64,000 bases of DNA from Allomyces macrogynus ATCC 38327 (lineage: Eukaryota; Blastocladiomycota; Blastocladiomycetes; Blastocladiales; Blastocladiaceae), in the NCBI GenBank assembly GCA_000151295.1, contig GG745362.1:165553-229552 (forward strand), given 5' to 3'. The notes under the pieces were generated by a model that was given only the letters and a program-made list of their open reading frames with translations, made no database searches and was not told the DNA's origin. Shown here piece after piece: positions 1 to 64,000 of this stretch. A program made the position numbers and the translations under genes. Position 1 is the stretch's first letter. Every line of letters starts with the position of its first letter.

Positions 1-1962
1 ATTCGAGTACACGGCTGCGATCATTCGCATGATTCCGAACCCGACGCCGATTCGATTACGATCCCGCACGCGTCGTATATTCGCAACGGCCAGTTTGTTC
101 TCGGGTACGTCGATGCCGTCTACAAGGACCACGTCCTGCTGCAGTCATCGGCGCCCGGGGCTGCGGCCGCGGGGACAGCCGCGGCGGCGGCAAACGATGT
201 GTTGGTGGGCAAGCGCATTCCGTTTGATTATTGCGTGCTCGCGACCGGGTCGTCGTATGCGTCGTCGGTCAAGGTACTTGATTTCCGCTGCTTTTTTTGT
301 TCATTTGCTCGTTCGACCATTACTGACCACCCACGTTTGCATCAATCTAGGCGGCCAACATCTCGTCGACCTACCGCGCGCGCAAACTGCAATACGACTA
401 CGCGAAACTCGCCAAGGCGCGCACCGTCCTCGTCATTGGCGGCGGGTCCGTCGGCGTCGAAATCGCCTCCGAAATCGCCTCCGTCTTTGGCACCCCGCGC
501 GTCCCGGTCCCGCCCGAATCCACCTCATCCACCACCCCGACCCCGTCGTCGGGCACGCGCAGCACCTCACCCTCCCCATTCCGCCGCGGCTCCGCGTCGA
601 CCACCGCGACCCGCGCCACCTCGCCCCCCGTCGTCAAGCACCCCGTCAAGCGCATCATTCTCGTCGATGCGAACCCGCGCCTACTCAAGCGGTGCCCGCC
701 ACGCGCTTCGCAAAAGGCGCTCGCCTACATGCGTGACGTGCTCGGCATCGACGTGGTTCTCGGCGAACGCATCACGCACCACGACGCGCGCGCCGGCGTC
801 TTCCGCGCGCGGTCCGGGCGCGAATTCCGCGCCGACGTCGTCTACCTCGCGACAGGCCCCGTCCCACAGACGCAGTGCATGGAGCCCGCATTCGCGCACT
901 TGTTGACGGGCCCAAACCCGGCGGTGATGCCGTCGGCGTCGACGGCGCCGCACCACGTGGACGATGCGGCGCGGGCGTCGTCGACGTCGAATTTCTTTGT
1001 GGGGGCCGGGGCCACCGCGGCCGATGCGGCGGCCGCGGGGCATATGGTTCCGCGCCGCGTGTTGGTCAGAGCGACGCACCAGATCCCGACGCTGCCGCAC
1101 ATTTTTGTCGGCGGCGACTGTTGCGCGACGGCCGAGGAGAAGATGGCGTTGACGGCACAGTGCGCGGCGATCACGATTCGCGCGCAATATTGTGCGCTTG
1201 TACAAGAGGCAAGCCTCGATTGAGCGCGGTGCCAAGGGGCCAAACCTCTGATGCCCGAACCCGGCGGTCAATCTGATCTCGATGGGGCGGCACTCGGCAT
1301 TGGCGATTATCAATGGCGTCGTCTTTCTCGGACACAAGTACTTGCGCATGAAGTGGGACGAGCTGAAAGTCAAGTACTTCGAGTACCTGCAGTCGCCGTC
1401 CGACTCGGTGCCGCGCGTCCTGAAAATGATGTGGGGTAAGGGGCCCACGCCGCCACGGTCCAAGTCGTCGGCACGGTCCGCAATGCTCTCGCCGTACTAC
1501 GAGTCCGAGGACGCGGCGAGCGTGCATTCTGGGTCGGAGAACGCGGCCCTCACTGGAGTGGCGGCCGCGGCCGTCGCGCACGACTTGAAGCGCGAATCGA
1601 GCATGTCGACGCTCGCGTCGGCGGCCACGCAGCAGCAGTATGCGGATCACCCGACCATGGTCTTGAAAATGCGCGCGCGTGCCGCACAGCAGAGCCAGTA
1701 CGAGGCGGAACTGGCCGCGGCCGCGGCCGCCGAGGGGGGTGAGTGGCACGCAGGCGCGCCGTTGCCGCCGCCGCCGATGCGCGAGGCGCCTCCGGTCCCG
1801 GCGGCAGCACCCGTGCGGAAACTCGTTCCGCGGATCGCGATGGCCGGTGGGCGCGCGTTGCCGACGGGCGAGGACGTGGCCGCGCTCGAAGAGGTCCTGC
1901 GCGCGGTCGGGCTGGTCGTGCCGGACGTGGGCGGCGCGAGCAAGTCGGGCGGCAAGGAGTGA
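1..1962 (+). CDS. AIF/FSP1-like FAD-dependent NAD(P)H oxidoreductase, 5' truncated, frame breaks
   Basis: Pyridine-nucleotide-disulphide oxidoreductase of the AIF/AIFM2 (FSP1) type, a family that oxidises NAD(P)H with FAD and reduces quinones. The window opens inside the gene. Exon 1 reads in frame 1 to base 273 and contains the family's YCVLATGSSY motif. A 77-nt intron (274-350, GTACTT...CTAG) follows. Exon 2 starts at 351 and carries the second Rossmann motif, VLVIGGGSVGVEIASE. A Pro/Ser/Thr-rich insert of about 45 residues separates this motif from the next strand (RIILVDANPRLL). The VFVGGD-like FAD motif is at about 1108-1125. Near 1170-1190 and 1240-1265 the conserved reading (RNIVRLYKR, then AVNLISMGRHSALAI) moves between frames, so there are two small indels or sequence errors. 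The C-terminal tail to 1962 is Ala-rich. Family assignment is firm; integrity is uncertain. Confidence 0.75.
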
Positions 1963-2484
1963 ATGAGGATCGTGACGCGTGAGGGCTACGGTGCACCGCA
2001 TGCACGCGGGTATGAAGCGGTGCGGCGCTTGCCCGAGTTGCGAGGGATGACAAAAGTTGTTGACGGGAAGTGTGATCGGCGGCCGCGATGTGCGCGGTCC
2101 CTGCCTTTCGGGTCGTTGGATCTTGGATGTCTTAAGCAGGGGTCGTGCTCTTTTTTTCGCGACCTTCTGTGCCGCTGTCGTCTCTGGGGCGGCGTGTTTT
2201 TCGCGGTAATTTCGTCTGTTCATTTTGCTTGGGCTGTGTCGAGCAGGATTGCGATCATTGAATAAGTAAAGCGTTTCATTCTGTGTCGATTCGATTTAGT
2301 GCTTTGGCGTTCGTCGCGTCTGACCGTGCACCGCCGTGAGCTCGCGAGTAGGGAGTGAGCGAGCGAGCCAATGAGAATGCCCCGGCTGGAGGTCAAGAAT
2401 GAGGGCATCTATCGACAAGAAGCACGAAAGAAAAAAACGTGGCTAAGGTAAACGAATAAACTCGGACAAAAAGCCTCCATCCGG
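1963..2484. other. Gap between convergent genes
   Basis: Lies between the 3' ends of the oxidoreductase (+) and TIM54 (-). No convincing coding pattern on either strand. It presumably holds the 3' UTRs and polyadenylation signals of both genes. Confidence 0.5.
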
Positions 2485-3963
2485 TCATCCCTGCACGAAC
2501 GACTCCTCGTCGCTCACCTCGACCGGCGCGAGCGGGACCATCGCGCGCGACTTGGCCGTATCATAAATCTCGACGTGCGCAGCCAATACAGCCGGCACAT
2601 GCACACGCTTCGGGACAAAGTACTGCCGCCACAACTGCGCCTTGCGCTTGGCCAGCTCCTCCTTGGCCTTGGCCTCCTCCTCCTTCTTTTGCTTCTCGGC
2701 CTCCTTCTCCGCCTTTTCCTGCGCTTTACGCTCCGCATCCGACAGTTCCGGCACCGCCGGCTCCAACGCCTCGGCCGCAAACTCGGGCGTCGTGGGGGTG
2801 TCAATCTGCTGCGTCACGTCACGCAGCGCGCCGGGTACGGCAAACAAGTCGGCGACCGTCGGTGCCGGACCCGCGGCCGCAGCAGCCGCAGCAGCCGCAC
2901 TTGCTGCCGCCATTTCGGCAGCAGCCTTCTCGGCCGGGTTCTCCTTGGGTTTCGGCGCAGGCCACATTTCCTCGTACTCGGGCACGAGCACGGGTTCGTC
3001 CGCAGCGCCCTCGGCAACACCGTTATCGACCGCGGCACGGTGCACGGACCACTCGTCAACGCCAAGCTCGAGATCGGCTGGGTCCATTTCACGCACGGGT
3101 CCACGGCGCGCGATCGCGAGCGTGGCGCGGCCAGCGTCACGGATCCGCTCCCAGTCGTTGAACCACCGGTAAATGCGGAACGGCCACGTGCGCATGCCCG
3201 TCATCCAGTCGACAGGCAGGTATGCCACGGGCGGTAAGGCCAATCGGGTTTCGCGCGTGGGCGGCAGCGGTGGCGACGCGGCAAACCAGCTCGATTCGGC
3301 AGCGGTCCGCGCGCGGTGGTACTCGGCGAGTTTCGCGGCATGTTCGGCATCCCGCTCCTCGTTGATCTGCCGCAACGCCGAATCGTATCCGACAAGCACT
3401 TCCTCAAACGGTTTCCGGCCGACAGCCACGTACCCGTCATAGTCATGCATGCGGAACTTGAACTTGACGTCGTCAGCGGCCGTCGTCAAGACATGCGCGC
3501 GCAATGCGTCGTCGGCGGTCCATGCCAGGTAAGCCTGTTTCTTGACGAGTGTCCCGCACGTGTGCCGCGCGATCACGCCCGGCTCAAACGCTTCGACGAG
3601 ATCGTAGTCGACGGCGGCCGCGTCAAGGACGGGCTTGATGTACTTGCGGAAGTACTCACGCGTGGCCCGGATCGATTCGTCGGGCGCGGGACGTTGCAGG
3701 AAGACGGCTACTTTGCGAACTCGTTCGCGCGGGTCTTGCGGTTGCGAGGCCAGGTACTCGGCCTCGCCGCGGAGCTCGCGGCGGACTTCGGCGGTCAGGT
3801 GCCGGTCGCGGTAGATGAGCAGCGCGTAGGTGCCGACGATCGAGCCAAAGATGACCATGCCGCGCGACGGGCGCGGGATCTTGGGGATCTTGGTCGGAAT
3901 GAACCGGCGCCATCCGGCAGCGGGCGCCACGGTTGCGTCGGCCATGGCGTGGAAGTGCAGCAA
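2485..3963 (-). CDS. TIM54: Mitochondrial import inner membrane translocase subunit Tim54
   Basis: Intronless 492-codon gene. Tim54 is a component of the TIM22 complex, which inserts carrier proteins into the mitochondrial inner membrane. The N-terminus shows the Tim54 signature: a basic Pro-rich stretch (IPKIPRPSRG, about residues 27-36), one membrane segment (about 36-50, MVIFGSIVGTYALLI), then a charged region with YRDR. Residues about 90-200 form the conserved intermembrane-space core (REYFRKYIKPVLDAAAVDYD, then KFKFRMHDYDGY). A Lys/Glu-rich coiled coil (about 410-450) and a Trp/Tyr-containing tail follow. The length is typical of fungal Tim54. Translation may start at Met1 (3963) or at Met7 (3945); both give the same membrane anchor. 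Confidence 0.8.
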   Translation of the reverse strand: MLHFHAMADATVAPAAGWRRFIPTKIPKIPRPSRGMVIFGSIVGTYALLIYRDRHLTAEVRRELRGEAEYLASQPQDPRERVRKVAVFLQRPAPDESIRATREYFRKYIKPVLDAAAVDYDLVEAFEPGVIARHTCGTLVKKQAYLAWTADDALRAHVLTTAADDVKFKFRMHDYDGYVAVGRKPFEEVLVGYDSALRQINEERDAEHAAKLAEYHRARTAAESSWFAASPPLPPTRETRLALPPVAYLPVDWMTGMRTWPFRIYRWFNDWERIRDAGRATLAIARRGPVREMDPADLELGVDEWSVHRAAVDNGVAEGAADEPVLVPEYEEMWPAPKPKENPAEKAAAEMAAASAAAAAAAAAGPAPTVADLFAVPGALRDVTQQIDTPTTPEFAAEALEPAVPELSDAERKAQEKAEKEAEKQKKEEEAKAKEELAKRKAQLWRQYFVPKRVHVPAVLAAHVEIYDTAKSRAMVPLAPVEVSDEESFVQG

Positions 3964-4391
3964 GTTGCAGGAAGTCCGGGCGCGCGTGGGCGAGTGGTCG
4001 TCGACTTGCGTGATTAGCTGTGGTGGAGCGGTTTGCCGACTTTTAGCAACCGGACAAGACCATTGTTCAGGTCACGTGTGATATTGTTGACAGCGGACGA
4101 AAGCACCATCGGAACTGATGTATCTTTCGCCAGCGAAACGTCGTGTAAGGACGCTGATCCAACACCAAAGACTCGAAGAGCGGGCAACAGCACAAGTCAG
4201 CCGCATGGCAAGCAGCCACAGTGTTGGCGGCGTGGCGCTTACACTGCTAGTTGTTCATTTGTTGCCAACGCTTGCGAGTGGAGTTCGGGTCTGTGCGCCA
4301 CACTTGTTGCTGGTCGGCCGGCCAGCAAGAAACAATCTACGCTCCTCGGCCTCTGAGCTCGCTGCGACCTTGCAACCAATCCACCCAAATC
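3964..4391. promoter_or_regulatory. Divergent intergenic region TIM54 / paraoxonase-like gene
   Basis: 428 bp between two divergently transcribed starts, so it must carry both promoters. No clear TATA box or long repeat seen. ORFs crossing it have no recognisable protein pattern. Confidence 0.45.
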
Positions 4392-5849
4392 ATGACCCTT
4401 GCAACATTGTGCCTAAAGCTGCTGGCCGCCGTGGTGGCCCTGCTGGTCGCACTCGCCGCGACCAACTGGTCAACGCTTGTGCGCAAAAAGGACCTGTGGA
4501 TGTCGACACGTATCACGCGCAACCTCGACGAGTGCTCTGTTCTCGACACGTCGCTTTTCGGATGCGAAGATATCATTGTTCACGGCGACTATGCGTACCT
4601 GGGTCCGTGCCCTCGATACGCCATCGTGAATGAATGTTCGATTTTGACCAACGTGCCAGATTTTGTATTTCTCCAGCATGCGGCGACCCGGTCGCGCGTG
4701 ACGGATGGTACCCGCCAGCGTTGAAGTTCAACAAGACGACCGACACGACCATGAAGGACGCGCTCTACGCATTTCATTTCGAGGTGCGTCGGTTGCTCGA
4801 TCGACGCGTCGCGTTATTCTGTGATCCCCTCTTTGTCTCACCCACCTTGGGCCAACCGTTAGACCAAGTCGATGACGCCGCTCGCGATCCACGGCTACTC
4901 GGGCGATCTGACGCTGCATGGCCTGAACGTGTTCATGCACCCGATCACCGACCCCAGCGCGACCCCGACGCTGAGCGTGTTTGTCGTCAACCACAAGCGC
5001 ACGGGCAGCTGCGTCGACATTTACGACCACGTCGTGTACGCCCCTCCCCTCATCCCAAATTCCGACCCGCTACCGCTCTCTCGCTGACCCAACACACACG
5101 TAGCGGTTCGACCGACCTCCATTTTGTCGAATCCGTGTGCGACCCGCTCATCCGCACGCCCAACGCGGTGGCCCCAATCTCGCGCAAGGCTTTTTACGTG
5201 TCCAACTACCTGTCGGGCCCCGAGGCCGAGCCCAAGACGATCGTGCTCGATATGATGCTTGCGCGACGCACATCCGATATCGTTTTCCGCAGCGAGGACG
5301 GCACGACGCGTATCGTGCGCCAAGGGCTGCGGGGCGCTAATGGGCTCGCTGTGAGCGACGACGGGATGATGCTGTACATGGCCGAGTCGATGAGGTGCGA
5401 TTTCGTTCCCTGTCATTGGAGCAGGCACGATCATCTCCGACTGACCTGACCGATCCAATTCATAGCGGCGAAATCCACGCCTACCTGCGCAACCCGGACC
5501 ACTCGCTCGACCTTGCCGCGCCACCGCTATGGCTGTCTTTCTTCCCGGACAACTTGCGGCTCGTGCCTGACGGACTCGCCGTTGCCGGACCCGGCGCGTT
5601 TGTTGCCGACGGGTCGGGCGTGCCGACTGTGGTTGCCGCGATTGCCAAGGCAAAGCGCGCGAAATGTACGTTGACGCAGACGGGAAAATGATGCATGGTG
5701 CGTCGGTCGCGGCCGTGCACTGGCCGTCGCGCACGGTACTGGTCGGTGGGCCGGTGATGAAGGGGGTCGTGGCGTGTCCGTGGATTGAGGAGGGTGTGAA
5801 GGAGGAGGTGGGTGGGGACGCGGCGGGTGAAGTTAAGGAGGAGCTGTGA
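4392..5849 (+). CDS. Paraoxonase/arylesterase-like six-bladed beta-propeller, membrane anchored
   Basis: Resembles the PON family of calcium-dependent lactonases/arylesterases. The ATG at 4392 begins a retained signal-anchor helix (LCLKLLAAVVALLVALAA), as in animal PONs. The CEDIIV motif matches the PON Glu-Asp calcium ligands. LHGLNVF plus FVVNHKRTG matches the propeller core, PNAVAP and FYVSN match the Asn ligand region, GANGLAVSDDG matches the second Asn ligand, and GASVAAV near the end matches the last blade. Reading frames change at about 4620-4690, 4780-4870 (GTGCGT...GTTAG), 5035-5103 (intron ending CGTAG), 5397-5465 and about 5655. The first four places look like short introns. The last lies between LTQTG and the MYVDADG frame with no room for an intron, so it may be a sequence error or a real lesion. 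Exon ends are approximate. Confidence 0.65.
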
Positions 5850-6320
5850 GAGGCGGTATGCGAGTTGGCTGAAAGTAGTAGAGCGGTTTGGCTGGATACA
5901 ATAGAACGTACGAGCAATGAGAACTGCAAGGAAGATTGGCGGACCTAAACGGCAATTTGTGCGGGAACAATTCTGGACCACATCTTGCACAGCACCCGGC
6001 TTCAAGGCCAGACAGACCGCGCACCCAATTTTTCTGACAGCGAAGAAAGGTTTGAGCAGCCATGATCGGTGCCGTCAAGAGAGAGCGGCAAGCATGGGAC
6101 GGCCCTGTGTCAGCCAAGAAGCAACAGGTATTGCGGGTTAGTGGTACCGTCTTTAGTCACATTCCGGCGCCAAATCTGAATGGATTGATCTCATACCGCG
6201 CGCTCATGGTGTCCATGGATTGCAGCACCCTTGTAATGGCCTTGCGGAACAGTGACGGATTGTTCCTGATCAATAACCGCTGATGGGCGGCAGCGACGGG
6301 ACGAGGTACTGGGCCATCCA
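5850..6320. other. Intergenic, no gene seen
   Basis: Between the 3' ends of the paraoxonase-like gene and the M20 relic. Short ORFs only, with no conserved motif. No tRNA-like fold recognised by eye. Confidence 0.4.
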
Positions 6321-7209
6321 CTAGCCCGCCGTGTCCAACATGACGCGCTGCTCGCGCTCCTCAGTAGCCGTGATCCCTCGGGCGAGCACGACCACCGGAT
6401 CGTCGTGCGATGGAGTCCCTGTGTGGCTCGAGCCATCTGCCTTGCGGTGCGGCGTCATCTTGAGCGACATCACACCTTTCTGGGCGATCCCGACGAGGGC
6501 AATCCGGGACATGTCGGGACCAAGACCAATATCTTGCCCCGTCATGGTGCCCTCGTCCACAACCATCGCCAGCGATTCGACCCCGCGCTTGCGGAACCAC
6601 GCCGCAATTTTCGCCGACCCAGCAAACCCACCAATTTCCTCGTCGTACCCGCTCGTAATGCAGACCGTGCGCGATGGCCAGTACCCTGTCTGAGTGCGCC
6701 ATGAACAATGTGGCGCCATGTGCCGGATCGCGCCAGGCGTCCGAGTCGACGGCCGCGCCGAAGTCCTCGGACCCGTGCCACGTGGTAAGGAGCGAGTAGG
6801 TATTGATGTGCTCGACGTGCAGCCGCGTGTGGGTCAGAGGGTAGGTCTTGTGCAGGCACGCGAGAATGTCCAACAGGGCCGCGCGCGACGCGGCGAGCCG
6901 TTCCGGGCGCGAACGTGACGGATTTTCGTGCGCGTGCTCAGCGGCATCTCGATCCCTGTAAAGGTCGTCATACGAACTCTTCTTGAACTGCACCATTGCT
7001 GCCAGACTGTCGCCAATCAGAGCCACGTCGTCGGGGCGCAGGTGCCCGGGATCGCGCGGATCGAGTGGAGTGTCCGCGGCGTGCCAAGGCTCGTTGGAGC
7101 GCCGGTTGGTCTGCATAACACTGGCTGCCAGCGCGGTGACTGCCGTTGCGACAGCTAAAATAATAGGGCCCGTATGCGCCGCAGTCGCGGCCGTGAGCGT
7201 CACCGACAT
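6321..7209 (-). pseudogene. M20-family peptidase (carboxypeptidase S / PM20D1-like), internal deletion and frame break
   Basis: M20 metallopeptidases are di-zinc hydrolases of peptides and N-acyl amino acids. The ATG at 7209 starts a membrane or signal segment (IILAVATAVTALAASV). Typical carboxypeptidase S features follow: a long charged N-terminal region, HINTYSLLTTWHGSE, and the first metal motif LFMAHSD (HxD) near 6690-6715. The next recognisable piece is RTVCITSGYDEEIGG, containing the catalytic Glu pair, in another frame directly after HSD. Roughly 60 residues that normally carry the W..PF.G and GRGA..DK segments are absent. The segment VGIAQKGVMSLKM is present, but the protein then stops, without the C-terminal metal histidine half. 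I read this as a relic with an internal deletion. Confidence 0.65.
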
Positions 7210-7702
7210 GAAGGAAAAGGGAGATACGAATGTGAGGGCTTGACCGCGCTGAGGGTGGGTGGATGAGTGAGCGGGTGGGGGCACGCCTGTGTGTGCGAGT
7301 GTGTGGGTGACGGATGAGGGGTGGAGGCATTTTATAATGAGAGCGCCTGCAGGCAGGGTGAAGCATGAGCGCGGATGCCGACGCGGCTGCTGACGCCGCG
7401 GTTGCTCTGCTCGCGGCCATGCCAGCTGGGGCCGGTGCACAGTGGACGAGCAGAACTGGTGGTGTCGCGGATGACATTCTGGATTCGGATGTAAACAGGA
7501 ATGAGCTTAGCAGAGGCACTCGTTACCACGTCGCACTGATCAACAGCGGACCTTCCTGGGGCCAGCGCTACGGGCATCTTTCCGTCCTGATCTTAGAGTG
7601 ATCAAACTGTGAGTCCCTGTGAGCGCGCCGGTTATCAGCTGCCGTTCGAAAGGTGCAACGCCAAAACGTGGATCAATTTTCGTTGCAGAACAATACCGCC
7701 CA
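7210..7702. other. Intergenic, no supported gene
   Basis: Upstream of the M20 relic and downstream of the GDSL gene (both minus strand). A 78-codon Ala-rich plus-strand ORF at 7365-7601 has no recognisable motif and is not supported. Confidence 0.4.
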
Positions 7703-8780
7703 TCACATTTCCACGCCCACCGCCTTGGCCGCCTCCTGCGCTATCGCGCGGTGCGTGCCCGTCGCCGGATGGAACGTGTCCCAATAGACGTGCATTTCCG
7801 GGTCCTTGCACATTTCAAACTGGGCCGACAGACACGACGTGCCCTGCGTCCCGCTCGGGAACCCGTACGTTGCCGGACTGGCCAGGATATTGGGCATGAT
7901 GTGCGCTGTCGGGACGAACGTGACGCGCCCTTGGCCAGCGTCGTACTCTTGCACGCGCGCGGAGAGAATTGCGTTGAAGCTGTCGCTGGCCGTCTGGAAG
8001 GCTTCATGGACGGCAGCCGGGTAAGGGGTCAGGAACGGCGCGGCGCCGAGGTTGCGCATGCCGAACACGAGAATGCGCGGTGCAGGCGTGCGGGTGGCGG
8101 TTTTGTGCAGAGCGTCAATAGTTTGCAGAGCGCGGATCAGGTTGCCGACGACAGCATTGAGCGGGACTTGGGTCTTGGAGAAGATGATGTCGTTGCCTGC
8201 ACGCGTGCCGAGAATGGGTGAGCATGCGCCACGCAAATGGACGAAGGCAGCGCGTCGAACAAAAGAGAATAAATGGAAACGTACCACCGAACCACACCGT
8301 GTAGAGCGTGCGGCCCTGAACCGACAACGTGCCCTGCTCCAACTCCTGCTTGAATGTGCGCAGCTGGTCGTTCAAGTCGGGCACGAGAAACTCGCCCTTG
8401 AGGCCCGTGTACCCAGGCACGAGCGCGTTATCCGTGGTCGCACTGCCGTAGGCGTAGTTGCGCAACACTGGTGCCGATTCGGACACGACGGCACGAGTGA
8501 AGAACTCGATCCACATGGGCCCGTTAGAGAAGCGGCCATTGTCGTAGAGTGGCGGTGGGAGCGGCCACGTGTGCTGCGAGAGTTCCCAGACGTTGCTCGT
8601 GTCGGTCAACGAGTCGCCAAAGGCGATTACGCGGTCGAACGGGCGGTCGGTCGTCGTCGTGGTTTGCTCGTGCTCGGCATGGTGGAGCACGACGGGCGTG
8701 GCGACGGCTGCTGGGGTCGCGACGAGGAGGATGGTACAAAGCACGGCCGCGACGAGCAGCAGAGCGGCCTTGGGTGTCAT
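7703..8780 (-). CDS. Secreted GDSL/SGNH esterase-lipase, one intron
   Basis: SGNH-hydrolase, a serine esterase fold. The start at 8780 gives a clean signal peptide (MTPKAALLLVAAVLCTILLV...ATP), unlike the upstream in-frame Met at 8858. Block I is AFGDSLTD (Ser at about residue 57). Block II is NYAYGSAT. Block III is GGNDII, created exactly by splicing an 88-nt intron (8284-8197, GTACGT...GCAG; the phase-1 join restores Gly). Block V is WDTFHPATGTH, with the catalytic Asp and His. Exons are 8780-8285 and 8196-7703. All catalytic residues are present and the length is normal for fungal plant-biomass-type GDSL enzymes. The product is probably extracellular; the substrate cannot be read from the sequence. 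Confidence 0.82.
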
Positions 8781-9386
8781 GGCGAACTTGATTATCGTCG
8801 CCAGCGGGTATAAGGCGGTATCAGGTGCAAGGCGTCGACAGCGTCGCGCGACAAGCAACAGAGCAGCAAGAGATCAGAGTGGTGGGGAGCGAGCGTGTTC
8901 GGGCCATGATCGCGGTTTGCACGCCCTGGTCGTGTCGTGGTGTGTGTCAAGGACGGGCGATGGAAGCAAATGAAGTGTGGAAGCCTGCAAGAAGTGGAAA
9001 TGGAAAAGCGCCTGGAGCTGATAAGCGTGGAGGTCGCTGACCCTGAGAGTGCGGTGAGAGTGCGGTGGAGACACTTCGCCACCACGTCAGACCGCCATCG
9101 AAGCGACTTCCGTCGGCCAATCTGCTTGGCTTGGCCGATCACCAACCACCTCACGAACCGACCAGTAAACAATCGCCCCACCTCTCCAACCCAACTGCTC
9201 GCCCGTTACAGGCCGCTGCGACAGATCAACACCTCGAAGGGCTCCTCCTAGCCGTGTCCGGCAAGCAATCGACCTGCTCGTCTGCTCTCGAACCGACACT
9301 GGCCCTTCTCCGCACGCCAAGCGGTCGGCACCTGTACTCTGCCTGCAAGACAATCTCGATTCTTGGACCAACTACACGGCACCAGC
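8781..9386. promoter_or_regulatory. Divergent promoter region GDSL esterase / ADCK1-like kinase
   Basis: 606 bp between two divergent starts. ORFs run through it on both strands but show no family pattern. It must contain both promoters; no clear TATA box seen. Confidence 0.45.
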
Positions 9387-11291
9387 ATGTTCGCCAGGGC
9401 ACTGCGCCGGACCGCCATTGCCTCGACGGCGCTTTTTGCCGGTTCCGTCGCGGGCTCGCTCTACCTGTCGCCCGAAAAGGACCCGATATTCCTCGCCAAG
9501 GCCACGTCGCGGTCGCTGCGCACCGTCACGACGGGTGTTGCCGTCGTTGCCGACTACGAATGGTCGCTGCGGTCATCCGTGACCGAGGGCATGTCGCGCG
9601 ACGAGTATGCTGCGCTCAAGTCGGAAATCCACCTGCGGTGCGCCCAGCGCATGCTGCGTGCGATCCAGAAAAACGGTGGCGTCTACGTCAAGCTCGGGCA
9701 ACACGTTTCGGCGCTCGAGTACCTGCTACCAGCCGAATATGTCGAGACGATGCGCGTGCTCCAGGACCAGTGTCCGCCGTCGTCGCTCGAGGACATCAAT
9801 AAGCTGTTTGAGACGGATCTCGGTGTGCCGATGAATGATGTGTTTGCGTCGTTTGACGAGGAGCCGATTGGTGTCGCGTCGATTGCGCAGGTGCACCGCG
9901 CTCGGCTCCGGGATGGTCGCGACGTGGCCGTCAAGATCCAGCACCCGGATATTCGCACGTTCTCGATGCTCGATATTGAGTTGACGGCCGGGTTCGTGAA
10001 AATGGTCAAGCAGCTGTTCCCGGACTTTGAATTTGGGTGGTTGGCCGGCGAAATGCGCGACAATTTGCCGTGCGAACTCGAGTACGTTCAATTCGTCGCC
10101 GTGACGATGAATCTGGCGTGGAACGAGAGCTGACAGTCGTGCGCAGCTTCAACTTCGAGGCCAAGAACGCCGAAATTGTCGAGAGCAATTTCCGCGGGTC
10201 CGATCGGTTGGTCGCTGTCCCGAAAGTGTACTGGGTCAAGCCGCGATTGATGTGCATGGAGTGTACGTCGACATTACCTGTTCTTTTCCTGCCCACTCGA
10301 CGATGTTTCCGCAACTCACCTCGGCCTCCCGATATATAGTTGTCGAGGGCAAGCGCATCGACGACCTCGACTACATGCGCCAGCATCAAATCGACCCGAG
10401 CCAAGTCGCTGTCGAGCTCAACCGCATCTTCTCGGAAATGATCTTTTATCATGGCTTCTGTGCGCTTTCTCGCTACTCCCCGATCGACCATGTTATGTCC
10501 ATTCACCTCCTTAACTCCAAACGTAGTGCATTCCGACCCGCACCCGGGCAACCTCATGATTCAGCCGCAGCCCGTCAAGTCGCCCGTGCTCCCGATTTTC
10601 CGACTGTTCCAGCGGCCGCGCAACTTCAAGATCATTTTGCTCGACCACGGTTCGTTCATCTCCACCCGTTCATTTCGTTTCGCCGAGCACGAGTCCCTAA
10701 CCGTTGCGTTTTTTTCCAACAGGTCTGTACCGCACGCTCGACAAGCAATTCTGCCACGACTACGCGTGGCTCTGGGAGTCGCTGATTCGCGGCGACAAGT
10801 ACCGGATTCGGTACTGGAGCAAGCAGGTCGCGCAAGTCGACATGTACGAGCTGTTCGCGTGCATGATCACAGGTACGCTTCCACACACGCACTTCCCCCC
10901 ATGGCAACAACCGAAACTTACCTCCTCCATTTCCGACGCAGGCCGAAACTGGGACACCATTACCTCCGGCGGCGTCAAGTCTGACCGGCGCACGTCCGAG
11001 CTCGACGAAGTCACGTCCTCGGCCGCATTCTACTTCAAGGAAATCTCGTCGGTGCTCGCGCAAGTCCCGCGGCCGCTCTTGCTCGTGTTCAAGACGAATG
11101 ACCTGCTGCGCAGTGTCGCGCGGTCGTTGCAGTTGAGCGAGTGGGCGAGCGTGTCGGTCATGAGCATGTACGTGCTGGAAAAGTGTGCGTTGTCAGGCGA
11201 AGTGGAAGGGGTGAGCGAGTGGGCGCGGTTTGTGCTCGAGAGGATCTTGGCAAGAGTCGCGGTGTGGCTGTATGAACATAATTGGCTGTGA
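9387..11291 (+). CDS. ABC1/ADCK1-like atypical kinase (mitochondrial), six exons
   Basis: UbiB/ABC1 family protein closest in layout to ADCK1 and yeast Mcp2, mitochondrial inner-membrane proteins linked to lipid and coenzyme Q homeostasis. Exons: 9387-10081, 10147-10262, 10340-10459, 10527-10649, 10723-10872, 10942-11291. All introns are GT-AG, 65-77 nt, and the joined reading frame is exactly 518 codons. Each junction rebuilds a conserved motif: ELDFNFEAKNAE (exons 1-2), CMEFVEGKRIDD (2-3), HGFLHSDPHPGN (3-4), LDHGLYRTL (4-5) and MITGRNWD (5-6). The N-terminus has a TM segment (about residues 11-27), the KLGQ signature (102-105), an IGVASIAQVHRA Ala-rich loop, VAVKIQ and a catalytic-loop HSDPHPGN. 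Gene intact. Confidence 0.88.
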
Positions 11292-11998
11292 ACGAGAAGC
11301 GAAGAGTGTATGTGTAACGAACTGTCTTTAGACAGCGGGTATTTATGTAGATTTGGGGGCGGTGGAGAGGATTATTTATCTGGCACGGTTCCCCAAAGAA
11401 TGCAGCAGCTTCAGAATCGGCGAGCGCGACCGCCCAGGATGGGCCAACGGTTAGCAGCGCGGCCAGTGGAATCTTGAATTGATGTAGACGGTTGATCAAG
11501 TGAACGTCGCCGCAAACGAGGGTGGTTGGAAGCCGTCGTGATGGTGTAGCGTGCTCACACACAGACGTGCAGGTCGGTGTCCCAGCCGGTAGGCGTCCAG
11601 CTATTCGCTGTCCCGGCCTCAACGCTGGGTGGAGAAACAATGGCGTTCGCTTTTCAAAATAATTCTGATGCAATAAAATGGAATATCTTGCCTGAATCAA
11701 CAAGAGCTTCACACGCCAGTGACTCGCTCTGCCCCTTGCTTCAAAACTCCGACCGTCCTCCAACTACCCTGCTCATCTGAATCCAGTTGCAACACTTGCG
11801 CCCTCCCTCCCGGCGCTCCATCTTGCAGCTTACACATCGCCATCACGCCGCGATCACCATGGGCTGACACTGCCAGAACTGCAAGTACTCGTCATCATCC
11901 TTGGATGACGTTGACGATTTGGCCAGCGACTCCAGCACCGATGGCGCAACGACAACAGTTGCCGCGAGGACAATGCACAACTGCCAGTTGAAGTCCGG
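11292..11998. other. Intergenic, no gene seen
   Basis: About 700 bp downstream of the kinase gene. ORFs on both strands are compositionally odd and lack motifs. It may contain the start of the degraded plus-strand fragment that follows. Confidence 0.4.
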
Positions 11999-12758
11999 TT
12001 CACGTTCTTCTTTGCTGATGGGTGCCACAAGACGCGATTCCTAAACAACGGCACGGGCGATGGCAGTGTGTTGTTGCAAGCCGCCACCGTGCCAGAATTT
12101 GCCATCACGCAATGGTTTTATGGTGACAGTCAGCCCATGGTCAAGCCCAAGAACTCCGAAGTCACGTCGCTCGACATTATGGCTGGGATTCTCAACCCAG
12201 ACTGCAAAAGCGTACCAGCAGCTGTGGGCTGGGCCATGCGAGACTGAGTATGAGGGTACCAGGAAGGTGGTCACAGTCAAGAAGACGATTCTCGTTGCTG
12301 TCCTGTGCGCAGGCCACGTGCAGTTTGCCAAGCACCACCTCGATTTGGCCATCGCGTACGGTTTGCTCCTTGAAGACATGCATAAAGACCAGGTCTGGTT
12401 CGACACGGCGCTCGCTCTCATCAAGCCCAATCATGGCCAGTCGGTTGGCGGTGGCGGTGTGACGCTGCGCACAGTAGGAACGCTGCTCGCACAGGCGTGC
12501 AACTTTGACCTGACCCAGGCCATCGTTGACTTGGTCACAACGTTCCCAGACATGTTCCAGCAATCGAACACCGCTGATTTCGTCACACGGCTCATCAAGG
12601 CGCCAACGTGGCCTGCGCTCCATGACCTCGTCCATGCCGCCGTGTATGCCCAACTGCGTCCGAACTGGTGTACACACATGGTCGCAATCCTGGTTGAACT
12701 CGTCTGGCGTGTTGACGGTGGCGTAGATTGTTCCGTGTCATGGCAGTCAAGAAAGTAG
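11999..12758 (+). pseudogene. Unrecognised helical protein fragment in two frames
   Basis: Two plus-strand blocks read like real protein. Frame 2 covers 11999-12245 (FTFFFADGCHKTRF through GWAMRD) and frame 3 covers about 12250-12758, with regular hydrophobic helices (HLDLAIAYGLLLED, TLLAQACNFDLTQAIVDLV, ALHDLVHAAVYAQL). The change of frame at about 12245 coincides with in-frame stops. I do not recognise the family. It abuts, tail to tail, the relic of a minus-strand 2OG oxygenase at about 12725. It could be an inverted piece of that gene's C-terminal helical region or an independent gene. No function is assigned. Confidence 0.35.
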
Positions 12759-13524
12759 CGGAAACGCTCGCCGGCCGGTGCAAGTTTCGAGAGTTGCTGC
12801 GCAATCAGGTCGTGTGCGAACCAGTCAAATCGTGGCATCGCATCTTCATCAGGCAAGCGGAGCGTGTAGATGAGAGCGAGCCTGTAACCAGACATGACGG
12901 GCGTGAGTTCGTGCTCAGCATCAGCATAGGGCGCGGCATAGTACGCCGAAATTGCACGAACCCCATCAGCATCGTCGAAAGTGTGCGCGACGGTTTGCAC
13001 TTTGACGTCAGATTAATGCGAGTCCTGGTAGACGACGAGTTCGCCGCCCTCTTACCGCAGCAGCAGCTGGATCGCGACCATTGCAAACACACGGTCGTGG
13101 GTTTCCGTGTCGCGGTGACGCGCAATGTGGCCACCGGGACCATAGAGCAAGAGCTTGGAGAGCCGCATCGTGATCCCAAACTTGGCAATGATCTCGGCCG
13201 CGAGCAAATCGTGCCCGCTCACCCATTCCAGGTTCTTTAGGTGCACCTTGGCCGCGTCAATCTCCCACGTCGTGTGCACGGCCTGGTCGGATCCACGGTC
13301 AATCAGCTCATCGCGTGCAACGGCGATCAACGGCTCGGCATGCACGTCGTCGGCAGTGTGACAGCGCCGACACCATCAATCTCGAGTCCCGGCTGGGTGG
13401 GAAAGCATTTCCCACGCCCGCCAAACGTGTATTTCGCCTCGGTCGCGCCGGCGAGGAAGGTTGCGAGTTGCGCGAGCGCGGCCAAGGGCAGTGCGGGGAC
13501 AGCGCTCGCCCAAGAGTTGGCCAT
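12725..13524 (-). pseudogene. 2OG-Fe(II) oxygenase (prolyl-4-hydroxylase-like), frame break and two in-frame stops
   Basis: Large-family fungal 2-oxoglutarate/Fe(II) oxygenase. Markers in order: KYTFGG, then PGLEIDGVGAVTLP; a frame change at about 13340; then HAEPLIAVARDEL; LSKLLLYGPGGHIARHRDTE with the HxD iron motif (HRD, about 13110-13130); FAMVAIQL; GGELVVYQD; and YYAAPYADAEHELTPVMSGYRLAL with the distal His. Between AIQLLLR and EGGEL there is an in-frame TAA (about 13051), and a second TAA follows YQDSH. Conservation resumes in the same frame after each, so these look like nonsense changes rather than introns. Similarity ends near 12725. Iron and substrate residues survive, but the gene cannot make a full protein as sequenced. 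Confidence 0.6.
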
Positions 13525-13553
13525 GTCGCTGCTGTCGCCGTCGTTGCTGATAA

Positions 13554-15920
13554 GTGCGCGGGAGGAAGAGATCCATCGAATATTTTGCGCGGTCGTTGGG
13601 ATCTATCTGGGGTCGCGTTGTGGCGTCGTCGAGCGAGGCAGCGAGTCTTGCTGTCGCTCTCTCAAATGGCCTGGCAGGCGACCAAGTCACGGTCCGGTGG
13701 CCTGCTGCTGAGCCACGCCGGCCTCGCGACCACCGGGATCGGCGCGGCCATCAACCGGTCTTCCCAGTCTTCCCGCGCCGCCGGATCGGCGACGTCGATC
13801 GCTCCGCTCTCCGCGCAACCGACACTCTCCGATGCGAGGTCAGCGACGACGACGACGACGACGACGACCGCGACGACGACCGCGACCACCAGCACTCAGG
13901 TACGACCACGACGCCCGCACGGTCGCCCTCGCCAAAGAGTCATTCGTCGACAACGAGCGCGCGCTTGCCGTGCGCACCATTCGAGACACGCTGCCCGTCG
14001 TGCGCACCGTCACGATCAATGGCCACCCGGTGACGCTGCCAATCACCACGGAAACCGCGGCGGCACAAGTCGTGGCGGCCGCGACGCGCGAAGTCGATCC
14101 GCCGGATAGTCTGTCATTTGAAGTGGGCGCGACCATGGTCGCCATTCCGCAGGACTGGTGGGAGCTCAAGCTCGCCGACGCTCGCGCGCATCGTCAGGTA
14201 CGCGACGGTACCGCTGACCATGCAACTACTGCACTTGCTCGTGATCCTGCCCGGCGGCCACGTCGTCCGCGCGCCTGCCACGCCGCAGAACCCTCACCAC
14301 TCCTTGACCACGGTCATGCCGCTGCCCTCGACGTGCGTCGGCGGCCAACTGGTCGTGACCCCCGACGCTAACGCGGCACCAATCACCTTCGACCTGACGG
14401 CTACGCGGGACCCGATGCTCGGGACCCCCTACGTCGTCTACCGCGCGGGTACGGGCGTCTCGCGCGAGTACACGCCCGTGACGCCCGGTGAGTACGCGCT
14501 GCTGTGGCCGCCGAATCGCGGTTTGCCTCACGTCCGCCGTCGCGCAACAACTCGCGGCATTACACGGCCGCGAGCGCATGTTCCACTACCTGCTCGCGCC
14601 CAAGTCGGCGCCGCCCTGCGCCGCCCTCGCGGCCAAGGAATACGGCGAGCCCATATCGCCGCCGCCCGCGATGGACGCGACTCACTTGCAGGGGATCGAC
14701 AAGGCGCGGATCGAGATGCTGCAGTTGGCCAATCAGACCCTCCCGGAAAACGCGCGGTACTCACTCTTCTTCTCGCGCGTCACGCGGCGCGTGACGCACA
14801 CGGTCGCTGTCCGGCAATACACGCTTGGCCCGACCTACGAGACCGTCACCTGGTCGACTGACGACGGCGCCGACTGGCTGGCCAACGACCCGACCGCGAG
14901 CACGTACCACGTGTCCAACATGGATACCGTCCTCAGACCGGACCGCAAGTGGCAGCATCAGCTATGGGCCGGGCGCCACCGGACGCACCCGACGAATTTG
15001 GGGATTCAGGCATTTTTGCGGTCGAACGACAAGGATATTACCGTGACGGGCGAGTCTGGTGGGATTACGGGCCGCGCGCGCGGTCGCGGAACAGGTGGTT
15101 ATGAACCGGAAAGGGGTCGACGCGGATGCGCGGGCGCATGGGACGGGGAAGAAGGCCATGGTGACGATTACGAAGGTGAATGCAGTCATTGATGAGGTTG
15201 TGGCGAGGAAGCACGAGGCGACCGAGGAGGTACGGCGGCTGGAGGGGGTGTTTGGGGCCGGGGTGGGGAGCGCGGAAGTGGGGGAGGCGCCGAGGAAGGT
15301 GGAGGAGGCGCCGAGGAAGGTGGAGGAGGTGTGCAGGGTGGTGAGGGAGGAGCGGGCGCGGAATGTCGAGGCGGACTTTGCGGCCGAGCGCGCCAAGGCC
15401 GTGGAAATGGAAAGGGCCGCGGCTGAAGCGGCAAGGGAGAAGACCGCGAACCAAGTGGCCGGGGCCGCGACGAGCGCGATGCCGCCGGCGCCGGCGCCGC
15501 GGCCCCTGCCGCCTCGACCTCGATCGCGCCCACGCGTCATGCCGCCTCGGCCTCGACCGCGCCCGCGATTCCTGTTTCCGCGCCCGCAACAACTGCTTTC
15601 AAGCCGCTACCCTTGCCCGCCACCGCCACCACCGCCGCCAGCGCACACCCGCGAGTCATCGCGCCGCCCGCGATCCCGGCCTCGCTCATGACCCCGCCTG
15701 CCGCGACCACCGCGGCTACCCGCCGTGGTTCCCGCAAATGTACGTTCCGCCCGCGCACCCGGCGGCCGCGCAGTACGTGCCGCAAATGGACGCGGCAGTC
15801 GCGCACCAGTTGGCGATGCAGCATGGGGCGATGTCCGGCGGCGTGTATACGGTGCCCGGTGGTGGGTTGGCGCCGGGGCATGGGCAGGGTGGGGCGCAGG
15901 GTGGGGCGCCGCCGCAGTGA
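13554..15920 (+). CDS. Degenerate 2OG-oxygenase-like protein with coiled-coil and Pro/Gly-rich tail; HxD absent
   Basis: Layout parallels the neighbouring minus-strand oxygenase. VRTVTINGHPVTLPI corresponds to the IDGVGAVTLP block, and LLHLLVILPGGH corresponds to KLLLYGPGGH. LPSTCVGGQLVV corresponds to the P-S..GGELVV block, and YVVYRAG...YTPVTPGEYALLW corresponds to YAAPYAD..HELTPVMSGYRLAL. The HxD pair after GGH is not present and the distal His is not evident, so it is probably not an active Fe(II) enzyme. An acidic Asp-rich run encoded by GAC repeats precedes the domain. An intron is likely at about 14197 (GTACGC), and frames change near 14490 and 15080. The C-terminal part has a Glu/Ala/Arg coiled coil (about 15100-15470) and ends in a Gly/Gln/Pro tail. 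Start and exon structure are uncertain. Confidence 0.45.
13844..13889. repeat. GAC-rich trinucleotide microsatellite
   Basis: Near-perfect run of (GAC)n, interrupted by CGC triplets, within the N-terminal part of the 2OG-like gene. It encodes poly-Asp or poly-Thr depending on frame. Confidence 0.8.
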
Positions 15921-16945
15921 GGACGTGGAGGGTGGTGAGGAGCGAAGGGGCGCGGGAGTGTGTCGTTTGGCACGCAGCATTTGTTGGGATTTTTGTTGTT
16001 GTTTGGAGTGATGAGCGCAAAGCAAATGAATTGCCGTCATGCTGAGCTCGAAAGTTTGAAGTTCTTCAGTCATTTGGGATTGGATGGTGGATGGTTGCGT
16101 TGCATTGATGGTTCTTTGCGGGCAGCAGATTTTGTGTGTGTGACCAGGGTTCATGCCGAAATGTAACGAGCCAGAAGTTTGCGGGTTGATGCAAGAGTAT
16201 TGGCGGCCATCGCGCCTGACCCACTTACACCGACACGACGTGGCATGCCACCTACGATTTGCAAGAAAGCACCGTTGATGCTCTTACGACAGAAGTCAAT
16301 CAGTTCAAGAACTTTCCAAATGCCTTGAGAGGCCGAGCGCAGCCATTTCGTGTTCGTGCCAAGCTTGAACATCCTCTCTTGCGGAACTGGTCATTGACTC
16401 GCGGCTCGCAACTTGACGCGCTGAGACTTTGGGAACACAGGATAACATGTGAAGAAGAACCATAAATATTTCCAAAAACCAACTTCTTCATTTTTCATTT
16501 CTGAATGCCAAGAACGAATCAGCAACACAAAACCAGATCAACAAGGCACTCAGGAAGGAATGAAGAGAGAGCAAAAATTCTCCATTTCGATTGATGGGAT
16601 GCTAGAGATGAAAAAGAAACAGGTGCTGATGCTGCGATTCATGAACACGACAACAACAAAAGTTACGGATCTCATTGGGGATTGGGGAGGAAAGGGAGGG
16701 AGGGAGGGAGAGAGGATTCAGCAACACCGCACACTTCGGCCACGACGCACCGCAAGAGAGAGTGGGAGAGAGAGAGGTTTTTGATGCTTTTCATTTTAGC
16801 ACAGCGTCACTGGGTGCGCGTGCGCCGTCGCCGCCGTCGCGACATGAGCGTCAACATGCTGCGCCTGCGTCTGCAGCTGAACTGTCGACAAGTCGAGCGC
16901 ATGGCCCGAGAAGTCGTATCCGTGGAACTGCGCGAGCACGTCAGC
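15921..16945. other. Intergenic, AT-richer, no gene seen
   Basis: About 1 kb after the 2OG-like gene. It contains a GGGA-repeat stretch (about 16688-16712) but no convincing coding pattern. It should contain the 3' ends of both flanking genes. Confidence 0.4.
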
Positions 16946-17804
16946 TCAGTCCGGGACGTGGAGTTGCGCGAGACTGTCGTGACCGTTGAACGTGCTCGCC
17001 GACACGTCCCAGTGGTGGTGGCCGTGGTGCAACGCGCCCGTCACGTACCAGGCGCCGTCGTCAACGTAATGGTGGTCGGCGTGCCACGTGCCGTCGTTCA
17101 CATGGCAGTCGTCGGCGGGGGCCACGATCGCGTGGTACTCGGGCGTTGCAGAAACGTGGATCGACTGTTCCTGATGCTGCATCTGCGTGGCCGTGACGGT
17201 GCCGCTACCCGAGACCTCGACGGTCTGCGTCTGGTCCTGCGCCTGCGTGATGTCGATCGCCTTCTTCTTGGCGCCGGCGCCTGCAATCGTAATCGACTGG
17301 TCACCAAAATTGAGCTGCGTCGCGCCAATCTTGGCCGCGCCCGTCTTGCCGGCAATGATGGCCGACTGATCCGACGTCGCGATCTGCTTGAGCTGCGCGT
17401 TGGACGTGGCGGCGCTGCCCGAGACTTCAATGTTCTGGTCCGACGAGTTGCCCTGCATGATGTCGGTCGCCTTCTTCTTGGCGCCACCGACGTTGACCGA
17501 CTGGTTCTGGATGTCGATTTGCACGACCGTGATCTTGCCCGATCCCGCGCCCGAAACATCGACCGACTGGTCCGACGTGCCGATCTGCGTGATATTGGCC
17601 GACTTGACATCACCCGACACGTTCGTCGTCTGGTCCTGCTTCGCAACCTGGACGATGGTGATCTGAACGGTTGAAAGGAGCGGAAGTGATCAGTTCGTGT
17701 AACCACGTTGCACATCTTCGGCAAGGGCCCACCGAAATTATTGGTCGGGTGGAGAAGATAAAGAACAATCGTACCGGAGACGCGGCGGTCGGAGTGGGAG
17801 TCAT
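16946..17804 (-). CDS. Repetitive protein with curli-like QSVxVSG repeats and His-rich C-terminus
   Basis: Two exons: 17804-17775 (MTPTPTAASP) and 17662-16946, joined over a 112-nt intron (GTACGA...TTCAG, phase 0), giving 248 residues. Exon 2 is built of about seven degenerate repeats of roughly 22-27 residues with the core (D/N)QSVxVSG, such as TSDQSVDVSGAG, IQNQSVNVGGAK, SSDQNIEVSG, FGDQSITIAGAG and QTQTVEVSGSG, alternating with ITxxQ or ATxxQ strands. Regular Gln/Asn and Ser/Gly spacing is typical of beta-solenoid or curli-like amyloid repeats. The last 60 residues are rich in His and Asp (DGTWHADHHYVDDG, HHGHHHWD), a possible metal-binding region. There is no signal peptide by eye. The family is unknown to me; function is not assigned. 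Confidence 0.6.
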
Positions 17805-19109
17805 GGTGAAGGTGGAGAAGTGGAGGAGTGGATCGACGAGCTAGTCAGGAAGCGCGGGATGTCGACCCAAGAAACGCGGGGCGCGTCCCGGTTTTATACC
17901 ATTCGCGAGCCGTCCTGGACGCAAGTGTCTGTGGGAAATGTTTCCTGGCGTGGCGGGCCGCACGCGATGAGCGGCGTGAGGAACTGGGGCAAGTACGACC
18001 AGCCGCCGCTGGAACCAGGGCAAGTCCCCAAGGCCAAGATGCCAAGTCCGTGTGGGCTCGGTCCGGCTCAGCACTTGCCGACCCTCAGGGTCGGGTACTT
18101 TGCGGAAATCGTTGTGTTTCTTCCCAGGAGCACAGCGTATGAACAGAGGGCGAAGTGCACACGTGCACAGCAGCCCCTTTGTTCGGCCGCGACGCGTTGC
18201 ACAAGAGAGGTGTGGAATGGGTAGGTGACACGATCGCGTCGGATTTCTGCGACGTGGACAGCTTCGCCGTTGATCGTGAGCCCGTGCATCCCATGCCATT
18301 TGTTTGTGCGCAGCGCGCCGATGCATAACAGGGATGGTGCGGGGGTGGATCGAAACAAAGGAGGGGAGAGCTTCGCCGGAGCACGTCGTGAGAAACATGA
18401 ATGATGGCGTGGGGCATGGGACTTGCGCGACGACTTCGCCGAGCGCCACCCATACGAGGGTCGGCAGTGCCGATGGACGCAGATGGCGTTGGTGCCCACT
18501 TTCTGTCGACTTCGCCGGAGTTGCTTCCCGTGCCTCGAAGCCCATATATGTGTCCATTTCTTCCTGAAGAAAGCGGTGCTCGACACATATTTCCAGCGCC
18601 TTCACTGGCCTGCAGGGATTGTCGAGGTGGCGGTCGGATGGTGCCACTCCGTGGGATGCTGACGCGCACCAAGCATCTTCATGTGAGCCGCGAAGTCTGG
18701 CGCAGTCGTGCCCACTCGAAGAACGGCGGTGGTCGCTCATGATCGCGTCGTCAACGATCGCGCTTTTGTATTTCCCATCATTCAACAGTCGGGTGGGGAG
18801 ACCGCCCTCCCCGCAGACCACATGGCGGCGCGTCGACCGATTTCTCCTCTCCCACGCGGCGTCCTGACAGCAACTCGGTGCCAGACGAATCCGCTTCTCA
18901 CGTTTCTCGTGCTCGACCACCGTTCTCCGTCTTCACTGTCGCCGCGAATCTCCTCCGCTAGCCAGAGTTGTGCGCTTGCATCGTCAAAAATATCTCGTGA
19001 AGGTTCGTCACCCTGCTAATGCTTACACATTTGGTCGTGCAAGTATAAGCGCACCACACGTCTGGCCACGCTGCGAGTACACGACCTGGTCGTCCTGGCC
19101 CGTCTTACG
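17805..19109. other. Intergenic and pre-insertion flank, no supported gene
   Basis: 1.3 kb between the repeat-protein gene and the provirus. A 359-codon minus-strand open frame (17841-18920) exists, but its composition (Arg/Pro/His-rich, no hydrophobic rhythm) suggests chance in GC-rich DNA. Nothing else recognisable. Confidence 0.45.
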
Positions 19110-19114
19110 GTTCA
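19110..19114. repeat. Target site duplication, left (GTTCA)
   Basis: The five bases GTTCA immediately before the left TIR recur immediately after the right TIR (35586-35590). This is expected for retrovirus-like integrase insertion. Confidence 0.85.
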
Positions 19115-19139
19115 TGTCACGGACTGTCAGTCCGTGACA
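19115..19139. repeat. Terminal 25-nt palindrome, left
   Basis: Perfect palindrome with 12-nt arms around a central T (TGTCACGGACTG and its complement). It forms the extreme left end of the element and is a candidate integrase-binding or telomere-like hairpin site. Confidence 0.85.
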
Positions 19140-19171
19140 CTCGTCCAGCCATACCCCCCACTGCCCACGAC

Positions 19172-19364
19172 ACTGTCGTAGCTACAGTGTCAGCCATACC
19201 AGGGAGTGCCCGCGCCCAGGGGCGACAGCCCCGCCAGCCCCCGCAGGTGGTAGCGTGACCCGGGTCAACTGTCATAGCTACAGTGTCAGCCATGCCAGGA
19301 AGTGCCCGCGCCCCAGGGGCGACAGCCCCGTCAGCCCCCGCAGGTGGTAGCGTGACCCGGGTCA
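19172..19364. repeat. Two 96-97 bp direct repeats with internal palindromes, left TIR
   Basis: Units 19172-19267 and 19268-19364 are about 95% alike. Each starts with an ACTGTC(A/G)TAGCTACAGTGTC block, in which ACTGT and ACAGT arms surround TAGCTA, and ends with GTGACCCGGGTCA. Mirrored in the right TIR at 35336-35528. Confidence 0.85.
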
Positions 19365-19536
19365 GTCCAGGAGTCTCCCGACGACAGTGTCACGACGACA
19401 GTCCTCCATAACCTAATCCGGGAACACGACAGTGACAGCTGTTGGCCACCCCGACCGGCGAGCTGGGGACTTGGAGATTATTCGGTGAAAATAGCAAGGA
19501 AGGGTTTGGGGAAGCAATCATGGGAATGGGTCAGGA

Positions 19537-19692
19537 AGTGGCACGGAAATGGCACAGTGGCACGACTTTTGGAGGTTTTTTAAGAGGGTCTAGGCCCGGG
19601 GGGAAAGAACGCAAGATTCTGGCGTTGCACTCTTTTCCCCCCACTTCTCTGGCGATTTAAAATACCCCCAAAGTCGTGCCACTCGTGCCACT
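19537..19692. repeat. Foldback unit 1 (about 156 bp), left TIR
   Basis: Begins AGTGGCAC and ends GTGCCACT. Inner arms AGTGGCACGACTTT / AAAGTCGTGCCACT and GGGGGGAAA / TTTTCCCCCC can pair into a long hairpin. It is nearly identical to units at 19761 and 20604. Confidence 0.8.
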
Positions 19693-19760
19693 TTCATGTC
19701 ATGTTCAACCATAGCTTCCCCGCCCAGCTGGCGCGTTGAATCACATAAAGATAGCAAGGA

Positions 19761-19916
19761 AGTGGCACGGAAATGGCACGATGGCACGACTTTTAGGGGG
19801 TTTTTAAGAGGGTCTAGGCCCGGGGGGAAAGAACGCAAGATTCTGGCGTTGCACTCTTTTCCCCCCACTTCTCTGGCGATTTAAAATACCCCCAAAGTCG
19901 TGCCACTCGTGCCACT
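19761..19916. repeat. Foldback unit 2 (about 156 bp), left TIR
   Basis: Second copy of the GTGGCAC-bounded unit. It differs from unit 1 at a few positions (for example TTTTAGGGGG instead of TTTTGGAGG). The flanking sequence GTCATGTTCAACCATAG is also duplicated. Confidence 0.8.
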
Positions 19917-20084
19917 TTCATGTCATGTTCAACCATAGTCTCCCCGGCCCAGCTGGGCGCATTGATTCACATAAAGATAACAAGGAAAGGGAGAGGGCAA
20001 CCGCTCAAGGCGCGCATCAACCTCGATGGCTGGCCAGGCACATCAAGGGAGCAGCTGCACAAGAGCGGTTGAGGAAGGGGGGTT

Positions 20085-20136
20085 CTCCTGCCACTTACTC
20101 CTGCCACTTACTCCTGCCACTTACTCCTGCCACTTA
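20085..20136. repeat. 13-bp tandem repeat, four units, left TIR
   Basis: Unit CTCCTGCCACTTA repeated four times without change, then a partial unit. The mirrored copy is at 34564-34615. Confidence 0.9.
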
Positions 20137-20484
20137 CTCCTGGCTCGACCGACAAAAGGGAGGGGCCACAGCAAAACCCAAGGTTGCGACCCTTGAAGCC
20201 TTGCCATGACCCAAACCCACGCCTCGACAACTGCACCAGATGCGCATCCAGCACAGCCACCAAGGACATGGGGCGAGGGAATAATATAATAAGGGGCCAG
20301 TGTACTGTGCACCCAGCCATCTCCTTTTAAGGGGGGACAATCGGTTTTCCTGGAGAGTACTCAGAGAAAGGCCCTTTGGGAGTGGGTGTGGGTGTCCAGA
20401 ATTACACTGGCAAAGGGGCATTCGGGTGCTGGGGGGCTCCCGGGTCTTATAGGCGAGGGAGTTCACGATAATTTTTAGGCAGGG

Positions 20485-20560
20485 GACGCCTAATTTATCA
20501 TGTTTCGTTGCTTTGCCTCGAGTGTGTGTTCAGAGCAGTTTTCACTATAAATTAGGCGTC
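20485..20560. repeat. Inverted 13-bp pair GACGCCTAATTTA with overlapping TATAAATT, left TIR
   Basis: GACGCCTAATTTA at 20485-20497 and its exact complement at 20548-20560 flank a 50-nt loop. A second direct copy of the TTCGTTGCTTTG segment lies just after. The right arm contains CTATAAATT. Possible promoter or replication-related structure; mirrored at 34140-34215. Confidence 0.55.
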
Positions 20561-20603
20561 TGAGTGCTAATTTACACTGTTCGTTGCTTTGGTCAAACAC
20601 TAA

Positions 20604-20760
20604 AGTGGCACGAAAATGGCACAGTGGCACGACTTTTGGAGGTTTTTTAAGAGGGTCCAGGCCCGGGGGGGAAAGAACGCACGATTCTGGCGTTGCACTC
20701 TTTTCCCCCCGCTTCTCTGGCGATTTAAAATACCCCCAAAGTCGTGCCACTCGTGCCACT
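20604..20760. repeat. Foldback unit 3 (about 157 bp), left TIR
   Basis: Third copy of the GTGGCAC-bounded hairpin unit, near the inner end of the TIR and about 80 bp from the replicase stop codon. Confidence 0.8.
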
Positions 20761-20841
20761 TTTCTTTGAACGGTTTGAATGGGGCTGGGTGACCACTGGG
20801 AGGACCAACAACCAATGTATATAATCAAATCAACACGACTA

Positions 20842-23157
20842 TCACTCGTCATCATCTGACAAATCCATGGCAGCAGGCCCTTGGTAAATCCAAAGGACCT
20901 CCCGATGTCCATTCTGCTGGACCCGCTTCTTTGCAAACAGTCGAGCATCACCACCTTGCTGTAGGTCAATGGCATCCCGAAGCATGACCCCAAACGCCGT
21001 CATTGACATGGTGTTGTTGCCAGGGAAACGCTTCTGCACGAACTTTAGGTAAATCTCATAGAGTTCAGCACAAGTCATTTGCTTTTCGACCTCAACAGCA
21101 CGCCCCGTTTCCATGAGATTGCGAGGAAAGCCGCCATACTCGACAAACTCCTGGAATAAGGCTGAAATGGGGTCAGCACTGGCTTCCACAATAGCATCAC
21201 GGTCCTCGTTTCGTGGGAAATCGGCCAAGTCCAGGTCACTGAGGTCGACGTTGCAAATGTACGTGAAAATCTTGTCGGCATTCTTCCGCACATATTCATC
21301 CAGCTGCTTGAAGTACTTGCGGTCACAGCGGCGCTTGTTTGACACGTTGAGAACAAAGACACGGCGCCCAGTCTTGGTCAGTGGCAGGATATTCTTGTTG
21401 TTGGATGCAATCATGAAGTTGTTGATGTTTTTGACTTCATAACGGCGCACACACTTTTCATTGATGATGGTGCGCGAGTCAGTGACCATGTTCTTGAACT
21501 TGTCAAAGGCAGCAAGACGCTCCTTGCCACTTGATGATGGCATTTCGTCAAACAAAACGAGGGACTTGTTCTCCAACTCAGAGTTGAACGTCCCAGACAA
21601 GAACTGAGCAGCGTTGTTAAGCGGGATGCAGAGCTTTGTGCCTAGCAGGTACTGGGAAATAGACTCGAACAAGAACCCCTTGCCAGCGCCTTCAAGGCCA
21701 GTCAAGGCAAGGGCGATGCCATTGGAAGTCCCACTCGTGAATAGCTCTTGCAACCACTTGAGAACGTATTTGAACTCTGTCTCGCGACTGCTGCAGATGA
21801 CTTCAAGGAGATAGTTCAGATATTCTGAAACATCCTCCCTGGGCACTTGGCAATTGAGGTTGGTGGCAGCAAATCCTGGGAAAGCATTGAAATACTCAAT
21901 GAACGTCTTGCTCGAGTAAGCCCCCCACTGTGGCTTGTAAAAGTCGAAAATGCGGCGCTTGACTGCAGGAGCACAACTCATGAATTGGTGACCCATGACC
22001 GTTGAAACGGTGGTTGGAGGCACATTCACACCCCACTCCTCATTCACAGACGGGCGGAAATAGTACCGGCCAACAGCAAGGTCCTTGCGCAGGAACTCGC
22101 CAACGTATTTCTGGAGCACCTTGCGCCACGACTCACGGTCCTCGGGGTCCTTGCAGCGAGAGAGGTGATGGAGGACTCGGTACGACCAATCTGAATCAAA
22201 GTCCTGGTCCTCGTCGATTTTCGCCTTCACAAACGCATCCACATCGTCACAATGCTCAGGAAACTCCTTTTGCTCGAGCTTGCCATCCGACTTGAGCTCC
22301 TTTTCAGCCCATTTGATGTCAAATCCGGTCCGTTCCATCGTGTGTTGGTAGAGCTTTTCAAGGAATTCCCCGTTCATCTGCTCATCCTTGACCACCATGA
22401 TGCCATCAAAGCAAAGAACACTTGGGACAATCCCATGGTCGCGGAAAAGCTCCACAGCCTCCATGAGGACAATGCTCTCGACTGCCTGGAACACATTGGC
22501 CATAACAGAACCCTTGTTGGGAACAGCAGTATACCGCTCCTTTGAGAACTTGACAATGGTCGGGTAGTCGGATGAAATCTGTGGGTACGCTACATCATAC
22601 ATGGTGTGGTGCATCTCCAACAGCTCAGGGTGGAGCTTGTTTGTAGAATGCTCATTGAAGAGAATCTTGAGAAAGTCGTGCTTGTCCTTGAGCTTGTACT
22701 TTGTCAGGGCCTCCTGTCGATTCTCAATGTACAAGTCAATGGCCTTGCACGAGAGGTTGTAGAATGACAAAATGCCCTTGAAAATCGAAGGAGCGGCAGC
22801 CACCATGTCGATATCCTGCAGAACGCCAGCAGCAAGGGCACCCCGGAAGTCCTTTTTCAGGCCTTGAAGTGAGATGCTTGTGGCATAGAGCCGGCCAAAC
22901 CGCTTCTCGTCATTCCGCTTCTTCCCCTTGAACGAGTACACGGTCTCCTTGCCATCACCATATGTTGAATTGAACAGCGTAAAATACGTCTTGAGTTTCT
23001 TCTTGATATCAGCCTGGACACCCGAGTGCTTCTGAATGAGGTCTTTCAGGACGTCCATGTTGATGAACTCCCGAAGAACAACCTGGCGCGAATCGTCCAA
23101 GAGCTTGTCGAGGCGAGCCATGGTTGCCTTGAGAGTAGCTGAAGCTGAGTTCTGCAT
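20842..23157 (-). CDS. TVpol - superfamily 3 helicase replication protein
   Basis: 771 residues. The N-terminal half matches the TVpol (transposon-viral polymerase, family-A-related) domain found in PLVs, virophages and Tlr elements: GRLYATSISLQGL (88-100), LQDIDMVAAAPSI (113-125) with the acidic motif DID, and CFDGIMVV (249-256), the His/Asp-type motif. The C-terminal half is an SF3 (D5-like) helicase: Walker A GLEGAGKG (487-494), Walker B LVLFDE (533-538), motif C NNFMIASNN (579-587) and an arginine-finger region GRRVFVL (597-603). It probably primes or copies and unwinds element DNA. The stop lies only 28 bp from the inner end of the left TIR. The upstream region is shared with the divergent zinc-binding gene. 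Intact. Confidence 0.85.
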   Translation of the reverse strand: MQNSASATLKATMARLDKLLDDSRQVVLREFINMDVLKDLIQKHSGVQADIKKKLKTYFTLFNSTYGDGKETVYSFKGKKRNDEKRFGRLYATSISLQGLKKDFRGALAAGVLQDIDMVAAAPSIFKGILSFYNLSCKAIDLYIENRQEALTKYKLKDKHDFLKILFNEHSTNKLHPELLEMHHTMYDVAYPQISSDYPTIVKFSKERYTAVPNKGSVMANVFQAVESIVLMEAVELFRDHGIVPSVLCFDGIMVVKDEQMNGEFLEKLYQHTMERTGFDIKWAEKELKSDGKLEQKEFPEHCDDVDAFVKAKIDEDQDFDSDWSYRVLHHLSRCKDPEDRESWRKVLQKYVGEFLRKDLAVGRYYFRPSVNEEWGVNVPPTTVSTVMGHQFMSCAPAVKRRIFDFYKPQWGAYSSKTFIEYFNAFPGFAATNLNCQVPREDVSEYLNYLLEVICSSRETEFKYVLKWLQELFTSGTSNGIALALTGLEGAGKGFLFESISQYLLGTKLCIPLNNAAQFLSGTFNSELENKSLVLFDEMPSSSGKERLAAFDKFKNMVTDSRTIINEKCVRRYEVKNINNFMIASNNKNILPLTKTGRRVFVLNVSNKRRCDRKYFKQLDEYVRKNADKIFTYICNVDLSDLDLADFPRNEDRDAIVEASADPISALFQEFVEYGGFPRNLMETGRAVEVEKQMTCAELYEIYLKFVQKRFPGNNTMSMTAFGVMLRDAIDLQQGGDARLFAKKRVQQNGHREVLWIYQGPAAMDLSDDDE

Positions 23158-23290
23158 TGTTCCTTACTTTTGGATGCAGAAAAAAAACGGGGGGAAGAGC
23201 ACAGTATTTATGCGTTTGAACGCATCGATAATATCGCCCTTTTGGGAATTGGTCGTTTTGCAAATTAAGTCTTGCGTTCGACTAATTGGC
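23158..23290. promoter_or_regulatory. Bidirectional early-type promoter region
   Basis: 133 bp between divergent starts of the replicase (-) and zinc-binding gene (+). It contains ATAAATA (minus sense, about 23204-23210), a palindrome ATGCGTT-TG-AACGCAT (23210-23225) and CGATAATATCG directly after. These are plausible TATA and operator elements. Confidence 0.5.
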
Positions 23291-24100
23291 ATGACCAAGA
23301 TGGAGGATATTCACCAAGTAAATGTCCAAGGTTTTCAATACTGGTGTGCTGTTCCTGAAAATCAGAATCCAAAGCTCTCAGTCCAGCGTTTGTACAGACG
23401 AATGTCGATTTTGACAAAGAAACCACTTTCAGAAATTGAAAGTGGTGTCAAGTTGAAAACGTTGCTGACAGGATTCAAACAAGTCGCACAATTCACTGAC
23501 CCAAGGTACAATTGTGATGATGATGAAAGCGAAATTGAGGGAGAAGATGAGGAAGAGGAGGTCCCACCACTCACATGTCTTTGCGGAAAACACATCCATC
23601 GCGTTTGGTTATTGAGCAACGGAGAAACCACGATTGGAATCGGGTCGAAATGCATTGAACGAATTGATGCAGCCATGGCAAACAAGGTTAACATGCAAAT
23701 CAAAAAGGAGAATCGGAAAACGTTCGATTGTGCCCCATGTGGAAAGCGACACCGAAAAGAGGACGGATGTCCACTTGAAAGAAAGCAAACTGTGAAAACA
23801 ACACAACCACCTCTTCCCACCCCGGAAATCCCAAGTACCCCACCACCACCCTACACTGAAGTAGCCCCATTGAAAAAGTGTGTGAAATGTGCAAAACCCA
23901 ATACCACAAAGTACTCGACTTGCATGTCATGTATTCAGCAAGCAAAACGCTGCATGGGAAATGGCTGCACAAAGCTCGTCTTCAACCCCAATCACAAGGT
24001 TTGTTACAACTGCCATCTCAAACAATCAGGCGCAACAAGACAATGTGCGTGCGGGCGATACATCAAAGGTGAATATACGCGATGCTTTGGCTGCAAGTAA
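23291..24100 (+). CDS. Cysteine-rich zinc-binding protein of the PLV
   Basis: About 269 residues from ATG 23291. Upstream in-frame Mets exist (23210) but lie closer to the divergent promoter. A middle motif CLCGKHIH...IGIGSKCIERI (C-x-C-G then G-S-x-C-I) is of a type I recall in many NCLDV and PLV proteins with a predicted zinc site. An acidic run (ESEIEGEDEEEEV) precedes it. The C-terminus has a series of Cys pairs (CVKC, CMSC, CMGNGC, CYNC, CACG, CFGC) expected to bind several zinc ions. Probable nucleic-acid-binding or regulatory protein; the exact role is unknown. Confidence 0.6.
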   Translation: MTKMEDIHQVNVQGFQYWCAVPENQNPKLSVQRLYRRMSILTKKPLSEIESGVKLKTLLTGFKQVAQFTDPRYNCDDDESEIEGEDEEEEVPPLTCLCGKHIHRVWLLSNGETTIGIGSKCIERIDAAMANKVNMQIKKENRKTFDCAPCGKRHRKEDGCPLERKQTVKTTQPPLPTPEIPSTPPPPYTEVAPLKKCVKCAKPNTTKYSTCMSCIQQAKRCMGNGCTKLVFNPNHKVCYNCHLKQSGATRQCACGRYIKGEYTRCFGCK

Positions 24101-24118
24101 ATCGATGATGCGTTTTTC

Positions 24119-24130
24119 TATAAATATTTA
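24119..24130 (+). promoter_or_regulatory. TATA-like box upstream of the tyrosine recombinase
   Basis: TATAAATATTTA about 40 bp before the ATG at 24167 and just after the stop of the zinc-binding gene. Confidence 0.5.
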
Positions 24131-24166
24131 TCTCACCCCCTCAGTAAAGTGACACTCATCAAAACA

Positions 24167-25399
24167 ATGTCGACCCCTACCTGCCAAGAGCTCATCAACC
24201 AGCACTGGGACGCTTTTCTCGAGAAGAAAAAGAACGACACTGCAAAGCTGGATGGATACAATCGCCTCTTCAAGTTCATGACAGACGAAAGCGTCGACGT
24301 TTTCAATGCTGGTGAAACCAAGCAGAAGCTGCAGAAATTGGAATCGCACAAGTTCGGAAATGCCAAGTACATGGCGGTTTGGGTCGGGTATTTGGCTCAG
24401 AATGGGGTCCCTGAGCTCACCGAACACACGCGCGAATATCTTATTTTCAAGGAGACCTTGAATAAGATGAGTGCCGAGAAGAACAAGCAGCAGACACTCC
24501 CCCACACTTTGCCTGAAGTCAAGGAAATTCTCGACAAATTCTCATCCGAGCTGCCAGAGAACAGGAGCCGTTCCAAGATTACGACCATTGCAGCACTCGT
24601 GCATGGATACATGGGCGTCCGAACCGACCCGTGCATGATTGTCAATGCAGAAACGCATGCAACTTTGCCCTTTGTCTCTCGCAATGGGCCTGCCATTGTC
24701 GTTCCAAAACCAACTGGCAAGGTCGCGGATAGCAGCTACAACAACAAGACATACCCCATTCACGCCATTCTTCACCAAGAGCTTTTGAAAATGTGTGCAC
24801 GAGGGCAAGAGCGCGGGCACACGTTCATGTTCCAGATTTCGCCCGACAACACATCAACTGAGCGCCGTAAAAACAGCTTTTCACAAGCAATCAAACGTGG
24901 ATACAAGTACATGGGGCTGGATTTGAATGTCAACAAGGCTCGACACGTGCATGCCAGTCACAATGCAGCAACAGCGACCAGTGCTGATGAGTTTATTCAA
25001 AATTCGCTCAAGATGCACCACGCTCCGACCACAGCGCTCGGGCATTATGTTCACGCAGTCGCATCCAGCAGCAACCAAGTTCCCGAATCGGTTCCCGAAT
25101 TGGTCGATGACGATTCAATGGACGTGTCGCTTGACGTGGAAATTGAGACTGTTCCTGACGAGGTCCAAGTGTCAAACCAGCTATTGCAACTTGCACTGGT
25201 GATGCTCGAGCAAAAGTCCACTTTTGCGTTGACATTCGATGGCCAGAAAGCGACGGTTACCCAGCATACAGGCCCCACTTGTAGTGCTCAGTTGCCGCAA
25301 TTTCTCGACCAAACACGAGGCATTATTTGGACTTGCATTTTGAATCGTATTCCATGCAATGTCATTCACACAAAGGATTGGGTGAGTTTGCAGTTGTAA
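24167..25399 (+). CDS. Tyrosine recombinase/integrase of the PLV
   Basis: 410 residues from ATG 24167 (context AAAACAATG). An earlier in-frame Met at 24149 is possible. The catalytic core is recognisable: box I GYMGVRTD (Arg about 152); box II ARHVHASHNAATAT (Arg-His about 259-260); and KMHHAPTTALGHYV (His about 284-285 and nucleophile Tyr about 294), the usual H-x20-30-Y spacing. The N-terminal 120 residues are helical (core-binding type) and a C-terminal extension of about 110 residues is acidic. Tyrosine recombinases are frequent in PLVs and catalyse site-specific integration or resolution. It sits directly upstream of a second integrase of a different family. Confidence 0.7.
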   Translation: MSTPTCQELINQHWDAFLEKKKNDTAKLDGYNRLFKFMTDESVDVFNAGETKQKLQKLESHKFGNAKYMAVWVGYLAQNGVPELTEHTREYLIFKETLNKMSAEKNKQQTLPHTLPEVKEILDKFSSELPENRSRSKITTIAALVHGYMGVRTDPCMIVNAETHATLPFVSRNGPAIVVPKPTGKVADSSYNNKTYPIHAILHQELLKMCARGQERGHTFMFQISPDNTSTERRKNSFSQAIKRGYKYMGLDLNVNKARHVHASHNAATATSADEFIQNSLKMHHAPTTALGHYVHAVASSSNQVPESVPELVDDDSMDVSLDVEIETVPDEVQVSNQLLQLALVMLEQKSTFALTFDGQKATVTQHTGPTCSAQLPQFLDQTRGIIWTCILNRIPCNVIHTKDWVSLQL

Positions 25400-25425
25400 A
25401 ATTTCTTTGTTGTTATTAATTGAAT

Positions 25426-26541
25426 ATGTACCCAAAAGAGGAGCCTTTGACGCCAGAGCAAAGCCAGTGGCTCAGCGACCTGTACTACAATAAAGGATGG
25501 GTTGGCACAGGAGTGAAACGGTTCTTTGATGCAGTCAGGGATTCATCCCCGCCCGGTCGAATCTACAGGCTTCAGGTGGAAAAGTGGCTCCGTTCTCAAT
25601 CAGTGTACCAGCAGTACATGCGTCCACAGCCAAGAACTGACATTCGGAGCACACACTCAGTAAAACCATTCAAGAACTGGCAAGTCGACCTTCTTGATAT
25701 GCAGAGTCGGTCGTATGCTCGATTCAATTACATTTTGACATGCATAGATATTGCAACCAAGTTTGTCATTTTGAAACCAGTGAAAAAAAAGGAGATGGAG
25801 ACTTTGAGAAAGATTTGGAATGGGATTATGAGGGAAAACCCGTTTATTCAACCAACCACTGTCCAATCTGACAATGGAAGTGAATTCAACAGGCTCTTGC
25901 AAGACCACGCTACAATCACGCATGTTAAAGGCAGGCCCGGCATCCCACAATCACAATCGGTTGTCGAAAGGATGAATGGCACAATTCGCAAAATGCTGAA
26001 TGCGTGGATGAGCGTCGAGGGAAACAAAAACTGGCCACAGCATTTGAAGACAATCCAGGACAATATCAACGCTTCAAAATCAGAAGCTACGAAAAAATCA
26101 CCAAACGAATTTTTGAAAATGTCAGAAAGTGACATTTCAAGCCATTTTGAAAAGGTGAATGCAGAACGTCGAATCCCAAAACAAGACACAGGAGTGCTTT
26201 TCAAAGTTGGTGACCGCGTTCGACTTCGACATGTCTGGAAAACGAGCATTGAGGGAAAAAATAAGCCTGCATGGTCGTCTGAGATTTACACAATTTCACA
26301 AGTTCGAAAGGGAGGAACTGGGACTGTCTCTGCGACCTCGTATAAACTAGATGGAAAAAGTGGTTTTTTCAGTCAATCGTATTTACAGCGCATTGAGACC
26401 GTGGAAGACCCGCCCATTCGTCCACCGTCTGAATCCATTCCTTCTATTCGTTCACCATCTGAACACATTCGTGGTCCTCCACCACTCAGAGAGAAATCAT
26501 CTCGAATTCGACGAGTCCCTGTTCGATTTGGGTTCGAGTGA
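25426..26541 (+). CDS. Retrovirus-like DDE integrase (rve)
   Basis: 371 residues. The integrase core has Asp88 (NWQVDLLDM), Asp149 (VQSDNGSEF) and Glu181 (SVVERMNGTIRKML), with 31 residues between the second and third acids, a little shorter than the retroviral 35. The C-terminal part has an SH3-like or chromo-like DNA-binding segment (FKVGDRVRLRHVW, then AWSSEIYTI) and an Arg/Pro/Ser tail. The N-terminus lacks an obvious HHCC finger. This family inserts Mavericks/Polintons with 5-6 bp duplications, which agrees with the GTTCA duplication and TG...CA ends here, so it is probably the enzyme that placed the element. Gene intact; the start is chosen as the first ATG. Confidence 0.88.
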   Translation: MYPKEEPLTPEQSQWLSDLYYNKGWVGTGVKRFFDAVRDSSPPGRIYRLQVEKWLRSQSVYQQYMRPQPRTDIRSTHSVKPFKNWQVDLLDMQSRSYARFNYILTCIDIATKFVILKPVKKKEMETLRKIWNGIMRENPFIQPTTVQSDNGSEFNRLLQDHATITHVKGRPGIPQSQSVVERMNGTIRKMLNAWMSVEGNKNWPQHLKTIQDNINASKSEATKKSPNEFLKMSESDISSHFEKVNAERRIPKQDTGVLFKVGDRVRLRHVWKTSIEGKNKPAWSSEIYTISQVRKGGTGTVSATSYKLDGKSGFFSQSYLQRIETVEDPPIRPPSESIPSIRSPSEHIRGPPPLREKSSRIRRVPVRFGFE

Positions 26542-26563
26542 ATGGTTTATACAATTGATTCGT

Positions 26564-27289
26564 TCAAAGCTTTTGTAATACAACGGTGCAGCTCACATTC
26601 GACGTGTTTGGAGCCCCACATCCTGACACGCTGAACGAGATGGTCTGTGATGTTGCCATGTAGCCGACCAAAACAAAACGCGATTTCAATGTTGTTGATG
26701 GGATTGTCCCACTGTGCTCCCACACCAAATCCAACGAACCGCGCGATGCACTATCCAAGACCGAAAACACATACGGCGTGCTTGCACCACTTGGAACAAC
26801 ACTCAATGAGACATGGACAGCATACATACCGCCATATGGCACTGTCAGCACACCATAGCTTGGCGAAGTCCACGCACTCCCTGAAATTGCGCTTTGGGTG
26901 AAATCTGTCACGTTGAAGGGACTAGAGTCGTTTGTGGCCTGCTGTGTTGTGGAAATGTTGTATGTCCATGTGCATTTGGTTGATGGGGCGCGAGTAGACA
27001 TTGTCATATACGACCCTCGAATCGACCCATTGACTTGCAACCGTTCACTTCCACTCGGAGCAGCCCCCACGGACAGATTGCCACCGTTGCAAATCTGAAT
27101 GCTGTTTGAATTGACTGTCGCAAGCTCACCATACCCGAGCGACCTATTGAAGGCAAAATTACACAGCTTTGTTCCATTTAAACACGTCAAATCAATATAC
27201 GACACGCCATTTGACCCTGACCCGGAATTGCATCGAAGTTCCAATCCTGCATTTGCACTGCTATAAATATAGCTACCACTTGTTGTCAT
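26564..27289 (-). CDS. Fibre/knob protein, C-terminal part
   Basis: 241 codons, beginning with ATG directly after the TGA of the preceding fibre part and in the same frame. The N-terminal region continues a phage-fibre style (SVGAAPSGSERLQVNGSI). The last 130 residues form a beta-rich domain with ITVPYGGMYAVHVSLSV-type strands (here VLTVPYGGMYAVHV) and a final CTVVLQKL strand, resembling C1q/TNF-like jelly-roll knobs used for host attachment. It converges with the integrase gene across a 22-bp gap. Either a separately translated knob protein or the natural end of one long fibre interrupted by a stop. Confidence 0.6.
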   Translation of the reverse strand: MTTSGSYIYSSANAGLELRCNSGSGSNGVSYIDLTCLNGTKLCNFAFNRSLGYGELATVNSNSIQICNGGNLSVGAAPSGSERLQVNGSIRGSYMTMSTRAPSTKCTWTYNISTTQQATNDSSPFNVTDFTQSAISGSAWTSPSYGVLTVPYGGMYAVHVSLSVVPSGASTPYVFSVLDSASRGSLDLVWEHSGTIPSTTLKSRFVLVGYMATSQTISFSVSGCGAPNTSNVSCTVVLQKL

Positions 27290-28144
27290 TCAGTTTGCGC
27301 CGATTCCGCCAGCAACTACCAGTGAACCCGTTGTTGAGCTTGTTGTAGGGGTGGTGTCCGAAATTCGAACCTGTCCGCCAACATAGACACTTTTCGAAAC
27401 CCCCATTCCGCCTGCCACAGTGAACGCGCCTGTCGCGCTGCTTGTGCTCTCAGTCGTGTTTGTGACGCTTGAGACTGACCCTGCAGCAATCATGCTGTTT
27501 GTGATTGCAACCCCAGTCAACTTTGAAAACGAAATGCCATTTCCAAGTTTCGAATTGGTCACACAATTGTCTGCAATTTTTGATGTTGAAATTGAGCCGT
27601 CAATCAACTTTGTTGTGCCAATCGAACTGTCAAAGAGCTTGCTGCCGTTCAGACTGCTCAGCTTAGTGTCATCAATAGTACCTGTAAGCATCTCGCTCGT
27701 AATTGCAATCCCAGTCAACTTTGAAAATGAAATTCCTGGTGCAATTTTTGAATTGGTCACAACACCATCAGAGAGCTTTGGTGTGGAAATCGAACCGTCA
27801 AAGAGCTTTGAGCCATTCAAAGTTGAAATTTTTGCATCATTCACTGAACTGTCTGCCAGCTTGTCAGTTGTGATACTTGATGGGGAAAGCTTTGAGCCAT
27901 TGAGTGATACGATTCGTGAGTCGTCAACAGCCTTCACCTGAAGCTTATCATCGACGACCTCGAGCGTTGTATTGTCCACATTTGCTGAAACAGTGCTGCC
28001 TGCCACACTCACCCCAGACCCATCACCAACACTGAACACAAGTCCACTTGACACGCTGGCAATGGCGTTGTCCACATACTCCTTTGAGACTACCGTTGTC
28101 CCACTCGTTGAAGTCGTCTCTGGCGTGTTGAAGATATTTTTCAT
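27290..28144 (-). CDS. Fibre/spike protein, N-terminal repetitive part
   Basis: 284 residues ending GGIGAN then TGA. It starts with a short head (VSKEYVDNAIASV, as in bacteriophage tail fibres) and continues with repeats of about 40-45 residues containing ISFSKLTG(I/V)AIT and LNGSKLFDSSI. Each repeat alternates SKI/TKL and DG/DS turns, expected to form a trimeric beta-helical shaft. The end, SSTTGSLVVAGGIGAN, is typical of a fibre linker that normally continues into a knob; the next frame-linked ORF supplies one. It is on the opposite strand to the rest of the capsid module and is divergent from the next gene with only a 30-bp gap. Confidence 0.62.
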   Translation of the reverse strand: MKNIFNTPETTSTSGTTVVSKEYVDNAIASVSSGLVFSVGDGSGVSVAGSTVSANVDNTTLEVVDDKLQVKAVDDSRIVSLNGSKLSPSSITTDKLADSSVNDAKISTLNGSKLFDGSISTPKLSDGVVTNSKIAPGISFSKLTGIAITSEMLTGTIDDTKLSSLNGSKLFDSSIGTTKLIDGSISTSKIADNCVTNSKLGNGISFSKLTGVAITNSMIAAGSVSSVTNTTESTSSATGAFTVAGGMGVSKSVYVGGQVRISDTTPTTSSTTGSLVVAGGIGAN

Positions 28145-28174
28145 TCCAGTATTTTAATATAATCATACAAAAAA
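28145..28174. promoter_or_regulatory. Compact divergent promoter, fibre / small gene
   Basis: Only 30 bp separate divergent ATGs. The sequence TTTTAATATAATC is TATA-like in both directions. Confidence 0.45.
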
Positions 28175-28411
28175 ATGGACGTGACCACTCCTGACATGAC
28201 CCTTGATGAATGGCGCGAGCATTTGGCGAATGGCAGCATGATACCCTGGTCGTGGTACGATAAGACTGACGAACAAAAAGAGGCCTGGTTGTTGAAGCGC
28301 GAGCGGAAATTCAAAAGATATGCCACGTCAAACCACGAGGAAGAACGTGCTGCAGCTGCACGCCGTCGAATTTACCAGAAATTGAACACCAAACGACGTG
28401 AAGGTACATAA
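28175..28411 (+). CDS. Small basic PLV protein, unknown
   Basis: 78 residues. The first 35 residues contain a TLDEWREHLANGSMIPW-type segment. The rest is a highly charged helix rich in Arg, Lys and Glu (EERAAAARRRIYQKL). Codon use matches the neighbouring viral genes. A DNA- or capsid-binding helper role is possible, but I recognise no family. Confidence 0.5.
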   Translation: MDVTTPDMTLDEWREHLANGSMIPWSWYDKTDEQKEAWLLKRERKFKRYATSNHEEERAAAARRRIYQKLNTKRREGT

Positions 28412-28490
28412 AAAGGTACAATTTTCGAAAAATGTACCTAAAAATCGAAAAATGTACCTAAAAGTGTACCAGAAAAGTGTACCAGTGTTC
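28402..28490 (+). promoter_or_regulatory. Iterated GTACC motif region
   Basis: At least five GGTACA/TGTACC elements spaced 15-20 bp (AAAGGTACA, AATGTACCTAAAA twice, AAGTGTACCAG twice) precede the Gln-rich gene. A TATA-like TCTATATTCT follows at about 28490. It looks like a cluster of binding sites in front of the virion operon. Confidence 0.5.
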
Positions 28491-28519
28491 TATATTCTCT
28501 GCTATTTCATAAACAACAC

Positions 28520-30232
28520 ATGGTGCGAAAGACAATCGAACAGCGGTTCTTGGACCTCGCTGATGAAACAAAGGGTAAGTTAATCTTGGAGAAGACTGGG
28601 AGTGGGCAGAAAATCAAAGGGCGTGTTATTGACAATAACGGGGCCGTGCGAACATTTATTTTTCCGAATGCAAAGGAGGCCTTGACTGTATGGGCCCCAT
28701 ATTTGAAGCTGAGTAATTTTACCCATTTGCCACTGAGTTACAAAGACAACTTTCAAGGCAACAAGACGGGTGTGTTCTATATGGAAGTCGACGGCCGCAA
28801 GATTGCATACAAACCAAGTGAAATCCGACAGTTCATAAAAACCGAGGTGGCAAACGGTGGGGAACCTGAAACTGGTGGGATTCGTCGTGAACCCGTTCAA
28901 GAGCCAACTCCAGAACCGACAACCGCAAAGGAAAAGGAACCTGAACTTCAAGTCACAACTACATCAGATGCAATGCAAATTGTCGAATACGAACCTGAAT
29001 ATTCAACACCATCAGAATTTGAGCCAACAGTAGTCGTCCCAGCGGTTGTTCCCATGACGCCTGTCGAGCCCGGCGATTATCAGACTGGTATGGTCCAGTC
29101 ATATCCACCCCCTCTCCAAATCGAGTACACTATCGAGAACGCGAATGACGGTGGGAACGATTTGCCGCCCAGCGTAAACACCGTTCAGCAGTCACTGGCC
29201 ATTGTTCCGGTGACATTTTTTGGTGAAGAACGTCAAATTCCACAGTCGATTTACAATGACGACGTTGTTCACACATACGAGGGAGAAACACGATTCCTCG
29301 AAGGCAGCAAAGACATCCAGTTGTACACTCCGCCTGGTGAACTGATTGAATATAATGATGACATGGAGGTCGATATAATCCAAAACTTCCAACAGTTCAA
29401 CCAATTCACCATGAACAGCTTCCAACAGAATAACACGCAGATTGCTCTCGATGCGTTTATCAAGCAGTACGAATCGAATTATTATCAGCAGGTCATCGAC
29501 ATGCGTCAAAATATATTGGTCCAATACCAGAATTCGCCCGAAGTCTTACAAGCGTTAGACATCATTGCCACAAATTTCAGCCAAAGTGCGGTAATGCAAT
29601 ATCAAGCATACGAGCAGCTGATTGCAAATATGCAACAGCAGAACGGGTTCACAGCACAAACATTTGTCGAGTTGGCCACTGGAATCGTGGATAGCATGCG
29701 TCTTGAGCGAAACCAGATGGTGGCAGCGCTGGACCAGCAGCAGAGATTGCTGATTGGCGAAGTCGCACAAGGCATGTCCCAGGCTATCCAGAATCAACAA
29801 GGGTTGATTTCATCTCAACAACAGGCCCTTGAAAATGCCTTGCAAGGTCAGTCGAATGTGAACCAGGACGTCGCGGGAACGCTGCAAGGAATTCAACAAA
29901 AGCTCGGTGAGATTGGGAATGGGGGTGGCGGCCCCCCTGTTGACACGTCAAAAATCGAGTCCATGCTGGGGGACTTGTCGAACCAACTAAAAAAACCAGG
30001 TGGTAATATAAACACTTCAAAGATTGAGTCCATGCTTGCGAAAATCGTCAAAGCATTGAATTACAAGGAGGCCATCGCCCCAGAATTCGAGGAACAGAAG
30101 ACGTCTGCTGGCCCTGGGTTTGTTGAGAAAAAAATCAAGCAACATCAAAAACAAAGTCCACGACTCTTCAAGCCCATTCGGTACACACAGCCAAAACAAA
30201 GTGGCATCATCACATCGCTTGGATGGGCCTAA
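28520..30232 (+). CDS. Large Gln-rich PLV protein, unknown (probable virion component)
   Basis: 570 residues, one of the largest PLV ORFs. The N-terminal about 115 residues form a small globular region (KGRVIDNNGAVRTFIF, FYMEVDGRKIAYKP). Residues about 115-215 are Pro/Glu/Thr-rich and disordered. Residues about 280-450 are Gln/Asn-rich helices (for example NQFTMNSFQQNNTQ, ALDQQQRLLIGEVAQGMSQA) predicted as coiled coil. Near the end, DTSKIESMLGDL and NTSKIESMLAKI form a short direct repeat. It immediately precedes the packaging ATPase and capsid genes, so a structural or scaffold role is likely by position only. No family recognised. Confidence 0.5.
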   Translation: MVRKTIEQRFLDLADETKGKLILEKTGSGQKIKGRVIDNNGAVRTFIFPNAKEALTVWAPYLKLSNFTHLPLSYKDNFQGNKTGVFYMEVDGRKIAYKPSEIRQFIKTEVANGGEPETGGIRREPVQEPTPEPTTAKEKEPELQVTTTSDAMQIVEYEPEYSTPSEFEPTVVVPAVVPMTPVEPGDYQTGMVQSYPPPLQIEYTIENANDGGNDLPPSVNTVQQSLAIVPVTFFGEERQIPQSIYNDDVVHTYEGETRFLEGSKDIQLYTPPGELIEYNDDMEVDIIQNFQQFNQFTMNSFQQNNTQIALDAFIKQYESNYYQQVIDMRQNILVQYQNSPEVLQALDIIATNFSQSAVMQYQAYEQLIANMQQQNGFTAQTFVELATGIVDSMRLERNQMVAALDQQQRLLIGEVAQGMSQAIQNQQGLISSQQQALENALQGQSNVNQDVAGTLQGIQQKLGEIGNGGGGPPVDTSKIESMLGDLSNQLKKPGGNINTSKIESMLAKIVKALNYKEAIAPEFEEQKTSAGPGFVEKKIKQHQKQSPRLFKPIRYTQPKQSGIITSLGWA

Positions 30233-30259
30233 TCTTTTTTGTGAATATACTGTAACAGA

Positions 30260-31063
30260 ATGTCGAATCCATACAAGATTGTGCCCATCGACAATGGCTT
30301 TACACAGAATGCAAGCAACAAGCCGTCAGCCATCCCAAAACACCCTTTCTCTCTATCCCTCGTTGCTCCAAAGGGCAGTGGGAAGAGCACGCTGATTGCA
30401 AATCTGCTCTGTTTCGACCATTTCTTCAAAGGACACTTCGACACTATCTGGGTGTTTAACCCCACTGCTTTGGCTGACGACAAATATTCATATATAATGT
30501 CTCAGCCCATTCTAAAACAAAAAAAACGAGACCCAACCAGCATCGACCCGGAACAACACAATCCAAAACGGTTGTGTATTCCCGCAGGGTGCCTTGTTAC
30601 TGAGCCAGACGACTTTGTGCCCACCTTGCGCAAAATCCGGGATGCAGCAAAGAAACAGTTTGAGGAGGGCGACAAAAAGAACATGCCATCACAACTCATT
30701 GTGCTAGACGATGTGCTGGGCTTGAAAGTGTTGTCTGACAGGACTTTGACGAATTTTCTGTGTAATTCTCGTCATTACAACATCTCAACTCTCATCTCGG
30801 TGCAGCGATGGTGCTCAATCCCAAAAACAATTCGCCTGAATTGCTCATTTGCAATCGTCTTTCCGATATACGACCGCGTGGAAATCAAGACGCTGTACGA
30901 GGAAACTGGCAGTCGGTTTACACTCAGACAGTTTGAGGAAATCATTGACGAGTTGTTTGATGAGCGTAGCACAACAAAACGGCCTTTTTTGTGTGTGAAC
31001 AACCAGAACAGCCCCAAGTACCGTCTCATAGACTCTTTTCAAGAATTCATCGTCAAAGATTAA
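30260..31063 (+). CDS. FtsK/HerA-family genome-packaging ATPase (A32-like)
   Basis: 267 residues. Walker A APKGSGKST (36-44). Walker B QLIVLDDV (145-152). After Walker B comes SRHYNISTLISVQRW (170-184), the sensor-type segment with Gln that is typical of A32-like packaging ATPases of PLVs, virophages and NCLDVs. It pumps the genome into preformed capsids. It lies between the Gln-rich gene and the major capsid gene with a 27-bp gap upstream. Intact. Confidence 0.85.
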   Translation: MSNPYKIVPIDNGFTQNASNKPSAIPKHPFSLSLVAPKGSGKSTLIANLLCFDHFFKGHFDTIWVFNPTALADDKYSYIMSQPILKQKKRDPTSIDPEQHNPKRLCIPAGCLVTEPDDFVPTLRKIRDAAKKQFEEGDKKNMPSQLIVLDDVLGLKVLSDRTLTNFLCNSRHYNISTLISVQRWCSIPKTIRLNCSFAIVFPIYDRVEIKTLYEETGSRFTLRQFEEIIDELFDERSTTKRPFLCVNNQNSPKYRLIDSFQEFIVKD

Positions 31064-31108
31064 CAACACACATTTTTTTTCGAATGATACTGTAAAACCC
31101 CATTTACA

Positions 31109-32326
31109 ATGTCATCCACAGGCGATTTCTCAAAGGTGCTGACGAAGGTGTTGCCGGCTGAGTTGACTTACAATTTGCCGAAACAGAGTATTTACTCGTC
31201 GCGAAACACGGTAGAATTTTCCCCCCAGGCTGGACCGGTGTTTGGACAGAATAACACCATTGTGTGGCATATCGGCCCTCGTGATGACTTTATGGATACG
31301 CATTCCACGTTCCTAGAATTCACCGCACAGACTGTGGACAGCAACGTGTCATTTACAGAAGGGATTCACTGTCTGATTGCAACAATTCGTTTGTACACAA
31401 GCACTGGGATGCTACTTGAAGAACTTCCATACTACAATTTACGTCAACGAGTGGAATCTGACCTGACCGTAACACAGCATATGAAAGACAGTGTACTCGG
31501 GGTGTGCCAGGGCTACTTCCCCACCGGTACAGACCGCTGGGTGCAATCTAGCACGCTGCAGCGTTACTCCATCCCCATTAAGACCTCAATCTTTGCGAAC
31601 CAGAAACACTTGCCTTTGAAATACATGGGCGGACTTCGTCTCGAGGTAACTCTAGCGGCGGCCTCTGACGCGTGTATCACACGGAATGGCGCCACTGCAA
31701 ATTACCAACTCATTGAACCCGTGGTACGCTGTGATTTGATTCATCTGAATGACAAACAGACAAGTGTCTTCGATGACGCCTTCAGACGGCAAGGTTTGAA
31801 ATTATACGGCCATACATACAACCACCATTTCCTACAATACTCTGTTCCAAATGCTAACCTCACTATTAGTGACCGATGTGCCTCAGCCCGTGACGTCCTT
31901 GTGGTATTCCGTGATAATACAGTGTTGAACGACCCAACCAAGGACAGCTTCGTCCGTGCGAAAACCATCGACACCTATCAATTCAGTGTCAACTCGAAAT
32001 TAACGCCCCAGCGGGCGGTTGTCGTGTCTGGAAATGGCACACAAGCCTTCACTGAGCTTCTCAATACCTTTCACGGCCATATTATCGGGGGTGATATCAG
32101 CCCGGCAAAGTGGAAGCATGCAACTGAAGGTTCGTTCGTAATCGGGCGAGACCTCGAATCTAGCCGCACCGTTGTGTCTGGTGACTCGACCATGCGTACT
32201 CAGGCTGTCGACATGCAGCTAATCGTGACGTCCAATGTGGTCCCGAATCAGCGCGTTGACTGTTTCCTTTCCTGCGACGTCATCTATGAATTTCTCCCGA
32301 CGAAAGAAGTGAATATTTACAAGTAA
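31109..32326 (+). CDS. Major capsid protein, double jelly roll
   Basis: 405 residues, placed exactly where PLVs encode the MCP. PLV MCP-like landmarks: an N-terminal beta strand followed by FGQNNTIVWHIGPRDDFMDTHSTFLEF (the GNF.D...S.L.F class of motif); YNLRQRVESDL; YMGGLRLEVTLA in the middle (GG.R.E); and a C-terminal strand pair (DMQLIVTSN, then CDVIYEFLP). The pattern of alternating beta strands suits two fused jelly rolls. It is shorter than Maverick MCPs (often about 600) but within the PLV range as I know it. No obvious cleavage signal. Confidence 0.78.
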   Translation: MSSTGDFSKVLTKVLPAELTYNLPKQSIYSSRNTVEFSPQAGPVFGQNNTIVWHIGPRDDFMDTHSTFLEFTAQTVDSNVSFTEGIHCLIATIRLYTSTGMLLEELPYYNLRQRVESDLTVTQHMKDSVLGVCQGYFPTGTDRWVQSSTLQRYSIPIKTSIFANQKHLPLKYMGGLRLEVTLAAASDACITRNGATANYQLIEPVVRCDLIHLNDKQTSVFDDAFRRQGLKLYGHTYNHHFLQYSVPNANLTISDRCASARDVLVVFRDNTVLNDPTKDSFVRAKTIDTYQFSVNSKLTPQRAVVVSGNGTQAFTELLNTFHGHIIGGDISPAKWKHATEGSFVIGRDLESSRTVVSGDSTMRTQAVDMQLIVTSNVVPNQRVDCFLSCDVIYEFLPTKEVNIYK

Positions 32327-32356
32327 AGTGTTTATTTTCTGTGTATATTGGTAAAC

Positions 32357-32611
32357 ATGATTTTCAGAAACGTTTGGACGAATTTTACAAATTTCCTGGG
32401 AAATGTTGGGCATTTCGTGAACAGGCATATTCCAACAGTGTTGAACGGCGTAAAGTCAGTGTCAAAATTTTTCGAGCTCTCTCACCACCCGGGCGTTGCA
32501 AGCGTGGCCAGCTTGGTGCACAAGGGAGCTGACCTTGCCTCAGACATCCACACATGGTTCAACTCACCAGGCGAAGTTGACGATTCGCCTCCGATTGAGG
32601 ACCTTGATTAG
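32357..32611 (+). CDS. Small amphipathic PLV protein, unknown
   Basis: 84 residues. The first 40 residues make an amphipathic helix (FRNVWTNFTNFLGNVGHFV) followed by VLNGVKSVSKFF. The C-terminus is acidic (EVDDSPPIEDLD). Position between major and minor capsid genes, size and amphipathic N-terminus recall adenovirus pVI-type or other membrane-active minor virion proteins, but this is inference. The ATG at 32357 follows a GGTAAAC motif. Confidence 0.5.
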   Translation: MIFRNVWTNFTNFLGNVGHFVNRHIPTVLNGVKSVSKFFELSHHPGVASVASLVHKGADLASDIHTWFNSPGEVDDSPPIEDLD

Positions 32612-32635
32612 TTTTTTCTCTAAGTTAATGAATAA

Positions 32636-33391
32636 ATGTCGCAAACACCTCATCACTATCGCACACTGACCATTTGCTCTCGAGACTTGGTCAATGGCGT
32701 GTTGCCATTACCTAAAAACATGAGCGTGCGTGGAGTACGTGTAGAGAGTGCCTATCTGTGTAATTCATGGCACAACGTCTCTTCAAAAGCAAACAAGGTT
32801 TCGGTTCGACAGTTGCGTGGCGCCATCGAATTCCCAGGAATTCTGACCTTGCCTGATGGCAATTACGATTCGAGTTCGTTTTGCTCAACTTTGAAAACAC
32901 TTTTGAACAATGCTCCAGCAGGCTACTTGTGGCTTGGGACGTGGGACGTATTCGTGGACCAAAATACCTCGAAAATGGTCATCACGAACGACACACACGA
33001 CTTTAAATTTGACCCAGTTGACAATTCTGTTTATTCACTGATGGGCTTCAATTATCTGTTTGGGTACAACAAGCGTCAAACATCGTCTGGTGTTGTCAAC
33101 CTCTCGCCCACAAACCTGCTTCATGTGTACAGTCAAAATCTTGGGGGTCGTTTGCAAGACAACATCTACAGTCAATATTTGAACAACAACTCTATTTTAT
33201 GTTCAATTCATGTGACGGCGCCATTCGGGAGCTGGTTTGAGCACCGACCTCACATGGGCGACTATTTCCGATTCTCTACAAATAACATGGAATGCGTGCT
33301 GGATTCGATTGATATTAGCATTGTTGATGAGCAGTTGGCTCCGATTGACTTTCTGGGCCAGCCATTCTATGTGACCCTCGCGTTTATTTGA
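32636..33391 (+). CDS. Minor capsid (penton) protein, single jelly roll
   Basis: 251 residues. It starts with a strand-rich segment (HYRTLTICSRDLVNGVLPLP). In the middle it has the DGNYDSSSFCSTLKTLLN helix-turn typical of virophage/PLV penton proteins, then strand repeats to LAPIDFLGQPFYVTLAFI at the very C-terminus. The D/E-G-x-Y pattern and the hydrophobic C-terminal strand agree with PLV minor capsid proteins. It is the standard downstream partner of the MCP. Confidence 0.75.
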   Translation: MSQTPHHYRTLTICSRDLVNGVLPLPKNMSVRGVRVESAYLCNSWHNVSSKANKVSVRQLRGAIEFPGILTLPDGNYDSSSFCSTLKTLLNNAPAGYLWLGTWDVFVDQNTSKMVITNDTHDFKFDPVDNSVYSLMGFNYLFGYNKRQTSSGVVNLSPTNLLHVYSQNLGGRLQDNIYSQYLNNNSILCSIHVTAPFGSWFEHRPHMGDYFRFSTNNMECVLDSIDISIVDEQLAPIDFLGQPFYVTLAFI

Positions 33392-33425
33392 ATAAATAAT
33401 TTTTCTTGGAACATGGTAAACAAAA

Positions 33426-33524
33426 ATGGTCCTCGAGATTATTCTAGTCGTCACGAACGTGCTTGTGTTGGTCGGAAATTTGAGTATCATCGGATACCAG
33501 GCGCATACACAGAAAAATTCATAG
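33426..33524 (+). CDS. Tiny single-pass membrane protein
   Basis: 32 residues: ATG then a strongly hydrophobic helix (about residues 4-24, EIILVVTNVLVLVGNLSIIG) and a short polar tail ending KNS. It begins 34 bp after the penton stop and just after a GGTAAACA motif shared with other virion-gene starts. Function unknown; a tiny membrane protein in a capsid operon may sit in an internal membrane or act in egress. Confidence 0.5.
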   Translation: MVLEIILVVTNVLVLVGNLSIIGYQAHTQKNS

Positions 33525-33577
33525 AATTAGTTTAAACGCAGCAATGTGCTTGGTTCTTTTGTCTCGTCAAAAGAAAA

Positions 33578-33724
33578 ATGGACGCCCACCCACAACCACA
33601 ACCACAACCGCCCAAAGAGAAAAAGCGGTCAAAAAAGACAAGCGACCGTCCAAAACAGTGCAGTCCGACCGCGATTCGCGACAGACTTGGACCGAACGAG
33701 TTCTACACAGTATACTTTGATTAA
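33578..33724 (+). CDS. Small basic Pro/Gln/Lys protein
   Basis: 48 residues. It has an N-terminal PQPQPQPP run, a lysine cluster KEKKRSKK, then PTAIRDRLGPNEFYTVYFD. It is the last ORF before the right TIR. The charge suggests nucleic acid binding. Moderate support: AAAAATG context and viral-like composition. Confidence 0.4.
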   Translation: MDAHPQPQPQPPKEKKRSKKTSDRPKQCSPTAIRDRLGPNEFYTVYFD

Positions 33725-33886
33725 CGTGTGTGTAACACACTGCACGGACACTATTCGTGCAATGTGAATTTCCCGTAAAAAATACACCGAATCCTTTCCA
33801 CGACGGCCATCTCTCCACTCCGCTGCGCTGCGTGGAGCCTCATGGCCACCACAACGACAAATCCCCACGATTCGTTTTTTGCAAGC
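33725..33886. other. Spacer between last PLV gene and right TIR
   Basis: 162 bp with no gene. It includes GTGTGTAACACAC and a GC-rich stretch (CTCCACTCCGCTGCGCTGCGTGGAG hairpin, about 33815-33838) that may act as a terminator-like structure. Confidence 0.4.
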
Positions 33887-33939
33887 GGTTGTTGGTCCTC
33901 CCAGTGGTCACCCAGCCCCATTCAAACCGTTCAAAGAAA

Positions 33940-34096
33940 AGTGGCACGAGTGGCACGACTTTGGGGGTATTTTAAATCGCCAGAGAAGCGGGGGGAAAAG
34001 AGTGCAACGCCAGAATCGTGCGTTCTTTCCCCCCCGGGCCTGGACCCTCTTAAAAAACCTCCAAAAGTCGTGCCACTGTGCCATTTTCGTGCCACT
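33940..34096. repeat. Foldback unit 3', right TIR
   Basis: Mirror of the left unit at 20604-20760. Confidence 0.8.
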
Positions 34097-34139
34097 TTAG
34101 TGTTTGACCAAAGCAACGAACAGTGTAAATTAGCACTCA

Positions 34140-34215
34140 GACGCCTAATTTATAGTGAAAACTGCTCTGAACACACACTCGAGGCAAAGCAACGAAACAT
34201 GATAAATTAGGCGTC
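34140..34215. repeat. Inverted 13-bp pair, right TIR
   Basis: Mirror of the left pair at 20485-20560. Confidence 0.55.
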
Positions 34216-34563
34216 CCCTGCCTAAAAATTATCGTGAACTCCCTCGCCTATAAGACCCGGGAGCCCCCCAGCACCCGAATGCCCCTTTGCCAGTGTAATT
34301 CTGGACACCCACACCCACTCCCAAAGGGCCTTTCTCTGAGTACTCTCCAGGAAAACCGATTGTCCCCCCTTAAAAGGAGATGGCTGGGTGCACAGTACAC
34401 TGGCCCCTTATTATATTATTCCCTCGCCCCATGTCCTTGGTGGCTGTGCTGGATGCGCATCTGGTGCAGTTGTCGAGGCGTGGGTTTGGGTCATGGCAAG
34501 GCTTCAAGGGTCGCAACCTTGGGTTTTGCTGTGGCCCCTCCCTTTTGTCGGTCGAGCCAGGAG

Positions 34564-34615
34564 TAAGTGGCAGGAGTAAGTGGCAGGAGTAAGTGGCAGG
34601 AGTAAGTGGCAGGAG
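34564..34615. repeat. 13-bp tandem repeat, right TIR
   Basis: Mirror of the left repeat. Here it reads TAAGTGGCAGGAG four times. Confidence 0.9.
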
Positions 34616-34783
34616 AACCCCCCTTCCTCAACCGCTCTTGTGCAGCTGCTCCCTTGATGTGCCTGGCCAGCCATCGAGGTTGATGCGCGCCTTGAGCGGT
34701 TGCCCTCTCCCTTTCCTTGTTATCTTTATGTGAATCAATGCGCCCAGCTGGGCCGGGGAGACTATGGTTGAACATGACATGAA

Positions 34784-34939
34784 AGTGGCACGAGTGGCAC
34801 GACTTTGGGGGTATTTTAAATCGCCAGAGAAGTGGGGGGAAAAGAGTGCAACGCCAGAATCTTGCGTTCTTTCCCCCCGGGCCTAGACCCTCTTAAAAAC
34901 CCCCTAAAAGTCGTGCCATCGTGCCATTTCCGTGCCACT
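34784..34939. repeat. Foldback unit 2', right TIR
   Basis: Mirror of the left unit at 19761-19916. Confidence 0.8.
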
Positions 34940-35007
34940 TCCTTGCTATCTTTATGTGATTCAACGCGCCAGCTGGGCGGGGAAGCTATGGTTGAACATG
35001 ACATGAA

Positions 35008-35163
35008 AGTGGCACGAGTGGCACGACTTTGGGGGTATTTTAAATCGCCAGAGAAGTGGGGGGAAAAGAGTGCAACGCCAGAATCTTGCGTTCTTTCCCC
35101 CCGGGCCTAGACCCTCTTAAAAAACCTCCAAAAGTCGTGCCACTGTGCCATTTCCGTGCCACT
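35008..35163. repeat. Foldback unit 1', right TIR
   Basis: Mirror of the left unit at 19537-19692. Confidence 0.8.
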
Positions 35164-35335
35164 TCCTGACCCATTCCCATGATTGCTTCCCCAAACCCTT
35201 CCTTGCTATTTTCACCGAATAATCTCCAAGTCCCCAGCTCGCCGGTCGGGGTGGCCAACAGCTGTCACTGTCGTGTTCCCGGATTAGGTTATGGAGGACT
35301 GTCGTCGTGACACTGTCGTCGGGAGACTCCTGGAC

Positions 35336-35528
35336 TGACCCGGGTCACGCTACCACCTGCGGGGGCTGACGGGGCTGTCGCCCCTGGGGCGCGGGCACTT
35401 CCTGGCATGGCTGACACTGTAGCTATGACAGTTGACCCGGGTCACGCTACCACCTGCGGGGGCTGGCGGGGCTGTCGCCCCTGGGCGCGGGCACTCCCTG
35501 GTATGGCTGACACTGTAGCTACGACAGT
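35336..35528. repeat. Two 96-97 bp direct repeats, right TIR
   Basis: Mirror of 19172-19364. Confidence 0.85.
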
Positions 35529-35560
35529 GTCGTGGGCAGTGGGGGGTATGGCTGGACGAG

Positions 35561-35585
35561 TGTCACGGACTGACAGTCCGTGACA
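35561..35585. repeat. Terminal 25-nt palindrome, right
   Basis: Same palindrome as at the left end, ending the element with CA. Confidence 0.85.
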
Positions 35586-35590
35586 GTTCA
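35586..35590. repeat. Target site duplication, right (GTTCA)
   Basis: Matches 19110-19114. Confidence 0.85.
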
Positions 35591-36347
35591 TTCGCACCGC
35601 TGCTGCCGCTGATGCTCTTACTACTTGTGCCCAGGTCTCATAACTGGCGCTCTTCAATCGGTTTTGTAGTTCTAATCGATGCGGTCATGTTGCCATGAGC
35701 ATATGGGTCCGCCACGTTGAATCCGTCTCCGATTGTTATGGTTGCCCGTGGGGCTTGTAACGTAAGTGGTGTTACTAGTACTGAAGATGCGGTCAAATAA
35801 GGCTTGGATATTGCACGAGGGTGTGGACGTTAGAAAGTGCCTTTCTGTTCTGTTCCGAGACACATTTGGCCGCCGTTTTCTGAATAAAACAATGTACTTG
35901 GGCGACGCGTGATAGCATTTGGTGTGAATATTTGCCATCAGGGCGTCGTTTCATCATGGAGAACCATGGTCCTGCATCAGAGTTTGAACCAGCCGTTGGG
36001 AACGCGCAACATGCCACCACTTCGACAAACACTGAACACACCGCAGTACAATCACCCCACGTCCATCAACATATTACAATGAATTTATTATCATCCCAAT
36101 TAACATTTGGGTCGCTTAGAGGGCCAATTTGGCCCGTCACCTGTTGAACAGTATGCCGGCACGAATTTGACCACCATGTCTGAAGGCGACAAATCCCCAT
36201 ATATAATGCCCGCAACTGCGCAGCGTCATGCTTGCAGTGTGCAAGGAGAGCGGACAGAGCAAGAAAACTGAGCGTTGGAGACTCAACAATCCATTCTTTG
36301 CAATTCACAGACACCACCGACGCAACCACTGCGCCAACGCCGGCACT
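35591..36347. other. Right flank of insertion, no supported gene
   Basis: Short ORFs only on both strands, with no conserved motif. The insertion seems to have entered intergenic DNA rather than a gene. GC content is intermediate. Confidence 0.4.
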
Positions 36348-37602
36348 CTACACGACCGAATGCGCTGTTCGCAACTCGCCACGCGTCCGTTCCGGATCCG
36401 GGACCCGATCTGCCGGCTCAATCTCAGCCTCGACCATTGGCTGACCGCTTGCACTGCGAATCTCTTGCACGGCATTCGACGGAACGATGACTCTGTCGAG
36501 CGACGTCGCCGACTCACCCCCTGCCCCTGCTGCCGCTGCACGCGCACGTCCCTTTTCCTTCCTCGCCTTCCTGTTCGCGCGCCGCTCCTCGCGTCGTTCT
36601 TCAATCCCATCCACCGCCTCCCCGTAACACTCCTCGCCCTTGTCTCGATCCATCGACTCGCCCTCGAACCACTTGTGCAGGATCCGCACGCGCGCCATGA
36701 TGTGCCGCTGCCACAAGTACATGACGATCGTGGCGACCGGGAAGATCACGAGCCACTGAATCAGGGCGCGCGTCGTGGTCATGGTCGGGTAGCACGGGTA
36801 CGGCAGCGGCACGGCGACTTGCGCGAGACGGAGTGCGCGGTAGGTCGTTCCCGCGGGCCAGACGTGGTCGACGCCGAGGGTGATCAAGATCGACCCGATG
36901 ATGGCGGTCGTAAGCATGTGCGGGCCGAGCGTGCGCGCGTATTTCCGGTACCGCAGGTAGAAAAAGGCCGAGAAGAGGACGAGCGCGAGGAACGTCAGGT
37001 AGATCACGATACGCAAGTCGGCTTCGAACGAGTCCATGGCGACTTCCGGGTACGCGGCGAGGAACCAGATCACTACAGGCGAAACGCGGGCAGAAACGGT
37101 CAGCATGGTCGGCATGGAGGGTGGAGAAGGTTAGGGCAGACGTACTGGCCACGAAAATTGCGAGCACGACAAAGAACATGACAAACAAGTCGAGGGCCTC
37201 GATGAGGAACGCAAAGCAGAACAGCAGACCCGCGACGATTCCTATCGCGACTTCGCCAAACGCGGCGATAAAGACACCGCCCGCGACGAGGCCTGCAGCG
37301 ACTTTTCGGTTCTCGTAGAGCGGACACAGTGGCATATATCCGGCATCGCTTGCTCCGGCGATAATTGTTGGTGCCGAGGTAGGGGCGGCTGTTGAGGTAC
37401 TTGCTGCCGTGGTCGTTGATGTAACGCTTGTCGTGGGAGTCGGTTCCGCAGGCGCGGCAATCGGTACACCGTACGCCGTGGAGAAAACAATCGACAACAG
37501 AGTCGCGCAAGTGGCAGCGAAATACAGAGCTCGCTGGCGTCGATTTACGGCTCGAGCGCGAGTACGGCGCTGACATGTTGCAGAGTTGGATATTTGGTCC
37601 AT
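36348..37602 (-). CDS. Multipass membrane protein, TM7S3/TM198-like
   Basis: Two exons: 37602-37146 and 37072-36348, with a 73-nt intron (GTACGT...TGTAG, phase 1), giving 393 residues in one frame. The N-terminus has a signal or anchor segment (ALYFAATCATLLSIVFSTAYG) and a Thr/Ser/Pro-rich luminal stretch. Then come about six or seven membrane helices, including VAAGLVAGGVFIAAFG, GLLFCFAFLIEALDLFVMFF, IVIYLTFLALVLFSAFFYL and TTAIIGSILITLGVDHVW. The last has the G-S/I..LGVD pattern of TM7S3/TM198-like (DUF4203) proteins. The cytoplasmic tail is basic, with an RREERRANRKARKEK helix. Family placement is by pattern only; localisation is presumably endomembrane or plasma membrane. Confidence 0.55.
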
Positions 37603-38046
37603 CGGGTGCAGTCGAGTATCGTTCGTTGTGCTCGTTGCTTCTTGCTTGGTTTGGTGAGGAAAGTGCGCCAGCGGGACTAGGGGGTGCAGCGAGCAAAATA
37701 AACAAGGGCCGGTTCAGCGCGGCCAGGCGAGCGCGCTCGACAGAACAGTTAATGCTCTCCGAAGTCTCCACTGTCTTTGTCTTGACGTGGACAGTTCCAG
37801 CAGGCGAGGTGCGACGGGCTTGGAAGCTGGAGCAGAGCAAGGAGTGGAGGAAAATATTTGGTCGGTGCAGCGGACGGTGTGGTTCTTTGCACCGGTGCGC
37901 GGTCGGCCGCGCCCAGGGACTTCGACCAAGGCGCAGTGCGCCACACTCGCCCCAGACTCTGACGCGGACGCCTGCCAGATCCGTTGCAAAGGGTTTGAGT
38001 CACTCTTTCTTCATTTCCTAATCGCAAGCGCCAAAGAGCAAATCGA
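37603..38046. promoter_or_regulatory. Divergent intergenic region
   Basis: 444 bp between the TM7S3-like gene (-) and the SNF2-like gene (+). It should carry both promoters. No TATA box or repeat stands out. Confidence 0.4.
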
Positions 38047-40234
38047 TGCTTACCCAACTCGACGTCGAACAGACCAATGGTCGCACACCCAAGGCCGCAT
38101 CCAGCCCTTGAGCGGTGGCGTCGATGCCTACTATGGCGACTGGTACGACGGTCGCGCCGAGACCTTCTACCGGCTCGGGCTCGTCGCCAAACTGCCCAAG
38201 TGGTACAAGCCGCCACTCGGCACCAACAGGTGGCCCGCGCAGCAGGACATTTCCGCGCCATGGTGCGAGCTGTGTGTCTATGCGCGACTCGATGCCATCA
38301 ACGCCGCGCTGCGCCGCGACGAGTACGTACTTTCTCGGGGACAACTCTGCCTGGCAGTTTGGGCTGCTCTACCGGCAATCGCTGCCGCTGCCGCCGCTCT
38401 ACGTGCCGGACACACTTGACGCGCTCGTTCCGACTGACGGAGTGATCCCGCCGCCCGGGTTCCGGCTCGACTTAAGCTCCGACCAACAGCGCACGGTCGC
38501 GTGGCTCGTGACCTCGGACGCTCGAACCCGACACTGCGCGCGCACTGGGCGACGCGCGATACGGGCGAGGAATAAGTACGCCAGTTTGAGCGCACGGTTC
38601 TGCGACACGTCCCGCCGATCCTGCAACTCGGGCCGCACGGGATGTCCTTCAACATCAACACGCGCAATTTCGCGCGCGACCACCACGATTGGGACCACCT
38701 GCATTTGCCCATGCGGTCGTTGCCGGTGCGTGGCGCACTGGATGTGTCCGCGATGGGCGCGGGGAAGACGGCCACGGCGCTCGCACTCATGCACGCGAAC
38801 CCGCTCCGGTCGGTCCGCGACATGCCCTTCTCGCGCGGCTGTCTTGTGTCACATGCAACGCTCGTCGTTTTCAGCGCCGCGCTCGTCGGGCAGTGGGTCG
38901 ACGAGGCCAAGCGCGTCCTTCCCGAGGGCGCCAAGATCGTGTCCCTCGCGACCATTCGCGACCACAAGTCTACCTCGTGGGACGACGTCCTCCTCACCGA
39001 CGTGGTCGTCGTGACCCGCGCGTTCCTGCAAAAACTCCAACTACTAGCACCGCGTGGCCAATATCGCGGGCCAACGCGCCTACTGCTTGCCGCGCAAGTG
39101 CTTTACGTGCGATCGCGACGAGTGTGGGTGGGCGTCGGCGTCACGCACCGCTTACTCGTGGCGCGCGTGCCCGAACGCCTGCGAGGCTGATGTGTTCAAT
39201 CATTTTTGAACGAGCGTACCGCGATTGCGGCTGCGGTTGCGAAACTTCACGCGGCGGTCGAGCGGGACCCGGACTTTGCCGAGAAGTTGGCGGCGGTCGG
39301 GGTTACGGCCGCGCATGCGGGCGTCCTGCTCGTGGGTGAGACGGACGTCATGGACCGGCTTGCTGCAGCTGTCGCTCTGCCCCGTGAGCCCGAGACTCCC
39401 GTTGCAATTCCAGATGCCGGTGATACGGTGCCGACCGGTCCCGAGCTCGACAAGTTGGTGCTCGACGTCGTCGCCGCGTGCGCCGACCTCGCCGACGTGC
39501 GCGCGTCCCTGAACCTCGTCGCCGCACAGCACCGGTTCATGGCGACGGTCCTCACGACTCTCGCGCGCAGCGACGCCCACGTCGAGTGCCCCGTCTGCCT
39601 CGACGCGATTGTGCCCACGGCACCTGTCGTCATCACGCACTGCGACCACGTCTTCTGCGAACCGTGCACGGCGCAGATCAAGACCCGCGGATGCTCAATC
39701 TGCCAGTCGCCGCTAACAGGCGCCGACTCGACCCTGAGCATTGCGCGCGGTAACTCGCAAGAGCCCAAGGTGGACAAGAACGGCACGAAGCTCGCGGCGC
39801 TCACGCGGTACATTCATCGCGTTACCGGTGCCGACCCGACCGCCAAACTGCTTCTTTTCTGCCAGTTCAAGCGACTCTTCACGCTGCTGCGGCACGCGGT
39901 CGTGGACCTCGGTGTTCCCGCGGTCTCGATGGCCGGCGGGACCGTGACGACGAAACGCAACGCGCTCGACAGGTTCCGGACCAACGCCAACGTGAAAGTG
40001 CTGCTCATGTCGGCCGACGAGAGCGTGAGTGGGTTGTGCGTGACCGAGGCGTCGCATGTGGTCCTGGTGCACCCGTTTGTTGGGGTCGCCGAGTCGGTCG
40101 CAAGGGCGATGGAGATGCGGGGGATCGCCCGGGTGGTGAGGGCCGGACAGACAAGGGAGGTGACGGTCGCGCGGTTTGTGGCAAGGGGGACGGTCGAGGA
40201 GGAGGTGACGCGGTGGCGCGCGCGGGCGTGGTGA
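38047..40234 (+). CDS. SNF2-family helicase with RING finger (HLTF/Rad5-like layout), damaged or incompletely resolved
   Basis: Segments in order: an N-terminal region with GGVDAYYGDWYDGRAETFYRL; LDLSSDQQRTVAWLV at about 38467 (Q-motif-like start of SNF2 ATPases); VSAMGAGKTATALAL at about 38745 (Walker A); then DDVLLTDVVVVTRAF. A Cys-rich strip follows (about 39080-39180, CLPRKCFTCDRDECGW in another frame), then a continuous 342-codon block to 40234. That block has a C3HC4 RING (CPVCLDAI...HCDHVFCEPC...CSICQ, about 39586-39710) and the helicase C-terminal domain (KLLLFCQFKRL, VKVLLMSADESVSGLCVTEA, then RVVRAGQTREVTVARFVARGTVEE). The DEAH motif and the following SNF2 segment are missing, and frames change at about 38330, 38560-38640 and 39040-39200. 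Introns explain some but probably not all of this. Possible pseudogene. Confidence 0.55.
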
Positions 40235-40856
40235 TAAGTTTGCTGGTTTGCTTGCCATGGCGAAAGAATTGAGAATCGAAACCCATGCTGCGCGACCGTG
40301 GTGGCGGGCGACGGAGTGAAGTGATCAGTACCCTGCCGAAAACAATAGCCACGAATTGTTCCTTAGCCGTTGTGAAAACTTGAGATTCGAAACGTGTTTG
40401 TTGCCTGGAAACGGACGAGGGCAAAGAGAGGATCAACCCGGCAAGTGCAGTAGCGGTCACAGCTAGCTCATTTGGAACACGTTTGTCTCGTTGATTGTGT
40501 GTGAGTCGAGGATCGAGAAGATCGAGCATGGGAAAGGAGGCAAAGATGGACCGGACCGCTCACCACAAAAGTGGAAGTATGCACGCACAAGGCATACATT
40601 AACAGTCGCAGAACTCTTGGCAACAGAAGCAACGGATGGCAAAGCACTGATGCTTTTTCACACCTCGCTGATGGCCAGGACGTCAACAGAACCGCAACAC
40701 GGCCTGCCTGGGCACATGGTATGCTCCTCAACCGCTCATGATATGTCTGTCATGTCTCAATCGCAATGTACCTCCATCTGCTCATGACGCGTTCAAAATG
40801 CAATGTCCACATTTTCTCGCCACGTCTCCAGTCCCGCAGTTCTCGGTTGCCCCCAA
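40235..40856. other. Intergenic, no gene seen
   Basis: Between the 3' ends of the SNF2-like gene (+) and the first TmcB-like copy (-). No coding pattern, tRNA or repeat recognised. Confidence 0.4.
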
Positions 40857-43800
40857 CTATCCGTCGTTTGCGTTCTCCTCCTTCAATGTCAGTCCGCCCG
40901 ACTTGATCAAATTTGCCAACTCTGGTGCGTCCTTGATCACGGTCGGCGGCATCAAGAATAGCACGGCCACGAGCGCGCGCGCCTTGTCGCGCAACCGGCG
41001 GAACACAACGAGATGAATGTACACGGCAAACGCGGCCGCCACCACAATCGTGACCGTGAACACGATAATGCACCCGGTCAGCGCGAGACTGACGCTCGCC
41101 AGAACGCGGTCGCCAATCGCCGCGTCGAGCGCATCAATTTGCATGTTGAGTACGTCGTTTTGGGCCAGCAGCGATATCCACTCGGGAGCGTCCGGACCGG
41201 GGAGTGTCAGGGTCAAGTTGCCGAGGGCTGTGGCGACCGTATGCGTGCCTACAAACACCGAAGAATCCCATTTGCCGTCGGATATGATTGCAGACGGGTG
41301 GAGAACACTGTGGACGCGCGAAAATACGCACCGGGTTGACCGCTCCCGACCAGCGTTGATACCGGATTCACGCTCGCGACAAACCGGCTTGCGTCTTCAA
41401 GGTACCCCGACAGTCCCGGGTCGAGCGCGACCGTCGCCGTGAATGCGGTATTGCCAGCCAAGGCGCTCGTCGTGACAGCCGCCGAGTTGGTCAGGTAGAC
41501 GGTGTACTGCGGGAAAAGCGCCGCGAGTCCGTTCGGATCGGACGTGAGTTTGGCGTGCAGCTGCTTGAAGTCGTAGAGGTTGGACCGCAGCGTCCGGAGA
41601 TTTTCGCCTGTCCAAATGCAAGTACAGCTTCGTCAGTGAACTGGACGACAGCGCGCCGCTGATACAACGCCGGCTGTACCATTGGAGATAAGCGTCTCGT
41701 CAGGGACCATAAATTGCCGTGTGAGCATTTGGTTCACGCGGAGAAAGAAGCGGCGCTCGATCGACTGCGTCATGAGCTTCATGAGCACCGTCACGTTCTG
41801 CGTCCTAATCAAACAATCAAATTCGTGAGTTGTCAAGAGTCAGCGCCGGCCTCGCTGCAAGAAAAAACGGACTGGAAGGCCACGGCAAACATGGCCGCCG
41901 TGAGTGCCCCAACGGCGACCATCGCGACCAGAATCAGCCGCGTCACGCGCTGCTTATCGCCGTGCTGATGGTTCTCGCCAATGGTCACACCGGCGGTTGA
42001 CATGCGCGCTTGGTTGGCCACGTCAATGTCGGTCTCATCGTCCAGATTGATGATCTCGACAAACGCCTCGATCTCCTCTTCGGTCGTGGTCACGAGCTCG
42101 GTGGCCGCGCGCTTGTTGATGCCAGCGATGAGCGTCAACGTCTTGATTTCGACGGAGAAGTAGCCGCTCAGCGGCTGTCATGAGTGAAAGGAAGTGGAGC
42201 TGTTAGCGATCGGCGGGATCCAGGCCAACAAAATACCGCAGCAAGGCCCCGCACGTACCTTCACGTAGAGGAAGACGCCAAGGACGAGGACAGCGATAGT
42301 TGCCACGACCAGAGTCACAATCAACTGCACGTTGCTCGATGCCGTGAGGTCATCGTACGCTTCAATCCCTTTTTGCGGCAGCAGGCGCACGGCATTGAGC
42401 AGCGTCCAAAAGTTGCTGAAAATGTAGGCAATCACCGGAATCCCCTGCACGCGCGCAAACGTCAGGTCGCCGATCGTCGTAAATTGCAAGGCCGCGCTGC
42501 CTGCGATCGCGATATTCTGCACAAGCTCGAGCAGCGACAGACTCGCGGGCTCATAGTCGACGACGCGCGGAATGGTCGTGTTCACGACCGTCGACACGCG
42601 ATAGAGCGTTGACCCGGACCCAGAGTCCTTGCCCAGAAACGGAATCGCCTCCGACGTGACCTGCGTCCATGCCTGCTGCAGCGCCGTATATGCGTTCGCA
42701 AACTCGGCGTTCATCAGACTCGTATACGCCGGCCACTGCCGGTAGAAATTGGCCGCGCCCATGCGCTGGATCGTGTCAATTATGTTGAAGGTTTGCCGCC
42801 GCGAGACCTTGGCGAGCGTAAAGTCAACTTGCATGACAGACCGCGACTGGGCAAAGAAGGTCACGCAAACGACGAACCCGGCCACGAGTGCCGCAAGATA
42901 GACGCTACCGATCAGGCCAATCACTGGCAGCTGGTTGAGCGGACGCGTGATGCGCGCGACAAGATGACGGCGGCATTCGAGATACTGGCGCTGTTCGCGG
43001 GACATGGACGTGCCTATGGCGAAATTGGAGTAGGTGATCACTTTAGTACTTTGGAGCATGCGTGACCTGCGCATCAAACAAAATGGCGTACCCGACGTTT
43101 GCGACCCATTCGCGTTGGGCACCACTCCACCGCGCCCGCGGCCCTTATCGAGCCCGTTGAGACTCAGCTTAGTCGAGACATGAAACGTGGCGCGACTTCC
43201 CAACACCGCATCGCCACTGGGAGTGAGCGGCGGCGGCGGCGGCGAGATACGCTCGACTCCTGGACGAGGCCGGGCGGCGGGCCGGCTCGATGGAGGCACG
43301 TCATCTGGCCTCAAATCCAACGAGACGCGGTCCGACGCAGGATCGACGCTATCGCTGAACACTGAACCGCCCCGGGTGAGTGGCGAGGGGTAAGTGATCT
43401 CGGGTTCCACGGCCGGGTCATCGCGGTCGACTACACGCACGACGCCTGTCAGCGTTGGTGTTGCAAGTCAAGAGAGAAGGGTAATGCCCGACCTTCGTCC
43501 ACTATGTCGAGCAGACAGTGAGCAAACTGCGGTGAAATTGGAAGACGAGCACGGAAAAAAAACATACCGAGAGCCAAGAGCTGTGTCGCCTTGACTTGAT
43601 CCCCATCGACAGCAATCAAGAATTGCGCATATGATTGCAGCACGCTCTTGGACTATCAACAGCAGCAGGATCAGTCTGAGCGCGGCATGAGCTATCGGCA
43701 CAGCCAGAACAGCCGGACCTTTGGAAACTTGATGAGCAGGCGCGCATACGTATCGCTCGCGATGGTGCGGTGGAGCGTGAACTTGTCGAGGACCTTGCTC

Positions 43801-46486
43801 AGCTGGACGAGCGACCCTTGTGTGCGCACCGTCTCGAAAAACTCACGCATCTGTGATTATTCGAATGATAATCACATCCTGTCAATGGGACTCAAGACGG
43901 TTCACAAAAAGAAAAAAAATGGATACGCAAGCGTACCGCGTAGAGGCTGAGCAAATGTTCTTTCTTCGACTTGCGATCGAGGTTCTGGAACTCGGCGCTC
44001 TCGAGCAGTCTACGACCTTGCGCGCCGTACTCGCCGAGCTTGTCGTCCTCGCGCTCCTGCCGCTCCTTGGCGTAAACCAGAAACTTTTCGTCGAACCGGA
44101 TCGGGCGCGCCTTGATTTGGTCAATCAACTCGTCGGCGGCCGTCTTGCCCGTGTCGCCAAAGTAGGCCGCGAGAAAGGTGGCGGCAATGAAGAGCAGCAG
44201 CGTGTCGTCGAATTCGATCAGGCCGCGCTCGAGCAGCTGCAGGCCGACGGTGATCTGGCTGGGAGTCGGGTTCTCGCGAATAAATCGGATGCCTAGAATC
44301 GAGAGCCAAGGACAGAAATCAGACATCGAGGAAATTAACGAGTTCCAGAAGATGAACACTGCCACACGACACATACACGCCTCGACCTGCAATGGCGACG
44401 AGAACACACGATCGCGCATCATGACCTTTTTCTGCTGCACTTCATTGAGCACCTCCATCGACGTCTTTTCCATGAGCTTTGTCAGTGCATTCGTGTCGGC
44501 GACCGCTGCGATCCACTCGGCCACCGTCGAGCTCATTGCCGATCCAGGCGACGACGGCGAGTGCGGCCCGGTGCCCCGTGCCATTGTCGATGGCGGAGGC
44601 ATCCCCAAATGGCTGATTGTTGCGGCCTGGAACCGCCGACCCGACTTGGTCCGATCCTCGAGGAGCCCCGCCGCTGATGCGTGGACATGAGCGCTGCCAG
44701 CGGTCTGCTGCTCCAGCTTGCTGATACGGTGCCATTTGCGCACGTGCTGCGAGAAGATCCAGCGCGCCGACCACTGCGCGAGAACGACGCCCGCGACAAA
44801 CCCGACGACAGCAGAGGGCACGAACATGGTCAGCCAGCCCTGCGCGGCGCCCGTGCTGTACGCGACCATCGACAAGATCATGGCGCATGCCGATGCGACC
44901 ATGAACCCGAGCCGCATCGCCGTCATGCGCGAGTCGTAGTAGGGCTGCGCGAGCGTGACACTGCGGATCAGGTAGATGAGCCCGAGCGTCACGAGAGCTG
45001 CGTAGGCCCAGTTGCCCGTTGACGTTTCCGGGACAAACGTGGAGAGCGCGACGAAGCCGAGGCGAGTGGCGACGATGACAAAGTCGATGCGGCCGTGGGG
45101 CTTGGCCTCGGGACTGAGCGAGGTCGGCGAGGTTTCCAGGAACTAAAACAGGGTGGACAAGGGAGAGGACAATGTCAGCGAAGCATAGAATGTCGATTGG
45201 GCCCCCAACCGCGTGCGTCAGCATGAGAAAATAGCGCACCACGAGCGACGCGACGAACATCAAGGGCGCGAAAACAGAGATGCCAATCATGTCCATGATA
45301 AACAGGGGCAAATGCTCGGACCCAAAGCATTGCTGGTCATAGTGGGCAACGTGGCCAGAACCGCAATCCAGCCCGGCAAGCAGGAGCTGGGCGATCGGAA
45401 TCGATAGTGCCGACAATTCGACCGTGAACAGCAACCGAAGCACGCGCAGCGCTGGAATGGGCACCTTGGAAGAGCGAGCAACTTTGGACACCACAAAGAG
45501 CGCCAGGACAGCGGTAAGAAGGATGAGGGCGAGCGCTGTGGGCGGGATAGAAAAGTATTTCAGTTTGCATGTTTTGGACGCTGGTTATGAACGAGCACAA
45601 GTACCAATCGTGTTCACAATCTGGAAATCGTGGTAATCATGAATAAGGCGGATCGGCTCGACAATCACAAGTGCCTCAGCCGGCGCGTCATGGTGCAGCC
45701 GCTGGGTTAAAGCAAATGAGAGCAACTGCAGGTCCTCGATTGCCTGGAATAACCAAGACGTCAAGTCATAGGTAAGAATCAACCCGCTGTTCTGCCGCCC
45801 CACGGCGAGACGGGCAAACGCGCCTTGAGAATCCAACTCAATATCGGCGGCAACTCATTATCGCAGACAGTCACGTAAGCCAGACTAAACAGAGCGTCCT
45901 CCCAAAAATTCGTCGGCAATACGCTGCGCAACGTCTTCTTCGTGCGTCCCGTCGATGCCTTGCAAATCGTGGGCGATTTCGTGCCCCCACGCGCCAGCGC
46001 GGGCAAACCCTCGGACGGCGGCGCGCTTGCAGCGAAAACGCCCGAGACCACATTGGCGAGCGGCCTTGGTTTCCCAAAGGACGACGACCGTAACCGCGTT
46101 GTTGTTCCTGCCGCATCGCCATCGGGCGCATGGATCAGCACAGCCGACGCGCGCGTGCTCCCGCCGGGATGACCGTCGATGCTGCTGATGCGCGCTGCGC
46201 CACCGTTCACTGGGTCGCCGCCACTGCTCGGATGCAGGTACCCGACCGATTGCGCAGTTGCAGACCCGCGCCGCGACCGGCTCGCAAATGACGGCGTGCT
46301 CTGCGTAGGCCGCATCGAGAACGTTGGTGCCGGCAAGCGCCGACCAGACGAGCCCAGTGTCGCCGATGGAACCACAGGTGGACTTGGTACGGGTATTGAT
46401 TCGACTGCTTCAGCTGTTGGTGGTGGTGCTGCGTCGTGCGCAAGGTCCGAGTCGAGACTCGACTTGGACGAGGTGTGGGTGAACAT
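40857..46486 (-). CDS. TmcB/TmcC-like giant multipass membrane protein, tandem copy 1
   Basis: Many small exons on the minus strand, from MFTHTSSKSS at 46486 to a stop at 40857. Order: a disordered Ser/Pro N-terminus; LRSVLPTNFWEDALFSLAYV and DLQLLSFAL; about seven membrane segments (45530-44780), for example LFTVELSALSIPIAQLLLAGL and WLTMFVPSAVVGFVAGV. A TPR-like region follows (44310-43560): NPTPSQITVGLQLLERGLIEFD, YARLLIKFPKV, QSYAQFLIAVDGD, as in TmcB/C. A second membrane module (43030-40880) has four helices around two loops. Most exon joins were not resolved base by base. The first intron appears to start with GC instead of GT (donor at 45823). Exact role unknown; the layout suggests a sensor or mechanosensitive surface protein. 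Confidence 0.6.
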
Positions 46487-47065
46487 GATCGGCGCGAATC
46501 AAAGAGCAGCGATGACCCTGTTTGGATCGGTTCTGTCGCCTGTTTCTGGAAGCTGCGAACGCGGGAGCAAGAGTGCTGCAAGGTTGCCAAAATCGACGTG
46601 AGCGTGGTGATGGTCGGTTGGGATGTGGCGTGCGCAAAACAAAGTCGTGCGCGGTCGTATTTCGTGGGATTGACCGCGATCACGCGTGCCGTAGTGCACG
46701 AAGTCGCGCGGTTTCGTTGTTTGTGGAGGATGATGGGGTCGAAACGATCGCGACGTTGGATGGAGTGCCATGGCGACATTATGCGTCAGAAATTTGGCAG
46801 CAGGTGTTGATCATCTCACCTGACCGTGGCAAGACGCCTCCCTCTCCTGGCCTCGAGGGCACACACCTTTGACGTACGTGCATGATCCTGAGGGCAGGCT
46901 GGCAGAAATCGGCCTGCTCATGACGTCTCCTGGCTCAGCGCGAGGTCGCGTGTGGCGGGGACTGCCCAAAATACTCGGTAACTCGCTCGCAGCGATCGCA
47001 ATTTCATGCATTCCGCACCAGTCTTCGCCCATTGCCCGCTATTAAAGTGAACTAGACCTCCGCTA
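46487..47065. promoter_or_regulatory. Intergenic spacer between TmcB-like copies 1 and 2
   Basis: 579 bp. Holds the copy 1 promoter and the copy 2 3' end. No distinct motif seen. Confidence 0.4.
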
Positions 47066-50000
47066 CTAGGACTCCTTTGTTTCCTTCGCACTCAGCATCA
47101 ACCCGCCTGACTTGATCAAGTTCACCAGTTCCGGCGCGTCCTTCGTCACGCTTTGCTGCATCAAAAAAAGCACCGCGACCAGCGCACGCGCCTTGTCGCG
47201 CAACCGGCGGAACATGACCACGTGAATGTGCGTGGCCAGCGCGACGACGGCTGCGGCCGTGGCCGTGAACACGACAATGCACCCGGTCAGCGCCAAACTC
47301 ACGCTGGCCATGATCCGATCAGCAATGGCCGCGTCGAGCAAGTCGAGCTGCACGCTGAGCAGTTCGCACCGCGCCTGCAGTGCAATCCAGTCGGGCGCGT
47401 CGGGGCCGGGCAGGGTCAAGCTCAGGTTGCCGACGCCTGTGGCAACTATTTGCGTGCCTACGAACACACCATGGCCGCAGTGGGTGTCATTCTGGGGTTG
47501 CGAGTGGTGGAGAGCATCGAAAACCCATTCACGTCCCAGGTGGACCGGCACTGATCAGCGTCGCACCCGGATTCACGGCTGATATGAACCGGTCTGCGTC
47601 GTCAATGTAGGCTGAGAGTCCCGCGTCGAGTGCAATCGTCGCCGAGTAATTGGTGCCGCCGGACATGGCGCTCACGGTGATCTCGGCCAAGTCTGCCAGG
47701 TAGACGGTGTACTGCGGGAACTGCGCGGCGAGCCCTTTCGTGTCGGACGAGAGCTTGTCGTGCAGAAACTTGAAGTCGTAGAGGTTCGACCGCAGCGTAC
47801 GCAGGTTGTCGCCTATGGAGGGAGAGAGCATTGAATCGTCTGTTGAGCGTCCAAGCAGAAATGTCTATTGAGAGAGTTGGTCGCGAACTATTCGGAATCT
47901 GGGTGTTTCCGGGAACCATAAGCTGCCGCGTGAGAAGCTGGTTCACACGAATGTGGAAACGGCGCTCGATCGACTGCGTCATGAGCCGCATGAGCACTGT
48001 CACGTTTTGTGTTCTAGAGGAGCAAAGCCGAGAGGAAGAGGTAAGCGCTCACCACGATCATTAAACAATCAAGGCGGTACGCACTGGAGCGCCACCGTGA
48101 ACATGCCCGACGTCAGAACCGCGATGGCCATAACCGCGACGAGAATCAATCGTGTGACGCGGCGCCGGTCACTCCCTTGGTTTTGCTCGGTGAGAGACCC
48201 GGCGGGCGTGATGCGCGCCTGGTTGGCGAGCTCGAGGTCGGACACGTCATCGAGATTGGTGAATTCGCGAAACGACTCGATTTCCTCCTCGGTCGCGGTC
48301 ACGAGCTCAATGGCCGCGCGCTTGTTGATGTTGGCAATGTGCGTCAGGATCTTGGTCTCAACGCCAAAGAAGCCGCACAGGGGCTACAGGAGTGAAATGG
48401 CGGGTGAGAAAATAAGCGGCGGGCCACGGCCAAGCTTCCAGACCGTACCTGCACGTAAAGAAACACGCTGAGCACAAGCAGGGCCATGATGGCCAGGACG
48501 AGCGCGACAGTAAGCTGCGCGTTACTCGACGTCGTGAGCGCATCGTACGCGGCGATGCCCTTTTGCGGCAACTGGCTGACAGCCGTGAGAAGAGTAAAAA
48601 AGTTCTCGAAAAGAAAATCAATCGCTGGAATCCCCTGCATGCGGTCAAACGTGAGCTCCCACAGCGTCGGAAACTGCAGTGCCGTTCCGCCGGCAATTGC
48701 AAGCATCTGCACGAGCTCGAGCAACGAAATGCTGTCAGGCTTGTTGTCGAAAACACCGGGATCGTCGTGTTGGCGACCACGGCAATTCAGTAGAGTGTCG
48801 AGCTCGCGTCCGGATCATTCCCGAGGAACGGCAGTGCTTCGGACGTGACCTGCGTCCAGGCCGCTTGCAGGACCGCGGAAGCGGACGCGTACTCGGCGGC
48901 CATCATGCTCGCGTACCCGGGCCACTGCAAGTAGTGGTTGGCCGCGAGAATCCGCTGGATCGCATCGATCACGTTGATGATTTGTCGCCGCGAGACCTTA
49001 GCGAGCCTGAAGTTGACTTGCATCACGGCACGCGACTGCACAAAGAACGCGACGCAAACGATATAACCGGCGATCAAGGCGGCAAGGTAGACGAAGCCGA
49101 TTGAGAAAATGGCTGGCAGCTGGTGCAGCGAGCGCGTCACGCGCATGACGAGATGGCGGCGGTTTTCGAGTTGCTGCCGCTGCTCGCGGGAAACGGACGT
49201 GCCTACACGGGAATGACACGGACGTCAGTTGCACGCCACGGTACATCCACTACAAGCAAGACAGGAACATACCTGATGTCTGCGACCCATTCGCATTCGG
49301 TAACACGCCACCGCGCCCACCGCTCTTGTCGAAATCTGGCAGACTGGGTTTCGTCGACACATGGAACGCTGCCCGGTTGGTGGTCAGGTGCTCGCCGGGC
49401 GGCGACGGAATGTTGTCTGATCCCATACGAGACCGTGGCGGTGACAGATGCAATTGCAGCGGATTTCCTGCCATGGAGCCACGGCGAGCATTTGCTGCCA
49501 TGGAGCCGCGGCGAGATGCCGGCCGCACGTCGATGCTGTCGCTCAGCATGAACCCGTCGCGGGCGAGCGGGAGGTAGGTGATTTCGGGTTCCATGGTTGG
49601 GTCGTCACGGTCGGCTACAATTGAAATCTATCAGCATCAGCGCGGGTGCCAGCATTCGCGCGGGTGCAAGGATCAACGGTGAATGGGTGACCGACCTTCG
49701 TCCACTAAATTGCGCGCGAACATGCCCGTCAGCGTGATCTGGGCGAAAAGAATGGAAGCCAAAAGAAGAGCAAGTGGAATGCGTACCCAGAGCCAAGAGC
49801 TGCGTCGCCTTAAAATGATCGCCGTCGACCGAGATCAGGAATTGCGCGTACGACCTCAGCACACTCTTCGACTACCAGAGTTGCCAGAATCAATCAGTCA
49901 GAGTGCGCCGCGAGCCTGACATGCCCCTTCTCGCATCTTGTGGCACAATCAGACTAACAAGAATCGGACCTTCGGGAACTTGATCAACAAGCGCGCATAC

Positions 50001-52742
50001 GTGTCGATCGCGACCGACCGGTGCAGTGTGAGCTTGCTCAGCGCGTTGCTCAGCTGCACAAGCGACCCCTGAATGCGCACCGTCTCGAAAAACTCGCGCA
50101 TCTGCGCACCAACACATGAGTGAGATTGGCGCACGCAGCATCGCTCATTGAGCCGTGACCCCAAACTTACCGCGTACAAACTCAGCAAGTGCGCGATTTT
50201 CGACTTGCGATCGAGGTTCTGGAACTCGGCGCTCTCAAGCAAACCACGGCCCTGCGCTCCACACTCGCTGAGCTTGTCGTCCTCGCGCTCCTGCCGCTCC
50301 TTGGCGTAGACCAAAAACTTCTCGTCGAACCGGATTGGGCGCGCCTTGATTTCCTCGATCAGCTCATCGGCGGCCGTCTTACCCGCGTCGCCAAAATACG
50401 CGGCGAGGTAGGTCGCTGCGACAAACAGCATCAGCGTGTCGTCAAACTCGATAAGGCCGCGCTCGAGGAGCTGCAGGCCCACCGTGATCTGGTTGGGTGT
50501 CGGGTTCTCGCGAATAAAGCGAATGCCTGCCACCATGCATCAGCGCGTTGCTGTCAGAACCGGACCAAGTTTCCGCGAATGCACAGAGTGGAGGAACGCA
50601 AAGGTGGCACGTACACGCCTCGACTTGCAACGGCGACGAAAACGCGCGATCTCGAATCACTTTCTTCTTCTGATTCACCTCGTCGAGCACTTCAGTCGAC
50701 GTCTTTTCCATGAGCCGCGTCAACACATTCGTGTCAGCGACCGCCGCAACCCACCCTGCCACGGTCGTTGACCCCGTCGCCGACATGGGTGACGTTGGCG
50801 AGCTGCAAGCTCTCGTCCGGATCGGCTGCAGTCCCAACGTGTCGCCGCCCAAGCTGCTGATCGTCCCCGCCTGGAACCGCCGGCCGGACTTGGTCCGTCC
50901 TTCCTGGAACCCGGGCGTGGTCGTCATTTCCCTGACATGACCGCCTTGGTGCTCGAGTTTGCTGATCCGGTGCCAGTGGCGCACATGCTGCGCAAACATC
51001 CATTTCGCCGACCACTTGGCGAGCGCGACGCCCGCGGCGAACCCGACAATGGCCGCGGGCAGGAAAATGGTCAGCCACCCCTGCGCGGCGCCCGTGCCGT
51101 ACGCGATCATCGACACGATCATGGCGCAGGGCGTGGCCACCATGAACCCTAGCCGCATCGCCGTCATGCGCGTGTCGTAGTAGGGTTGTGCGAGCGTGAC
51201 GGAGCGAATCAGGTAAAGGAGGCCGAGCGTGATCAGGACCGAGTAGAACCAGTTGCCCGTGGGCGTTTCGGGCATGAACGTGTAGAGCGCGACGAATCCA
51301 AGTCGAGCAGCAACGATCACAAAGTCGATGCGGCCGTGTGGTTTGGCCTCGGGGCTCAGCGAGGTCGGCGAGGTTTCCAGAAACTGACACCGGGTGAAGA
51401 AGGTCGGGAAGAGCGTCAGAGAAGCGTGGAACAGCATGCTCTTTCCAAATTTGAGATGACGACGCACCACGAGCGACGCGACCAGCATTAGTGGTGCAAA
51501 CACAATTATGCCAATCACGTCCATGACCAAGAGCGGCATATGCGTCGGGCTACAGCATAGCTGGTCGTAATGCGCGACCTTGCCAGACCCGCAATTGAGC
51601 CCGGCCAGCAGAAGCTGTGCGATTGGAATCGAGAGCGCTGACATTTCGACCGTGAACAAGAACCGAAGCAGTCGCAGTGTCGCGATCGGGACCTTGGACG
51701 ACCGCACGACCTTGGCGGCAACGAAGAATGCAAGGATGGCCCTGAGAAGTAAGAGCGCAAGGGCTGAGAAGTGTTTGAAGCTGTCCGTTGATGGCTCCAC
51801 ACCACAAAAGCTCAGTTGCGTCACCAGCAAGAACAGAGAAGAACAAACCAATTGAGTTTGCAAACTGGAAGTCCACGTAGTCATGCATCAGACGAATGGG
51901 CTCCACAATGACCAGAGCGATAAGCGGTGCATCGGGATGCAGCCGCGATGTGAGCGCAAACGAGAGCAACTGCAGATCCTCCACCGCATGTTGAATGGAT
52001 GTTCAAGGAACTCCCAGTCAGAATGAAATCACCTCAACATAGCATCAAAACTCTCAAAAAATGCACCTTGAGCACCCAACTCACCGTGGGCGGCAACTCA
52101 TTATCACACACCGACATACGCCAAACTAAACAGCGCGTCCTCCCACCGATTCGTCGGCAACACGCTACGCAACTTCTGAATTGCCGCGCGGCCCGCCGAC
52201 GCCTTGCTGTTGTTCGCCTTGAGCGCAGGCAGCGTCCCGCGCGCCGACTGCACGTCCTGGAACGACGCTCCTGCGGTGGCTCGCGCGGCAAGAATCCCCG
52301 AGACATTGACGAGTGGGCGAGGGTGCATCCCAAACGACAGCGACCGCACGCGCACCGGGTCGTCCGCGGCACCGTCGGCGCCGGGCGAGTGGACGAGCAG
52401 GGCCGACGCGCGCATGCTTTCGCCGGGCGCAGGCGCGTGGCCGTCAACGCTGACGACCCGCGGCATTGAGCTCGACGCGTCGACGCCCCCACTGCTGGAC
52501 GGCGGATGCAGGAACTTGACCGGCTGCGAGGTCGCGACGGACGGTGTGCTCTGCGTTGGGCGCAGCGCGAGCGCCGGCGTCGACAAGTGCCGCCCGGAGC
52601 CCGCGGCGGGAGGGTCCGTGGTTGGCGTGGCCACGGCCGGGACTGGTACCGGGCCCACCGCAGCGACTGCGGGCGACGACGGCGTGGAATCGTGTAACAG
52701 GTCCGAGTCGTTACTCGACGAGGACGCGTTACTAGCGGACAT
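47066..52742 (-). CDS. TmcB/TmcC-like giant multipass membrane protein, tandem copy 2
   Basis: Starts MSASNASSSS at 52742, as in copy 1 with a disordered head carrying RPTQSTPSVA and RSVLPTNRWEDALFSLAYV. The same modules follow: membrane block about 51800-50960; TPR-like region 50536-49620 (NPTPNQITVGLQLLERGLIEFD, YARLLIKFPKV, RSYAQFLISVDGD); second membrane block 49146-47066, ending in the conserved KDAPELVNLIKSGGLML. Near 52110 the sequence TATGTCGGTGTGTGATAAT is two bases shorter than the matching copy 1 stretch, so the frame breaks between LAYV and CDNELPP. This is either an error or a real lesion. The first intron donor is a normal GTGCAT. Function as copy 1. Confidence 0.58.
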
Positions 52743-53684
52743 ATTCACAACTTGGTTTCTGGTGCAAAGTCGGCGAGATTGAAAGGAACGAGGAGGTTGC
52801 AGACAGCACGAAGACGAGAGCCGACATTTACTTGCGCCGGCACCGCACTTGATCAAGCGAGAAGCGGCTGCTGCGCCGTGGACCCCATTTTGCACCAACA
52901 TCGCTGCGAGTGCATCAAGTCGCGCGCACGGTCCAGGGCGGGCATGATCGCTTCTCACCTGACCGTGTCTTGCTCCAAGTACTCTCAAACGCGCGTGTCT
53001 GCGCCCGCGGCTGTCACTGCTCGCGCGTCGCCCAGCAACCTCTGGCACCAGGCATCGAGTCTAGCGAGCACTGCGAGGATAATCAAATTGCAAACGCGAA
53101 CGACGCTGAGCGGATAGTTCTTTTCATGATCGATCGTAACGTATCGCGAGTTTGCTGTTACATTACTCCACTTCCAGAACCGAGATAGCCTACTGATTCG
53201 TCTCCCAGCTGGGTTGGTGCCGCTCATGCTCCAGCAATCGATTTCACGATGGCCAAGATCACGTCAAAAACTGATGAGGGATCGCATCAAAACTGCCCTC
53301 TCCCTTTCAGTGTCATGGTGCGAAATTCATCAAGTAGGGTCGGGTTGCAATGATCGGTGCCCTTTGCTTCTTCAACATTAACAAAATGTCAGTACTTGCG
53401 AGCCATCACCTTCAAGTGTCCTTTCTGTTCACCATCCGCCACCGACCCGGCTGTCTGGCATCCTCCAAGCTGTCCATCTAAAGACACCTGATTAAAAAGA
53501 CCTGATTCGCGGCCACTTTCTCCAATCCCCTTCTCAGTCCATCTCTGCATCTTCGAACCTGCAAAGACGCTCGGGCTCACCGACCACCCTGCAAATCTCT
53601 ACAAGCACGTCCCTACACACGTAACGCTCTTCCCTCTCTTTCTCCCTCGCAAGTCTCCTCCAGTTCCATCCCCATTTCTCCCAC
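52743..53684. promoter_or_regulatory. Intergenic spacer between TmcB-like copies 2 and 3
   Basis: 942 bp. Promoter of copy 2 and 3' end of copy 3. Some minus-strand ORFs extend in but have no family pattern. Confidence 0.4.
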
Positions 53685-56600
53685 CTATGCTCCCCCACTC
53701 CCCACTTCCGCCGCCTGCTGCAGCGTCAATCCGCCCGACTTGACCAAAGCCGCCAGTTCCGGCGCATCTTTCGTCACACTCGTGGGCATCAAAAATAGGA
53801 CCGCCACGAGCGCACGCGCCTTTTCGCGCATGCGCCGGAACGCGACCAAATGCACGTGTGTCGCAAGCGCGACTACCGCGACAATCGTGGCCGTAAACAC
53901 CAAAATGCATCCGGTCAGCGCCATGTTCACGTTAGCGAGCACCTGGTCGCGAATCACCGCATCAAGCGAGTTCAGTTGCAGGTTGAGCCGTTCGCTGCGC
54001 GCCTGCAGCCCGACCCACGCGGGGGTGTCGGGCGCGGGTGGGGTCACGGTCACGTTGCCGACGGAGGTGAGAATCGTTTGCGGGGCTGCAAATTCCGTCC
54101 ATCCGCGTCAGTGAGGGTGTGCTCGAGGGTCAGAGGGAGGGAGGGTGACGTACCGAGCGATGTGCCGGTCGCCAGCGTCACGCTCGGGTTCACTGCGGTA
54201 ATGAACCGACTCGCATCGTCAATATACGCGGAGAGTCCGGCATCGAGCGCGATTGTCGCCCCGTAGTCGGTGCCTGCCGTGACGGTCGCAGAATTGGCCA
54301 GGTAGAGCGTGTACTGTGGGAACAGCGTTGAGAGCCCGTTCGTGTCGGTCGTGAGCTTCGCGTGCAGTTGTCGGAAGTCGTAGAGGTTGGAGCGCAACGT
54401 GCGCAGATTGTCAGCTACCGGCGCGCTCGGGGAGGTCAGAAATCGCGCATCGTGTGGCAGGGGGCGGAGAGTGAACGCACAGTTGCGAATCAATGTCTGG
54501 TCCGGCACGAGCAGCTGCCGCGTGAGCATTTGGTTGACCTGGATAAAGAACCGCCGCTCGACCGACTGCGTCATGAGCCGCATGAGCACCGTCACGTTCT
54601 GCGTCCTGACCACATCAACCTCAAATCGTCAGTTCATGCGAACGCTCCCATCCGAACAAAAAAAACGCGTACTGGAACGCGACGCCAAACATGCCCATCG
54701 TCAACGCCGCGACCGCGACGAGCGCCACCACAATCAATCGCGTGACACGCATTTTCTCGCCTGCCTGGTGCTCTTCGTCCCCCGCAGCGGGCGCGACGCG
54801 AGTCTGGCTGGCCAGCTCCACGTCGACGACGTCCTCCAAACTCGTGAATTCGCGAAACGCCTCGATTTCCTCTTCGGTCGTCGTCACGAGTTCCATGGCC
54901 GCGCGTTTCGGCAGCTTGCGAATTTGCGCGAGGATCTTGGTCTCGACATCAAAGTACCCACGCAGCGGCTATGGAAGCGAATAGGAGAGGATCAGGACAA
55001 CACTGCAGAGCCACGCATCCGTCTCGGTGCGGGGCAAGAACGGACCTGGACGAACAAGAACACGCCGAGCGCGGCAAGCGCCAAGACAGCGACGACGAGC
55101 GTCACAATCAATTGTACGTTACTCGCGGCCGTCAATGCGTCGTACGCGGCGATCCCCTTGAGCGGCAGCTGGCTCACGGCCGTGAGCAGCACCCAAAAAT
55201 TATCAACTGCAACAAAGAAAGAAGACAATGTACAACGCAATCAATGTACAACGCAATTAGTCTCGGAAAGTGTGTTGAGCAACGAGGTAACCCTTCTACG
55301 TACAAATAAACTTGATCGTCTCGCTGTCCTGCACGCGCGCAAACGTCAAGCTCCCCAGTCCCGGAAACTGCAGCGCGGCGGCCCCTGCGCTTGCAATACT
55401 TTGCACGAGCTCGAGCAGCGCCATATCGTCCGGCTCGAAATTCAAGACTTCTGGGATCGTCGTCTTGACGACCACCGCGACGCGGTAGAGCGTTGCGCCC
55501 CCACTCGTCTGTGCGGTCGGATCGTTCCCCAAGAACGGCAGCGCCGTATCGGTGACCCTTGCCCAGGACGTCCGCAAACTGTCCAGCGCCGACGCAAACT
55601 CGGCCGTCATCGCGCTCGCGTAGGGGGGCAAAGTCACGTAGTAGTTGGCCGTGAGAATGCGCTGGATCGAGTCCATGACGACGATGATTTGCCGGCGCGA
55701 GTACTTGGCGAGCGCAAAATCGGTCTGCATGACCGTTCGCGTGCGACCGAAAAACGTGACGCATACAACGAACCCAGCAATTAGCGCAACGAGGTAGATA
55801 CCGCCAATGACCAGGATCGCGGGCAGTTGCTTGAGCGGGCGCGTCACGCGCGCGCGATCAGTTGCCGCCGGCTTTCGAGCTGTTGCCGCTGCTCGCGCGT
55901 CACAGATGTTCCTATGTACGTCAACCCGGCGACCAGCGTCAGTCGTTTCGCGCCACGCACCAGAGACTCGCAGCGCACATGCAACGGCACCCGAAGTCTG
56001 CGACCCCCGTCGCGTTCGGCCCCATCGTTCGGCCCCATCGCCTGCCCCACGCGGCCACCCACCGGGTTGGTCGGTTTCCGTGTCGCTCGGCCATGTCCAC
56101 AAGACTCGCCTTGGTCGACGCATGAAACGTGGCGCGGCTTGCGCTGACCCCGTCGCCGTTCGTGACTAAGGGCGACGGCACGCGCCGCGGCGGGCGCATC
56201 TGCTGCGTGTCAGCGGGGGAGAATTGGGAGAACGAGCCGTCCCTGCTGGGAGAGGCAGCGAGCGGGTCGTAGAGCATCGATTCGTTTGGGGACAGCGGGG
56301 CGTAGGTGATTTCGGGTTCGGTCGCGAGCTCCTCACCGTCGGCTAGGTGGTGGAGGCCGGAAAATGAGCAGAGGTGGGATGTGGGATACGGGATGGAGGC
56401 GAAGTGAGGGACGGACCGTCGTCGACTAGGGGGCCGAAAGGAGCGACAAGGGCTTAAGGTGAGTCGTCTTGAGTCCTGAGAATATCAGCGACGAGGTGGA
56501 AGGAATGGCGCACCGAGTGCCAACAACTGCGTCGCCTTGACCTGGTTCCCGTCGACCGAGATCAAGAATTGCGCGTACGATCGCAACACACTCCTTGACT

Positions 56601-59400
56601 GAGTGCCAAGTGGGCGTCAGTGACCACCCACGTTGCTGCGCCGCGCCAATCGCGGTTGCGCACCTTCGGGAACTTGATCAGCAGCCGTGAATACGTCTCG
56701 CTCGCGACGGTCCGATGAATTGTGAGCTTGCTGAGCGCGTTGCTCAGCTGCACGAGCGACCCGTGTGTGCGCACCGTCTCGAAAAACTCTCGCATCTGGG
56801 ATGATCCGACAGCAAGTGTCAATCCTTCAGTGAGACTCGAGACGAGTCACAATAAAATGGCCGAGCGTACCGCGTACAAACTTAACAAGTGCGCGACTTT
56901 CGACTTGCGGTCCATATTCTGAAACTCGGCGCTCTCGAGCAGCCCACGGCCCTGCGCGCCATACTCGCCCAACTTGTCGTCCTCGCGTTCTTGCCGTTCC
57001 TTGGCGTAGATCAAGAATTTCTCGTCGAACCGGATGGGCCGCGCCTTGATCTGCTCAATCAATTCGTCAGCCGCCGTCTTGCCGGCGTCGCCGAAATAGG
57101 CGGCGAGGTAGGTGGCCGCGATAAAGAGCAGCAACGTGTCGTCAAACTCGATCAGACCGCGCTCGAGGAGTTGCAGGCCGACAGTGATTTGGTTGGGCGT
57201 CGGGTTTTCGCGAATGAACCGGATACCTGTCACAACGTCGATTACCACCGACCGTGAGCATCGGATCCGATCACACAAACAAAAAGACCATGAGCCGGTA
57301 CGTACACGCCTCGACCTGCAACGGCGACTCAAACACGCGATCCCTCATCACCTTCTTTTTCGCCTGCACCTCATTCAACACCTCCATCGACGTCTTTTCC
57401 ATGAGCCGGTGCAGCGCATTCGCGTCGGCCACCGCCGCAACCCACCCGGCAATCGCGGCTCCATTCGCGTCCGCCGCGGCGGCCATGGGCGTAACGGGCG
57501 ACACGGGCGCCGACCGCAAGACCGACCCGCCAGGCGCACCGAGTCCCATCTGGCTCAGAGCCGCAATCCGGCGCACATTTTGCTGCTTCCCCACCGTCGC
57601 GGCCGCCGCCGCCGCGGACTCCTCCTCGTTTAATTGGTGCTCGACTTTACTCACCCGGTGCCACCGCCTTACATGCGTCGCAAACATCCACCGCGCAGAC
57701 CACTGCGCCAACCCGACCCCGGCCGCAAACCCGACGACGGCCGCGGGTATGAACATGGTCAACCACGCGTCGGTCGCGCCGGTCGCGTATGCGACCATCG
57801 ACAGGATCATGGAAGCCGTTGCGGCGGTCATGAACCCGAGCCGCATCGCCGTCATGCGCGAGTGGTACCAGGGTTGGGTCAGGGTAATGGCGCGGACGAG
57901 GTAGAGCAGGCCGAGCGTGACGAGTGACACGTAGATCCAGTTGCCCGTGGGCGTGTCCGGAATGAACGTGTAGAGCGCGACGAAGAGGAGGCGCGCGGCG
58001 ACGATGATGAAGTCGACGCGGCCGTGGGGCTTGGCCTCGGGACTGAGCGAGGTCGGCGAGGTTTCCAGGAACTAAAACAGGGTGGACAAGGGAGAGGACA
58101 ATCTGAGCCTCAAAACTACTCCCAGGAAACAAACCTGGGCTGGATGGAGAACGTACCACGAGCGACGCGACCAGCATCAGCGGCGCAAACACGGCGATCC
58201 CGACCACGTCCATGACAAACAGCGGCAAGTGCTTGGACCCAAAGCAGGCCTCATTGAAGTGCGAGACCGTGCCGGACCCGCAATTGAGCCCGGCGAGCAA
58301 GAGTTGCGCGATCGGGATCGAGAACGCCGACATTTCGATCGTGAACAGGAACCGCAGCAGGCGTAGGGCTGAAATGGGAACTTTGGACGACCGCGCGACT
58401 TTGGCCGCGACGAGTAACGCCAGGACCATGGTAAGCAGGACGAGGACGAGGGCTGGAGGGGGGGGGGGGGATGGAGGGGAGGGGAGAATGGAGAAAGGCG
58501 GTCAGGTCCTGGTTTCCTGTGAAACTGAGCCAGACAACAACCTACCAATTGCGTTGATGATCTGGAACCCAGCATAGTCGTGCACCAACCGAATCGGTTC
58601 GACAATCGCGAGAGCGGGCCTCGGGCACGTCGTGGCCGTGCAGTCGCGACGTGAGCGCAAACGACAGCAGTTGGAGATCCTGGGCGGCTTACACCACACC
58701 CACGGTCAGCCCCGCGCCCCCCCCCCCCCCACCCCTCCACCCGACCTCGCACGAACATACCTTGAGCACCCAGCTCACCGTGGGCGGCAACTCATTATCG
58801 GTCACCGTCACATACGCAAACTGAACAGCGCGTCTCCTACAAGGTTGTCGGAAACACTCCGCAAACTCTTTTTTGCCGCGCGGTTCGCAGACGCCTTCCC
58901 CACTGCAGCGGGGCGGACCCCAGTCCCAATCCCACCAGCGGTCTACGCTGTTGCGTCCCGCCACCGCCATCGCCTGGCTGGAACGGTTGCTGCCCCGCCG
59001 CGGCCGCCGCCAAGATCCCGGACACCGAACTCGCCATCGGCCGCGCCGTGCGCCCTTACCGACGGCGACCGCGCGCCGCGCCGGTTCAATCCAAAACCGC
59101 CGACGTGCGCGTGTTCTCGCCGGCAGCGTGGCTGTCGATACTAATGATCCGCGGCGGGTGTGGGACCGTATCCGAATTCGGGTGCAATAGGTGGCCGACC
59201 GACGCAGCAAACGCGCGCGGCGCGCGCGGGTCGGCACCGGCGACAGACGGAGTACTTTGGGAGGGCCGGCCGGCCGCGATTGTCGGGACGGGTAGCGGCA
59301 GCTGGCGATTGGTGGCCGCGTCGGTCGTGGTCGCGGCGGGTCCCGGCGTGGGCGAGTCGGGGACGTCCGAGTCGACGCTGAGCGACTTGATGGGCATCAT
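53685..59400 (-). CDS. TmcB/TmcC-like giant multipass membrane protein, tandem copy 3 (frame breaks in the N-terminal exon)
   Basis: Begins MMPIKSLSVDSD at 59400 and ends at 53685. Same architecture: membrane block about 58430-57650; TPR-like block 57330-56540; second membrane block 55880-53690. The N-terminal exon is in several frames. After the disordered head, SVSGILAAAAAG lies in one frame (about 59030), then KASANRAAKKSLRSVSDNLVGDALFSL in another. AGTTTGCGTATG lacks one G relative to copy 2 (AGTTTGGCGTATG), so FAYVTVTDNELPP is in a third. Intron 1 has a normal GTATGT donor. Downstream exons look clean. It shares an identical 80-bp tract including an intron with copy 1 (about 58021-58102). 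Confidence 0.55.
58458..58470. repeat. G homopolymer (13 nt) in an intron of TmcB-like copy 3
   Basis: Run of 13 G; prone to length error in sequencing. Confidence 0.85.
58717..58730. repeat. C homopolymer (14 nt) in intron 1 of TmcB-like copy 3
   Basis: Run of 14 C beside the first splice sites of copy 3. Confidence 0.85.
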
Positions 59401-59929
59401 CTTGGTGGATGGTGAACGGGGGGTGCAGGTGGGCGGGGACGGAAGGTGCGGACTGCGGATGTGCGCGTTCGAGGGGGTCGTTGCTGCAGGTAACAAGGGG
59501 ACCGGGTCGTCTGGTGGGTGCGCGGACCGCGGATCGCGCTGGGTCCGCCCGCGGCTCTTTCGAGTCGGTCGAGAACACGGAGCTCGCGTCGTGCGTGTGT
59601 GCGGGCGAGTGCGGGCAGTGGGACGGCGTGGTGGGCTGTGCAGAGCGGACACTGGAGTGCTGATCGACAGGTCTGCAGCGTCAGACGGAGGGGAAGCGCG
59701 TCGGCGGCGAGCTCTGGAGCGTCAAGCAAGCAGGTGCAGGTGATCGCGCAACGGCGCCTGTGTCGTCGTGGTGCCATCGTTCCTGGGCACCGTTCCTTGG
59801 CACCGTTCCTTGGCACCGCGTTTCCAGTTTGATCGCTCAGACGTGAGAGAGGATGGAATTGATTGCATGCTCTTCCCCTCCGCGCGCCAATATCCCAGCA
59901 TCCTCGTGTCTTCAGTCTTCCTTACCTCC
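59401..59929. promoter_or_regulatory. Intergenic spacer between TmcB-like copies 3 and 4
   Basis: 529 bp. Promoter of copy 3 and 3' end of copy 4. It contains three tandem near-identical (G)GCACCGTTCCTTG units at about 59788-59818. Confidence 0.4.
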
Positions 59930-62900
59930 TCAGTCCCCCTCGCCGCGCAGCGACATCCCGCCCGACTCAATCAGGCCCGCCAAATCCGCATGCTCCTTCA
60001 GCACCGGCTGCGGCACCAAGAACAGCAGTGCAATCACGGTGCGCGCCTTGTTGCGCATCCGCCGGAAGGCCACCATGTGCACGCCCATGGCCAATGCGAT
60101 CACGCCAATCAAGGCGACGGCATAGACCAAGATACACGCCGTTGTCGCCTGTTGCACCTGCGCGAGCACCAAGTTGGCAATGGTCGTGTCGAGCGCCGTG
60201 AGTTGCGTGCGAATCGTGCTCGTCAGCGCCTGTAGTTGCACCCACATTGGGTGCAGCGGGGAGGGCAGTTGCACGGTGATGGGTCCCGCCGAGGTCTGGA
60301 TCGTGACGGGGTCTACGCAAGTCGATGCGATCGGGATCAGTTCGTATCCGGATCGCCAGCCAGCGGCGCACGACAGTGGAATGAGTTACGCACCGACCGT
60401 GCCCGATGTCAGCAAGCACGCGGGCGCCGCCAAATTCACAAACTGCGTCGCCAAGTCCAGGTACGAGTCAATCAATGGGTTCAACGCAATCGTCGTGCTT
60501 GCCGTCGCCGTATTACTGATCGCATTGGCCACGGACGTGGTCGCGTTGGGCAAAAACGTCGTAAACTGCGGGAGAATGGCCGAGAGACCCGTCGGGTCCG
60601 CGACAATCGCTTTGTGCAACCGCGTGAAATCGTCGAGCACGCCGCGCAGGTACCGGACATTGTCCTCTAGTCCGCGCCGGGCGGCGCGGTACGGCGCGGC
60701 GGGTCAGTTGAGCACAGGCTGGGCGACGACGACGCGCTTAAGAGGGAGAGGGGGGGGGGGGGGAGAGAGAGAATACATACCGCCACTGATCAAGCTCGTA
60801 TCCGGGAACACCATTTGCCGAATCAGCAGTTGCGCGACCTGCAAGTTGTGCCGCCGCTCAATCGACTTGGTCATGAGCGTCATCATGCTCGTGGCTGACA
60901 CGGTCCTACATTGCCAAATCTGCTGGTGAGTCGACGTCGGGACGCCCTTGCGCGGCACGCTGGACGTACTGGAACGCTGTCGCAAACATGCCGGCAGTCA
61001 ACCCGCCCAGCGCGAGGATCGCGAGCACCAGGATGCGTGTCAACCGCTTCTTGGAACTCGTATGCCGCGTCTCGTCGCTGCCAGACGCCATGACGCGCGA
61101 CTGCTGTGCGTCAAACTCGGACATGTCGGCGTCGCCAAAATCCGTCACTTCCTTGAACGCTTCAATCTCTTCCTCGACGCTCGTGACAATCTGCACGGCG
61201 GACCGCTTGCTCATGCCGCGCACGAGCGAGAGAATGCGTGATTCCAAGTCCGAATAGCCCTTGAGCGGCTAGAGATCGGGGTGGAGGTGGTGGATGAGCG
61301 GGAAGACTGAAAACGAAAGGGCGTGGAGAGCAGGGCCAACGGCAGCAGTGGAGAGCAGACGACGGAGAGAGTGGAGGGATAGCAAACCGAGGAAGGGAAC
61401 GTGGAAGGGCGAGAGTAGAGCGCACCTTGATGAAAATGAACAGTCCGAGCGCGAGCAACGACACGAGCGCAACCGTCATGATCGCGAGCGACTGCACGTT
61501 ATTGCTCTGCGTGATCATTTTGAATGCGTCGATCCCGCGCTGCGGCAGCGCATAGAGCGCATCCAACACCGTCCAAAAGTTGTCTTGATGGTCGAGTCAG
61601 TCAACGTCCACGTGGCCGAGCAAAGACGGAAACAAGGTCAATTTCATCGTACCAAAGATGAACCCCACGCTCGGCGTATTCGCGACGACCGAAACGGTCA
61701 GTGTGCCGATCGTCGGGTACCCCAAGACGACACCGCCCGCCGTCGCCAATGCCTGGACCACGTCCAGTGTCGTCAAGGTCCGCGGCTGGAAATCGTAGAG
61801 ATCTGGGAACGTCGAATTCACGACCGTATACGCGCGATATGTCAAACTCGCTGCAGCGGCCGATACATCCGCCTGGTCGTTCGCCAAGAACGGGATCACA
61901 TTCGCCGTCAAGTTCCCCCAATTTGTGACGAGCGAACTGCGCGCGGTCGCGTAATCGGCGGTCATGCGTGCCGTGTAGGTCGGGATCCGCGCAAACCACG
62001 TCGTGTAGAGGTGCCGGTGAATGGCATCGATCACGTTCATCGCGTATTGCCGCGAGAGCTTGGCCCAGGAGAAGTTGTAGGTGACGACGGTCTGCGTTGC
62101 GGCAAAGTAGGTGATGCACGTGACGAACCCGGCAGAGAGAGCGGCCAGGTGGACGAGGCCAATGGCCGACATGGGCACGCCCTGCTGCAGCGGGCGCGTC
62201 ACGCGCGTGATGAGCATGCGCCGGTGTTCAAGTAGCAGTCGCTGTTGCTTGGTCATGGATGCGCCTAGATATCATCGCAAGGAGGTCGATTGACACCGCA
62301 TATGGGCGAGAAGCGCGGGCTCGAGCAACGCACCCGACGTCTGCGACCCCGTCGTGTACGGCATGGGCTGGCGCGGCGTGCGCATTGTCACGCGCGGCGA
62401 CGGCGACGGCGGGGTCGCGACTGGTTTTTCGGGCTTGGTCAGGGGCTTTTCGGGAAACTGATCGTGCGCCACCAGAAATGTGGCGCGTGACGAGTTGGCA
62501 ACAGCGGTCGTGCCCATGGACTCGAGGCCTTGGCCGAGGATCGTTGCTTGGCCGAGATTGGGCGCCTCGCGCAACGACGCCTCGAAACTCGGGTCGTCGC
62601 GGTCAGTGGCCGCGGGTGGTGGGGTGTCCGTTTGCAGATCGTGGTCGTACGAGTCCTCGACATCACCTAGAGAGCATGGGTGGGGATTGAGTGAGTGGAG
62701 CCAAGAAGAAGAGAGCCGACGCATGCCGTGAACGGCCAACGAACCTTCCTCGGCTTCAAAGGTAAGAGAGAAACCGAGGCGAAGTGAGTGAAGTGCTCCA
62801 GAGACCCCGAAAAAATCGGCCAAGAACGCACCGATTTCAAGAATTTGCCCGGCCTTGATTGCGTTGCCCTCGACGGCGATCAGGAACTGCGAGTAGGACC

Positions 62901-64000
62901 GCAGCAGGCGCTTGGACTGGACAGATGCGGTCATGATCAGTCCGGAATCGATCTCGCGGTGCAAAGAAAAAATTTGGGTTGTACCTTGGGAAACTTGACG
63001 AGCAGCCTCGAGTACGCGTCGTTGGCGAGCTCGCGGTGCACGCTCAGCTTGCCGACAATGTGCGACAATTGCACGATACTCCCCTGGCTGCGCACGCACT
63101 CGTAAAACTCGCGCACCTGTATACATGTTGACGGTGCGCGTAGTGAGCACTCCGATCATCTTCACCAATCAGGCCGCAAATCACGTACCGTGTATAAACT
63201 CAGCAAATGCTCCTTCTTCGACTTGCGGTCGAGGTTCTGAAACTCGGCGTTATCGAGCAATCCGCGGCCCGACGTGCCAGCCTCGCCCATCTTGGTCGAC
63301 TCGTGCTCGTGCCGGTCGCGCGCATAAATCAAAAATTTCTCGTCAAATGGGATCGGCTGCAACTTGATCTGCTCAATGAGCTCGTCGGCTGCCGTCTTGC
63401 CAGCGTCACCGAAATAGGCCGCGAGGTAGGTGGCAGCAATGAAGAGCAGCAGCGTGTCGTCAAATTCGATCAGGCCGCGCTCGAGTAACTGTAGACCGAC
63501 CGAGATTTGCTTGGGTGTCGGGTCCTCGCGAATGAACCGTATGCCTGAAGGTGGGCGAGTCAAGTGTCAGTTTTCTTCACGGTAGAGGGAACGGAAAAAT
63601 TAAAACGTACAAGCTTCGACTTGCAGAGGCGACGAAAACACTCGTTCGTTGTGCACCGTCTTCTTTTCCTTGCACGCATCGAGCACCTCGAGCGACGTAC
63701 CCTCCATCAACCGCGTCAGCACATTCTCGCGCGCCATGATCGGCATGTCGCTGCCCGCCCCGGGCCCCGCCGCGCCGCTCCCTCCATACACGGACGAACT
63801 CACGAGCCGCACTGCCGACGCGCGCCGCGGTAGATTCGAATCGGGTACCGCCAAACTCGCGCGACGCGGCCGTGTGGGCTCGGGTGTCGCCACGGCCGTT
63901 GCAAGCCGATCAGCGTCGGACCCGGCACCAGCCCCGCCACCGCCACCGGTATTCAACTCCTGCTTCATGACGTGGTGCCAGCGGCGCACGCTGCGTTCGA
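59930..64000 (-). CDS. TmcB/TmcC-like giant multipass membrane protein, tandem copy 4, N-terminus beyond window
   Basis: Most divergent copy. It enters from the right edge in the cytoplasmic segment after the first membrane block (HVMKQELNTGG..., then ENVLTRLMEGTSLEVLD at 63720-63660). The TPR-like region is at 63563-62860 (DPTPKQISVGLQLLERGLIEFD, LLRSYSQFLIAVEGN). The second membrane module runs from about 62256 to 59930, ending KEHADLAGLIESGGMSL. The conserved FDDTLLLFIAATYLAAYFGD block is identical to copies 2 and 3, while the loops differ strongly. Short introns as in the other copies. No lesion seen in the part present. Confidence 0.58.
60750..60763. repeat. G homopolymer (14 nt) in an intron of TmcB-like copy 4
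   Basis: Run of G followed by GAGAGAGA. Confidence 0.85.

Follow-up and report, generated by a model that had tools for sequence, protein, structure and literature searches.

A recombinant polinton-like virus integrated in the genome of Allomyces macrogynus, with terminal palindromes that suggest hairpin ends

Introduction

Polinton-like viruses (PLVs) are 14-40 kb in length and carry terminal inverted repeats (TIRs), often with a target site duplication (TSD) once they are integrated. According to the available parts of Yutin et al. 2015 (PMC4642659), the rve integrase is missing from all but one of the PLVs described there, and the available part of PMC12220804 names 6 bp as the usual TSD length for rve. 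In the parts available, Bellas and Sommaruga 2021 (PMC7805220) report a PLV integrated in Spizellomyces punctatus, a chytrid, as well as genes of PLVs in Allomyces macrogynus. Zoosporic fungi were therefore already known as hosts of PLVs, a precedent that qualifies the remark in a first-pass annotation of the DNA studied here that an intact PLV in such a genome would be notable. Here, we describe an element in a 64-kb window, by which we mean the whole stretch of 64,000 nucleotides that was analysed from contig GG745362.1 of A. macrogynus ATCC 38327.

Results

Borders of the element

The element spans 16,471 bp of the Allomyces window, from position 19115 to 35585, and both borders are fixed to the base by the following features:

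19110..19114, no strand, left TSD with the sequence GTTCA
19115..20813, plus strand, left TIR of 1,699 nt, identical to the right TIR
33887..35585, minus strand, right TIR of 1,699 nt, identical to the left TIR
35586..35590, no strand, right TSD with the sequence GTTCA

Its 16.5 kb, TIRs and 5-bp TSD agree with the size and end structure of PLVs. The outer termini read TG...CA, which together with the 5-bp TSDs indicates that the integrase acts at the ends of the element. A chance origin of the TIRs is excluded, and since they are identical, the insertion is probably recent. The GC content is 0.488 in the element and about 0.60 in the flanks, and the window is free of N. The 815 bp to the left of the element occur only once in the genome, as does the right flank except for a 70-nt match of 86% identity on C33, and no empty homeologous site was found for either. 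Scans of the window with Rfam (at the gathering threshold) and for tRNAs gave no matches.

The first-pass annotation had placed the ends to the base from the GTTCA duplications, the TG...CA termini and the 1,699-nt TIRs, and these borders were recovered here. Its suggestion of a recent provirus is in line with the 100% identity of the TIRs, and a chimera lacking host-element junctions, which it had named as grounds for refutation, is contradicted by the junctions with TSD.

Gene content

The following genes and ORFs lie between the TIRs:

20842..23157, minus strand, replicase of 771 aa with a C-terminal superfamily 3 helicase (S3H; DUF5906, primase-helicase-like) and N-terminal TVpol-like motifs
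23291..24100, plus strand, Cys-rich, zinc-finger-like ORF common to the siblings, with a putative start codon
24167..25399, plus strand, tyrosine-recombinase-like protein of 410 aa, assigned by motifs
25426..26541, plus strand, DDE (rve) integrase of 371 aa, with a profile match and D, D, E motif stretches
26564..28144, minus strand, fibre protein gene with tail-fibre-like repeats by profile, split by a TGA
28175..28411, plus strand, small ORF of 78 aa
28520..30232, plus strand, structural protein candidate of 570 aa, preceding the ATPase
30260..31063, plus strand, packaging ATPase of the Pox_A32 family (profile 5.6e-12), with Walker A and B stretches
31109..32326, plus strand, major capsid protein (MCP) of 405 aa, a double jelly roll
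32357..32611, plus strand, small ORF of 84 aa
32636..33391, plus strand, minor capsid protein (mCP, penton) candidate of 251 aa, placed only by gene order and by its homologs in other elements

The N-terminus of the replicase carries motifs that are TVpol-like. No protein-primed DNA polymerase (pPolB) was among the matches of the ten larger ORFs that were scanned with profiles, the replicase being of the S3H type, nor was any protease family, such as a Ulp1-type maturation protease. An assignment as a Polinton proper was rejected because of the missing pPolB. In the tyrosine-recombinase-like protein, R152, R259, H285 and Y294, which we assume to be the active-site residues of a tyrosine recombinase, are invariant among eight aligned sequences. 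This protein matched nothing in Pfam or PHROG and no PDB sequence in a meaningful way, and its structure model is poor (pLDDT 52). Homologs are present in the element groups A, B and C, and none was seen in group D. The motif stretches of the rve integrase are presumably the D, D and E of this family.

The MCP was confirmed by its fold to be a double jelly roll. The mCP candidate has no Pfam match; a homologous ORF follows the MCP in groups A, B and C. The first 50 residues of the 84-aa ORF recur in a frame between the MCP and the mCP of the sibling element C65. Homologs of the 570-aa candidate are found as one frame in C56 and as several broken frames in C65 and C58. The fibre frame is broken by an in-frame TGA at 27290-27292 into parts of 284 and 241 aa, and in the siblings C58 and C65 the fibre is a single uninterrupted frame of 627 codons.

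With the rve signature (TG...CA, 5-bp TSD), a double-jelly-roll capsid protein together with a packaging ATPase, and identical TIRs, the element is a PLV. The TIRs, the host junctions with TSD, the replicase, the integrase and the capsid module bear out the previous reading of a complete PLV in a zoosporic fungus. The TVpol-like/S3H replicase was recognised again by profiles and motifs, and the A32-like ATPase by profile, while capsid candidates that do not fold as jelly rolls, which would have spoken against that reading, did not occur for the MCP. Other claims stand in part. The MCP is supported by fold and the mCP by gene order and homology only; of the two proposed integrases, the rve enzyme was recovered by profile and the second is recombinase-like by motifs, with a poor model; and the fibre has the expected repeats by profile, but its frame is not open as had been stated for nearly all ORFs.

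Relatives in the genome and exchange of the replicase gene

The genome contains 19 near-full-length matches to the MCP from several families, each spanning at least 368 of its 405 residues, and 17 of these are free of stop codons. Several copies of the element are decayed, the siblings also have broken frames, and runs of N are present at some of their loci. The order of the capsid block is kept in three groups. Element C66 encodes an MCP with 100% identity to AMAG_06710 of A. macrogynus across 405 aa; this is probably one of the MCPs counted by Bellas and Sommaruga 2021. Protein matches of this kind place the host in Allomyces. Ten relatives of the MCP were found, eight of which are proteins from Blastocladiomycota. 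No relative from a free virus was confirmed in viral_contigs with the MCP, the MCP alignment, the replicase alignment or P0009 as queries.

Three siblings have the capsid block in common with the window copy and an unrelated replicase. The window replicase instead relates to group-B elements: it is 62-72% identical to the replicases of another family, for which the capsid identity is 26-29%, and its junctions map to 20591-20842 and 23232-23567. Sequence comparison shows that the window copy is recombinant, with a replicase from another PLV family, and the element population shows gene-by-gene exchange among PLV families inside one host genome. A group-B end on C31 had been assigned to the adjacent decayed replicase of the sibling type; this was dropped because the end points away from it, which makes a nested insertion likelier.

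Terminal palindromes

Both ends of the element consist of a short palindrome:

19115..19139, plus strand, left terminal palindrome with 12-bp arms and a 1-nt centre (predicted DNA hairpin of -11.7 kcal/mol)
35561..35585, minus strand, right terminal palindrome

No other perfect palindrome with arms of at least 12 bp and a loop of 0-3 occurs in the 64-kb window, and the same criterion gave 1 in total in 20 Markov-resampled windows. Across the elements, the TIR termini form a palindrome of 25-27 nt, the sequence of which varies by element with covarying arms. The loop occurs in both orientations and is opposite at the two ends of one element in three of the seven scorable cases; the two ends in the window are identical, with no flip-flop between them. 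The mean arm identity is 0.50 in the one group-A pair and 0.74 in 36 group-B pairs, and the identity of the adjacent 30-nt interior is 0.87 in both. Thus, the arms drift more than the neighbouring 30 nt, with their complementarity kept.

In the search pattern for group B, the outer TG/CA and the central ACCT/RGGT were kept constant, which left only six arm positions to be tested. When the permutation test was restricted to the nine ends of group B in the first set, the observed value was reached in 2 of 20,000 permutations, a count that does not represent independent events because the elements share ancestry. The ends of C60, C55 and C42 in this set were placed by position, without a matched TIR pair. 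Several group-B palindromes are decayed, with matches at three of the six free positions in C22 and C64. The window and C58 have the same palindrome but different interior sequence beside it. In four elements, the integrase and the tyrosine-recombinase-like gene segregate together with the type of palindrome, and the replicase does not.

Discussion

We consider it most plausible, with a probability of roughly 0.7, that the element is a recombinant endogenous PLV of Allomyces with ends that form flip-flop hairpins at replication. Covarying arms and inverted loops are the expected trace of flip-flop hairpin telomeres, and the variation of the ends among related copies suggests that they were copied as folded-back hairpins and that replication genes were traded. 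We infer these hairpins from the integrated ends alone. It is improbable that the palindromes serve only as a symmetric binding or cleavage site for the integrase (or a dimeric host factor), with no replicative hairpin. The palindrome type does track the integrase type, and the TG...CA termini and 5-bp TSDs place the action of the integrase at the ends, but such a site should conserve its sequence, whereas the arms drift as complementary pairs, and the loops occur inverted.

An ordinary DNA transposon relic that makes no virions now, its capsid genes being left over, has a similarly low probability. The multiple copies in one genome, several of them decayed, the interrupted fibre frame in the window, the broken frames in the siblings and the lack of a free-virus relative in viral_contigs are in its favour, but 17 of 19 MCP matches have no stop, the capsid block has kept its order in three groups and the TIRs are identical. 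A dormant virophage-like satellite that depends on a giant virus is somewhat less doubtful, yet still unlikely. In the available part of PMC5294986, a D5 helicase of A. macrogynus was once taken as a trace of NCLDV, but this helicase may itself be one of the PLV replicases described here. A search for the giant-virus capsid family PF04451 gave no match, and since its controls gave none either, it carries no weight here. Finally, the many related elements, some at loci with runs of N, could have produced the mosaic as an assembly chimera of resident copies. This is very improbable: the window has no N, its TSD and TIRs are intact, and no other copy found in the genome exceeds 72% identity to its replicase, which was therefore not taken from them by misassembly.

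For a recombinant PLV with hairpin ends, we propose that the genome would be linear outside the chromosome and that each end would fold into a short hairpin, which would be copied from one arm to the other and inverted (flip-flop) during replication. A polymerase-helicase replicase, with no protein-primed polymerase detected, could in this way complete the 5' termini, and the integrase would then insert the extended palindrome. More speculatively, the tyrosine-recombinase-like protein may resolve or close the palindromes rather than integrate the genome. That viruses of this kind in general are linear, with flip-flop hairpin telomeres resolved by their own tyrosine-recombinase-like enzyme and opened hairpins inserted by rve, is a tentative idea that we would not yet favour.

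If true, a solution for the ends like that of poxviruses would substitute for protein priming, and the replicase gene would be freely swappable between co-resident families. This bears on two questions, namely how linear ends are finished in PLVs that lack a protein-primed polymerase, and why an rve integrase and a tyrosine recombinase occur together in some of them. Covarying and inverted end palindromes in one fungal genome offer a direct and cheap test of end replication.

Comparison with known systems

The element resembles the integrated PLVs of early-diverging fungi in PMC7805220, the examined parts of which contain no complete Allomyces element with TIR and TSD, no module swap and no terminal palindromes. 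As far as the available parts of PMC4642659 show, it shares the core of MCP, putative mCP and ATPase with the PLVs of Yutin et al. 2015, and the kind of replicase, by motifs and the S3H domain, with the TVpol-S3H PLVs PgVV, PLV-YSL1 and PLV-RED1. Unlike all but one of the PLVs of that paper, it has an rve integrase, which is accompanied by a tyrosine-recombinase-like gene, and its replicase is different from that of its closest siblings. The rve integrase, the double-jelly-roll (DJR) capsid, the A32-type ATPase and the TIRs are also found in Polintons/Mavericks; however, neither pPolB nor a protease was detected in the ten ORFs scanned, and the TSD is 5 bp rather than the 6 bp typical for rve (PMC12220804, available part).

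Long TIRs, foldable end palindromes and two orientations are shared with the vaccinia-type hairpin telomeres and with the chlorovirus PBCV-1 (PMC12085832, in the part available), although the virus in the window is much smaller, has another kind of replicase and is known here from its integrated form alone. According to the accessible part of PMC13236599, the Ectocarpus phaeovirus is likewise an integrating eukaryotic DNA virus with a palindromic site and an enzyme of the tyrosine recombinase family. It has a telomere resolvase, its telRL-like palindrome is internal and the tyrosine recombinase is implicated in integration, whereas the Allomyces element has palindromes at both ends and rve-type integration, and the enzymes are likened by family only. 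In the open-licence literature, including the available parts of PMC12220804, PMC8547959, PMC10120064 and PMC12721341, we found no account of variable palindromes at the ends of PLVs. Compared with these systems, what looks new is the recombinant copy within a multi-family PLV population of this genome, the covarying terminal palindromes with loops in both orientations, and the association of the palindrome type with the integrase and the tyrosine-recombinase-like gene rather than with the replicase.

The integrated element and its host

The Polinton-like virus (PLV) occupies positions 19115-35585 (16,471 bp) with GTTCA at both flanks, and its terminal inverted repeats (TIRs; 19115-20813 and 33887-35585) are 1,699 nt long and 100% alike, as proposed in the first-pass annotation. 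The genes listed there were also recovered: a replicase, an rve (DDE) integrase, a second, recombinase-like gene, a fibre, an ATPase, the major capsid protein (MCP) and a minor capsid protein (mCP) candidate. Of the unique part, 90% is occupied by ten genes, and the GC content of the element is 0.488 vs ~0.60 outside. Almost every ORF had been read as open; the fibre frame is broken by an in-frame TGA but is uninterrupted at the same place in the sibling elements C58 and C65 (named, like the others, after their contigs). The TIRs contain tandem internal repeats (19215-19364 and 20085-20142, plus mirror copies). The element is a PLV that is both complete and recombinant, integrated in a fungal genome. 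An intact PLV in such a genome had been called notable; the presence of PLVs in fungi was already known, and the available text of PMC7805220 reports PLVs or PLV genes for the chytrid Spizellomyces punctatus and for A. macrogynus.

Queried with the MCP alignment, a set of 5.8 billion proteins returned 10 hits, including one from A. macrogynus and seven from Blastocladiella emersonii. The MCP of the C66 element matches AMAG_06710 of A. macrogynus ATCC 38327 with 100% identity over 405 aa. The tim54 gene in the window shares 94% identity with its Allomyces arbusculus counterpart, 40% with the Blastocladiella one and 34% with the Sorochytrium one. These comparisons place the host in Allomyces, with A. 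macrogynus as the most probable species. A recurring family of similar long ORFs at 42178-63168 (e.g., 43892-45142, 50442-51887 and 57271-58071) looks like host membrane-protein paralogs.

The PLV population of the genome

A search of the genome (54.0 Mb, 75 contigs, the window being part of contig C41) with the window MCP identified 30 matching places, 19 of which cover at least 368 of the 405 residues; 17 of these 19 are stop-free. The elements were sorted into four families.

PLV families in the genome
Family A: window, C65, C58, C56
Family B: C60, C42, C57, C74, C61 and others
Family C: C73
Family D: C55:983491, C66

MCP identity to the window copy is 96, 92 and 72% inside group A and 21-29% outside it (alignment A1), and the gene order ATPase, MCP, mCP is kept in groups A, B and C. 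About 15 kb past the right end of the window, C41:244751-256263 contains a group-B-type replicase (62%, one TGA) ~8 kb from an MCP that is 27% identical to the window's, and is probably a second PLV on this contig. At C31:402443-404185, a decayed sibling-type replicase and a group-A-like TIR abut a group-B element end of opposite facing, which would fit the insertion of one PLV into another.

Mosaic genes and replicase exchange

The partition among the four A elements differs from gene to gene. For the ATPase, the window, C58 and C56 group together (93-94%) vs C65 (82-83%), while for the MCP, the window, C58 and C65 group together (89-93%) vs C56 (66-68%). For the recombinase-like gene and the integrase, the window pairs with C58 (94-95%) and C65 with C56 (97-100%; only 207 nt covered for the C56 recombinase-like gene). 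Identity between the two pairs is 67% for the integrase, and the recombinase-like proteins of C65 and C56 have 44-45% amino-acid identity to the window's. Earlier work had already suggested that PLVs and virophages exchange modules (PMC11071308, available text).

The replicases of C65, C58 and C56 share 96-97% DNA identity with one another and have no DNA similarity to the window replicase at E 1e-5. In a Pfam scan of C58 and C65, the C58 replicase matched Herpes_ori_bp (1.4e-9), and the C65 replicase, which has one internal stop, had no match above the cut-off. The window replicase shares 71-72% identity with its counterparts in C57, C74 and C72, and 62-63% with those in C48 and C58b, a second, group-B element. 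Because the latter two are ~60% identical to the former three, the window replicase falls within the diversity of group B. In C48, C58b, C61, C72 and C74, the two element ends flank both a window-type replicase and an MCP that has 26-29% identity to that of the window; in C57 they are paired by proximity only.

The window DNA is similar to group B from 20842 to 23232-23250, and with C58b and C48 this stretch extends to 23371. On the left, similarity to the siblings ends at 20591; on the right, it restarts at 23253 (67-69%) and 23567 (82-90%); group B is likewise 67-70% similar to the window in parts of 23573-24116. These limits place the breakpoints inside 20591-20842 and 23232-23567, and the swapped segment is roughly one gene in size. 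The opposite mixture is found at C55:33484-47604: flanked by group-B ends on either side are an MCP fragment with 28% identity to the window MCP and a decayed, sibling-type replicase (67-70% identical to the C58 one over the two longest pieces). At C60:641189-644943, a decayed sibling-type replicase lies immediately inside a group-B end, a possible second case of replicase exchange. A D5 primase-helicase of A. macrogynus, once taken as NCLDV-derived (PMC5294986, available text), may, we infer, be one of these replicases.

Covarying palindromes at the element ends

Both TIRs of the window copy terminate in TGTCACGGACTG-T-CAGTCCGTGACA, and the two element ends are the only perfect palindromes in the 64-kb window whose arms reach 12 bp or more (loop 0-3). 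C58 has the same palindrome with a different adjoining interior, and C65 and C56 terminate in another 25-nt palindrome (TGTCGTATACCG...), though the adjacent interior resembles the window's. Further palindromes are present at C73, C60, C55, C42 and group-B ends, those of C60, C55 and C42 being assigned by position only. Among 13 distinct palindromes, the two arms of one palindrome agree at 11.46 of 12 positions, compared with 8.15 for arms taken from different elements; the observed value was attained in 0 of 20,000 permutations (2 of 20,000 for nine group-B ends alone). Patterns anchored in the conserved interior identified 25 group-B and seven group-A ends, and the reversed patterns had no match in the same search. 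The arms of the 25 group-B ends match on average at 5.2 of six free positions (perfectly in 12), and 19 of the 20 mismatches are transitions, the pattern expected from decay after insertion. For the 16 distinct group-B arm pairs, the mean is 4.81 vs 3.54 when shuffled (maximum 4.75 in 100,000). Related elements enter all these counts as separate cases, which overstates their independence. Folded as single-stranded DNA, the eight ends tested have energies of -9.7 to -16.3 kcal/mol (z-scores -4.8 to -8.0).

The unpaired centres of the group-B ends occur in both orientations: TG in 11 and CA in six, TTG in two and CAA in one, with CG, CG, TA, TGA and TAA in the other five. Group-A centres likewise occur as T and as A, and as G and as C. 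Both ends could be scored in seven elements, with opposite orientations in C48, C58b and C65 and the same orientation in C61, C72, C74 and the window; C55:33484-47604, where loop lengths differ between ends, and C73, where the centre is self-complementary, were left unscored. A hairpin end copied off one strand would yield jointly changing arms and inverting centres, and a simple protein-binding site would not. As far as the literature was searched, no description of such covarying flip-flop termini was found for PLVs.

Enzymes that may act at the ends

The 5-bp target-site duplications at the window, C65 and C73 are consistent with the rve integrase. In the recombinase-like homologs of groups A, B and C, an Arg, Arg, His and Tyr are invariant, in the order typical of tyrosine recombinases. 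Since profile searches gave no match for this protein and its structure model is poor, its assignment as a tyrosine recombinase is tentative, and so is a role as resolvase. In C73 (L020:2739-4179), the gene lies in two overlapping frames of 296 and 261 codons, which would reflect either an intron or a frameshift. In the four group-A elements, the palindrome type follows the recombinase-like gene and the integrase, which are adjacent and whose contributions are inseparable here. The replicase is positioned between the left end and these two genes, yet the palindrome type is not linked to it.

According to the available text of a cryptophyte study, the TSD-like sequences of some tyrosine-recombinase PLVs have partial sequence symmetry (PMC12220804). 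For the phaeoviruses of Ectocarpus, the available text of PMC13236599 ties linear, closed genomes to a telomere resolvase and a palindrome of the telRL-like kind.
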